42,996 bases of DNA from Candidatus Calescibacterium sp. (GTDB lineage: Bacteria; Calescibacteriota; Calescibacteriia; Calescibacteriales; Calescibacteriaceae). The DNA lies in NCBI GenBank assembly GCA_025060505.1, contig JANXBU010000016.1, positions 1 through 42,996 of the forward strand, written 5' to 3'. Of this stretch, positions 1-42,996 are shown piece after piece (within the stretch, counting starts at the first letter, position 1; the number at the start of each line of letters is the position of its first letter). The translations under genes and the position numbers were made by a program. Below the pieces are notes generated by a model. It saw nothing but the letters and a program-made list of their open reading frames with translations. It was not told the origin of the DNA and searched no databases.

Positions 1-66
1 GCGAGATCGATTGTGAAGTCAAAGAGTTTGAGGGAACTCAAAAAAATTCTTGGAAACAAGAAATGA
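1..66 (+). CDS. C-terminal end of a possible Rpn-family (PD-(D/E)XK) protein, partial
   Basis: The first frame is open from the window edge to a TGA at 64-66 and encodes 21 residues. The tail contains SKSLRELKK, which resembles the tail of the Rpn-family protein at 18.9 kb in this window (SKTLKEFEIK at the same distance from the end). The start lies outside the window. The assignment rests only on this short resemblance, so it could be another gene with a Lys-rich helical tail. Confidence 0.4.
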   Translation, partial: ARSIVKSKSLRELKKILGNKK

Positions 67-641
67 TTTGATTACAAATCTTCAATATTGTAACTTTTCG
101 ATATCCTGCTGTGTTTTGGTATCATTTTGTTCAAAAGATGCTGCTCAGCAGCACTGTAAGTGTATTGATTGTTTTTTATAGGAGATTATCATAAAGAAAC
201 CGTTAGAAAATTTTCAAACATCCTTCGTATTTTTAATATCCAAAAATATTTCGAGGTAAAATTTTTTGTTGGAGTGCTTAATGAAACTTGTATGTTCTGC
301 TAAGAAGTTCAGATAACAGAACTACTGAAAATTTTTTGAGAATTTATTGTATTATCTAATCGTTCTGCAATAAACTTGTAATAGATTTTTTCGCCCGTTG
401 AAATCAAAGAATTTATTCTCACAGGTTTCAAAGTTTGAGATTTTTATTCGGAAATTTTTTATTTTTCCGACGAAGCAAATTTTTTGCGAAGCATTTGAGT
501 TTCTCAATAGAAAAAGGACGCATGTATAGGCAAAGTTTGAAATATGATTTTTTGGTGTAGGATTCGGATGCAATCTATGTTTTTACGAGGCTTGAGTGAA
601 TTGAGTGAATTGATAGTAATTTTGCTTGTAATTGAGGTTTT
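67..641. other. AT-rich stretch without a convincing gene
   Basis: No frame has coding character; the 73-codon minus-strand frame at 352-573 has no recognisable motif. A 10-bp direct repeat (TTGAGTGAAT) runs in tandem at about 592-611, just downstream of the response regulator stop. No convincing terminator is seen. Confidence 0.5.
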
Positions 642-1022
642 TCACTTCGCTCCTTTTGATTTTATGAGACTTGCAACTTTTGTAAGGAACTGATCTACCT
701 TTACGGGTTTAACGAAATACATATCTGCACCGGCTTCAAACGCCATCTGCATATCTTTTTCTCCAGCTTCTGTTGAGACCATAACCACAGGTGTGTCTTT
801 GTATTTTGCTGTTTTTCTGAGCCGTCTGACAAATGATATTCCATCTAATGAAGGCATATTTATGTCAACAACAAAAAGTTTTACATCATGTTCAAGTGAT
901 TTTTCAATTGCATCAAGTCCATCAACAGCTTCAACTGGTTGGAAGCCAAGTTTCGCAACCAAGTTAGACATAATTTTCCTTACTATCTCTGAATCGTCAA
1001 CAACAAGTGCTGCATCAGCCAT
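642..1022 (-). CDS. CheY-like single-domain response regulator
   Basis: This 126-residue protein is a stand-alone receiver domain of the CheY type that relays phosphoryl signals from a histidine kinase. The acidic pair is D9/D10, the phospho-acceptor D53 (VVDINMPSLDG), the switch S83/T84 and the conserved lysine K105 in VKP. There is no output domain, so it acts by protein-protein contact, for example with the flagellar switch or a pilus motor. No kinase or che gene is near, so the pathway is unknown. I chose the ATG at 1022 over one 27 bases upstream because the homology begins there and a TATATT hexamer lies 6 nt before it, inside the longer frame. Confidence 0.9.
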   Translation of the reverse strand: MADAALVVDDSEIVRKIMSNLVAKLGFQPVEAVDGLDAIEKSLEHDVKLFVVDINMPSLDGISFVRRLRKTAKYKDTPVVMVSTEAGEKDMQMAFEAGADMYFVKPVKVDQFLTKVASLIKSKGAK

Positions 1023-1028
1023 ACTGAT

Positions 1029-1034
1029 AATATA
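1029..1034 (-). promoter_or_regulatory. -10 hexamer for a leaderless response regulator mRNA
   Basis: TATATT on the minus strand occupies -12 to -7 relative to the ATG at 1022, so transcription would start at or beside the start codon. No Shine-Dalgarno sequence is present. Confidence 0.5.
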
Positions 1035-1086
1035 ATTTCGGAAAGACAAATTTTCGCTTTATTTCTAATATTTTCTAATAAATTTT

Positions 1087-1092
1087 TATATT
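1087..1092 (+). promoter_or_regulatory. -10 hexamer for a leaderless outer-membrane protein mRNA
   Basis: TATATT occupies -13 to -8 relative to the ATG at 1100 and is followed by six A and one C. No Shine-Dalgarno sequence is seen. Confidence 0.5.
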
Positions 1093-1099
1093 AAAAAAC

Positions 1100-2431
1100 A
1101 TGAGAAGAATAAAAATAGTTTGTTTTTTCTTCTTTGCGGTTTTGGTGAAAAATGCGTATTCTTATGATTTTTCGTTATCGGGCTATTTTCAGAATTTTGT
1201 GGTCTTCAAAACCGACAAAGATTTTGATCCATCGGAATCAATATATGAACCATGGGGTCAAACAGCCGGAGCAATAGGAACTTACACGGAGCCTAGGCTG
1301 AAATTTTCAATAGGGGAAACTATCATAGCTGCTGAGCCTCTGTTGGGATTCAATGTGTGGAGTAGAAATTCTCCGTTCTCACGTCCAGATCAGGAAGAAA
1401 GAAGCCAGCTGATATTTCTATTAAGACAACTTTATTCTGAAACAAAATTTTCATCGTTGAAAGTCAGAGCAGGATACCAGTATTTTGCAGATCCAATTGG
1501 TATTTTTCTTAGATTCTGGATTGGAGGAGCTAACTTCAAATTCGGGAATTTCAGATTATTTCTCGGACAAATTCCAGATCAAACATTCGAGGGACTCGAT
1601 ATATTCTCGAACAATTTCATAAATGATACATTTGTTCTATCATTTGATTTCATACAAAAAAGTAAAGAAGAAGATATAAATGTTCTTCCGATGGTTCAAT
1701 CTGGATTTTTTGCTGGAATATACAATGTTCTTGATAACTCTATTGTGAGGAAGCCACTTTTTGTATCCAATATTGTTGCTGGGTATGGGTATGACACAGA
1801 CGATTTGAATATAACAGCCGGTGTCGCACTACAAGGTGGTGTGAAAGCAAAGTCATCTCAGGATCTTAAAAGTGAAACAATTGTTGCTGGAGCGTTTGAA
1901 GTTTCTGCGGTAAGTAAGGGGCAATCACCCGTAGGTGGTGAGATAATGTTTCTTAGTCCAGACAATTCAAAATATAGAGATGGTATAAATACAGCTTTTC
2001 TTTATTCTGGAAAATCACTCAGCAGAACAATATTGCTTACAGAAGATGAAATAATATTCAAATCAGATAATCTTGATCTCAATGTTGGAGAAAAAGTATC
2101 AGTCTTTCAAAACATAAGACCAGGGTTCATTGTCGCAGATGTTTGGACTGAGCTGAGTTTGTCTGATTCATGGAAGATAACTCCACTGATTGGTGGAGCG
2201 TTTTCTCTTATTAAAGAAAATTCTTCAACAGATGACTCATTTTTATCAAACTTCTTCGGTCTTGAATTCACCCCGATAATATCTTATAGAAAAGATAACA
2301 TAATTTTTGACTTTGCTAATGTTTTTTTTGTACCGGGAGACGCTTCGCTGACATTCTTGAATTCAATTAATCCATATGAAAAAAGAACATTTATATGGAG
2401 TGTTGATCTTTCTCTAAGGATAGTTTTCTAG
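1100..2431 (+). CDS. putative outer-membrane beta-barrel protein
   Basis: The 443-residue product starts with a signal peptide (MRRIKIV, a hydrophobic core, probable cleavage after NAYS near residue 22). The rest is rich in alternating polar/hydrophobic segments with many aromatic residues, and the final strand ends in a hydrophobic residue (LSLRIVF), a pattern of outer-membrane barrels that ends with a C-terminal F. A porin or alginate-export-like barrel is plausible, but I do not recognise the family. It is transcribed away from the response regulator with 77 bp between the start codons. Confidence 0.6.
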   Translation: MRRIKIVCFFFFAVLVKNAYSYDFSLSGYFQNFVVFKTDKDFDPSESIYEPWGQTAGAIGTYTEPRLKFSIGETIIAAEPLLGFNVWSRNSPFSRPDQEERSQLIFLLRQLYSETKFSSLKVRAGYQYFADPIGIFLRFWIGGANFKFGNFRLFLGQIPDQTFEGLDIFSNNFINDTFVLSFDFIQKSKEEDINVLPMVQSGFFAGIYNVLDNSIVRKPLFVSNIVAGYGYDTDDLNITAGVALQGGVKAKSSQDLKSETIVAGAFEVSAVSKGQSPVGGEIMFLSPDNSKYRDGINTAFLYSGKSLSRTILLTEDEIIFKSDNLDLNVGEKVSVFQNIRPGFIVADVWTELSLSDSWKITPLIGGAFSLIKENSSTDDSFLSNFFGLEFTPIISYRKDNIIFDFANVFFVPGDASLTFLNSINPYEKRTFIWSVDLSLRIVF

Positions 2432-2539
2432 TTTGATTAGCTGGTGGAAGAATATAATATTCAGAAACTAACTCAAAAAAATTGATATAAGTCCTACAAT
2501 TTAGACGAAATGATTCTATGCTTTTTTAATCTTTCAATT

Positions 2540-3514
2540 TTACATATATATCCTCCAAAGACCGGCATCTTGGGCATATTTTACAGCCTGTTTGTATTCT
2601 TCATAAGTTATTCTGCGCGTGAGTTCTGGGTAATTCCTTGGCTTCTGTTCAACGAGTCCCGCTGGGTAGTATTGATCCATTATGTTTACAAATGTATCTT
2701 TTGATATTTCATTGGAAATGTATTCCATTATTTTTTTTGTATCTTCAAGACATCCGGGCATAACAAGATGTCTCAAAATTATACCTCGTAGAGCCAGACC
2801 ATTTTCATCAACTACAAGATCACCAACTTGCTGATGCATAATTTTGACGATCTTCTTTGCTACATCAGGGTAATCTCTGACACCAAGATATCTCCACGAT
2901 TTTTCTGGATTCCATAGTTTGAAATCTGGCATGTATATATCTACAACATCTTTCATGATCTCCAATGACTCTTCTGAGTCGTATGAGCTTGTGTTATAAA
3001 CTATTGGGATTCTCAGACCCATCTGGACGGCGTAGTAAATTGATTCTATAACCTGTGGGACAACATGTTCTGGTGTGACAAAGTTTATGTTGTGGCATCC
3101 TATTTCTTGTAGTTTTATCATAATTTGTGCTATCTCCTTTGCAGTAAGTTCAAGGCTCTCTTCTGCTTTCCAAGATATACTGAAGTTCTGACAGAAGACG
3201 CATCTGAGGTTGCAGTATGCAAAGAATATGGTTCCCGAGCCTCGCCATCCTCGAAGCGGTCTTTCTTCTCCAAAATGAGGAAATGCACTTGAAACAAGAG
3301 CGTATCTCCCAACTCTGCAAACTCCAACTTTTTTGTATCTATCTACTCCACAGTTTCTGGGACATATACGGCAGTCTTTCAATGATTCAAGGGCTCTATC
3401 TACTTTCTCTTTTAATCTCCAGAGTCCGTTTTCAATGAGCTTTAAGTAAGCTGGGACGAAGTCTTTTCTATGAACAACAAAATTTTTTTCGGGCTCTGTT
3501 TTGAAATTCCTCAT
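2540..3514 (-). CDS. radical SAM protein of the COG1313 (PflX/PflA-like) family
   Basis: The 324-residue protein has the radical SAM CxxxCxxC motif as CNLRCVFC (C101, C105, C108), which would bind a [4Fe-4S] cluster and S-adenosylmethionine. An N-terminal four-cysteine segment (C48, C51, C55, C66, CRICPRNCGVDR...GVC) is typical of the COG1313 proteins annotated as pyruvate formate-lyase activating enzyme homologues. No glycyl radical enzyme or AmmeMemoRadiSam partner is near, so the substrate is unknown. Length and motifs look intact. It is divergent from purN; a TATTTT hexamer sits at -12 to -7 of the ATG. Confidence 0.85.
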   Translation of the reverse strand: MRNFKTEPEKNFVVHRKDFVPAYLKLIENGLWRLKEKVDRALESLKDCRICPRNCGVDRYKKVGVCRVGRYALVSSAFPHFGEERPLRGWRGSGTIFFAYCNLRCVFCQNFSISWKAEESLELTAKEIAQIMIKLQEIGCHNINFVTPEHVVPQVIESIYYAVQMGLRIPIVYNTSSYDSEESLEIMKDVVDIYMPDFKLWNPEKSWRYLGVRDYPDVAKKIVKIMHQQVGDLVVDENGLALRGIILRHLVMPGCLEDTKKIMEYISNEISKDTFVNIMDQYYPAGLVEQKPRNYPELTRRITYEEYKQAVKYAQDAGLWRIYM

Positions 3515-3561
3515 ATATAAAAAATAGTAATTTTTGTGTCCAAGGTTTTATCCTTTAAACT

Positions 3562-3567
3562 TATCGT
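3562..3567 (+). promoter_or_regulatory. -10 hexamer supporting the purN start
   Basis: TATCGT occupies -13 to -8 relative to the ATG at 3575, the start at which PurN homology begins. Confidence 0.35.
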
Positions 3568-3574
3568 TTGTGAT

Positions 3575-4222
3575 ATGAAGCACAAGATTGTGGTATTCGC
3601 ATCTGGTAGCGGTTCAAACTTCGAAAACATAGTTTTGAAGTCAAAAGAAAATTATATTCCAGCAGAGGTATCTTGTCTGGTAACAGACAAAGCTGGAGCA
3701 GGTGCTATTAAGAGAGCGATCAGGTATGGAGTAAAAGTCGTAGTTGTAAACTGGAAACCGAGATATTTAGGTGAAAAAAATGCACTTTGTGTTTTGGAGA
3801 AAGAAAATCCATCACTTGTTGTATTCGCTGGATTTATGAAAGTTGTTTCCCCAGAATTTGTTTCACATTGGAGAGGAAAGATTTTGAATATTCATCCGGC
3901 TTTGCTCCCAGCTTTTGAGGGAACGACAAACGCTATAGAACTTTCTGTAGAAAAAAGAGTTAGGATTGCCGGTTGCACGGTTCATTTTGTAGATGAATCG
4001 GTTGATGGCGGACCTATTATAGCACAAGCTGCTACCTTAATAGATCCAGATGAGGAAATCGAGAAAATAGAACAAAAAATCCATTCGCTTGAGCATAAAA
4101 TTTATCCTGCTGTTATAAAAGGAATTCTTGAAGGAAAAATAATTTTTGATCAACAGAATAACAGAGTTATATTCAAGGATAATAAAATGCAACTTTCTTC
4201 TATATTTTCAATTGAGATCTAA
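3575..4222 (+). CDS. purN: phosphoribosylglycinamide formyltransferase
   Basis: PurN transfers a formyl group from 10-formyltetrahydrofolate to GAR in cytoplasmic purine synthesis. Counting from the ATG at 3575, the catalytic set is N105 and H107 (NIHPALLP) and D144 (VDESVDGGPI), matching E. coli N106/H108/D144. The N-terminal FASGSGSNFE is the phosphate-binding loop. Length is 215 residues, close to the family norm. An in-frame TTG-type start 39 bases upstream exists, but conservation begins at MKHKIVVF. No other pur gene is in the window. It converges with the next minus-strand gene, with only 22 bp between stops. Confidence 0.93.
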   Translation: MKHKIVVFASGSGSNFENIVLKSKENYIPAEVSCLVTDKAGAGAIKRAIRYGVKVVVVNWKPRYLGEKNALCVLEKENPSLVVFAGFMKVVSPEFVSHWRGKILNIHPALLPAFEGTTNAIELSVEKRVRIAGCTVHFVDESVDGGPIIAQAATLIDPDEEIEKIEQKIHSLEHKIYPAVIKGILEGKIIFDQQNNRVIFKDNKMQLSSIFSIEI

Positions 4223-4244
4223 GGGTACCTATAAGTTTTGCGTT

Positions 4245-5087
4245 TTACTTTTCAAATCTTTTTGCTCTGATCATTACAAGTGAGACAGTAAAAGCTATTG
4301 TATGCACCAGAGCAGCTATATAAAGAAACTTATCTGATGTAAGAGAGTCTCTGAGTAATTTTGATAGCAGAATCAGAACAGGATTACATAAAAGGTAGGC
4401 AACTGAGTTGAAAATAGAAGGGGAGCATGATACCTGAGAGAAAAAAGTTGACGATATATATATGACTTCTTTTTTGCCTTTTTCATCTTCTTCTGAAAGC
4501 AGCTCAGCTATATCTTTGCCGAACCTACTTTTTGGTGATCTGATTTGTAATTTTATTTTTTCAAATTTAACTGTTCTTTCCCCATCAAACAGAAAACCGT
4601 TTTCGGCAATTATGATACCTTTTTTGATTTCTATGTTCTTGGCAAAAAGAAGATTATTCCCCCAGACAACAAATTCTCTGTTTTTCCTTTTTTGAATTTT
4701 CAGAGATGAAACCAAATTCTCTTCAATTAGATAGAATGCTTTTGGAGATAAAACGAAAGCTACTGATACTGATAGAACAAAAGATAAAAACGAAAGGAGA
4801 AATATGAATCGAAGAAAATTTCTATTTGATAGACCGAATACCTTAAGATAATTCAGTTTTTCTCTGAGATCTCTGATGGTCAAGCTCAAAGATATGAAAT
4901 AGGAAAATGTCAGCGTGAAAGGTAGAATATAGATAGAAAAAAGTGGTATTAAGATAAGATTTTCTGTATAGTATGATTTGTATCTTAGTGCAGAAACTAT
5001 TAGCGAGAAAATATATATAACCGGAACAAAGAAGGAGAACTCATTCAGAAACCTTTTGATTATATATAAACGGAGTTCTTCAGACAT
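4245..5087 (-). CDS. LptF/LptG-type (YjgP/YjgQ) permease
   Basis: The 280-residue protein has about six hydrophobic segments in the LptF/LptG layout: two or three N-terminal membrane helices, a central soluble beta-rich part (about residues 135-215) and C-terminal helices. These permeases work with LptB and LptC to extract lipopolysaccharide from the inner membrane, implying a diderm envelope. It is shorter than the usual 350-390 residues, because the periplasmic domain is reduced. Which of the pair it is cannot be told; no lptB or partner permease is nearby. Confidence 0.6.
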   Translation of the reverse strand: MSEELRLYIIKRFLNEFSFFVPVIYIFSLIVSALRYKSYYTENLILIPLFSIYILPFTLTFSYFISLSLTIRDLREKLNYLKVFGLSNRNFLRFIFLLSFLSFVLSVSVAFVLSPKAFYLIEENLVSSLKIQKRKNREFVVWGNNLLFAKNIEIKKGIIIAENGFLFDGERTVKFEKIKLQIRSPKSRFGKDIAELLSEEDEKGKKEVIYISSTFFSQVSCSPSIFNSVAYLLCNPVLILLSKLLRDSLTSDKFLYIAALVHTIAFTVSLVMIRAKRFEK

Positions 5088-5270
5088 AGGAACAAAACAA
5101 TGGAATATTTTTCAATGACCAAATAAACATATAAATTATTTACGGAAATTGTGCCTATTGGATAAAGTAGATATTAACTTTATATCTTGTGTTTCATGCT
5201 GTTTTTTTAATTTGCTATGGTTTTGTGGCAGATCAAGAATAAGGGAGGAAAATACGATTTTTTGAAAATT

Positions 5271-5870
5271 ATGAAGCAAACCTCTTTTGTTTTTATTTGT
5301 TTCTCTGTTTTTTTTGTCTTTCTTTTTGCTTCTTTTGATATCGGTTATTCGCAACAAAGGGATGAAACTGAGGAAAGATACAAGGAAGAGCTGAGGCGTC
5401 TTCAGAAAGAGATAGAAATGCTGAAGCTCAAAATACTTGAAACAAGAAAAGCTCTAAAAAACTTTGAAGATATGATACTTCTTGGAACTCTTACTGGAAC
5501 AAAAATAACTGTATATTACAAAAACGATCTCAAAACAGCGGAGGTTCAAGATATAAGTGTAGTTCTTGATGGATTTGAGGTGTCAAGAATAAAGGATGAA
5601 AAGAAAATAAAAGAGGCGGGAGCAAAAGAAATATTGATATACGATGAAGCGGAAGCTATTCCGGGGAAACATGTTATCGACATTGTCTTTACAATAAAAG
5701 GTGAAAAGATTTTCAAAAAAGCTATCAGGTATGATTTCGATGTAGAAAGGAATATAGCAACAGTGATAAAAGTTAGAACTCAAAGGATTCCGACAAGCAA
5801 AGCTGAAAAGATACCAGAAGATATAGATATACTTATAAGCTCTGAGAAATCAAAGTTAATATCCAAATGA
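5271..5870 (+). CDS. periplasmic coiled-coil protein of unknown function
   Basis: Starting from the ATG at 5271 the protein has 199 residues: a signal peptide (hydrophobic run ending near SYS), a coiled coil of about 35 residues rich in E, K and L (ERYKEELRRLQKEIEMLK), and a beta-rich domain with VVLDGFEVSR and PGKHVIDIVFTIKG. A longer frame opens at 5217, but the signal peptide argues for 5271. It overlaps the next gene by an ATGA junction, so the two are translationally coupled. I do not recognise the domain; pairing with a PilP/GspC-like protein suggests a pilus or secretion accessory role. Confidence 0.6.
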   Translation: MKQTSFVFICFSVFFVFLFASFDIGYSQQRDETEERYKEELRRLQKEIEMLKLKILETRKALKNFEDMILLGTLTGTKITVYYKNDLKTAEVQDISVVLDGFEVSRIKDEKKIKEAGAKEILIYDEAEAIPGKHVIDIVFTIKGEKIFKKAIRYDFDVERNIATVIKVRTQRIPTSKAEKIPEDIDILISSEKSKLISK

Positions 5871-6277
5871 TTTTTGGTGAAAAAAGGTTCTTTTTTATTA
5901 TCTTTGGGGTTTTATGTTTTTTTCTATCTTTTTTACATCCAAAAGTCTTCGCCCAGAGCAAAAAACAAATACTACTTGAGGTCAAAAAAGATCCATTTGC
6001 AATAGAGATTGATAAAAAAGATCAAGAAAGAAAAGCAAAAGATGTAAGACCAGAAAAAGAAAAAAACAGAACAAAGGAAGAGAAGCTTTCGTTCAAACTT
6101 CTTGGAGTTTCAATATCTGGGGAAACAAAGGTAGTTCTGTTTAGCGTTGATGATCAGACATACATACTTTCAGAAGGTGATTCAGTTCCAGCTTTACCAA
6201 ACATCAAGATCAAAAAAATATCCGAAGATTACATTGAGTTAATCTTTGGAAAGGAAGAATTCAGGTTAAGTTTTTGA
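5867..6277 (+). CDS. PilP/GspC-like periplasmic protein
   Basis: The 136-residue protein has an N-terminal signal or anchor (FFFIIFGVLCFFLSFL), a Lys/Glu-rich linker (about residues 45-72) and a small beta domain (LSFKLLGVSISGETKVVLF ... LSEGDSVPALPNIKIKKI). That arrangement, with a Gxx(v)SG then a 'gD' and 'I..I' pattern, is that of the PilP/GspC homology region, which in type IV pilus and type II secretion systems links the inner-membrane complex to the secretin. Its start overlaps the stop of the previous gene (ATGA). No pilus genes are adjacent, so the role is inferred. Confidence 0.5.
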   Translation: MIFGEKRFFFIIFGVLCFFLSFLHPKVFAQSKKQILLEVKKDPFAIEIDKKDQERKAKDVRPEKEKNRTKEEKLSFKLLGVSISGETKVVLFSVDDQTYILSEGDSVPALPNIKIKKISEDYIELIFGKEEFRLSF

Positions 6278-6295
6278 TTTACATCTCCAAGACAT

Positions 6296-6336
6296 GATTA
6301 GTGCAGTTAAAAGAATACTTGCTCTAATCTTTTTTC
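6296..6336 (+). terminator. rho-independent terminator overlapping the convergent gene's stop
   Basis: GATTAG at 6296-6301 pairs with CTAATC at 6324-6329, with a further GCA/TGC inner stem, and is followed by seven T (6330-6336). It would end the periplasmic/PilP-like operon and physically overlaps the stop codon and last codons of the minus-strand cysteine synthase gene. Confidence 0.55.
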
Positions 6337-7370
6337 CATCTTATTTTTGTGATTATCTCTGTGAATTTCTTATCTTCCCATAGTCTGGAAGAAAAGTATC
6401 TATCGCCAGAGTCTGGGAATAGCATAACAATGCTGTAATCTTTTTTTGGGTATGATCCATCTGTTAGAAGTTCTTTTATGAGTATTTCTGTGGCTTTCAT
6501 AACTGCGCCAGCTGATCCTCCGACAAAAAGTCCTTCTTTCAGAGCAAGAAGTCTGCACATCTGGTATGCATCTTCGGTTTTTACTCTTATGTATGAATCG
6601 GGAAATTTAGTGTCAAAAATAGGTGGTATAAAAGAGAAATTTGTGTTTCTGAGTCCTTCGAGTCCATGAATTGGTTCTTCTGGTTCAACCGCAATTATTT
6701 TGATGTTTTTGTTGAGTTCTTTTAGTCTTTTCCCGTTGCCCATTATAACTCCACCTGTTCCAACTCCACCTACGAAAAAATCAATTTTTCCCTGTGTGTC
6801 TTTCCATATTTCAAGAGAAGTTGTAAGATAGTGAGCAAGAGGGTTAGCAGCATTTGAATACTGGTCTGGTTTGAAGTATTTTGATGGATTTGATTCATAC
6901 ATTTTTTTGGCTTCAATTATTGCTCCGTCTGATCCTTCAAGTGGATTTGTTAATTTAAGTTCAGCTCCAAATATGGTTAGGATTTTTAGTCGCTCAAAAG
7001 AAGCATTTGCTGGTATGCATAAAACGACTTTTATTCCCAAGACAGCTCCTATCATTGCGTATGCTATTCCTGTATTTCCGGAAGTTGAGTCAAGTATTAT
7101 CTTATCTCTTGTGAGTTCTCCGGATCTTATACCATGTTCAATCATACAGAGCGCTGGTCTATCTTTTACAGAGCCGCCAGGGTTGAATCCTTCAAGTTTA
7201 GCCCAAAGGGAGATATTGTCTGGTATGCCGAGGTATTTCTTAATTCTCTCAAGTTTTATAAGCGGAGTGTTTCCTATTTTCGATATTATAGAGTATTTTT
7301 TTGCGTTTTCGAAAATTTCGACTAACTCTGCGTCCACCTTTTCAGTTTTTGTAGTCTTGTAATCTATCAT
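6324..7370 (-). CDS. cysteine synthase family PLP enzyme
   Basis: This is a fold-type II PLP enzyme making cysteine from O-acetylserine or O-phosphoserine and a sulfide donor, or a cystathionine beta-synthase relative. Counting from the ATG at 7370, the PLP lysine is K69 in GGSVKDR; SGNTG is the substrate loop and GVGTGG the phosphate cup. Length is 348 residues, slightly longer than CysK. The start overlaps the end of thrC by 29 bp; a GTG at 7337, four bases after the thrC stop, is an alternative that trims 11 residues. It is the last gene of a minus-strand set with ttuB, ttuA and thrC. Whether CysK, CysM or CBS cannot be settled here. Confidence 0.85.
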   Translation of the reverse strand: MIDYKTTKTEKVDAELVEIFENAKKYSIISKIGNTPLIKLERIKKYLGIPDNISLWAKLEGFNPGGSVKDRPALCMIEHGIRSGELTRDKIILDSTSGNTGIAYAMIGAVLGIKVVLCIPANASFERLKILTIFGAELKLTNPLEGSDGAIIEAKKMYESNPSKYFKPDQYSNAANPLAHYLTTSLEIWKDTQGKIDFFVGGVGTGGVIMGNGKRLKELNKNIKIIAVEPEEPIHGLEGLRNTNFSFIPPIFDTKFPDSYIRVKTEDAYQMCRLLALKEGLFVGGSAGAVMKATEILIKELLTDGSYPKKDYSIVMLFPDSGDRYFSSRLWEDKKFTEIITKIRWKKD

Positions 7371-8607
7371 CGTAAAGCTTCTGGAAATTTTCAATTGTTG
7401 GTTCTATAATTTTTATTGGCGGTACAGATTCAGCAAGAGCTTCTTGGGTTTTGAGACCGTTTCCGGTCAGACATATAAGAGAAGAATCGCTCTTTGATAT
7501 TTTTCCGGAGTGAAGTAGTCTGATGAATGCTCCGAACGTTACTCCACCAGCTGTTTCGGTGTATATACCTTCTTTTTCAGCGAGAATCTTTATAGCTTCG
7601 ATGATTTCTTTATCTGATGGTGATTCTGCGTATCCTTTGGATTCTCTTATGACTTTGATGGAGTAATATCCGTCTGGTGGATTTCCTATAGCGAGGGATT
7701 TGGCTATTGTTTTAGGTTCTTTGACGGGAGTAAATATTGAAAGGTCTTTTTTTACGGCATTGACAACCGGAGCACAACCTTCTGGCTGAGCGCCGTACAT
7801 TCTTGTTTCAACTTCTTTCAGTAGCCCTAATCTTTCAAACTCCTTGAATGCTTTCCATATTTTCACTATAAGGGAGCCACCTGCTATTGGAACGACAACA
7901 TGATCTGGCAGACGAAAAGAAAGTTGCTCGGCTATTTCGAATCCGTAAGTTTTTGAACCTTCCGAGTAAAATGGTCTTATGTTTATGTTGACAAATGCTA
8001 TTTTGTATCTTTCAGATATTTCAGTACATAGGCGGTTGACATTATCGTAGTTACCTTTTATACCTATAACTTCGGCTCCATACACAGAAGTTGCGAGTAT
8101 TTTGGTTGGTTCAAGATCGTAGGGTATAAATATAAATGCTTTCATACCGTACATAGCAGATATTGAAGCCACCGAGTTTGCAAGATTTCCTGTTGAGGCG
8201 CATGCTACAGCGTTGAATCCAAAATCTTTGGCTTTCTTGACCGCAATTGATACTACTCTATCTTTAAAAGAAAGTGTTGGGAAATTTACTCCGTCGTTTT
8301 TTATCCATATTTCTTTGCATCCAAAATATTTTTCAAGGTTTCTCGCACGAAAAATGGGAGTGAATCCCACATCTTGAACAACAGGATCTCCATCAACGGG
8401 TAAGAGCTCAGCGTATCTCCACATATTTGGCTTTCTTGATTTTATTTTCTTCGCATCAAGTTCTATCGAGTCGTAATCGTATTCAACTTCAAGCGGACCA
8501 AAGCACACCTCACATATGTTTATTGGACCCAAGGGGTATTCTCTCTTGCATTCTCTACACCTCAGACACTTGACATGACTTTTTTGATCCTTTTTTTCCT
8601 TTCTCAT
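7342..8607 (-). CDS. thrC: threonine synthase
   Basis: Threonine synthase converts O-phosphohomoserine to threonine using PLP. The 421-residue protein has a zinc-ribbon-like N terminus (C14, C17, C20, C32, C35), seen in the class that includes archaeal and many thermophile enzymes, then the PLP lysine K115 in LSFKDR, the loop ASTGNLANS and the glycine loop PIAGGSLI. Full length. It overlaps the following cysteine synthase, so the two are probably co-translated. A 170-bp gap without gene or clear terminator separates it from ttuA. Confidence 0.9.
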   Translation of the reverse strand: MRKEKKDQKSHVKCLRCRECKREYPLGPINICEVCFGPLEVEYDYDSIELDAKKIKSRKPNMWRYAELLPVDGDPVVQDVGFTPIFRARNLEKYFGCKEIWIKNDGVNFPTLSFKDRVVSIAVKKAKDFGFNAVACASTGNLANSVASISAMYGMKAFIFIPYDLEPTKILATSVYGAEVIGIKGNYDNVNRLCTEISERYKIAFVNINIRPFYSEGSKTYGFEIAEQLSFRLPDHVVVPIAGGSLIVKIWKAFKEFERLGLLKEVETRMYGAQPEGCAPVVNAVKKDLSIFTPVKEPKTIAKSLAIGNPPDGYYSIKVIRESKGYAESPSDKEIIEAIKILAEKEGIYTETAGGVTFGAFIRLLHSGKISKSDSSLICLTGNGLKTQEALAESVPPIKIIEPTIENFQKLYDDRLQDYKN

Positions 8608-8777
8608 TTTTTTAGCACTAATAATTTTTATTCATTTACCATAATAACAAAAAGTATTGAAATTGTTATTTATCAAAAATTTGTTTGTGAGTGCGGGTAT
8701 TAAGTTAGATGTTTTGCTGCTTGTTCAGAGGTAAAAATTTTTTAAAAAATAGTTCTGATTTGTGTTTTAACTTGAAC

Positions 8778-9716
8778 TTACGGATTGTCTGCCTTATCTG
8801 TTGAGGTTTGGAGCTTACCGTAGAGCAAATTATTTCTCATTCTGCATATCATACATATTTCAGATTGCGTTGGTTCTCCACAAGATTTGCATCTGTTGAT
8901 ACTTGTTTTGGGTCTTCTATCTTTGATAACAGGATACATCTTTGAGAGAAATTCAGAGTAAAACCTTAGCTTTGTTCCGGGTGATTTTTCTTCAAGTTGA
9001 GATATTAATTTTTTGTAATGAAGAGTTGTTGAACCTTCTGCGAATGGACACTCGTCTTCTATGTAATCTATTTGAGCAAGTACCGCGTACATAGCAGCTT
9101 CTTTTTCGCTCATTTTACAAAACGGCTTGACCTTTCGAGCAAATCCATTCTCCTCAGGTAAAACTGGGAATTGCCTTGAAAGATATTCGATGTTCCAGCT
9201 TAGAGTGTTGAGCATAAGAACTGAGACCTCGTCATCAAGATTATGAGCTGTTGCCAAAACATTGTAGCCGTATTCCCTTGCGTACAGATTCATATAGTAT
9301 CTTTTCAAGGTTCCACAAAAAGAGCATGGTGGTCTTCTTTCATTTTCCTTTATCTGTGGGATGGTTCTCCCGAAATCTCTACCAAGATCAACTATATGAA
9401 GTTTTCTACCTATTCTTTGAGCGAAATTCCTTGTTTTTATCTCTGAAATTTCGGAATATTCGCTTATTCCGAGATTTATGTGAAGACCATCTGCTTCGTA
9501 TCCCAATTTCACAAGAACGTTCCAAAGAGAAAGGCTATCCTTTCCACCAGAAACTGCAACCAAAATTCTATCTGTTTTCTGGAACATCTTGAATTCTTCA
9601 ATGGTTCTTTGAGTTCTCGCTTCAAACCAGTTTATGTAGTGCTCTGGACATAGTGCTAATCTGTGTTGAGGAATATATATATTCGTTCTTATACCACACT
9701 TCAAACATTTTTTCAT
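8778..9716 (-). CDS. ttuA: tRNA-5-methyluridine54 2-sulfurtransferase
   Basis: TtuA activates U54 of tRNA by adenylation and inserts sulfur delivered as a TtuB thiocarboxylate, giving the s2T54 that stabilises tRNA in thermophiles. The 312-residue protein shows the full family layout: N-terminal zinc site (C4, C7, H18/C23/H26), PP-loop SGGKDS (56-61), iron-sulfur ligands C131, C134 and C223, and a second zinc site (C276, C279, C288, C291). All match TtuA rather than TtcA. It lies 82 bp downstream of the TtuB-like gene on the same strand, which supports the pairing. Confidence 0.9.
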   Translation of the reverse strand: MKKCLKCGIRTNIYIPQHRLALCPEHYINWFEARTQRTIEEFKMFQKTDRILVAVSGGKDSLSLWNVLVKLGYEADGLHINLGISEYSEISEIKTRNFAQRIGRKLHIVDLGRDFGRTIPQIKENERRPPCSFCGTLKRYYMNLYAREYGYNVLATAHNLDDEVSVLMLNTLSWNIEYLSRQFPVLPEENGFARKVKPFCKMSEKEAAMYAVLAQIDYIEDECPFAEGSTTLHYKKLISQLEEKSPGTKLRFYSEFLSKMYPVIKDRRPKTSINRCKSCGEPTQSEICMICRMRNNLLYGKLQTSTDKADNP

Positions 9717-9798
9717 AAATTCAGTATTAAGAATTTAACGAGAGAATATCTGAGTTTCTTTTATTGTAGTTTGTTTGGTATATTTGTTATCCTGACGT

Positions 9799-10008
9799 TT
9801 ATCCTCCTGATATAGCGTTTACAATTTTTATCTCATCACCTGCTTTTACAGTTTGATTCTCGTCTAATATTTCGCCATTTCTCACAGCAAACGCATACTC
9901 TCCAGAAAGATTCAGTTTCTTCAAAATTTCCTTTACTTTCATTTTTTCTTCTTCAAATTCAATCTTTTTACCGCGATACAAAACATAAATCTTTTCTTTA
10001 ACTTGCAC
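9799..10008 (-). CDS. ttuB: TtuB-like ubiquitin-fold sulfur carrier (ThiS/MoaD family)
   Basis: The 69-residue protein has the beta-grasp pattern of ThiS/MoaD/TtuB and ends in GG (NAISGG), the terminus that is adenylated and thiocarboxylated. Its place directly before ttuA points to TtuB. ThiS for thiamine, or a CysO-like carrier for the nearby cysteine synthase, remain possible since some lineages use one carrier for several acceptors. It starts with GTG at 10008; TATATT at -13 to -8 suggests a leaderless message. No E1-like activating enzyme is in the window. Confidence 0.75.
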   Translation of the reverse strand: MQVKEKIYVLYRGKKIEFEEEKMKVKEILKKLNLSGEYAFAVRNGEILDENQTVKAGDEIKIVNAISGG

Positions 10009-10015
10009 ATATAAA

Positions 10016-10021
10016 AATATA
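10016..10021 (-). promoter_or_regulatory. -10 hexamer for a leaderless ttuB mRNA
   Basis: TATATT on the minus strand lies at -13 to -8 of the GTG start at 10008; the spacer to the divergent cdsA start is only 52 bp. Confidence 0.5.
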
Positions 10022-10060
10022 GAAATAAATTGAAGGTAAATTATAAATCACTGACCACTT

Positions 10061-10927
10061 ATGGATAGTAAAAAGGTTTTTGACACAAAGGAACTACAAG
10101 CCAGAGTAATTTCTGGACTCGTTTTTGCGGGAGTTTTTCTGTTTGTTATACTTGAAGGAGGCCTTGTTTTTGTTTTAGCTGTGACTGCGCTTGTTGCGCT
10201 CGCTTCGCTGGAAATATACCAGCTTCTTGAAATGAAGGGAGAGAGTCCATATAAGTTTCTTGGTATCTTGCTTTCATCTGCAATACCAATTATTAGTTAT
10301 ATAGCACCGTATGATTTTGTATTTGCGATATTATCTTTTTCTCTGATAGCTATATTTTTTATTCAGGTTGTATCAAGAGAATTCAAGGGAGCAATTGAAA
10401 AAGTTCTTATGACATATTTTGGAATTATATATACCGGATGGCTTGGAGGGGCTCACTCTATTATGATGAGAAACATAGAAGAACATGTGGATGTTGTGGA
10501 AAACTTTGCAAGAATTGATGCGGGTGCGTTCCTTTTTATGTTTGTTGTTGCGTCAACGGTATCAGCAGATATAGGAGCATATTTTGCTGGAAAAAGATTT
10601 GGAAGAATTAAGATTGCTGAAAAAATATCTCCGGGAAAAACTCTTGAAGGATTTTTAGGAGGTCTAGGACTATCAATTCTTGTGGCTATACTTATGAAGA
10701 TAATTTTTAATCCACAAGGAACTTTATTCACATATATATTTCTTGGGGCTCTTTGTGCCTTTGTTGGTCTTATTGGAGATATATCTGAGTCTGCTTTGAA
10801 AAGAGATGTACATGTAAAAGATTCCGGATTCCTTATTCCGGGACACGGTGGAGTTCTTGATAGATTAGATAGTTTGATATTTTCTATTCCAGTTTTATAC
10901 TATGTATGTAAGTATATGCTTTTTTAA
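10061..10927 (+). CDS. cdsA: phosphatidate cytidylyltransferase
   Basis: CdsA makes CDP-diacylglycerol from phosphatidate and CTP at the inner membrane, the entry to phospholipid head-group synthesis. The 288-residue protein has about seven or eight membrane helices and the C-terminal CdsA signature: SALKRD, then KDSG and IPGHGGVLDRLDS. The metal-binding acidic and KD residues are intact. Divergent from ttuB. No uppS, dxr or rseP neighbour is seen, unlike many genomes where they cluster. Confidence 0.93.
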   Translation: MDSKKVFDTKELQARVISGLVFAGVFLFVILEGGLVFVLAVTALVALASLEIYQLLEMKGESPYKFLGILLSSAIPIISYIAPYDFVFAILSFSLIAIFFIQVVSREFKGAIEKVLMTYFGIIYTGWLGGAHSIMMRNIEEHVDVVENFARIDAGAFLFMFVVASTVSADIGAYFAGKRFGRIKIAEKISPGKTLEGFLGGLGLSILVAILMKIIFNPQGTLFTYIFLGALCAFVGLIGDISESALKRDVHVKDSGFLIPGHGGVLDRLDSLIFSIPVLYYVCKYMLF

Positions 10928-11045
10928 CTCCGTATTTTTTACTTTTGCTCTGGATTGCAGTTATTGCGATTAAGAAAAATCAGATTCAGAAGAAAAATAA
11001 TGCAGAAAATAGTAAAATGAAACTCTTTTTTCAATTGTAATATTT

Positions 11046-11981
11046 ATGAGAATACTTGTTACAGGTGGGGCTGGTTTTATCGCTTCGCATATTGTTGATG
11101 AGTATATCAAAGCAGGTCATCAGGTTTCTGTAATAGATAACCTTTCTTCTGGTTCAATTCAAAATGTAAATCCAAAAGCTAAGTTCTACAAAGTAGATAT
11201 AAGGTCAGATGAATGTGAGAAAATTTTCGCAGAGGAAAAACCAGAGATACTAAATCATCATGCTGCGCAAATGGATGTAAGAAAATCTGTTCAAGATCCA
11301 GTTTATGATGCGGACGTGAATATAATAGGTTCGTTAAAACTTCTTGAACTATGTGTTAAATATGGAGTTAAAAAGGTGATATTTGCTTCAACAGGTGGAG
11401 CTATTTACGGGGAACAAGACTATTTTCCAGCGGATGAGGAACATCCAACTCGTCCAGTTTCACCTTACGGTGTTTCAAAGCTATGTGTTGAAAAATATCT
11501 ACACTTCTACTATGTTAGCTACGGGTTGAGGTATGTTTCTTTGAGATATTCAAACATCTACGGACCACGTCAGAATCCTCATGGGGAGGCTGGGGTTGTT
11601 GCTATATTTACCAACAAGCTTCTGAATGGTCAGCAGCCTATTATAAATGGAGATGGTCTTCAAACGAGGGATTTTCTGTATGTCGAAGATGTCGTCAAAG
11701 CAAATATGATTTTTACAGAAAATGACGGTATTGGAATTTTCAATGTTGGAACAGGTACTGAGACCGACATAAATACAATTTTCAGAAAACTCAGAGATAT
11801 AACTAAATCAAATTGCGAAGAGGTGCATGGTCCAGAGAAGCCCGGAGAGCAGAGAAGGAGCTGTATTAGCTATAAGAAGATACAGAAGGAATTCGGTTGG
11901 GTTCCAAAAGTTTCTCTTGATGAAGGACTCAGATATACAGTTGAATTCTTCAAGGAGAAATTAAAAGGAGAAAAAAGTTAA
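11046..11981 (+). CDS. NAD-dependent sugar-nucleotide epimerase (GalE-like)
   Basis: The 311-residue protein is an extended short-chain dehydrogenase/reductase. It has the NAD-binding GGAGFIASH near residue 7, the AQMDVRKSV region, the STGGAIYG active-site segment and the catalytic YxxxK (SPYGVSKLCVEK). It resembles bacterial and archaeal UDP-glucose 4-epimerases of about 310 residues, but related 4-epimerases or dehydratases acting on other UDP/dTDP sugars cannot be excluded. It probably feeds surface glycan synthesis with rfbA and the glycan cluster at 20-24 kb. Confidence 0.85.
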   Translation: MRILVTGGAGFIASHIVDEYIKAGHQVSVIDNLSSGSIQNVNPKAKFYKVDIRSDECEKIFAEEKPEILNHHAAQMDVRKSVQDPVYDADVNIIGSLKLLELCVKYGVKKVIFASTGGAIYGEQDYFPADEEHPTRPVSPYGVSKLCVEKYLHFYYVSYGLRYVSLRYSNIYGPRQNPHGEAGVVAIFTNKLLNGQQPIINGDGLQTRDFLYVEDVVKANMIFTENDGIGIFNVGTGTETDINTIFRKLRDITKSNCEEVHGPEKPGEQRRSCISYKKIQKEFGWVPKVSLDEGLRYTVEFFKEKLKGEKS

Positions 11982-12111
11982 TGAAAAATTAAATTGCTTT
12001 GTTACGGAAATCCGGTATCTGGATAAGAAATTTCAAATCAGTGCGATGCAGAATTCTTTGATTGTACGGACTCCGGTGTGTTTGCTATTCCGTTTTCTAG
12101 AGAGTACCAAA

Positions 12112-12249
12112 AGAGCAATAGAAAACCTCTTCGCAGTGATGGAACTTTGTCTTGCTCTGTTTTTTTAAATCAATATTTTTTGTATTGTTTGCAACAGAGC
12201 AATAGAAGAGGGTACTTGATAGTGTTCCCAGTGTTTGTAGTAGAGCAAT
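12112..12249. repeat. three spaced copies of AGAGCAAT
   Basis: The octamer AGAGCAAT occurs at 12112, 12196 and 12242, the last two within partly similar contexts (TGTTTG, 4 bases, AGAGCAAT). Spacings are 84 and 46 bp, so this is not a CRISPR array. It fills most of the 290-bp gap between the epimerase gene and the DUF3782-like copy 1, in which I see no gene. Confidence 0.3.
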
Positions 12250-12271
12250 TTTGTAAGAGATCTTTTTGCTA

Positions 12272-13003
12272 CTATATTCTTAACACTCTTGCTTTTTTGG
12301 GAGCTTGAACCTGCATAACTTCACCGGAAACCTTCACAACATAAAGACCTGATCTCAAAGCGAATGTATCTGCACCTCTTCCGTAGCTTATCCCTGCTAT
12401 AATCCCATACAGATTCCTCCCCCTATACCTCTCACCAAAAAAAGAGAATTCTTTCATATCAACGAGAAGTTCTTTGACATCTTTGGAAATCACATGAGTT
12501 TTCGCTGAGACCATAAAAACTGAATCTTTATCACAAACAACAATCAGATCATATTCTTTGTTTTTTCCGTTTTTAGAGAATTTGGCTCTTTGATAAATTT
12601 CAAGAATCCTGAAATCATGCTCTTTCAGAAATTTCATAACAGAGGGTTCAACCATCCCTTCTATAAATCTTCCCCATCCATCTGTTATGCCCTTAATAGA
12701 CTCCTTGAAAAGCCTTAGTTCCTCCGATGTTTTTCTGTTCTCTTCTGAGAGTTTAGAGATAGCCAATCTGTTTTCTTCTGCTGTTCTTTTATTTTCTTCT
12801 GAGAGTTTAGCGATAGCCAATCTATTTTCTTCCGAGAGTCTTTCAATAGCTAACCTATTTTCCTCAGCTGTTTTTTTGTTTTCTTCAGCGAGCTTAGCAA
12901 TAGCTTCCTCAATCTTCTGAAATCTTATCTCCCAAGCCTCCCTTTTTCTCCTCTGAATCTTACTTTTCACACCTTCTAAATTAATCACATCAATCTCAAA
13001 CAC
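12272..13003 (-). CDS. coiled-coil protein with DUF3782/PD-(D/E)XK-like domain, copy 1
   Basis: The 243-residue protein has a short Arg/Lys-rich N terminus, a long charged coiled coil (about residues 28-90) built of AEENRLAIxxL (11) and xEENKxT (7) units, and a C-terminal alpha/beta domain. In the latter, EYDLIVV and MVSAKT occupy the positions of the D and (D/E)xK motifs of PD-(D/E)XK nucleases; a Ser replaces the usual Glu, so activity is uncertain. The family looks like DUF3782-type proteins, common in several copies in thermophiles; function unknown. Start is GTG at 13003. A near-identical copy lies at 39.2-39.9 kb. Confidence 0.75.
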   Translation of the reverse strand: MFEIDVINLEGVKSKIQRRKREAWEIRFQKIEEAIAKLAEENKKTAEENRLAIERLSEENRLAIAKLSEENKRTAEENRLAISKLSEENRKTSEELRLFKESIKGITDGWGRFIEGMVEPSVMKFLKEHDFRILEIYQRAKFSKNGKNKEYDLIVVCDKDSVFMVSAKTHVISKDVKELLVDMKEFSFFGERYRGRNLYGIIAGISYGRGADTFALRSGLYVVKVSGEVMQVQAPKKARVLRI

Positions 13004-13189
13004 AATAAAGTTCTGATTAGTGTTATTCTAATATATGTCTGACGCGAATTTTTGCTACAGAGCGAAGGAGAGTTCTCTGAAAAATCTAAGGAAAGGGAAA
13101 AATCTTCAAAATTAAAGAAAGAAAATAATCTTGAAAATTCTAAAAAACTTTTGTCTATTGATAAGGATTTTCTAATTCTTGGGATTTTT

Positions 13190-13195
13190 AGGAGG
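13190..13195 (+). promoter_or_regulatory. strong Shine-Dalgarno site (AGGAGG)
   Basis: AGGAGG ends eight bases before the ATG at 13204. It is one of the few canonical ribosome binding sites in the window and fixes the start of the MetE-like gene including its Lys-rich tail. Confidence 0.8.
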
Positions 13196-13203
13196 AAAAA
13201 AAG

Positions 13204-14310
13204 ATGGCTAAATCAAAGAAAGTTAGCAAAACGAAAAGAAGTGTCAAACCTGTGAGAAAGATGGAGAAGAAAGTAAGGAAAGAACAAAAGAAACCAACAA
13301 GTAAGTCGTCTGGTGGAGCAAAGAAATCAAAGGTGAGAGTGATATTTATGTCTGTTGGTAGTTATCCGAGAATAGGGGATACAGAAAACGAGCAGAGGTT
13401 TCGTAGAGCCTGGGCCAAGCGTGAGCGAAATGAGATTACGGAAGATGAATTCAGGCAAATAGAAAGAGAATTTACAAAACTCGCAATAGAAGAACAGGAA
13501 AAAGCCGGAATGGACATAATAACAGACGGTGCTATTGGATGGTATGATCAAATATCTCACTTTGCGAGAAATGTTCAGGGAGTTAAGATAAACGGTCTTT
13601 TGAGATTTTTTGATACAAACACATATTTCAGACAGCCAATAATAGATGAACAAACCCCAGATGATCCGGAGGTAAAACCAGTTCTGCAGGATGAGTTCGC
13701 CTATGCAAAATCGATTGCAAAAAAGATTGTAAAGCCGTTTTTAACTGGTCCGATTACGCTTGCTCGTTTGACTAAAGGTGATTTTAAAAAAGCTGTTGGG
13801 ATTTATACTAAGTTGATTGAGAACGAAGTCAGAGTTCTTTCTGAAAACGGAGCTCAGATAATACAAATAGATGAACCAGCTCTAACAAAAGATGATATAG
13901 GGGGGAAGGAATTCGATGCTCTACCTTACCTTGAAAGAATATACAATGCTAAAAAACCAGAAACCAAGCTGATGTATTATTTTTACTTCAGAGATTTTTC
14001 CAAAGATTACAAAGCTTTTCAGAAAATTCCAGCTGATATACTCGGTTTTGATATGACCTATTCTCGCATTGAAGATATAATTGGCAAAGATGGAACAAGG
14101 AGGGAGCTTTTCCTTGGAATAGTAGATGGAAGAAACACATATATAGAAAAGCAGAAAGATGTCCTGCCGAGATTAAACAAAGTTTTGAAAAACTATTCGC
14201 TTGAGAACATATACGTAGGACCTTCGTCTGGACTTGAATACCTGCCGAGAAAATTTGCATTTCTCAAACTTAAAAACCTCACAAGCATGCTCAAACATCT
14301 GAGAAAATAG
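13204..14310 (+). CDS. MetE-like (cobalamin-independent methionine synthase fold) protein without zinc ligands
   Basis: After a basic N-terminal tail of about 43 residues (roughly half Lys/Arg), the protein follows the MetE barrel: GSYPRIGD at 52-59 and IQIDEPAL at 220-227. In true MetE the zinc is held by HxC, Glu and Cys. Here the HxC position reads YFYF (Y259, Y261), the Glu position is D283 and the last Cys, normally in PDCGL, is S342 in PSSGL. So it is unlikely to be a zinc methionine synthase. The 368-residue length fits a single-domain core MetE homologue. The substrate is unknown. A strong AGGAGG site sets the start, so the tail is translated. Confidence 0.75.
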   Translation: MAKSKKVSKTKRSVKPVRKMEKKVRKEQKKPTSKSSGGAKKSKVRVIFMSVGSYPRIGDTENEQRFRRAWAKRERNEITEDEFRQIEREFTKLAIEEQEKAGMDIITDGAIGWYDQISHFARNVQGVKINGLLRFFDTNTYFRQPIIDEQTPDDPEVKPVLQDEFAYAKSIAKKIVKPFLTGPITLARLTKGDFKKAVGIYTKLIENEVRVLSENGAQIIQIDEPALTKDDIGGKEFDALPYLERIYNAKKPETKLMYYFYFRDFSKDYKAFQKIPADILGFDMTYSRIEDIIGKDGTRRELFLGIVDGRNTYIEKQKDVLPRLNKVLKNYSLENIYVGPSSGLEYLPRKFAFLKLKNLTSMLKHLRK

Positions 14311-14412
14311 GCAGATAGAAGCGAAACTGCAACAAGAAAGAGAGTGAATATTCAAGAAAAAGTTAGATGGGTGAAAGCATAGAAAGGTGAAATAAAGCGA
14401 TTTTAGTTAGCG

Positions 14413-16050
14413 TTACAGGGTCAGAGGTATAAATATCATTGTGAGAACTCTTCTATCTCCATAAATTACTGGGGAGAGCATAACTGCAATGTTCTGTGCT
14501 CTTGTAAGTAGCATTTTTGGGTTTATACCGGAAATGGGGCCAGTTAGTTTTGGTACAGAAATCCATGTTTCTCTAACAGGTATAGCGACTTTTAAGTCTG
14601 CTGTGAACGGAGAGAAATATGCAACAATAGGTATTCCATCTGTCCTAACAGATACAGCTACTCCCCCTGTTCCTTGACTAAACAGTCCTCCGCCTCCTCC
14701 ATCAAGGACCTCAAATCTTGAAGCAAATTTGCCGCTTTCATCAATCGTAAGAAATCCGTATTCAACTGCCATAAGTGGAGGTATGAATATAAAATCTGCA
14801 ATATGAATGTTCCCATCTTTATCAGCAGATACCGAAAGATTCGTTCTACCAGAACCTATTGAGTATTCATCTATTAAGAAAGAAGGTTTATATGAAATTG
14901 TTACTTCAACGGGATAAGCTGGATCCGTGAATGGGTAGGTGTAGAATGTATCTGGTGAAGCTTGAAAGAATTTAGTTCCAATCCATTTTCCGTCAGATCT
15001 TTTGTAGAACACACCTGCAATTGAGTCAGCGGGTTTTGAAAGCTCAAATTTGTACATTATTGAGTCTACAGTTACACATAGGTTTTCCGGATTTCTGATT
15101 TTGTATCCTACCTGTGCGAAGGATATTTCTCCACGGTCATCTCTCTTTGTTTCAATTTCATCTTTCTGGTTGTTCAGCCATCCCAATATGCTATTCTGTT
15201 TAATTTCAATCCAGAATGTTTGGTTTATAGATGGGTCATAAAGTGATACTCCGAATAAGCTTTCTCTGTTTCTTGTAAAGGTAGGTATGATTTCTGCTGA
15301 ATATCCAACTCTTGCTGACACTGTATTGCAAGACTTATCGATTTCATAGTTTAATCTTAAGCTTTCTTGTCCAAAGTGGTATATAGATGTGTATTTTATA
15401 TCTGAGTTTTCTATCTCGTTTTCTTCTGTTTCGGGTGTTTTACAAATTTCTAACTCATTGTTTTTGGCTGGTGAGAATGCTCCAAATATAAGTTTCTTGC
15501 TTTCTTGGTCGAGAAATATCACGGCGATTTTGTTTATATCTTTCATATATCCAGCTCTGATGACAGAAATAGGTGAGTTCCATATTTTGACGATTCTGCA
15601 TCTCCATACTCCGAGAAGTGGATCTTTTACTGCTTCCTTTATTATGTAGAACTTTGGAACTTTATCTCTTATAGATGTTGCGAGATATACTATGTGGAGA
15701 TTTTCGTTCACGAAGAATATATTTGGTGAGCTCCCCGCCAAAACTCCTTTCCCCTTGTCTATTGGATCCACTGATTCGTTGCTCCATTTACCGTTTATGT
15801 CTAATGTAGAATAAGAGAGTGCTCCTTGAAATGAATCGTAGAATGAAACATGAGGGATGTCGGAATTATCAAGTGTGAAGTCCCATTGTCTTATTTCAAT
15901 ATCCATCTCAGGAGCAGAGAATATCTCGGCTGTACTAGGTATTATTAGTATTTCTCCCTCTCTGAACTTTTCACCTCTCCATGCTCTCCCACACGAGATG
16001 ATCAAAGAAAAAACTACAATGAAAACAATTTTCTCTCTAATTTTCATCAT
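14413..16050 (-). CDS. large lipoprotein of unknown function, possible beta-propeller
   Basis: The 545-residue protein has a lipoprotein signal with lipobox LIISC. The mature part has repeated short beta segments of the kind 'GNIHIADF', 'GIPIVAYF', 'IPHVSFYD', 'LHIVYLA', which resemble blades of propeller proteins that read as 'dG.phvay'. It would be anchored to an envelope membrane. No catalytic motif is recognised. The frame begins at a TTG at 16053, but ATG at 16050 or 16047 is more likely. Confidence 0.6.
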   Translation of the reverse strand: MMKIREKIVFIVVFSLIISCGRAWRGEKFREGEILIIPSTAEIFSAPEMDIEIRQWDFTLDNSDIPHVSFYDSFQGALSYSTLDINGKWSNESVDPIDKGKGVLAGSSPNIFFVNENLHIVYLATSIRDKVPKFYIIKEAVKDPLLGVWRCRIVKIWNSPISVIRAGYMKDINKIAVIFLDQESKKLIFGAFSPAKNNELEICKTPETEENEIENSDIKYTSIYHFGQESLRLNYEIDKSCNTVSARVGYSAEIIPTFTRNRESLFGVSLYDPSINQTFWIEIKQNSILGWLNNQKDEIETKRDDRGEISFAQVGYKIRNPENLCVTVDSIMYKFELSKPADSIAGVFYKRSDGKWIGTKFFQASPDTFYTYPFTDPAYPVEVTISYKPSFLIDEYSIGSGRTNLSVSADKDGNIHIADFIFIPPLMAVEYGFLTIDESGKFASRFEVLDGGGGGLFSQGTGGVAVSVRTDGIPIVAYFSPFTADLKVAIPVRETWISVPKLTGPISGINPKMLLTRAQNIAVMLSPVIYGDRRVLTMIFIPLTL

Positions 16051-16227
16051 CAAAAGGAGGTAGAATGCTCTAAAGATATATTTTAGTGAAAAATCTTGTA
16101 ATTATCATTTTTGTGATTTTGTTTATCTGTGTGTTCTATGTATGTTGGGTGTTTTGAGTTTATGTCTTTTCTTTGATGTTTTATTTTTTGATTGGTTTTA
16201 TTTAGTGTACGGTTTTTTTGTAGGAAT

Positions 16228-16884
16228 TTACTTCACAACTCCTCCGCCAAGAATTTCTCCTTTGAATAACCAGACTTTGACTCCATTTGTTCCCCATTTT
16301 GTTTTAGCTACTGCAAATCCATAGTCTATGTCTGCTCTTATTGTTTGGAGTGGGAGTCTTCCTTGAAGTATCCATTCTGCTCTTGCCAGTTCAACTCCTC
16401 CGAGCCGTCCTTCACAATTTATCTTTATTCCTTTTGCTCCTGCTCTTATTGCAGCTGCAATAGCCCTTTTCATAGCCGGTCTGTGTGGTATTCTTTTTTC
16501 CATCTGGCTTGCAAGGTTCTCTGCTATAAGCTGAGCGGATATTTCTGGATTCTTTATCTCTGTAAGGTCTATACCTATGTTTTCTTTTGGCTTACCGGTA
16601 ATCTTGGAGACATAATCTCTTATTCTCTCTAAGCCGGAAGCTTTCTTCCCTATTATTATGCCCACCTTTGCACAGTGTATCTCTATATGTACACGCTCAA
16701 ATAATCTTTTAATTATTATTTTTTCTATAGCTGCGGCGTAGAACCTCTTTTTTATCCAATCTCTTATCTTTATATCTTCTATAAGAAATTTGGAGTAATC
16801 TTTTTTTGATGAGGGTATCCAAACAGATTGCCAACTTTTTGTAACTCCGAGCCTAAATCCAACAGGATGAGTCTTCTGTCCCAT
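16228..16884 (-). CDS. rpsC: 30S ribosomal protein S3
   Basis: S3 sits in the head of the small subunit at the mRNA entry. From the ATG at 16884 the protein has 218 residues: MGQKTHPVGFRLG, a KH motif (VGIIIGKKASGLE) and the C-terminal RLPLQTIRADIDYG region, all canonical. The same frame stays open for 75 more Lys/Arg-rich codons to 17109, overlapping the divergent gene; TATAAA at -13 to -8 of the 16884 ATG supports the short form. Neither rplV nor rplP is adjacent, so the gene has been removed from the S10 operon. Confidence 0.95.
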   Translation of the reverse strand: MGQKTHPVGFRLGVTKSWQSVWIPSSKKDYSKFLIEDIKIRDWIKKRFYAAAIEKIIIKRLFERVHIEIHCAKVGIIIGKKASGLERIRDYVSKITGKPKENIGIDLTEIKNPEISAQLIAENLASQMEKRIPHRPAMKRAIAAAIRAGAKGIKINCEGRLGGVELARAEWILQGRLPLQTIRADIDYGFAVAKTKWGTNGVKVWLFKGEILGGGVVK

Positions 16885-16891
16885 ATCTTTG

Positions 16892-16897
16892 TTTATA
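16892..16897 (-). promoter_or_regulatory. -10 hexamer for a leaderless rpsC mRNA
   Basis: TATAAA on the minus strand occupies -13 to -8 relative to the rpsC ATG at 16884; no Shine-Dalgarno sequence is seen. Confidence 0.45.
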
Positions 16898-16961
16898 CTC
16901 TCTTTTTCCCTTGCTTTTGCTTTTTTCAAAACTTTTTGCTGATTTGTAACCTTTTTACCTG

Positions 16962-18236
16962 ATGAGTCCAGAATTTTATATCTTCGTTTTTTCCGGAATT
17001 CGGGGTGCTCTGGAAACTTTTGCCTCTCAGACAGAATATAGGGGAGAATTTTTTTTCGCAAAATTTTGGTTTCTCTCTTTTTTGTTTGCATCTGATCTTT
17101 ATTTGTCAAGAAAGTTTAAAATTTTTTCTCCACAGATCTTCTTTTTTCCTGTTGCGATCTTTTCTATATCTCCTTTTGTTGATCGTTACTTCTTTTTCAG
17201 AGAGTTTGATAACGGAATGGGGTTTCAATCTTTCATTCGCTCAATTTTATCTTTCTTTGTCCTATCAAACGGAATTCCAAAGTTAAGTTTGATTATGTTT
17301 TTTGCGGTAAGAGCCTTTCTCATAGTATATCTAGTTTTTTCAAGGAAATTCAATTTTATTGTTCCATATACTTTTTGGTTTCTTATATCTTATCTTCTAT
17401 GGCATCTGTTCCATTTGCAGGTCTTATACGGTAAGCTTTCTCCACTTTTTTTTGTAGGATTTGAACCTAAAACTGTATTTATAATAAGTGGATACATTTA
17501 TTTTCTGCTTCTGAGTTTGATATATTTTAGAAAATGGATTGAAGGTTTCATTGTTTCTGAGGTAAAAAATCTTTCAATATTTTATATTTTTCTGATAGCT
17601 ATGCTCGGTTATATTTCTGGGGAATTCGGTGTTCTCTCTAAAATTGTGATACCTTTTACTGCGGTTTTGGGTTTCAGAATGGTTGAGATATTAGTTTGGA
17701 GGACGAGAGAAAAAATTTTATCTCATAAATACAATTTGAATTTGTTTGAGGTAATTGAATTATCATTTTTAGTTTCTCTTTTTGGTGCATCAAGGGGTAT
17801 ATTTACTATGTTTTTACCTTTTGTTGTTCTTTTTATGTTTTTCTATTATGTCCCACCGCTTGAATTAGGTAAGGGTATATGGGGAGCTTTCCTTTCTTCT
17901 GCGTTTTTCTTTCTTATGTGTATAATTTCTCATTTATCTCTGAAAAACAGTTTCTTTATAACATCTGAGGGTATTTTGGTTGGAACAGCATGCGCAATCT
18001 TTGCGTTTTTTGAGAATCTTTCAAGAAAGTTTGAGGGTCTGAGGAGAAAGATATTTGCTTTTGCAACCTCGGTTTCACCATTGATTTTTATGCACTCGCC
18101 TGAGGATATAGGAGTTGCACTTATATTTGGAATAGCTTCTTTCAGGTTTGATTCGTCAGCAATCCCGAGAATTATTTCTGCTATCTATTTCGTTTCCAAA
18201 TTCTACTATCTCAAATATATGCAATACCAGGTGTGA
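16962..18236 (+). CDS. polytopic membrane protein of unknown function
   Basis: The 424-residue product is very hydrophobic and Phe-rich, with at least ten probable membrane helices and short charged loops. I see no signature of a known transporter or polymerase family. The start is uncertain: the ATG at 16962 gives the longest form, and the first 40 residues are less hydrophobic than the rest. It lies 146 bp upstream of fliO on the same strand, which may be chance. Confidence 0.55.
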   Translation: MSPEFYIFVFSGIRGALETFASQTEYRGEFFFAKFWFLSFLFASDLYLSRKFKIFSPQIFFFPVAIFSISPFVDRYFFFREFDNGMGFQSFIRSILSFFVLSNGIPKLSLIMFFAVRAFLIVYLVFSRKFNFIVPYTFWFLISYLLWHLFHLQVLYGKLSPLFFVGFEPKTVFIISGYIYFLLLSLIYFRKWIEGFIVSEVKNLSIFYIFLIAMLGYISGEFGVLSKIVIPFTAVLGFRMVEILVWRTREKILSHKYNLNLFEVIELSFLVSLFGASRGIFTMFLPFVVLFMFFYYVPPLELGKGIWGAFLSSAFFFLMCIISHLSLKNSFFITSEGILVGTACAIFAFFENLSRKFEGLRRKIFAFATSVSPLIFMHSPEDIGVALIFGIASFRFDSSAIPRIISAIYFVSKFYYLKYMQYQV

Positions 18237-18346
18237 TATTTTGTTTTCTATTGTTTATTCCCTAATTTCATGATTTCTGTAGTGTTGTAATTCTTTTTTG
18301 AGCTTGCGGGTTACTGCTTTCAACTCCGGATTTTTGTTCTGAGGTC

Positions 18347-18375
18347 TTGCGTGAACGAGGAAGGTAAAGTAAAAT
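18347..18375 (+). promoter_or_regulatory. promoter of fliO, leaderless
   Basis: TTGCGT at 18347-18352 and TAAAAT at 18370-18375 are 17 bp apart, a sigma-70-type spacing. TAAAAT lies at -13 to -8 of the ATG at 18383, so the transcript would begin at the start codon. Confidence 0.55.
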
Positions 18376-18382
18376 TTTATTT

Positions 18383-18652
18383 ATGGAGTTTGGAGAATTT
18401 TTTATAAAGTTATTCGCATCTGCTGGAATACTTTCTGGGCTGATGTTTGGAATAGTTTGGTATATGCGTAAGAAGGGTTTTATTCCTAATGTCAGTTCGC
18501 AATCATCTGGTATGAAGATAATATCTTCTGTCAGGCTTACTCCGAAATCATATCTTTTCACAGTTAGCATAGGGGAAAAAAGGAGTATAGTTGTTGGTGT
18601 TACAGATAAATCTGTTTCGTTTATATGTGAGATTCAAAATGAAAAGAGCTGA
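18383..18652 (+). CDS. fliO: FliO-like flagellar export apparatus protein
   Basis: FliO is a small membrane protein that helps assemble the FliPQR export gate of the flagellar basal body. The 89-residue product has one N-terminal membrane helix (about 8-27), a basic stretch (RKKG) and a small beta domain in which KIISSVRLTPKSYLFTVSIG and IVVGVTDKSVSFI match the FliO pattern 'l.pk..l.vv.vg....llgv....v..l'. Usually it lies between fliN and fliP; here it stands alone. An unrelated SH3-like membrane protein is an alternative. Confidence 0.7.
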   Translation: MEFGEFFIKLFASAGILSGLMFGIVWYMRKKGFIPNVSSQSSGMKIISSVRLTPKSYLFTVSIGEKRSIVVGVTDKSVSFICEIQNEKS

Positions 18653-18861
18653 TTTTTGTTTTTGTGTGTAGTTAAGTTATATTTCATTGCTTTTTTGCAA
18701 TAATGAAAATTTGTCTTGCATTGACTCTCGGGCTTGATTATCAGAATTATATTTTGGAAACAGCCAAAGTTTGGGGGAAGCAAATCACAAGACTTATGAA
18801 TAGTGAGCTGACTCTTTTCGGATTTCCGCTGATTTGTTCTTGAGTTTTCAAATTCAAGTTG

Positions 18862-19851
18862 ATGAAATATGATGCAGAAATAAAACGAACTTTTGAAAAA
18901 GTGGCTCTGGGTGTTCTGAGGATTCTTGGATATGAAGTTGTTGAGATAAAACCAATACCGCAAGAGATGCAGATCGGTAGGCTTGTGGCTGATTTTTTAG
19001 CAATTGTTAAACTCAAGGATGGAACGGAGTTCATTTTACATATAGAGTTTCAGACAAAAAACGATCCGGATATGCCAAAAAGGATGCTGGGGTATTTTTA
19101 TGTCATAATTTCAAAGCACAATCTTCCTGTGAAGCAGATTGTAATATATTTGGGCAAAGAAGAACTCAGTATGAGCAACCGTATAGAGATGAGAGCAGAT
19201 GGTACATCAATTGTATATGAGTATGAGATAATAGACCTGAAGAAAGTGGACTCGGAAAAATTTTTGGAATCAAACATTCCAGATGTGTATCTGCTTGGAA
19301 TACTTGGTAAAGCTCAAAACATATCAGAAATTATAAAGAAGATAATAACAAGGCTCAGAGAAAGTTTTGAGAAAAGAGAGATAAGCAAACACGATATGTT
19401 AGAATATATAAATAGGTTAGGAGTATTTGCAGAGCTCAGAGACATAAGAGAAGATTTAAAAAAGGAGGTACAAAAAGCAGTGATAGATATAGACATAACT
19501 AAAACTTGGCTATATCAGGAGGGAAAGCAGAAGGGACTTGAAGAAGGAATACAAAAGGGTATACAAAAAGGAAGAAAAGAAGGTATACAAAAAGGAAGAA
19601 AGGAAGGTATAAGAGAGGGAATAAGGAAAGGAATAAAGCAGGGAATAATAGAGGGAATGAAGAAGGGCTTGAAGGAAGCGATACTTTCTGTTATAAAAGT
19701 GAAATTTGGTAAAACACCTTCATCAATTAGGAAAGTAATAATGCACACTGATGATATTGATAAACTTAGGCTTATGAAAAAGGAAATATTGAGGTCAAAG
19801 ACTCTAAAAGAATTTGAGATAAAAATCAGATCTACAAACCACGATAGATAG
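18862..19851 (+). CDS. Rpn-family recombination-promoting nuclease (PD-(D/E)XK)
   Basis: The 329-residue protein has the Rpn/YhgA-type nuclease core: ADFLAI near residue 43 and ILHIEFQTKNDPDMPKRML near 58-77, giving the D...ExQ motif of this PD-(D/E)XK branch. The C-terminal third has a Gly/Lys/Arg repeat of period 4 (GIQKGRKEGIQKGRKEG, about 230-275), the usual low-complexity tail of the family. Rpn proteins are linked to RecA-independent recombination and horizontal movement. The frame opens with TTG at 18859, immediately before the ATG at 18862. Confidence 0.8.
   Translation: MKYDAEIKRTFEKVALGVLRILGYEVVEIKPIPQEMQIGRLVADFLAIVKLKDGTEFILHIEFQTKNDPDMPKRMLGYFYVIISKHNLPVKQIVIYLGKEELSMSNRIEMRADGTSIVYEYEIIDLKKVDSEKFLESNIPDVYLLGILGKAQNISEIIKKIITRLRESFEKREISKHDMLEYINRLGVFAELRDIREDLKKEVQKAVIDIDITKTWLYQEGKQKGLEEGIQKGIQKGRKEGIQKGRKEGIREGIRKGIKQGIIEGMKKGLKEAILSVIKVKFGKTPSSIRKVIMHTDDIDKLRLMKKEILRSKTLKEFEIKIRSTNHDR
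19560..19620 (+). repeat. in-gene tandem repeat of about 24 bp
   Basis: The unit GGTATACAAAAAGGAAGAAA recurs with slight changes and encodes the GIQKGRKE tract of the Rpn-family protein. Such a tract is prone to slippage and copy-number change. Confidence 0.6.
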
Positions 19852-20360
19852 TTTGTTGAATCAATTCAAGAAAAAAGAAGCAAATTAATAAATAAGTTTT
19901 ACGAAATTGGATTCAAATTCATAAATACACGGTCAGAATCTTTTGCTTCGCTACAATCACAAAAACCTTGTCTTACATGGTCTCCCAGTTTCCCTTAAAC
20001 CTTATATTATTCGTCTATCGCGAGACAGAAAACTAAGAATCAGTTTCCAAAAAAACCTTAACTTTTTTATATAAATTCTGTTTTCTGCAATCATCTTTCT
20101 TTGAAATTTTCAGGCAATATATTCTTCCCCAGAGACTATCCGGTTTCTGCGAAAGAGCAATCAAATCTCAAAGGAACTTAATTGATCTATCAAAAAATCA
20201 TATTCAGTTATGAGGTAAGATAACAGAAAGATACAAGAAGCTTTCAAAATTCTTGTCAATTCCTTAACACAACGCAGAGCACTTAACGAGATTACGAATA
20301 AAACAAAGTTGAAATCAGAAATACCCCCAACATAATCAAGAAATAAATACTATCTAAATT
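19852..20360. other. 509-bp intergenic region, no gene seen
   Basis: All six frames are short and lack coding character. A small inverted repeat GTCT-6-AGAC occurs near 20022. The end of the region carries the probable promoter of the next gene (TACTAT at 20348). It separates the Rpn gene from the glycan cluster and may be a decayed gene or a transfer boundary. Confidence 0.5.
20348..20353 (+). promoter_or_regulatory. -10 hexamer for a leaderless methyltransferase mRNA
   Basis: TACTAT occupies -13 to -8 relative to the ATG at 20361. Confidence 0.5.
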
Positions 20361-21083
20361 ATGAAAAAAGGATGGATATATTCAGAGAATGAAATTCACA
20401 GAAACTGGTTTGAAAAACTAAAAAGAGGCGATAAAAAGATTGAAGGAAGAGACTGGTACTTTCTCATATACGAGAAAAAAATGAATTTGATTATGAGCAT
20501 CTTGAAGGAACTCCGCGACAAAAAGATTCTTGATGCTGGTTGTGGTGAGGGAGTTTTAGTTGAAGAATTCAGATCAATAGGATATGACATAGAAGGTTTA
20601 GATCCAAACTATGAAAGTGATTTTGTAAGGAACGGAGATATAACATCAACAGATTATCCAAATAATCACTTTGATGTTGTTCTTCTGCTTGATGTCCTTG
20701 AACATATACCCTATAATATGCAATATAAAGCTCTTGAAGAAATAAAGAGAATATTGAAACCTGATGGGATGTTTATAATAAGTTTTCCGAACGTTGCAAA
20801 CCTTTCATCGCGCATAAAATTTGCTCTAATTGGAGAGCTTTCTAGAACAGATAAAGATTACAATCACCTTGGAGAAAGAACATATAAAGAAATAAAGAGA
20901 ATCCTTGAATCTTATCGATTTAGCATACAGAAAATATACTCCATTACACCGACAATACCTGTTGTATGGCAACTTATAACTCTTTTTCCAGATAGAATGC
21001 GAAAAATACACGATCTGATAAACCTTATAAAAATTCCTGATATATCTTTGATCACGATATTCATCTGCAAAAACATCAAGTAG
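20361..21083 (+). CDS. class I SAM-dependent methyltransferase
   Basis: The 240-residue protein has the class I motifs: motif I ILDAGCGEGVLVEEF (about 56-70), acidic residue in GLDPNYE, and post-I VVLLLDVLEHIPYNM, with RILKPDGMFIISFPN. It belongs to the Methyltransf_11/UbiG-like group often found in polysaccharide loci, where it may methylate sugars or lipid-linked glycans. Its stop abuts the stop of the convergent glycosyltransferase with no base between them. Confidence 0.85.
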   Translation: MKKGWIYSENEIHRNWFEKLKRGDKKIEGRDWYFLIYEKKMNLIMSILKELRDKKILDAGCGEGVLVEEFRSIGYDIEGLDPNYESDFVRNGDITSTDYPNNHFDVVLLLDVLEHIPYNMQYKALEEIKRILKPDGMFIISFPNVANLSSRIKFALIGELSRTDKDYNHLGERTYKEIKRILESYRFSIQKIYSITPTIPVVWQLITLFPDRMRKIHDLINLIKIPDISLITIFICKNIK

Positions 21084-22166
21084 TTATGAAATAATAAAAT
21101 CGTATAACTTCTCAAAATTCCGAGAGAACTCAAACTTGTGATAATTTTCTAGAATACCTTCTACATATTCTTGATATTTATACTTTATTTTCTCAACGGC
21201 TTCTCCTATTTCGGAAAAATCATCTATAATCACACCAAAGTTGTTCTGAATCGTTGTTTCCGCAAGCTCTGGGAGGTTTCTTACTATAACAGGTTTCCCA
21301 AGAGAAAGATATCTGAAATATTTTGTAGAAGACCAGCCTGCAAATTTATCGTTTAACCTTGTATCCAAATACCAAACAAAACCTGCATCATGTTTTTCAA
21401 CGAATCTGTTGAATTCATCATAATCTTCTATTATTTTTTCGCTCAGTATTATGCTTTTACCTTTCTTTATCCTATCTTTCAAAGTTTCAGTTTTGTATCT
21501 TGATGCACCATGAATTGTAAACTCAAAAGAACCAGACACCTTATCTATTTGGTCAAAGAAGAATTTTTCTATTCCACCGGTATATATTAGTTTGAAAGGT
21601 TCATTTGGTTTTTTTCTTATTTCTTTCGCTTCAAAATCAAAGCTATTTGGAATAACAAATTTTTTGCATGTGATTTTAAAAATTTTCTCAGCTAAATGTA
21701 GTCTTGTCGGACTCAAAGCAACAAAAGCATCGCACCCGAAAATGAAAACCTGCTCCAAAGACTTTCCCAAAATTCTCTTCAAGTGGGATTTATAATCCAG
21801 TACAAAAAGCTCAAGATTATAGTAAATTACCTTAGGCTTTCTTTTTCTTTTGCTTCTCAAAGCGTACAAAATAGTTTTAATAAAAGGTGAAGCTACAGAA
21901 CTCATTGCATCTGATGTATCGTAGGCAAAAACAACATCATAATCAAGTGATGAAAGAATCTTTGTGACTATGTAAAACTTCTCCCAGTAATTTCTTCCGA
22001 TATTTCTGATGAACTCAAATTTTGATTCATCGCTTTTTGCAACATAATCGTTATTAAGTATTACATTCTGGTGTCCCCTTTTATGAAGGTGTCTGGCAAC
22101 AATGTAGGTAGGTACTCTTGCAGAGAAGAACCCAAAATGTCGCATCAATATGTGTAATATTTTCAT
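21084..22166 (-). CDS. glycosyltransferase, GT-B type
   Basis: The 360-residue protein begins with MKILHILMRHFGFFSARVPT and has the two Rossmann-like halves of GT-B enzymes: an N-terminal acceptor half (VARHLHKRGHQ) and a C-terminal donor half with FKLIYTGGIEKF near 193 and the late Glu region KYFRYLSLGKPVIVRNLPEL. It fits group 1-like (GT4) transferases, but the classic EX7E is not clear. It probably adds a sugar to a surface glycan. Only 25 bp separate its start from the divergent methyltransferase. Confidence 0.75.
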   Translation of the reverse strand: MKILHILMRHFGFFSARVPTYIVARHLHKRGHQNVILNNDYVAKSDESKFEFIRNIGRNYWEKFYIVTKILSSLDYDVVFAYDTSDAMSSVASPFIKTILYALRSKRKRKPKVIYYNLELFVLDYKSHLKRILGKSLEQVFIFGCDAFVALSPTRLHLAEKIFKITCKKFVIPNSFDFEAKEIRKKPNEPFKLIYTGGIEKFFFDQIDKVSGSFEFTIHGASRYKTETLKDRIKKGKSIILSEKIIEDYDEFNRFVEKHDAGFVWYLDTRLNDKFAGWSSTKYFRYLSLGKPVIVRNLPELAETTIQNNFGVIIDDFSEIGEAVEKIKYKYQEYVEGILENYHKFEFSRNFEKLYDFIIS

Positions 22167-22191
22167 AAATTACTACATATTTACTAAGCCA
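22167..22191. promoter_or_regulatory. 25-bp divergent promoter spacer
   Basis: The divergent start codons at 22166 (minus) and 22192 (plus) leave 25 bp. It contains TACATATTTA, which reads as TATGTA at -13 to -8 on the minus strand and TATTTA at -14 to -9 on the plus strand. Any -35 elements must lie inside the opposing coding sequences. Confidence 0.4.
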
Positions 22192-23247
22192 ATGAAAATC
22201 GAACAAGAGAGTATAATTCAAAATGAGGGATTAGATACAAAAGAGCGAAAAAACTGTATAATTTGTCTGAGGGAAGGAATTTTTGTTTACAGAAATCTGA
22301 GAGATACATTATTTGATGCACCGGGTTTCTGGAACATAAGGTACTGCAAAAAATGTGATCTCCACTGGATTGATCCAGTTGTAAAAGAGCATGACCTATG
22401 GAAAATATATCGCGGATACTACACCCACAAAATGCCACAGCTCAATATGGAAACAAAAAGTATAAGGTCACTCATAAAAAATGGAATACTTGCCACATCT
22501 CTCGGATACAAAGAACTAGTGAGCAATAATATTGAAATAGCTTTTGGAAAACTGATGTCATGTATAGGACCTATAAAGGAAATTGCTGTTTCATCATACA
22601 GATGGCTCAAAAGCTCTCAGAAAGGTAAACTACTTGACATCGGATGCGGGAATGGAAAGTTCTTATACCAAATGAAAAGATTGGGATGGGAAGTATATGG
22701 AGTTGAAAGCGATTCAGGAGCAGTTGAAATTGCCAGAAGAATACTCGGTTCTAATGTATTTTGCGGGAACTTACAAGATGCAGGTTTTCCTGACAATTAC
22801 TTTGATGCAATAACAGTATCACATGTTATCGAACATGTTTTGGATCCCTTAGCTCTTCTTGAAGAATGTAGGAGAATTCTCAAACCAAAAGGAATTTTGG
22901 TAATAATCACTCCAAACTCACATAGTCTATGCAAAAGAATTTTCGGTGAAAACTGGAGAAGTTGGGAAGTACCAAGACACATCTTTATTTTCTCTCCGAA
23001 ATCTTTGAAAATGCTTGTTGAGAAATCAGGTCTAAGGATTTCTGGAATTCAGACAAGCTCAGAATCTGCAAGATGGATGTGGGTAGCGGGAAGATTACTC
23101 AAAAAAAGAGGCACACTTCCTGGAGGAATAGCTCAAAATACTAACCCCCTAATAAAAATAGAAGGAGCTATATTTTGGATAGTTGAATATCTGATAAGCA
23201 GGATAAAAAACGTTGGAGAAGAACTTGTTCTTTTTGTAACAAAATAG
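22192..23247 (+). CDS. class I SAM-dependent methyltransferase with N-terminal cysteine motif
   Basis: The protein of 351 residues has an N-terminal CxxC pair (NCIIC and YCKKCDLHW), typical of sugar or lipid methyltransferases in glycan loci that carry a small zinc-binding domain, then motif I LLDIGCGNGKFL, VESDSGAVEIA, VSHVIEHVLDP and RILKPKGILVIITPN. An in-frame ATG at 22150 overlaps the divergent gene and is unlikely. It probably modifies a sugar or glycan terminus. The 3' neighbour is a family 2 glycosyltransferase. Confidence 0.82.
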   Translation: MKIEQESIIQNEGLDTKERKNCIICLREGIFVYRNLRDTLFDAPGFWNIRYCKKCDLHWIDPVVKEHDLWKIYRGYYTHKMPQLNMETKSIRSLIKNGILATSLGYKELVSNNIEIAFGKLMSCIGPIKEIAVSSYRWLKSSQKGKLLDIGCGNGKFLYQMKRLGWEVYGVESDSGAVEIARRILGSNVFCGNLQDAGFPDNYFDAITVSHVIEHVLDPLALLEECRRILKPKGILVIITPNSHSLCKRIFGENWRSWEVPRHIFIFSPKSLKMLVEKSGLRISGIQTSSESARWMWVAGRLLKKRGTLPGGIAQNTNPLIKIEGAIFWIVEYLISRIKNVGEELVLFVTK

Positions 23248-23288
23248 CAAATCTAATAAATTGAGCTAATAATGGATAAAGACTGGTA

Positions 23289-24257
23289 ATGGACAAAAAT
23301 TCAGATATGTTATCTGTTGTAATTCCTACGACGCGTCCTGATATGTTAGCTGAAACCATCAGGAGCGTAAAAAATCAGAAATATCCAGATTTTGAAATCA
23401 TAGTTGTTGACAACTCAATCAATTCTTATAGCTCAGTCCAAATAAAAAAAATATGTTATTCAGAGGGAGTAAGATATGTAAAAGAGGAAAATGAAGGACT
23501 TCACAACACAAGAAACCGTGGAGTTATTGAATCAAAAGGGAATATAGTAGTTTTCATAGATGATGATGCGAAAGTCGGCGAAAAGTTTTTAGAAGAGATA
23601 GTAAAACCATTTTCTATGTTCAACAATATTGGAGCAGTCGGAGGTAAAGTTATAGGAGTATTTGAGTCTTCTCCTCCACCTCACATGAGATACCTGAAAT
23701 ATTCATATCTTTCTTTACTTGACTATGGAAACGAGATGAAAGAGGTAAGTCATATAAACGGCAACAATATGGCAATATTAAAGAAGGCTTGGGAAGATGC
23801 TGGTGGTTTTAATCCAGACCTTTTTCAAAAACCGAAGAACATATGGAAAAGAGGAGACGGTGAAAGCGGCCTTTGGGCAAAAATGATACAAAAAGGATGG
23901 AAAATCATATATACTCCATATGCGGTAGTTGAACACTATATACCGAAAGAAAGAATGAGTATACCCAACCTCAAAAAAATAGCTTTCAGACATGGAATTC
24001 AGATGTCTTATTCAAAATTTTTTGGAGGGAGATTTCCTCCGCGCCCGATATTACTTATGAGATCCGGAGCATTTCTTCTTATCTTCCTTATGGAAAAAAT
24101 GATGAGCTTGATAACAAAATATCCAAAAAGCGCCAGATACGAAGTTGATTCTGAATTGTATAAAGCAAGAGCTATGTATGAGATGAAACTTGTATATGAT
24201 CAAAGACTCAGGGAACACGTTTCAAGAACGAACTGGATAGAGGAGGTAAAAAGATAG
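23289..24257 (+). CDS. glycosyltransferase family 2
   Basis: The 322-residue GT-A protein has LSVVIPTTRPDMLAETIRSV at the N terminus, DFEIIVVDNS for nucleotide binding, a DXD-type IDDDAK motif near 94-99 and GGFNPDLF followed by the catalytic-side ED/D equivalent (GDGESGLWAKM). One possible membrane-associated helix occurs near 265-280. It probably transfers a sugar in surface glycan assembly. The preceding methyltransferase ends 41 bp upstream, so the two likely share a transcript. Confidence 0.85.
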   Translation: MDKNSDMLSVVIPTTRPDMLAETIRSVKNQKYPDFEIIVVDNSINSYSSVQIKKICYSEGVRYVKEENEGLHNTRNRGVIESKGNIVVFIDDDAKVGEKFLEEIVKPFSMFNNIGAVGGKVIGVFESSPPPHMRYLKYSYLSLLDYGNEMKEVSHINGNNMAILKKAWEDAGGFNPDLFQKPKNIWKRGDGESGLWAKMIQKGWKIIYTPYAVVEHYIPKERMSIPNLKKIAFRHGIQMSYSKFFGGRFPPRPILLMRSGAFLLIFLMEKMMSLITKYPKSARYEVDSELYKARAMYEMKLVYDQRLREHVSRTNWIEEVKR

Positions 24258-24270
24258 ATCAAAGAAAATC

Positions 24271-24317
24271 ATATAAAACAAACGAAAAAAGATATATGAT
24301 ATATAAAACAAACGAAA
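24271..24317. repeat. 17-bp direct repeat between convergent genes
   Basis: ATATAAAACAAACGAAA occurs at 24271-24287 and again at 24301-24317, separated by an AT-rich 13 bp. It lies between the stops of the family 2 glycosyltransferase and lepB. Purpose unknown. Confidence 0.6.
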
Positions 24318-24323
24318 CAAGAA

Positions 24324-24908
24324 TCACCTTATCAAAGAAAAAATTCTATCAGCTCTTATTTTTCCTGCTGAATAATCTATTGAGAAGTATATGATAAATG
24401 CCTTCCCCTTCACACTCTCTTTTGGGACAAAACCCCAGAATCTTGAATCATTTGATTCATCTCTGTTATCACCGAGAACGAAAATGTGACCTTTCGGGAC
24501 ACGCTCAGGTCCCCAGTTATCTCTTGAAGGATATATATTGTTATCTGAAAAAAATCCCCACTTGTCTTCTATCTGCTGACCGTTTATGTACACTTTCTTG
24601 TTTCTTATTTCAACTTCTTCACCCTCAAGAGCTATTACTCTTTTTATAAAGTCTTTTGATTTGTCGTTTGGAAATTCAAAAACAACAACATCGCCGCGTT
24701 GTATATCACTCCACTTTACAATATAACCAAAGTAGGGGAGCCTTATTCCATAAGATAACCTGTTCAAAATTATATGGTCTCCTACAAGAAGTGTTGGAAC
24801 CATAGAACCCGTTGGAATCTTATACGCTTGAATTAGAAATGTTCTGACAAATAAAGCAAGAATTACAGCAATTGCTACGTCTCTTAGAATTACTTTGAAC
24901 TTGTTCAT
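24324..24908 (-). CDS. lepB: signal peptidase I
   Basis: Signal peptidase I removes signal peptides from exported proteins on the outer face of the inner membrane. The 194-residue protein has one N-terminal membrane helix, the nucleophile S35 in PTGSMVPTL, the general base K89 in FIKRVIA and the box GDNRDESNDSR near 145-155. Complete for a short-form Gram-negative/thermophile LepB. TAACTT at -14 to -9 of the ATG suggests a leaderless message. Confidence 0.95.
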   Translation of the reverse strand: MNKFKVILRDVAIAVILALFVRTFLIQAYKIPTGSMVPTLLVGDHIILNRLSYGIRLPYFGYIVKWSDIQRGDVVVFEFPNDKSKDFIKRVIALEGEEVEIRNKKVYINGQQIEDKWGFFSDNNIYPSRDNWGPERVPKGHIFVLGDNRDESNDSRFWGFVPKESVKGKAFIIYFSIDYSAGKIRADRIFSLIR

Positions 24909-24916
24909 AAAAACAA

Positions 24917-24922
24917 AAGTTA
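24917..24922 (-). promoter_or_regulatory. -10 hexamer for lepB
   Basis: TAACTT on the minus strand occupies -14 to -9 relative to the lepB ATG at 24908. Confidence 0.4.
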
Positions 24923-24936
24923 ATCTGATTAGAGTA

Positions 24937-25344
24937 TCAATCCAAAAATTCTGTTGGAATCTTTGAAGCTGTTTTAACCATATCCTCAGCTGCTTTTACA
25001 AAGCGCACAATTGTAGCAAGGTTACCCTTGAGCTGGAGTTTACCTTGAGCGAGCCCACGAATAGGCTCAAGCTCTCCCTTTATGACCTGTTTCCACCTTC
25101 CATAATCCCCATATATCACAAAAGGAGCTTTTTCCCCCTCCTCTTTACTTACAATTCTTGCATCCCTGCAAACTCCACTATCAATATCAAGAAGAATATA
25201 AACATCATCTTTTATGATTTTCCCATCGTTCTTTATAACAAGAACAACAGGTCCGTATTTCCACTCTTTTCCAGAATCTTTCCATGGTCCCTTGTTTAGT
25301 TCCTCTTTGTATTTTTCAACCCATTCTGGTGAAGGAAATCGCAT
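24937..25344 (-). CDS. SCP2-like sterol-carrier/lipid-binding domain protein
   Basis: The 135-residue cytoplasmic protein has the SCP2 pattern: a beta sheet with VVLVIKNDGKI, then FVIYGDYGRWKQVIKGEL and a C-terminal GLAQGKLQLKGNLATIVRF helix. Bacterial SCP2 proteins bind fatty acyl or other lipid ligands, and free-standing ones often occur near acyl-CoA metabolism; here an acyl-CoA dehydrogenase-like gene lies 2 kb away. The ligand is unknown. It lies 28 bp upstream of lepB on the same strand. Confidence 0.7.
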   Translation of the reverse strand: MRFPSPEWVEKYKEELNKGPWKDSGKEWKYGPVVLVIKNDGKIIKDDVYILLDIDSGVCRDARIVSKEEGEKAPFVIYGDYGRWKQVIKGELEPIRGLAQGKLQLKGNLATIVRFVKAAEDMVKTASKIPTEFLD

Positions 25345-25393
25345 ATCAAAAGTAAATATTTAAAAGTACAAAAGATCTTTTTTAATTTGCAAA

Positions 25394-25447
25394 TTTTAAA
25401 TGAACTCTTGTAATCAAATGTTTTAAACGAACTCTTGCAATCAAATG
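25394..25447. repeat. 27-bp tandem duplication
   Basis: Two adjacent 27-bp units (25394-25420 and 25421-25447) differ at two positions; each contains GAACTCTTG and ATCAAATG. The duplication lies in the gap between the SCP2-like and ABC genes. Confidence 0.7.
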
Positions 25448-25474
25448 ATAGTTTTACAGAAAAATCGATTTTTC

Positions 25475-25497
25475 CTTGAGAATCCAGATTTCTCAAG
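25475..25497. other. hairpin after the ABC ATPase gene
   Basis: CTTGAGAA at 25475 and TTCTCAAG at 25490 form an 8-bp perfect stem with a 7-nt loop, 11 bp after the stop of the CcmA-like gene. No T run follows on either strand, so it may stabilise an mRNA end rather than terminate. Confidence 0.4.
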
Positions 25498-25508
25498 AAA
25501 CAAAAAAT

Positions 25509-26129
25509 TTAAATATTTTCCAAAGACTCAAGATATATCTGCTTTGAGAAACTTATATCTAGAACAGTTGGTGAAGAAAAAATAAAAATTCCTCCATTTC
25601 TCACGAACTCATATATATACTTTTTGAATGTTTCTGCACCCTGATCATCCAAGTTCGAAAACGGTTCATCTACTATAAGTATACTTGGATTCGTTATGAA
25701 AACCTTAGACAGAGCAACCTTCTTTCTTGTGCCCTGTGAAAGATTGAAAATAATATGGTCTATATATCTTTGAATACCAAAAACTTCAAGAGCTTTCAAT
25801 ACTTCCTCTCTTTTTAAATTTTTTGCACAGATTTTCCCCCATAAATAGAGATTCTCCCAAACTGTCAGGTTCCTATAAAGCGCATTCTGATGTCCTATAA
25901 AAATTAGTTCATTTATTTTATTTACAGAAAATATACTTTTTCCATCTATCTTGATGTCTCCGGAGTCTGGTCTGATAATCCCACTGATTACTTTCAGAAG
26001 CGTGGTTTTGCCAGATCCGTTTTTTCCTGTGACAAAAAGAGTATCTCCTTGTTCAAGCTCAAAGTTTATGTTTTTAAATATAAATTTACCATCAAATGCT
26101 TTAGATAAATTATAAGCTATAATCTCCAC
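25509..26129 (-). CDS. ABC transporter ATP-binding protein, CcmA-like
   Basis: The 206-residue ATPase has Walker A GKNGSGKTTLL, the Q-loop region FIGHQNALYRNLTVWENL, signature LSQGTRKKVAL and Walker B ILIVDEP. The Q-loop segment GHQNALYRNLT is close to CcmA, the haem exporter ATPase of cytochrome c maturation. No ccmB, ccmC or other ccm gene is near, so either the partners are elsewhere or it serves another short exporter. I set the start at GTG 26129; the frame continues to 26219 but would overlap the divergent gene. Confidence 0.75.
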   Translation of the reverse strand: MEIIAYNLSKAFDGKFIFKNINFELEQGDTLFVTGKNGSGKTTLLKVISGIIRPDSGDIKIDGKSIFSVNKINELIFIGHQNALYRNLTVWENLYLWGKICAKNLKREEVLKALEVFGIQRYIDHIIFNLSQGTRKKVALSKVFITNPSILIVDEPFSNLDDQGAETFKKYIYEFVRNGGIFIFSSPTVLDISFSKQIYLESLENI

Positions 26130-26161
26130 AGATAAATAAAAGTAATCCTCTGATACAAGCG

Positions 26162-26863
26162 ATGCTAGTTTACGGAAAGCAAGTTGCAAAGGAGGCATCA
26201 AGAGCAGGAGTGAGACCAAAAAAAGTCTGGTGTAAAAGAACTATTTATGATTTTGCAAAAGGTATATTTCCAAATTCAGAAATCAGAGTAGTTCATCCGA
26301 AGATAATCTCTTCAATATGCAAGTCAGACGAGCATCAGGGTATAGCATTCGAGATAGATGTAAGAATGAAAAAAATACACGATATCGAAATTGGATTGGA
26401 TTCATGTATAGTACTACTTGATAGAGTTCAAGATGTTGGGAACATAGGAAACATAATAAGAACATCTGAATTTTTTGGTGCTACTTGTATAGTGATAAGC
26501 AAAGAGCAAAGCCCAGATATAACTCCAGCCATGATAAAATCATCAGCTGGTGCATTTTTTCACATACCAGTTATAAAAGAAAAATCCGAAGAGCTCATAA
26601 AATTTGCAAAAAACAGAGGTTTTAAAATATATTCTTTTGATCTCAGAGCGAAAACAGATGCAAAGGATACAAAATTTGAACTACCCGCAGTTTTATGCTT
26701 TGGTGGAGAAGAAAGAGGGTTATCTGAAAAAGTTCTTGAGCTATCTGATGTTGTTGTAAAAATATCAGGATATGGCAAAACCGAGTCACTAAATGTATCG
26801 TCAGCAGTCGCTGCTTCTTTTGGAATCTTAACTAAATCTCTCTATAACAAATCCTCTCCATGA
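26162..26863 (+). CDS. TrmH/SpoU-family RNA 2'-O-methyltransferase (RlmB-like)
   Basis: The 233-residue SPOUT enzyme methylates a ribose 2'-OH in rRNA or tRNA with S-adenosylmethionine. An N-terminal substrate-binding part (LVYGKQVAKEA) precedes the catalytic domain with motif 1 DVGNIGNIIRTSEFFG, motif 2 FGGEERGLS and motif 3 LNVSSAVAASFGIL, all of which form the trefoil knot. The closest well-known member is 23S rRNA Gm2251 methyltransferase RlmB, but the exact target cannot be told. Start codons of this gene and the divergent ABC gene are only 32 bp apart. Confidence 0.88.
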   Translation: MLVYGKQVAKEASRAGVRPKKVWCKRTIYDFAKGIFPNSEIRVVHPKIISSICKSDEHQGIAFEIDVRMKKIHDIEIGLDSCIVLLDRVQDVGNIGNIIRTSEFFGATCIVISKEQSPDITPAMIKSSAGAFFHIPVIKEKSEELIKFAKNRGFKIYSFDLRAKTDAKDTKFELPAVLCFGGEERGLSEKVLELSDVVVKISGYGKTESLNVSSAVAASFGILTKSLYNKSSP

Positions 26864-26914
26864 ACAAATCAAATCTATAATAAATCAGAAAGATAAATTT
26901 TGAATTTGAAGGAT

Positions 26915-26920
26915 TAAGAT
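26915..26920 (+). promoter_or_regulatory. -10 hexamer for a leaderless cupin mRNA
   Basis: TAAGAT occupies -13 to -8 relative to the ATG at 26928. Confidence 0.5.
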
Positions 26921-26927
26921 TTCTATT

Positions 26928-27419
26928 ATGATAGTCCAGAAAAACGACCAGTGGGAGATAATCGATATAGGCAATATGTCGGAACTATCGAACAAAAAAT
27001 TCGATTCCGTTTTTGCTGTGACGAAAGGTAAGATATTTCTTGGGGACTATATGAATCTAAAATCGATGGATGTATCTATAAATTCCCTGAAACCTGGATA
27101 CACAAACCCTTATCTTCATGTCCATGTAAATCACGAGGAGGTCTACATTTTCTTAAAAGGCAAGGGACAGATGATGCTTGATGATAAAATTATTGAGGTA
27201 AAATCAGGATATGTGGTCAGAGTGGAACCAAAAGTAAAAAGAGGTGTCAGGAATCCAGAGAATTCTGATGAGGAACTGTGGTTTATATGTGTTAGGGCTG
27301 AGCAACCTTTCAACAGGTTCGATGCACCGGGCGCCGGACCCGTTATGGGTGTTGAGGATTGGTCATATGACAAGTTAGTCGAAAAAGCAAAAGCGAAAAA
27401 AGAATCGTTGAAAAAATAG
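26928..27419 (+). CDS. cupin-domain protein
   Basis: The 163-residue protein has a cupin fold with the first metal motif HVHVNHEEVYIFLKG (H..H....E) near 63-77 and a second motif region VRVEPKVKRGVRNPEN. The second conserved His is replaced by Arg or Asn around 104-107, so metal binding by both motifs is not certain. A C-terminal tail contains PFNRFDAPGAGPVMGVEDW. Function unknown. It lies 7 bp before the acyl-CoA dehydrogenase-like gene and is probably co-transcribed with it. Confidence 0.75.
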   Translation: MIVQKNDQWEIIDIGNMSELSNKKFDSVFAVTKGKIFLGDYMNLKSMDVSINSLKPGYTNPYLHVHVNHEEVYIFLKGKGQMMLDDKIIEVKSGYVVRVEPKVKRGVRNPENSDEELWFICVRAEQPFNRFDAPGAGPVMGVEDWSYDKLVEKAKAKKESLKK

Positions 27420-27426
27420 AAAAACA

Positions 27427-28305
27427 ATGAAGGAAGAATATATCAAAGTTGGCAGAGCAATTCAAAATCTCGGTTTTTATGAATCCCTGTCTGTTCTGAA
27501 AGAATCAGGATTTCTTCCGCTTACGGAACATGTGGAAATAGGAGAACTCTTTGAAGTCATAGAAACAATATCTTACCACAACTCTGAAATTGGTTTCTTT
27601 CTCAGCATAAACTTTTCTTCATCTGTTGTTTCCGGATTTGCTCAAAAAATCTTTACATCTAATTTGAAACCGGATTCTTTGATTTTTCCGTATGCTGACG
27701 TCTGCTCGGATACCATTTTTTTATCTTCTGATGGATCTGCATACTTTCTGAATCCGAAACACATTGATTTTGAGTACTTTGATTCTCTATCTTTGAGTTT
27801 ATACAGAACAAAAAAAGAGCTAAACACAGAAGCTCTAAAATTAAAATCCCACTCAAGAACGAATATAGAAAATTTTCTTGTTCCTTTCTACAATTTGGTT
27901 ATTGCCTATATTCTTGGAGCTGTGAGAAGAGCAGCTGATGCATCTATATCTTACGCTAGCGAAAGAGTTCAAGGTGGAAAACCCATAATAAATTACTTTC
28001 ATGTTTCTGAGAAAATATCCAGAATGAAGGAGTTTATAGAACTTATCTCAAATGCTTCAAAGAGTTTTTGTTCGGATATAGAAAAAATTATTGAGAAAAA
28101 AGACTCAGCTGATTTCTCTTCTGTATATCAAAAGATAATCCACCCCCTTAGATATGCTTTGAGAGAGTCTGAAAAAATTCTTTCAGATTCTATACAGATC
28201 CACGGCGGATATGGTTATATGAAAGATTATCACCTTGAGAAATATTTCAGAGAGTTAAGAACGATCAAATCGCTTATAGGAGATATTATTTTTACTAAAT
28301 TTTGA
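27427..28305 (+). CDS. short acyl-CoA dehydrogenase-like protein
   Basis: The C-terminal half (about 150-290) is an acyl-CoA dehydrogenase helical domain: GAVRRAADASISYASERVQGGKPI and SIQIHGGYGYMKDYHLEKYFRELR. Family members are about 380 residues; this one has 292, because the middle beta domain is cut to about 60 residues and the C terminus stops before the usual IYEGT segment that holds the FAD/adenine contacts and, in many members, the catalytic Glu. It may be an inactive or partner subunit, or a redesigned one. The frame is clean with no internal stop, so I do not call it a pseudogene. Confidence 0.7.
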   Translation: MKEEYIKVGRAIQNLGFYESLSVLKESGFLPLTEHVEIGELFEVIETISYHNSEIGFFLSINFSSSVVSGFAQKIFTSNLKPDSLIFPYADVCSDTIFLSSDGSAYFLNPKHIDFEYFDSLSLSLYRTKKELNTEALKLKSHSRTNIENFLVPFYNLVIAYILGAVRRAADASISYASERVQGGKPIINYFHVSEKISRMKEFIELISNASKSFCSDIEKIIEKKDSADFSSVYQKIIHPLRYALRESEKILSDSIQIHGGYGYMKDYHLEKYFRELRTIKSLIGDIIFTKF

Positions 28306-28390
28306 AGTCATCAAACTTTGAGTCCAAATATTTTCTATATTAAAACCTCTTTTATCTATTAAAAGAGACTATTCTTAAAATTAAGAAAAA

Positions 28391-29245
28391 ATGAATTTAT
28401 TTAGAATGGATTTAACAATTGTGTTTTCATTTCTATCGCTTGTGCTCTTACTTTTCCTATCTTGCACTAGAAAATGGGAGACTCTGAATTACATAACTTA
28501 TTCCTCTGGTCCAGTTTTCATTACAAACGCAGAAGGACTTGAAATTTCTGGACAGGTCGGAAAATTTTCTTTCCCATCAAGAGTAAGCACCGGAAATGAA
28601 TCTTTCACAATTGTTAATATAAGTTTTCCAAACTTTGGTTTCTGTAAGTTCTCAATATATCCAAATTCCTATGTTGAGTTTAAAGAGGCGTACAAGTATC
28701 CAAGAGGAGAAATATATGTTGAAATCTCAGATATCTTTGGAATAGTTCTTTTGAAAAGCAATGAATGTGTTTTAAAGTATGGGGGTTTGACATCTAAGAA
28801 TTCGTTTCTTAGATTAATGAAAGATATCGCATTGCATTCATATGTGGAAATAATAGAAGGATCAGCAAAACTCGGTAGAAAGGAAATATTTGCAGGAGCT
28901 GGAATTCTGAAGGGAGATCAGAAAACAGAACAGTATTCGTTGAATCAAGCAGTTGAATTGGTTCTCCCACTACCGGGAAGGTTTCCAAAACCTCTGGTTT
29001 TTATGTGGAAAAGAACAGATAGATCCTCTAAATATTTCCTTGAAATATCTGACGACAAAAATTTTGAAACGCTAACACTGATACATGAGACGACATCAAA
29101 CACATTTTTTCCAGAACAGATAACACTGAAGCTCACGTCAGATGTTTATTTCTGGCGTATATGGTATAAAGACAGAGATGGAAAAGGTTCATTTTTTTCA
29201 TCTCCAATTAGCTTCACAATAAGAACCCAGAGAGTTGTGAAGTGA
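28391..29245 (+). CDS. FecR-domain lipoprotein
   Basis: The 284-residue product has a lipoprotein signal (LLLFLSC, cysteine near residue 26). The next 120 residues follow the FecR pattern: SGPVFITN, SFPSRVSTGNES, SIYPNSYVEF, and GGLTSKNS. A C-terminal part has an Fn3-like strand pattern (YFLEISDDKNFETLT, SDVYFWRIWYKDRDG), seen in bacterial FecR-Fn3 proteins with a carbohydrate- or peptidoglycan-side location. No sigma factor/FecI gene is close, so regulatory coupling is not supported. Confidence 0.65.
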   Translation: MNLFRMDLTIVFSFLSLVLLLFLSCTRKWETLNYITYSSGPVFITNAEGLEISGQVGKFSFPSRVSTGNESFTIVNISFPNFGFCKFSIYPNSYVEFKEAYKYPRGEIYVEISDIFGIVLLKSNECVLKYGGLTSKNSFLRLMKDIALHSYVEIIEGSAKLGRKEIFAGAGILKGDQKTEQYSLNQAVELVLPLPGRFPKPLVFMWKRTDRSSKYFLEISDDKNFETLTLIHETTSNTFFPEQITLKLTSDVYFWRIWYKDRDGKGSFFSSPISFTIRTQRVVK

Positions 29246-29340
29246 GCTTTTATTCTTGATATCTTGCCTTGCGTTTGTTGAGTCGTACCTCAATTATCCA
29301 TAATTACAAGTAGTGAATCAAGTGAGGTAAAGATTTTAAT

Positions 29341-29799
29341 TTATTTATTAGATTTGAGAGATTCCCTGTGTTTCAGATGCTCTCGGAACATACATTTATC
29401 TTGAACAAAAACTATTCCGTTTTCTTCAGCGATTTTTTTCGCTTCATCATTGACTATACCTTCCTGCAACCAGATAACCTTTACATCTTTTCTTTGTTTT
29501 TTTCTCTCAACAGCTTCCTTCACAACTTCTAATGCTTGCTCAGGTCTTCTGAAAACATCAACTATATCTATTTGATCTGGTACATCCAGAAGTGATTTAT
29601 AGGATTTCAGCCCCATAATTTCATCCTTCGTTGGATTTACTGGTATCACTTTATATCCCTGCTCCATAAGGTATTTTGGAACCCTGTTTGATGGTTTTGT
29701 TGGGTCTGCGCTCATACCAACTACCGCAACAGACTTGTTTTCAGCAAGAATGTTTAAAATCTTCCTATCCTCATCTGTTAGATTTTGTGCTTCGTTCAC
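29341..29799 (-). CDS. CoA-binding domain protein (YccU-like)
   Basis: The 152-residue protein has the CoA-binding Rossmann domain: SVAVVGMSADPTKPSNRVPKYL, PVNPTKDEIMGLKSYKSL, VDVFRRPEQ and VIWLQEGIVNDEA. It resembles the stand-alone CoA-binding proteins of the YccU type; the physiological role is unknown. I set the start at GTG 29799. The longer frame reads through the tRNA-His gene and is artefactual. The GTG follows the tRNA CCA by only 9 nt, so they are very probably on one transcript. Confidence 0.85.
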   Translation of the reverse strand: MNEAQNLTDEDRKILNILAENKSVAVVGMSADPTKPSNRVPKYLMEQGYKVIPVNPTKDEIMGLKSYKSLLDVPDQIDIVDVFRRPEQALEVVKEAVERKKQRKDVKVIWLQEGIVNDEAKKIAEENGIVFVQDKCMFREHLKHRESLKSNK

Positions 29800-29808
29800 T
29801 TTTACATA

Positions 29809-29886
29809 TGGGGTGGGTGACGGGACTCGAACCCGCAACCCTGGGAGCCACAGTCCCATGCTCCACCAAGTTGAGCTACACCCACC
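29809..29886 (-). tRNA. tRNA-His (GTG anticodon)
   Basis: The minus strand folds as a cloverleaf with acceptor GTGGGTG/CACCCAC, a T arm ending in GGTTCGAGTCC and anticodon loop CTGTGGC. An extra 5' G faces discriminator C, the hallmark of tRNA-His, and CCA (29811-29809) appears encoded. A TATAAA at 29901-29906 (minus strand) can serve as its -10. Confidence 0.95.
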
Positions 29887-30157
29887 ATCTTTCATTTAAA
29901 TTTATAATAAATCTCCTCTCAATCATAAATTGCTGGTTTTTATAAGAATAGATAATGTGAAACTGATTCAAATAATCTAAAGCCAACTCAAAATACTTCG
30001 TTCCAAACACAGTCTGCAATATGTTTGAAGTTCCGCTTCGCCTCAATCAAGAGATTCTCTTTACGATCTTTGAGTATCAAGTGACAGATCAACAATTCTA
30101 AATACTTACTAAAAAATGAGAAAAATTCAGAAAGACTCCAAGAAATATCGGAAAACT
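29887..30157. other. 271-bp intergenic region
   Basis: Upstream of tRNA-His it holds the probable -10 TATAAA (29901-29906). The rest separates this from the downstream end of cdaA and shows no gene. Confidence 0.4.
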
Positions 30158-30910
30158 TCACTTCTTTTTTGTTTTTACCTTGAAAATCTCGTATAACTTT
30201 TTTCTGAGTGCTTCAACATCTATATCATGTATCATTTGACCTGAGTAAGCCAGAGATATTTTTCCGTTGTCAGATATAATCACACTTACAGCGTCTGTTT
30301 CTTCTGTTATACCGAGACCAGCTCTGTGCCTCATACCAAAACCGGGTGTTTCCTTCGTTGATATTGGAAGTATTGCGGAGATCATATGTATCTTTGAACC
30401 TTTAATTATTATAGCTCCGTCATGGGTCTGACTGTACTTGTTGAATATTGCAGATATAAGTTCTGCAGAAACATCTGCATCTACAACTTTACCATCTTGT
30501 ATAAAAGTTCTTGTATCAACCGACCTCTCAATAACTATTATTCCGCCTTCCTTTCTTGCCGAAAGAGTTCTAGTAGACTGCAGAATTTCCTCCAATATCC
30601 TTTCATTAACATCTTCACGAAATATATCTAATCTCCATCCTAGTATCATTCTTCTTATCTCAGGTTGAAACAGTATGATCAGAATTATGAGGAAGTATTC
30701 TATGAACTTCCCAGATAACCAAAATGTTGCAGGCAAACCGAAAAATTTTGAAAGAGAATTCATACCAAAAAGAGCTGCAAAAAATATTATCGCACCTATT
30801 ATTCTTGGGTCATTACTCAAAGATATGAATCTTCTTATAACTATGAATATAACGAATGCATCAAAAAACAATCTGAGATAAGCGAGAAGAATTTCTCCTG
30901 CTTTTGGCAT
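30158..30910 (-). CDS. cdaA: diadenylate cyclase CdaA
   Basis: CdaA condenses two ATP into c-di-AMP, which controls potassium uptake and osmotic balance. The 250-residue protein has three N-terminal membrane helices (about 8-28, 37-55, 64-82) and the DAC domain with DGA (164-166) and RHR (194-196), the two catalytic motifs. It begins one base after the dnaX stop; a longer frame overlapping dnaX from 30934 is less likely. CdaR and glmM, the partners in many bacteria, are absent. It probably shares a transcript with dnaX and tRNA-Ser. Confidence 0.92.
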   Translation of the reverse strand: MPKAGEILLAYLRLFFDAFVIFIVIRRFISLSNDPRIIGAIIFFAALFGMNSLSKFFGLPATFWLSGKFIEYFLIILIILFQPEIRRMILGWRLDIFREDVNERILEEILQSTRTLSARKEGGIIVIERSVDTRTFIQDGKVVDADVSAELISAIFNKYSQTHDGAIIIKGSKIHMISAILPISTKETPGFGMRHRAGLGITEETDAVSVIISDNGKISLAYSGQMIHDIDVEALRKKLYEIFKVKTKKK

Positions 30911-30911
30911 A

Positions 30912-32378
30912 CTAAACAGAAAACAAGTCTTCAACCTTTATGTCTTTAACTTCTTCCGCTATGCTATCACCGAACAATTTTTCAATATCCAATTTTTTCT
31001 CCGGCTGAACAACTTTTATTGATATATTTTTACCGGTCTGACGTCTTATATGCTCCTCTATTTCTCTTTTGATTTCTGTCATAATCTTATTTTGTAGCTT
31101 CTGATCATCAATTTTTATCACGAGAGTATTTTGAGAAATCTCCCATTCTGAATTTCTTATTTTTTCAAGTGTAACATAGTTACCTGTGAGCTCAAAGTAT
31201 TCAAGAAGTGCCTGAAACGGATCTACCGAATCATCTTTTTTATTCTGGTCTCTATTCTTAATGATATCCTGTATCTCCTCCAATATTTTGCTCAAAGGTT
31301 TTATTTTTTTGAGATAGCATATTTTCAAAAAGAAAAGCTTTACAGCAACTTCCTCGGAAAGAGAAAATTTCAGATCATCTTCAAACTTGAGAACTGAATT
31401 AGCTATGTAAATTGCTTGCTCAAGTGTCACACCCGTTTCTTTTACAATATCAATCAGCTCTTCAGAAATTTTAGCTGAGAAATCAAGATAAAGACAAATA
31501 TCTTTTATACCCTCCGCAAATGATCTGCATATCCTTTTTATGTTGTATCCCTTCTCTATTATTCCATCTATTATTTCATTTACTTTTTGAGCATCACCAA
31601 GTATTGAGTACTTTATAAGTTTGTTTATAGATGAAGAAGGAGCTATTCCAAATATCTCTTCAACATCTTGTTGTGAAATTTTCTCCCTTCCGGAGAACAT
31701 CCATATAGACTCTAAAATAGATATCGCGTCTCTCATTGAGCCCTGAGACTCTTCGGCTATTGTATTCAGAGCTTGTTCATCGTATTGTATTCCTTCATTC
31801 TCACATATATTTTTCAGTCTACCTACTATCTCTCTTTTTGGTATTCTTTCGAAATCAATTTTTATCGCTCTTGAGTGAACAGTTTCTGGGATTTTGTGTG
31901 GTTCAGTTGTAGCAAGTATAAATATATCAAACTCGGGAGGTTCTTCAAAAATTTTAAGAAGCGCGTTGAATGCAGATTGAGATAGCATATGCGCTTCATC
32001 TATTATAAATACTTTGTACCTTCCTTTGATCGGTGGATACAGAGCCATTTCTTTTATAGTTCTTATATCATCAACAGATGTTTGACTTCCTGCATCCATT
32101 TCTATGACATCTACAAAGCTACCCTTAGAAATGGCAATACAGTTTTCACATCTGTCGCACGGATCTGGGGTCGGTCCAGATAAGCAGTTCAGAGCTTTTG
32201 CAAAGATCCTCGCTGCGCTTGTTTTTCCGGTTCCTCTAACTCCACTGAAAATATATGCATGATGTATAAGTTTGGTAGAAATTGAATTTTGGAGGATCTT
32301 TCTTGGGACATCTTGTCCGAACATATCTTCAAATTTCTGCGGACGATATTTTCTGGCAAGCGAGATGTATTTTTCCAT
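30912..32378 (-). CDS. dnaX: DNA polymerase III subunits gamma/tau
   Basis: DnaX is the clamp-loader ATPase. From the ATG at 32378 it has 488 residues: Walker A GVRGTGKTS near 47, the zinc site with CLSGPTPDPCDRCENC, Walker B IIDEAH, and EEPPE. The DNA-polymerase-contacting tau part follows domain III. At L356-K357-K358 an A7 run (minus strand, 31304-31310) precedes TAA if one A is lost, giving a 358-residue gamma-like form. The frame continues upstream through the tRNA-Ser gene, but that is artefactual. Confidence 0.95.
   Translation of the reverse strand: MEKYISLARKYRPQKFEDMFGQDVPRKILQNSISTKLIHHAYIFSGVRGTGKTSAARIFAKALNCLSGPTPDPCDRCENCIAISKGSFVDVIEMDAGSQTSVDDIRTIKEMALYPPIKGRYKVFIIDEAHMLSQSAFNALLKIFEEPPEFDIFILATTEPHKIPETVHSRAIKIDFERIPKREIVGRLKNICENEGIQYDEQALNTIAEESQGSMRDAISILESIWMFSGREKISQQDVEEIFGIAPSSSINKLIKYSILGDAQKVNEIIDGIIEKGYNIKRICRSFAEGIKDICLYLDFSAKISEELIDIVKETGVTLEQAIYIANSVLKFEDDLKFSLSEEVAVKLFFLKICYLKKIKPLSKILEEIQDIIKNRDQNKKDDSVDPFQALLEYFELTGNYVTLEKIRNSEWEISQNTLVIKIDDQKLQNKIMTEIKREIEEHIRRQTGKNISIKVVQPEKKLDIEKLFGDSIAEEVKDIKVEDLFSV
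31304..31310 (-). other. A7 slippage site in dnaX
   Basis: Codons CTC AAA AAA ATA AAA contain seven A. Deletion of one A by polymerase slippage, or a +1 ribosomal shift, gives CTC AAA AAA TAA and stops at residue 358, at the end of clamp-loader domain III. Confidence 0.4.
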
Positions 32379-32387
32379 AGTCCTATG

Positions 32388-32474
32388 CGGAGAGGGTGGG
32401 ATTTGAACCCACGCGGGAGATAAACCCCCAACGGATTTCGAGTCCGCCCCGTTCGTCCACTCCGGCACCTCTCC
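32388..32474 (-). tRNA. tRNA-Ser (CGA anticodon)
   Basis: The minus strand folds with acceptor GGAGAGG/CCTCTCC, anticodon stem GCGGA/TCCGT with loop CTCGAAA, a long variable arm (GTTGGGGGTTTATCTCCCGC region) and T arm GGTTCAAATCC. The long variable arm fits tRNA-Ser. CCA is not encoded. The dnaX ATG begins 9 nt beyond its 3' end. Confidence 0.95.
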
Positions 32475-32790
32475 CGAATAATTAAAGGATAAAAAATATT
32501 CGGAATCTAATCAAATTTTTGGATTGCTTTGTAGTTTTATATAACTCCATCAACCGATCATATATCAAAATAACAAAACTTATTGCAGTAAAGACCTAAA
32601 TTCCCGAATCCGATACTTTCTTCCAGTTGCATATCTGCAACGATTCTTTCAAATTTCGCCCTACAGAGATCAATTCAAGCCTGCGAAATATTTAAAATTT
32701 TAGGAAAAAGAGAGAAACAATCCGAAGTACCCTGGTTGCAATAAGGAACAAGAGATAGAATCAAAATACAAGGAATCAAAATTTAACAGG
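32475..32790. other. 316-bp intergenic region
   Basis: No gene is seen. The part nearest tRNA-Ser holds its promoter (32486-32514). The rest is AT-rich and separates it from rfbA. Confidence 0.5.
32486..32514 (-). promoter_or_regulatory. promoter of the tRNA-Ser-dnaX-cdaA unit
   Basis: On the minus strand TTGATT (32514-32509) and TATCCT (32491-32486) are 17 bp apart, giving a start about five bases before the tRNA 5' end. It likely drives dnaX and cdaA too. Confidence 0.5.
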
Positions 32791-33669
32791 TTATATAGTT
32801 TCAGCGAGTTTCTTTAGATATTGTCCGTAATCAGTTTTTTCAAGATTTTTTGCTAATTTCATCAGCTGATCTTTTGTTATCCATTTGTTTCTGTATGCTA
32901 TCTCCTCTATGCATCCGACCATAAGTCCGGTCTTTTTTTCTATGGTTGCAACGAACTCACCAGCTTCAAGGAAACTATCGTAGGTTCCAGCATCAAACCA
33001 AGCAAAACCTCTACCCAAAATCTCAACTTTGAGTTTTTTTTCCTTGAGGTACTCTTCGTTCAAAGACGTTATTTCAAGCTCTCCCCTATCAGACGGTTTC
33101 AGGCGCTCTATTTTCTCAAAAACAGTTTCATCGTATATATAAAGACCTGTGACCGCATAGTTCGATTTAGGTTTCTTTGGTTTTTCTTCAAGAGATAGAA
33201 CACTCCCAAACTCATCGAATTCAACAACACCAAATCTTTCCGGATCATTAACATAGTAAGCAAAAACACAGGCTCCTCCTTCCTTTTTGACCGTCTCAAC
33301 ACCTTTTTTAAGTATCTCTGGTAAACCATGCCCGAAAAATATGTTATCTCCCAATGTTAGCATAACAGAATCTCCGTCAGCGAATTTCCTTGATTGCATA
33401 AGACCATCAGACAATCCACGCGGTGAATCTTGAACAGCATAATAAACTCTCATACCAAGAAAACTACCGTCTCCAAACAATATTTTGTAGTTTTGCAAAT
33501 CTTCCGGATTTGTGACTATTATTACCTCCCTTATCTTTGCAAGCATAAGAACCGAGAATGGGTAATATATCATAGGCTTATTGTAGATCGGAAGCAGGTG
33601 CTTGTTTGTGATGTATGTCAAAGGATACAAACGAGTTCCTCTTCCACCAGCTAATATAACTCCCTTCAT
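32791..33669 (-). CDS. rfbA: glucose-1-phosphate thymidylyltransferase
   Basis: RfbA makes dTDP-glucose from glucose-1-phosphate and dTTP, the first step to dTDP-rhamnose. From the ATG at 33669 the 292-residue protein has [48 protein letters not shown] and [17 protein letters not shown]. Full-length and typical. rfbB, C and D are not adjacent. TACAAT ends five bases before the start codon. Confidence 0.92.
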
Positions 33670-33909
33670 AATTAATTGTACAATACTCAACTGGATTGTA
33701 AAAATTCTTTCAAATCTTTAGATATTTTACGACTTTTAGCTGATTTGTTGGAATCATGAAAAAACATCCTAAGACAAGCTTTAAATATCCAACGTAGCAT
33801 ACTGTACCTTTCCAACAGAACAAAAAATTTTGGATTCAAATGGATTGTCAACTCAATAGAGAACAAGTATATGTTTGAGTATGGTTCTCAGTTTTAAATT
33901 CAATTTCAA
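33670..33909. other. 240-bp intergenic region
   Basis: Between rfbA start and rpsH stop, both on the minus strand. It shows no gene and no clear terminator for rpsH; rplF, which normally follows rpsH, is missing. Confidence 0.5.
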
Positions 33910-34320
33910 TCACCATATTTTGGCTATAGCCTCTCCTCCGACTTTTAAGAGTTTTGCTTTGTTGCTGCTCATTATACCCTTTGAAGTCGAAAGTATCAAT
34001 GTACCTGTTCCACCGTAAACTTGCGGTATTTCATCAACTTTTAAATATATTCTTCTTCCCGGTTTCGATATAACTTGAATTCCTCTTATGACAGAAATTT
34101 TTTGCTTAGGCTCTGGATAAAAGTATTTCAGGTGTATCTTGATTTTTCCACCCTTCTGATCTGGTGATATTTCGTAGTCAGATATAAATCCCTCCTCTTT
34201 CATAACCGATGCTATTTGGATCTTTATTCTTGAAGCTGGAATCTCTACCGTATCTTTTCTAACAGCAATTGCATTTCTTATTCTTGTAAAGAAATCTGCT
34301 ATCGTACTTGTTGTTCCCAT
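33910..34320 (-). CDS. rpsH: 30S ribosomal protein S8
   Basis: S8 binds the central domain of 16S rRNA early in small-subunit assembly. From the ATG at 34320 it has 136 residues, starting GTTSTIADFFTRIRNA with the conserved C-terminal STSKGIMSSNKAKLLKVGGE. GGGAGGT lies 8 bases before the ATG and sets the start. It follows rpsN by 14 bp, keeping spc order, but rplF does not follow. Confidence 0.95.
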   Translation of the reverse strand: MGTTSTIADFFTRIRNAIAVRKDTVEIPASRIKIQIASVMKEEGFISDYEISPDQKGGKIKIHLKYFYPEPKQKISVIRGIQVISKPGRRIYLKVDEIPQVYGGTGTLILSTSKGIMSSNKAKLLKVGGEAIAKIW

Positions 34321-34328
34321 GGATTTAG

Positions 34329-34335
34329 ACCTCCC
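34329..34335 (-). promoter_or_regulatory. Shine-Dalgarno site of rpsH
   Basis: GGGAGGT on the minus strand precedes the rpsH ATG and touches the rpsN stop codon, coupling the two genes. Confidence 0.8.
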
Positions 34336-34520
34336 TACCAAGAAGCTTTTCTAACACCTGGAATTTGTCCTTCTAAGGCAAGCTCCCTAAAGCACATTCT
34401 ACATAGACCGAAAAATCTTATAAAACCTCTTGGCCTTCCACATCTACGGCATCTGTTTCTATATCTGGTTCTGAACTTAGGTTTCTCATAAATCTTGACT
34501 CTATCCCTTGTTGTTGGCAT
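34335..34520 (-). CDS. rpsN: 30S ribosomal protein S14, zinc type
   Basis: The 61-residue S14 is the short zinc-binding form, with two CxxC pairs (CRRC and CRMC) and the [16 protein letters not shown] and [12 protein letters not shown] core. S14 sits in the 30S head. AAAGGA lies just before the ATG at 34520. In most bacteria rplE lies upstream and rplF after rpsH in the spc operon; neither is here. Confidence 0.95.
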
Positions 34521-34525
34521 ACTAT

Positions 34526-34531
34526 TCCTTT
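34526..34531 (-). promoter_or_regulatory. Shine-Dalgarno site of rpsN
   Basis: AAAGGA on the minus strand five bases before the rpsN ATG. Confidence 0.6.
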
Positions 34532-34669
34532 GTAGTCGAAAAAGTTCAGAAATTGTGTTTTTCAGTTTATTTTTTATATGTTGGATTTCTCTCTATTTGG
34601 AATACCTACTAAAACCCCTTTCTTGAAACACATACTATAAATTTTCTCCAAAAAGTATTTTCTTATTAT

Positions 34670-34675
34670 TAAATT
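34670..34675 (+). promoter_or_regulatory. -10 hexamer for a leaderless hydrolase mRNA
   Basis: TAAATT occupies -13 to -8 relative to the ATG at 34683. Confidence 0.5.
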
Positions 34676-34682
34676 TTGTAAA

Positions 34683-35510
34683 ATGATTCAGAAAATAAAG
34701 GTAAACGGAATCTCACTTGCAGTAAGAATAGAAGGAGAAAACAAAAAAGGTGACATTATGCTTATTCACTGTCTTGGGCTTTCCCACAGAGTCTTTGAAG
34801 AGCAAATAAAGTTTCTATCACAGAATGGGTTCAGAGTAATAGCTCCGGATGTGCGATGTCATGGAGATTCTGAAAAAGTAGATAAAGAGGTGACTATGTG
34901 GGATCTGACAGATGATATTTTTGGCTTGGTTGACAAGTTAGGAATAAAAAGACTTTTTTGTCTTGGAGGAATATCTATGGGTGGAATGATTTCAATGCGC
35001 ATGATGCTCAGAAGACCAGATATAGCACAGAAACTCATACTTATGGGAACATCGGCAGATTATGACCCATACAAGGAAAGATACACTCCTATAATAGAAG
35101 ATATGATGAAAATATATAAAACAGGAGATACCGATAAAATCAAACAGGCTTTTCGCAACTCTGCTGAATTTATAGTGAGAATATGTTTCTCACAGAAATA
35201 CCTTGAGATTGGAGATAACTTTGAAAAATGGGTTTCAGAGTCGCTCAAAGGAATGAGTCTTGGTGCTCTCTATGTTTCTCAGGCAGTAATAATGCGAGAT
35301 AGTATACTTAACAATATAAAAAACATAAATGTTCCCACTCTTATTTTAGCAGGATCTGGTGATATTGCTGTTCCTGTTTCTGAATCAGAGAAAATTGCAA
35401 GAGAAATTAAAGGTAGCAAGCTTGTTATATTTGATTCGGCCCCTCATATTTTTCCACCGGAGATACCAGAAAAAACAAACAAAGAAATTGAAAACTTTTT
35501 ATCCGTATGA
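34683..35510 (+). CDS. alpha/beta-fold hydrolase
   Basis: The 275-residue protein is an alpha/beta hydrolase: the oxyanion region HCLGLSHRVFEEQ, PDVRCHGDSEK, nucleophile elbow GISMGGM with Ser near 100, LILAGSGDIAVP holding the acid and the histidine in SAPHIFPPE. It resembles 3-oxoadipate enol-lactonase/2-hydroxy-muconate hydrolase types, but no partner genes for aromatic degradation are present and the substrate is unknown. Confidence 0.8.
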   Translation: MIQKIKVNGISLAVRIEGENKKGDIMLIHCLGLSHRVFEEQIKFLSQNGFRVIAPDVRCHGDSEKVDKEVTMWDLTDDIFGLVDKLGIKRLFCLGGISMGGMISMRMMLRRPDIAQKLILMGTSADYDPYKERYTPIIEDMMKIYKTGDTDKIKQAFRNSAEFIVRICFSQKYLEIGDNFEKWVSESLKGMSLGALYVSQAVIMRDSILNNIKNINVPTLILAGSGDIAVPVSESEKIAREIKGSKLVIFDSAPHIFPPEIPEKTNKEIENFLSV

Positions 35511-35596
35511 TTGTTGGAAAAACTCATAAAAAATAAAAACTTTTCCAACCTCTCTCCATCTGATTGATTATTTTCACAATTTTTCCCGTTTATGAT

Positions 35597-35602
35597 TAAA
35601 TT
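35597..35602 (+). promoter_or_regulatory. -10 hexamer supporting the TPR protein start
   Basis: TAAATT occupies -13 to -8 relative to the ATG at 35610. A TTCACA-like -35 lies 18 bp further upstream. The hexamer is inside a longer frame from 35592. Confidence 0.5.
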
Positions 35603-35609
35603 TAATACA

Positions 35610-36791
35610 ATGGCTTGCTTCAAAAAAAATACTTACTTCAAACATATACTTTTTTTTGTTGTTCTATATCACCTTATTTTGATTGGATGTGCTAAAAAAG
35701 CTCCTGTGAAAGAAACACGTCCGCTTACTGAGGAAGAAAAAGAGAAACTTATGCAAGAAAAGATAGAAGTTGTTAAAAAGGCAGAGAAACTCAAATTTGA
35801 GGAAGCAAAAGCCAATCTTGTTCCGGATCCTTACATAATGTTCGGTTTAGCTCTGAACAAAGAGAAAGCCGGAGAACTTGAAGAAGCATCGAAGTTTTAC
35901 TCCTATGCAATAGAACTCAAACCAGATATGACTGATGCCTGGGTTAACCTCGCTGAGGTGAGATGGAAAATGGGATACAAAGAAGATAGAATTAAAATAC
36001 TTGAAGAATCTCTTAAAATAGTTCCAGATGATCCCAAAGTTTGGGGGGCATTAGCAATAGCTTATTCAGACATAGGAGATAATCAAAAGGCAGAACAGGT
36101 TCTCAAAAGAGCTATAAACTCAATAGGGATGAAAAAGGAAGTTGCACAATCTCTGGGGTATGTTTTCTTCCGATCAAAAAGATACAGCTTAGCTCTATTT
36201 GTTTTCTCCGAGCTTCTCTCAAAGCATCCAGACGATCCACAAATATACTTTATTATGGGGGATATATATATGAAAATAAAAAACTATCTGAAAGCAAAGG
36301 ATCTTTTTGAAAGAGGGCTTTCCATCAAAGAAGATAAGATCATTTGGAACAAGCTTGGTCTATGTCACTTTGAAATTGGGGCGATAGAAGATGCTAAATC
36401 TGCATTTGAAAAAGCAATAGCCATAGATAAGGATTTCTGGCCAGCCTATATGAATCTTGGCTTGATATACAAAAGAAAAAGCGACTTTGAAAATTCCGCA
36501 AAGATGTATCACAGAGCCTTGGAACTGAAAGGAGATAATCCAGACATCATCTACAATCTTGCAAATTTATACGAAACATATGCTTCCTACACAAGAGCTA
36601 CACCTCAGAAAGCACTTGAAAACATAGAAAAAGCAAAAGAATACCTTGTTATGTATGTTCAGTATCTGGAAAGCGACCAAGATAGACAATCAATACAAAG
36701 GCGAATAGATAAATTGAAAAAGTCGGAAGAAGAAATAAAGAAACAGCTTGAGAAAGAATTGAAGAAACTTGAAAAGCAACAGAAGAAATAA
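35610..36791 (+). CDS. TPR-repeat lipoprotein
   Basis: From the ATG at 35610 the 393-residue protein has a lipoprotein signal with lipobox LILIGC, an E/K-rich linker and at least seven TPR units (for example AIELKPDMTDAWVNLAEV, PAYMNLGLIYKRKSDFENSA). It ends in a basic/acidic coiled-coil tail (about 365-393). TPR lipoproteins of this kind act as assembly scaffolds, for example PilF-type pilotins, but no partner is nearby. A longer start at 35592 is less supported. Confidence 0.75.
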   Translation: MACFKKNTYFKHILFFVVLYHLILIGCAKKAPVKETRPLTEEEKEKLMQEKIEVVKKAEKLKFEEAKANLVPDPYIMFGLALNKEKAGELEEASKFYSYAIELKPDMTDAWVNLAEVRWKMGYKEDRIKILEESLKIVPDDPKVWGALAIAYSDIGDNQKAEQVLKRAINSIGMKKEVAQSLGYVFFRSKRYSLALFVFSELLSKHPDDPQIYFIMGDIYMKIKNYLKAKDLFERGLSIKEDKIIWNKLGLCHFEIGAIEDAKSAFEKAIAIDKDFWPAYMNLGLIYKRKSDFENSAKMYHRALELKGDNPDIIYNLANLYETYASYTRATPQKALENIEKAKEYLVMYVQYLESDQDRQSIQRRIDKLKKSEEEIKKQLEKELKKLEKQQKK

Positions 36792-36811
36792 TTAATTTCA
36801 AAATTACAGAT

Positions 36812-36818
36812 AAGGAGG
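36812..36818 (+). promoter_or_regulatory. Shine-Dalgarno site of the NIL-domain gene
   Basis: AAGGAGG ends ten bases before the GTG start at 36829. Confidence 0.7.
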
Positions 36819-36828
36819 TCTAGATTTT

Positions 36829-37077
36829 GTGGCAAAGATTAGAAAAAAACTTTATTTGGTATATCCAAGCGAACTTGTAAACAGCCCAGTACTTTGGGAA
36901 TTCATAAAGAAATTTGATGTGGTTGTGAACATAAAAAGCGCTTCGATGAAAGGAGAAGTAGGATTGGTTGCTGTAGAAATAGAAGGAGAGACAAAACAAA
37001 TAGAAGAAGGAGAAAAATGGTTCGCTGAAAAGGGAATAAAGGTTGACAGAATAGAACAAGACATAGTAGAACCGTAA
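36829..37077 (+). CDS. stand-alone NIL-domain protein
   Basis: The 82-residue protein matches the NIL domain, KLYLVYPSELVNSPVLWEFIKKFDVVVNI, GEVGLVAVEIEG and WFAEKGIKVDRIE, an ACT-like fold usually appended to methionine ABC ATPases (MetN) or ferredoxins, where it senses or binds methionine. Here it is free-standing. It starts with GTG at 36829 after a strong AAGGAGG site. The gene follows the TPR gene by 37 bp, so both may share a transcript. Confidence 0.75.
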   Translation: MAKIRKKLYLVYPSELVNSPVLWEFIKKFDVVVNIKSASMKGEVGLVAVEIEGETKQIEEGEKWFAEKGIKVDRIEQDIVEP

Positions 37078-37257
37078 TTTACGGCTTTTCATAAATTTTG
37101 CTTTTTGAAGATCTTTATTAGTTTTTGATGATATTTGTAAGTTTGCCTGACATTACAATACTTTATTGCAATCATGGAAAATTTTAGAATCCCAAACCAA
37201 CGCTGAAAACTTTTTGCATATTTGGTTCAAAGTTATCTCCATCAACAAAATAATAAG

Positions 37258-37872
37258 ATGGCTGAAATCAAGTCAGAACACTATGAAATTGACGAAGAGT
37301 ATGCCGAAGGTAGTTTCCGCCAAGCATCAGATCCAATAATATCTGACCCTTTCGTAAAAGCAAGAGTAGGAACGATGATCTTCATAATATCAGAAGTCAT
37401 GCTCTTTGGTGGACTCATAAGCTCATTTTTTATAGTAAGAAATTCATATCTGGAATGGCCACCTGAAAACCTGCCAAGCTATCCGATAGTTCAGACGCTT
37501 TTCAACACCCTTTTCCTTTTTCTAAGTGGTGCTACAATTTACCTGTTTGACAAGAAGAAGAAAGATTACTTGTATTTTCTTACATTAATTCTTGGCTCAG
37601 TCTTCATTCTACTACAGGGAGTAGAATGGATAAGACTTATAAACTATGGTTTAACGATGACATCAGATAGATACGGCTCAATTTTCTATCTTGTTGTTGG
37701 AGCTCACGCTCTTCACGCCCTTGTAGGTATAATTTGGCTTGCTGCTGCATACTACATATCAAAACTCAGATACAAAACAAATTACACCCCTGCAACCTCA
37801 AGTAGCTCACTCTTCTGGAAATTCGTAGTCCTTATATGGCCAGTTATATATGTTTCCGTCTACATCATCTGA
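37258..37872 (+). CDS. haem-copper oxidase subunit III
   Basis: The 204-residue protein has the subunit III pattern: five membrane helices, GTMIFIISEVMLFGGLISSFF near the first helix, LLQGVEW, VVGAHALHALVGIIWLAAAYY and a final SSSLFWKFVVLIWPVIYVSVYII. It belongs to cytochrome c or quinol oxidases that reduce oxygen and pump protons. Subunits I and II are not adjacent, which is unusual. The start was set at the ATG at 37258; the frame opens 36 bases earlier at TTG. Confidence 0.88.
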   Translation: MAEIKSEHYEIDEEYAEGSFRQASDPIISDPFVKARVGTMIFIISEVMLFGGLISSFFIVRNSYLEWPPENLPSYPIVQTLFNTLFLFLSGATIYLFDKKKKDYLYFLTLILGSVFILLQGVEWIRLINYGLTMTSDRYGSIFYLVVGAHALHALVGIIWLAAAYYISKLRYKTNYTPATSSSSLFWKFVVLIWPVIYVSVYII

Positions 37873-37873
37873 G

Positions 37874-37913
37874 ATCACAGATATAAAGGTGCTTTATTAC
37901 AAATACCTGTGAT
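37874..37913 (+). other. inverted repeat after the oxidase gene
   Basis: ATCACAGATAT (37874) and ATACCTGTGAT (37903) form 10 of 11 base pairs with an 18-nt loop, directly after the stop at 37872. No T run follows, so it may be an mRNA 3' stem or a binding site rather than a terminator. Confidence 0.4.
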
Positions 37914-38006
37914 TGTAAAAGAAAGATTATCTAATATTTTGTAAATCTAAAAAACTTGGAAAGATATTTTTATCTCAATTATAAGTCTTTCAAGAATTAA
38001 GAGGAT

Positions 38007-38912
38007 ATGAATATCAAAATAGTTGAGGTAGGTCCAAGAGACGGACTCCAAAATGAACCACAGCTAATATCACTTGATTTGAAAATCAAATTCATTGAAA
38101 AACTCGCCGAAACAGGTGTAGGATGTATAGAAGTTGGTTCTTTTGTATCACCAAAAGCTGTCCCCCAGATGGCAGACACAGACACTCTGCTTATGAATCT
38201 AAAAGTTAGAGAAAAATATAAAGACAGAAATATAAGTTTCTCCGCTCTTGTTCCGAACATGAAAGGTTTTGAAAGAGTTATGAATCTACCAGAAAATTCA
38301 AGACCTCATATCTTAGCAGTGTTCACAGCTTCTTCCGATACCTTCAACAAAAGAAACATAAATATGACGGTTCAAGAGTCCCTGAAAGTCATAGCAGAAG
38401 TAGTATCATCTGCTAAAAAATATGGCTTCGAAGTAAGAGGATATATCTCAACAGCTTTCTGGTGTCCATATGAAAAAAAGATTGATCCCAGAAGAACTTT
38501 GAACATCTGCGAGAAACTTCTGGAATCAGGTGTTGATGAGCTATCTGTTGGTGATACAATTGGAAGAGCTTCACCAAAAGATGTGAAAGAACTACTCGAG
38601 CTTGTTTTGAGATACATACATCCTTCAAAAATAAGCATGCATTTTCACAATACATACGGTATGGCTATCGCCAACTCCTTTGTTTCCTATGATTTAGGCA
38701 TAAGAACTTTTGATTCTTCAGCGGGAGGTCTTGGAGGATGTCCATTCGCTCCTGGAGCTTCTGGCAATGTATCAACAGAAGATCTAGTGTTCGCTTTTGA
38801 AAACTCCGGCATAAAAACAGGGGTTGATTTTGCAAAAGTTATTGAATCTACAAAAATCCTTCCAATAAAACCAAGATCCGCTCTATCAAACATACAGAAC
38901 ATAATTATGTGA
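38007..38912 (+). CDS. mvaB: hydroxymethylglutaryl-CoA lyase
   Basis: HMG-CoA lyase splits HMG-CoA into acetyl-CoA and acetoacetate in leucine catabolism. The 301-residue TIM barrel has VEVGPRDGLQNEP at the N terminus, CIEVGSFVSPKAVPQM, DTIGRASP and GGLGGCPFAPGASGN with the loop cysteine. These are the lyase signature, as opposed to HMG-like citramalate synthases. An AGAGG-type site overlaps the ATG. Other leucine catabolic genes are not adjacent. Confidence 0.93.
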   Translation: MNIKIVEVGPRDGLQNEPQLISLDLKIKFIEKLAETGVGCIEVGSFVSPKAVPQMADTDTLLMNLKVREKYKDRNISFSALVPNMKGFERVMNLPENSRPHILAVFTASSDTFNKRNINMTVQESLKVIAEVVSSAKKYGFEVRGYISTAFWCPYEKKIDPRRTLNICEKLLESGVDELSVGDTIGRASPKDVKELLELVLRYIHPSKISMHFHNTYGMAIANSFVSYDLGIRTFDSSAGGLGGCPFAPGASGNVSTEDLVFAFENSGIKTGVDFAKVIESTKILPIKPRSALSNIQNIIM

Positions 38913-39178
38913 GAAGTAAAACAAAATACTTTTGAAAACTTGAACCAAAAAACAAAATCGGTTTGGCTCTCTCGCTATGCTCTCCGAAAAATCATAGCTG
39001 AAAACAAACAAAAAAAGATCTCCAAGATCAAAGTTGATACCAAAGTATAGTCCGCATTTGCAAAAGAATGATTCTGCTAATTTATCTTGAAAGTAAAATC
39101 TTATCTAACAGAATTCAGAAAGATAAGCTTTTGGATCAATGTTCTTTGAATGAAAAAGAAATAGACCTGATGGCACAT
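38913..39178. other. 266-bp intergenic region
   Basis: Between the convergent HMG-CoA lyase and DUF3782-like copy 2 genes; I see no gene and no clear terminator. Confidence 0.4.
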
Positions 39179-39856
39179 CTATATTCTTAACACTCTTGCT
39201 TTTTTGGGAGCTTGAACCTGCATAACTTCACCAGAAACCTTCACAACATAAAGACCCGATCTCAAAGCGAATGTATCTGCACCTCTTCCGTAGCTTATTC
39301 CTGCTATGATCCCATACAGATTTCTCCCCCTATACCTCTCACCGAAAAAAGAGAATTCTTTCATATCAACGAGAAGTTCTTTGACATCTTTGGAACTCAC
39401 ATGAGTTTTCGCCGAGACCATAAAGACTGAGTCTTTATCACAAACAACAATCAGATCATATTCTTTGTTTTTTCCGTTTTTAGAGAATTTGGCTCTTTGA
39501 TAAATTTCAAGAATACTGAAATCATGCTCTTTCAGAAATTTCATAACAGAGGGTTCAACCATCCCTTCTATAAATCTTCCCCATCCATCTGTTATGCCCT
39601 TAATAGACTCCTTGAAAAGCCTTAGTTCCTCCGATGTTTTTCTGTTTTCTTCTGAGAGTTTAGCAATGGCTAATCTGTTTTCTTCAGAGAGTCTTTCAAT
39701 AGCTAACCTATTTTCTTCAGCTGTTTTTTTGTTTTCTTCAGCGAGCTTAGCAATAGCTTCCTCAATCTTCCGAAATCTTATTTCCCAAGCCTCCCTTTTT
39801 CTCCTCTGGATCTTACTTTTCACACCTTCTAAATTAATCACACCAATCTCAAACAC
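39179..39856 (-). CDS. coiled-coil protein with DUF3782/PD-(D/E)XK-like domain, copy 2
   Basis: The 225-residue protein is nearly identical to copy 1 at 12.3-13.0 kb (about 96 to 99 percent by eye in the aligned parts). It lacks one 18-residue piece of the coiled coil (a 7- plus an 11-residue unit). The C-terminal domain has EYDLIVV and MVSAKT, with Ser in place of the expected Glu. Few amino-acid changes are seen (D/G, Q/R, R/S, I/S). It begins at GTG 39856 with the same bases upstream as copy 1 for about 15 nt. Function unknown. Confidence 0.75.
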   Translation of the reverse strand: MFEIGVINLEGVKSKIQRRKREAWEIRFRKIEEAIAKLAEENKKTAEENRLAIERLSEENRLAIAKLSEENRKTSEELRLFKESIKGITDGWGRFIEGMVEPSVMKFLKEHDFSILEIYQRAKFSKNGKNKEYDLIVVCDKDSVFMVSAKTHVSSKDVKELLVDMKEFSFFGERYRGRNLYGIIAGISYGRGADTFALRSGLYVVKVSGEVMQVQAPKKARVLRI

Positions 39857-40168
39857 AATAAAGTTCCGATTTAGTTTTCAGTTTTAGCAAGAATTTAGAA
39901 AATAAAATTGCCAACAAACTTATGAAAGCTTATTACATTTTTCATAATTTTAGCAATAAAACTGAGACAAAATTTTTGACAGAGTAACTAATCACAGAGA
40001 AAACGATATAACAAAAACGACAAGAACTTTTCAGATTGCATTCATCTTTTCTTTATCTAAAAGCACAGCTAGATAATCATTTAAACTGACACAAATCAAC
40101 AGCATCGGAGCATTTTTGATTTTTCTGATCAGCATGTTTTTCAAAAGTAATTTTGAAGATTGACATAT
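39857..40168. other. 312-bp intergenic region before uvrB
   Basis: Divergent spacer between DUF3782-like copy 2 and uvrB. No gene is seen. A TTGACA hexamer occurs at about 39978 but has no good -10 at standard spacing. Confidence 0.4.
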
Positions 40169-42163
40169 ATGGCATTCGGTCAAGCAAAGTTCTTTCTGGA
40201 AACAGAATTCGTTCCAAGAGGAGATCAGCCACTAGCGATATCTAAATTAGTTGAAGGAGTAAGAAGCGACAAAAGGTTTCAAGTTCTTCTTGGTGTAACA
40301 GGTTCTGGAAAGAGCTTCACTATGGCTTGTGTTATAAAGGAGCTAGGTATGCCAGCTGTTATAATAGAGCCGAACAAAACACTCGCAGGTCAAATCTACA
40401 CCGAGTTCAAATCCTTCTTCCCAAAAAACGCTGTTGAATATCTTGTCTCTTACTACGATTACTATCAGCCAGAATCTTATCTTCCAGAATATGATATGTA
40501 CATAGAAAAAGAAGCAATAGTGAATGAAGAAATAGATAGGCTCAGACACTCAACAACCCGCTCTGTTATTTCAAGAAAAGATGTTGTTGTTATAGCCACA
40601 GTTTCGGCAATATATAATATCGGCTCTCCCCATTACTATGGCTCCCTAAAACTAAACTTCAGAAAAAAACAGAAAATATCTCTGTTTGAGTTTTTCCGAA
40701 AGCTTGTTGCATCTGGATATGTAAGGTCAGATCTTGAATTCAAAAGAGGAACATTCCGCGTTAGAGGAGATACTGTGGATGTCTTTCCTGTTTACGAAGA
40801 ATCATATGCTATAAGATTTGAGTTTTTTGGAGATGAAATTGAGACCATAAAAACAATAGATGCTTTTACTGGGAAGCCTGTCTATGAAATAGAAGAAGCA
40901 GAGATTTTCCCCGGAAATCACTATATTGCTCCGAAGAATGAATTTGAAAGAGCTCTTTCAAACATAAGAAAAGAACTCAAAGAAGTGTATGAGAAATTCC
41001 TTGCGGAAGATAAAAAAGAAATAGCGAACAGAATCAAAAGAAGAGTTGAACATGACCTTGAGATGCTCGAGAACTTTGGATTCTGCAAAGGAATTGAGAA
41101 CTACTCAAGACATTTTGACGGAAGACAACCAGGGGAACCACCATACACCATCTTTGATTACTTTTCAGATGATTTTCTGCTCTTTATAGATGAAAGCCAT
41201 ATCACAGTTCCTCAGCTTCACGGTATGTACAAGGGAGATTTCACAAGAAAGAAGAATCTTGTTGACTACGGTTGGCGTCTTCCATCTGCATATGATAATC
41301 GTCCTTTGAAATTTGAAGAGTTTAAAAAGTTTATGAAATATGTTATTTTTGTTTCCGCGACACCCGGTGATTGGGAGCTTTCTGTTTCAGAGCAAGTTGT
41401 GGAACAAATCGTAAGACCAACCGGAATTGTGGATCCACCTGTTTTTGTAAAACCCGCAAAGGACCAAATACAAGATGTTGTAAAAGAAGTTCAGGATACT
41501 GTATCAAGAGGTTTTCGTGCCTTTGTTCTAACACTAACAAAAAAACAAGCGGAGGAGCTTTCTGAATACCTTAACTCCTTAGGTATGAAAGCAAGGTATC
41601 TTCACTCCGAAATAGACACAATTGAAAGGATGGACATATTGAGAGATCTCAGACTTGGTGTTTTTGATGTTCTTGTTGGTATAAATCTTCTGCGAGAGGG
41701 ACTTGATGTTCCAGAGGTCGCACTTGTTGCTATACTTGATGCAGATAGACAAGGATTTCTTCGCTCCGCACGCTCAATAATACAGATATCCGGAAGAGCT
41801 GCTCGAAACACAGAAAGCAAGGTCATACTTTACGCCGACCTGATCACAGAAGCCATTCAGAAAGCAGTTGAGGAAATGCAAAGAAGAAGGAGAATCCAGA
41901 TGGAGTATAACGAAAAAAACGGAATAACTCCACAGACCATCAGAAAAGAAATAAGACAGTTTGTCCTTTCAAAGAAAACACAGCAGGAGGATTATGACTG
42001 GACTGAATTTCCTATAACAGATATACCACCATCAAAGATACCCGAGGTTATAAAAGACCTTGAAAAGAAAATGAAGGAGTATGCAAAGAACCTTGAATTT
42101 GAAAACGCAGCCAAAGTGAGAGACAAAATAAGAGAATTGAAAAAAATAATGCTACAACTTTAG
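40169..42163 (+). CDS. uvrB: excinuclease ABC subunit B
   Basis: UvrB loads on damaged DNA with UvrA and prepares incision by UvrC. The 664-residue protein has Walker A GVTGSGKSFTMA, the beta-hairpin region YYDYYQPESYLPEYDMYIEK, the helicase segment IDESH, VSATPGDWE, and the UVR domain at the end (EFENAAKVRDKIRELKK). Complete. The ATG at 40169 is preferred to the TTG three codons upstream. uvrA and uvrC are not adjacent. Confidence 0.97.
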   Translation: MAFGQAKFFLETEFVPRGDQPLAISKLVEGVRSDKRFQVLLGVTGSGKSFTMACVIKELGMPAVIIEPNKTLAGQIYTEFKSFFPKNAVEYLVSYYDYYQPESYLPEYDMYIEKEAIVNEEIDRLRHSTTRSVISRKDVVVIATVSAIYNIGSPHYYGSLKLNFRKKQKISLFEFFRKLVASGYVRSDLEFKRGTFRVRGDTVDVFPVYEESYAIRFEFFGDEIETIKTIDAFTGKPVYEIEEAEIFPGNHYIAPKNEFERALSNIRKELKEVYEKFLAEDKKEIANRIKRRVEHDLEMLENFGFCKGIENYSRHFDGRQPGEPPYTIFDYFSDDFLLFIDESHITVPQLHGMYKGDFTRKKNLVDYGWRLPSAYDNRPLKFEEFKKFMKYVIFVSATPGDWELSVSEQVVEQIVRPTGIVDPPVFVKPAKDQIQDVVKEVQDTVSRGFRAFVLTLTKKQAEELSEYLNSLGMKARYLHSEIDTIERMDILRDLRLGVFDVLVGINLLREGLDVPEVALVAILDADRQGFLRSARSIIQISGRAARNTESKVILYADLITEAIQKAVEEMQRRRRIQMEYNEKNGITPQTIRKEIRQFVLSKKTQQEDYDWTEFPITDIPPSKIPEVIKDLEKKMKEYAKNLEFENAAKVRDKIRELKKIMLQL

Positions 42164-42214
42164 TGAAAACCTAAACTCAAAATCGCAGAATTCTTATCTA
42201 ATCACATATAATAA

Positions 42215-42246
42215 CCAAAAGGGGGCAAAGGAGCCCCTTCTTTTTA
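42215..42246. terminator. bidirectional terminator
   Basis: AAGGGG and CCCCTT (42219-42239) with a bulged GC/GC pair form a stem with AAAGGA-type loop, flanked by A4 and a T run on the plus strand. It lies between the convergent uvrB and partial surface protein genes and overlaps the stop of the latter. Confidence 0.65.
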
Positions 42247-42996
42247 CCATATAAATGAGCCGTCGTGATTTGTCTTTGTAGAATAGAACCTTGTTTTATT
42301 TCCAGATGTATCAATAACATTTGTCGCATCTATCTTTATATCTGGATTCAAAGAGCGGAATTTACATCTCTTTTGAGTTCCTACATTGCAATCAATTTCT
42401 GTCAGAGGTTCAACAACGGTTATCTTATTGTTGATCAGATCAACACTCTTCACAGTTAAATCCTTTATTTGCTTTGAGAATGTCATAACCCTTATCTTAT
42501 CTCCAACTGTTAGACCAGTGGCAGGAAGTACAAGCTCTCCTGCGGTATTCTTCTGGAATTGCCCACTTGGAGCCTGAAGGTCATTATCAGAATCAGGAAC
42601 AATATATCCACCGACAAAGTTTGAAATAGGTGGGGTTCCAGCTATATCATCACTAAACCATACTTGTGCCGTGTTCTGATCAATTTCAACTATTGCCGTT
42701 ACCTCTGTTGGATTGATATTTATTCCTGTACCCTGAGCATTATATACAAAGACCTGTTCCCCAGCCCAGAGTTTCTGAGCATCTGATCTTGTTAATATGA
42801 GAAGTTTATCTCCATCCTGGTTTTCAGGATCATTTGGTATTGTTACACTTATAGGCTTAACATAAACAGAAAGCTTAACCTTATTGACATCTATACTTTC
42901 AGAAAGCTCGGTTATTTCGAAGTTTCTTGATGTTATAGATATATCAGAAAATGTTATTTGTTCCGAAAAGTCTATTGTCAAATTTCTTTCTCCCTC
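42244..42996 (-). CDS. C-terminal part of a possible surface or secreted protein, partial
   Basis: The frame is open from the window edge to a stop at 42244; the upstream TTG at 42979-42981 is not a convincing start, so the gene continues beyond the window. The 250 visible residues are beta-rich, with many T, N, D and V and only two Cys (NVGTQKRC region). They look like secreted or pilus/flagellar surface material (IVPDSDNDLQ, SGQFQKNTAGELVLPATGL), perhaps a minor pilin-like or adhesin protein. No family is recognised. Confidence 0.6.
   Translation of the reverse strand, partial: EGERNLTIDFSEQITFSDISITSRNFEITELSESIDVNKVKLSVYVKPISVTIPNDPENQDGDKLLILTRSDAQKLWAGEQVFVYNAQGTGININPTEVTAIVEIDQNTAQVWFSDDIAGTPPISNFVGGYIVPDSDNDLQAPSGQFQKNTAGELVLPATGLTVGDKIRVMTFSKQIKDLTVKSVDLINNKITVVEPLTEIDCNVGTQKRCKFRSLNPDIKIDATNVIDTSGNKTRFYSTKTNHDGSFIW

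Follow-up and report, generated by a model that had tools for sequence, protein, structure and literature searches.

Does a TANNNT hexamer that stands just before the start codon of gene after gene serve as a promoter -10 element, giving mRNAs that begin at or almost at the start codon, or does it have another origin? The question is raised by a contig of 42,996 nt, here called the window, which is one entire contig of a Calescibacterium draft genome (2.28 Mb, 86% complete, G+C 35%) and in which a sequence-only reading had described -10-like hexamers exactly 7 nt before the starts of nine genes, taking them for a widespread signal of leaderless transcription.

Leaderless genes are well known in bacteria. 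In Deinococcus-Thermus and other bacteria, such genes have a TANNNT -10 element some 6-7 nt upstream of the ORF and exist beside a Shine-Dalgarno (SD) class (PMC3160421, Zheng 2011; PMC12340547, Zhong 2025), making up nearly one third of the genes of D. radiodurans (PMC3160421; PMC12340547). GeneMarkS-2 assigns 21.6% of surveyed bacterial species to a leaderless-type class, and the accessible text of that report does not name the present lineage among them (PMC9581028).

The phylum is represented by five genomes, all of a single family, and the next nearest genomes that we compared have only the domain in common with it; among named genomes, the UvrB matches reach no more than 56% identity. 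Our analysis covers 1.23 Mb of the window's own genome and 1.09 Mb of G002, a relative that belongs to a different genus within the family (79% identity in UvrB; median identity of reciprocal best hits, 60.6%), the remaining three genomes being sampled by only about 40 genes, too few for judgement.

Hexamers before the genes of the window

On the forward strand, TATATT (1087..1092) stands 7 nt before the ATG of an outer-membrane-type protein gene (OMP, 1100..2431), TATCGT (3562..3567) before that of purN (3575..4222; Pfam Formyl_trans_N, 3.8e-49), TAAAAT (18370..18375) before that of fliO (18383..18652; Pfam FliO, 3.6e-11), TACTAT (20348..20353) before that of a methyltransferase gene (20361..21083), and TAAGAT (26915..26920) before that of a cupin gene (26928..27419), while TAAATT occupies the same place before the ATGs of an alpha/beta hydrolase gene (hexamer, 34670..34675; gene, 34683..35510) and a TPR lipoprotein gene (35597..35602; 35610..36791). 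On the reverse strand, the 7-nt distance separates TATATT (10016..10021) from the GTG of a ThiS-family, TtuB-like gene (ttuB, 9799..10008; Pfam ThiS, 1.3e-9) and TATAAA (16892..16897) from the ATG of rpsC (16228..16884). Eight of the nine hexamers are thus TANNNT, the ninth, that of rpsC, being -10-like without matching the pattern. The two genes reported to deviate by one base do so, with TATATT (1029..1034) 6 nt before the ATG of a response regulator gene (642..1022) and TAACTT (24917..24922) 8 nt before that of lepB (24324..24908), both on the reverse strand. None of the nine listed genes has an SD site at SD distance.

Chance had been guessed to supply about two such matches among about 35 genes; recomputed, the expectation is about 1.5 in about 42 genes at 3.5% per site, against which the eight observed have a Poisson probability of about 2e-4. 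A G+C content of 35% does make TANNNT common, and the hexamer had been used to choose some of the starts, so that AT-rich composition and hexamer-guided start choice together could be proposed as the whole explanation. We called genes with a custom gene finder that relies on coding bias only and is blind to upstream sequence, and it selected the same start in six of the nine cases (OMP, purN, methyltransferase, cupin, hydrolase and TPR lipoprotein). It missed ttuB and fliO, short genes that are real by their Pfam matches, and the N-terminus of rpsC, MGQKTHP, is as in relatives. The starts are therefore not merely hexamer-chosen. Upstream of rpsC (16885-17115, reverse strand) the frame stays open for 77 more lysine-rich codons before the conserved MGQK start, compared with 1-7 codons in two relatives. 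The longest frames of two genes (29341-29895 and 30912-32468, reverse strand) run into tRNA-His (29809-29885) and tRNA-Ser (32387-32474), so that a naive start choice overlaps tRNAs at both places.

Upstream sequences of the window genes were scored with a promoter matrix trained on G002. The 45 nt preceding the OMP hexamer (1042..1086, forward strand), which carry a phased A/T pattern, gave the top score among the strict TANNNT genes listed above (3.36), and purN (-3.05) and the response regulator scored poorly. The predicted promoters of the OMP, hydrolase, TPR lipoprotein and methyltransferase genes are accordingly better supported than those of purN or the response regulator, all such single-gene calls being predictions.

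Genome-wide enrichment and its inner limit

A genome-wide logo had been proposed as a check, with a peak expected at -13 to -8; it was run, and the peak appeared both in the window's own genome and in the second genus. We defined a transcript-leading gene as one with a divergent neighbour or lying at least 60 nt from the previous gene, and give offsets for the first base of the hexamer. Among the 716 transcript-leading genes of the own genome, TANNNT was counted 45, 64, 76, 52 and 28 times at -15, -14, -13, -12 and -11, respectively, versus 25 expected, with p = 4e-16 at -13 and no excess at -11 (p = 0.33), an abrupt stop. In G002 the corresponding counts were 40, 30, 43, 56 and 34 versus 21 expected, peaking at -12, and an earlier gene set of the own genome had TANNNT at -13 in 67 of 642 genes versus about 23 at neighbouring offsets. 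The distance claimed as fixed is thus, genome-wide, a mode at -13 within a range of -15 to -12. The hexamer is also more frequent in the window than on average in the genome, where about 10% of genes have it at exactly -13.

Over a chance rate of about 3.5% per upstream position, the excess among transcript-leading genes amounts to about 21.8% (95% CI, 17-26%) in the own genome and 20.2% in G002, rising to 32% and 26%, respectively, when only the 89 orthologue pairs whose N-termini match are counted. A hexamer lies at -16 to -12 in about 35% of transcript-leading genes, about half of them by chance, so single genes are not callable with confidence.

When every gapped three-letter pattern was scanned de novo, TA...T at -13 ranked second, level with the GAG of the SD site (-12). 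TANNNT showed no excess before in-gene ATG codons and no peak upstream of starts in an E. coli control, and it was depleted in a pooled Clostridia control. Composition and start choice, which we regard as having practically no chance of explaining the pattern, are refuted by this genome-wide test, given the enrichment at starts called blind, its absence at in-gene ATGs and in the pooled Clostridia, and a hexamer state shared between genera (see below). The middle of the hexamer is A-rich here (TAAANT), and T occupies -1 in 77% of genes with a hexamer at -12 versus 42% of operon-internal genes; T at -1 fits, as expected, a pyrimidine(-1)/purine(+1) initiator, T(-1)A(+1).

The inner limit has a simple geometric counterpart: with a 6-nt discriminator, -11 is where the RNA start would first fall inside the start codon. 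When a matrix built from one genome was tested on the other, sites at -16 to -12 scored far above sites in 3' intergenic DNA (p = 3e-33 and 1e-35), the score dropping abruptly at -11 and fading beyond -16. These profiles bear on whether the hexamers could belong to promoters with short leaders of 3-15 nt instead of true leaderless starts. Enrichment at -14 and -15, together with the 6-8 nt that is normal for discriminators, places some starts 1-3 nt before the codon; short leaders as the rule should, however, peak farther upstream, where both score and counts fade past -16, and would not be cut off at -11. We consider them very unlikely as the general explanation, and favour starts at or nearly at the codon.

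Phased A/T runs in place of a -35 box

When the sites are aligned on the hexamer, runs of A appear around -36, -25 and -18 and runs of T around -32, -24 and -14, with a period of 10.5 bp (Rayleigh p = 7e-10 for T in the own genome and 7e-10 for A in G002). The phase is alike in both genomes, with A peaking at 3.7 and 4.3 and T at 7.5 and 8.6 (modulo 10.5; own genome and G002, respectively). The pattern is limited to -45 to -15 from the hexamer (p = 1e-14 for A and 3e-9 for T), and is absent at -75 to -45. Control TANNNT sites within coding sequence and in 3' intergenic DNA lack it, and those farther upstream of genes show it weakly or not at all. It is locked to the hexamer at each of the offsets -15, -14, -13 and -12 taken singly.

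No classic -35 box accompanies the hexamers: TTG is not in excess at -25 to -21 from them (39 versus 46 expected), and a search for TTGACA-like boxes upstream of them found none. TTG is raised genome-wide at -33 to -30 from hexamers (57 versus 37), about 8 bp upstream of the place of a -35 box and outside the normal spacer range, where it may belong to the phased pattern or mark a site for the alpha-CTD. Nor is there an extended -10 (TGN), since TG at -3 occurs 18 times against a mean of 17.9, with a slight excess at -4 (29). We also considered a sigma factor without region 4.2 as the cause, which is unsupported, the RpoD-like protein keeping TRERVRQIE and a normal region 4.2 helix.

Transcript-leading and operon-internal genes

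The hexamer excess in operon-internal genes is only 9% in the own genome and 4% in G002, below the 21% and 18%, respectively, that the same comparison gives for transcript-leading genes. SD sites are distributed the other way, in 14% of transcript-leading versus 27% of operon-internal genes. Since the hexamer and the SD site occupy the same bases, their genome-wide mutual exclusion is partly mechanical. The 3' end of 16S rRNA retains GGATCACCTCCTTT, an intact anti-SD, so SD initiation operates too.

Ribosomal protein genes follow the division in part: SD sites precede the inner genes rpsM, rpsK, rpsD and rplN, TANNNT is found at -13 before the free-standing rplP and secY (as well as rpsN in G002), and TATAAA lies close to that position before rpsC and rpsS. 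At the same site in two relatives, G002 and G004, rpsC has an SD site and lies inside an rpsS-rplV-rpsC operon. The S10-spc-alpha superoperon is fragmented in the own genome (window, 16228-16884 and 33910-34559; contigs C27, C38, C49 and C82), its pieces being rpsC; rpsN-rpsH; rpoA-rplQ; rplP; rpmJ-rpsM-rpsK-rpsD-rpsQ-rplN-rplX-rplE; rpsS; rplF; rplR-rpsE; and secY, and G002 still keeps rpsS-rplV-rpsC together.

The division also bears on a translational origin of the signal, in which the hexamer would be an AT-rich, non-SD ribosome-binding element, as in Bacteroidota, on normally leadered mRNAs. Its position near that usual for SD sites would suit such an element, as would the low SD usage, the 14% of transcript-leading genes lying below the 39-53% of the E. 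coli and Clostridia controls. Operon-internal genes, however, need translation signals equally and show the hexamer weakly; the 10.5-bp pattern locked to it 15-45 bp upstream has no known role in translation; and the sharp stop at -11 is what is needed for the AUG to stay in the transcript. We judge this explanation very unlikely and retain the promoter reading.

Conservation between genera

Orthologues in the own genome and G002 tend to have the hexamer state in common (42 pairs with TANNNT in both; odds ratio, 3.6; p = 1.4e-5), the odds ratio reaching 5.2 for transcript-leading pairs. Orthologous hexamers are seldom at the identical offset, and a strict, small set of orthologue-certified starts (83 genes) shows little positional conservation.

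Discussion

Promoter-like behaviour of the hexamers, namely the bias to transcript-leading genes, the phase-locked upstream pattern, the stop at -11 and the sharing between orthologues, makes leaderless transcription the best reading. We hold it highly probable, from sequence evidence, that they are -10 elements of phased, -35-less promoters giving leaderless or nearly leaderless mRNAs. The signal is widespread, as had been claimed, in that it recurs genome-wide; SD sites are in use as well, and the leaderless genes probably form a minority, between about a fifth and a third of the genes that lead a transcript, their hexamers being spread over about 4 nt.

From this arrangement we infer a mechanism in which the hexamers would act as -10 elements of the main sigma-70-type promoters, RNA synthesis beginning on the A of the start codon or 1-3 nt upstream of it. 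With a mode of -13 in the own genome and of -12 in G002 and Deinococcus, leaders of 1-3 nt are as compatible with the data as none. Upstream, A/T runs every 10.5 bp from about -45 to -15 would take the place of the -35 hexamer; the DNA there is probably curved or narrow in its minor groove, with sigma region 4 and/or the alpha-CTD making the contact. If the mRNAs are leaderless or nearly so, initiation must proceed without an SD site, presumably through 70S ribosomes or through recognition of the start codon alone, and operon-internal genes would use SD sites.

The likeness to Deinococcus that had been suggested holds up, the D. radiodurans megaplasmid MP1 having a TANNNT peak at -12. As in Deinococcus-Thermus, TANNNT precedes the ORF and a separate SD class exists, the hexamer class here comprising from about one fifth to one third of transcript-leading genes; unlike in that group, the G+C content is low, the mode lies one base farther upstream (-13), the hexamer tends to TAAANT, no -35 box is present, A/T runs are phased and the phylum is another. 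The mixture of leaderless and SD genes also resembles the leaderless-type genomes of GeneMarkS-2. In Campylobacter jejuni, according to PMC3656092 (citing Petersen 2003), periodic A/T replaces the -35 box of sigma-70 promoters and the -10 is extended (TGxTATAAT), leaderless genes going unmentioned in that paper; the lack of a -35 consensus and an A/T period near 10-11 bp upstream of the -10 are common to both, whereas here the TGN extension is missing and the -10 abuts the ORF. Synechocystis has helically phased A-tracts aligned with the -10 and TSS genome-wide (PMC9825172), a phasing comparable to ours in its alignment with the -10 element, although overall A-tract periodicity is strong there and the accessible part of the report describes no leaderless class, while here the phasing is local to -45 to -15.

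In a literature search with most subscription papers outside its reach, we found, judging by title and abstract, no apparent description of leaderless genes combined with A-tract promoters. The present data add the lineage, the phasing of the A/T runs and the sharpness of the inner limit; the joining of leaderless -10 placement with phased A/T runs is apparently new, though the evidence for novelty is weak. Leaderless initiation would thereby extend to a lineage represented by five genomes, with a promoter design, read from DNA alone, that unites two separately known features, leaderless -10 placement and phased A/T replacing the -35 box. A gene finder that looks for SD sites will get many starts wrong in these genomes, and the -11 cut-off together with the phased pattern offers a way to test for leaderless promoters without RNA, applicable in general to uncultured lineages with AT-rich DNA. 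As a tentative scenario, with the balance somewhat against it, this small phylum could have taken up a phased-A/T promoter replacing the -35 box, its -10 abutting the start codon, with leaders lost and SD sites kept mainly inside operons, alongside the break-up of the superoperon into separately promoted pieces.

The window also holds a near-identical gene pair (12272-13003 and 39179-39856, reverse strand) with coiled-coil repeats (EENRLAI...) and DNA 93-97% alike, whose homology begins about 15 nt upstream of the GTG and does not extend past the stop codon, one copy lacking a repeat unit; no copy was found in the 1.09 Mb of G002 DNA covered. The own genome encodes flagellar genes and cytochrome oxidase subunit III, which, like its G+C content of 35% and a phylum made up of one family, would be compatible with Candidatus Calescibacteriota, and the G+C content of its 16S rRNA (contig C115, 65551-67088; 58.5%) suggests at most moderate thermophily.
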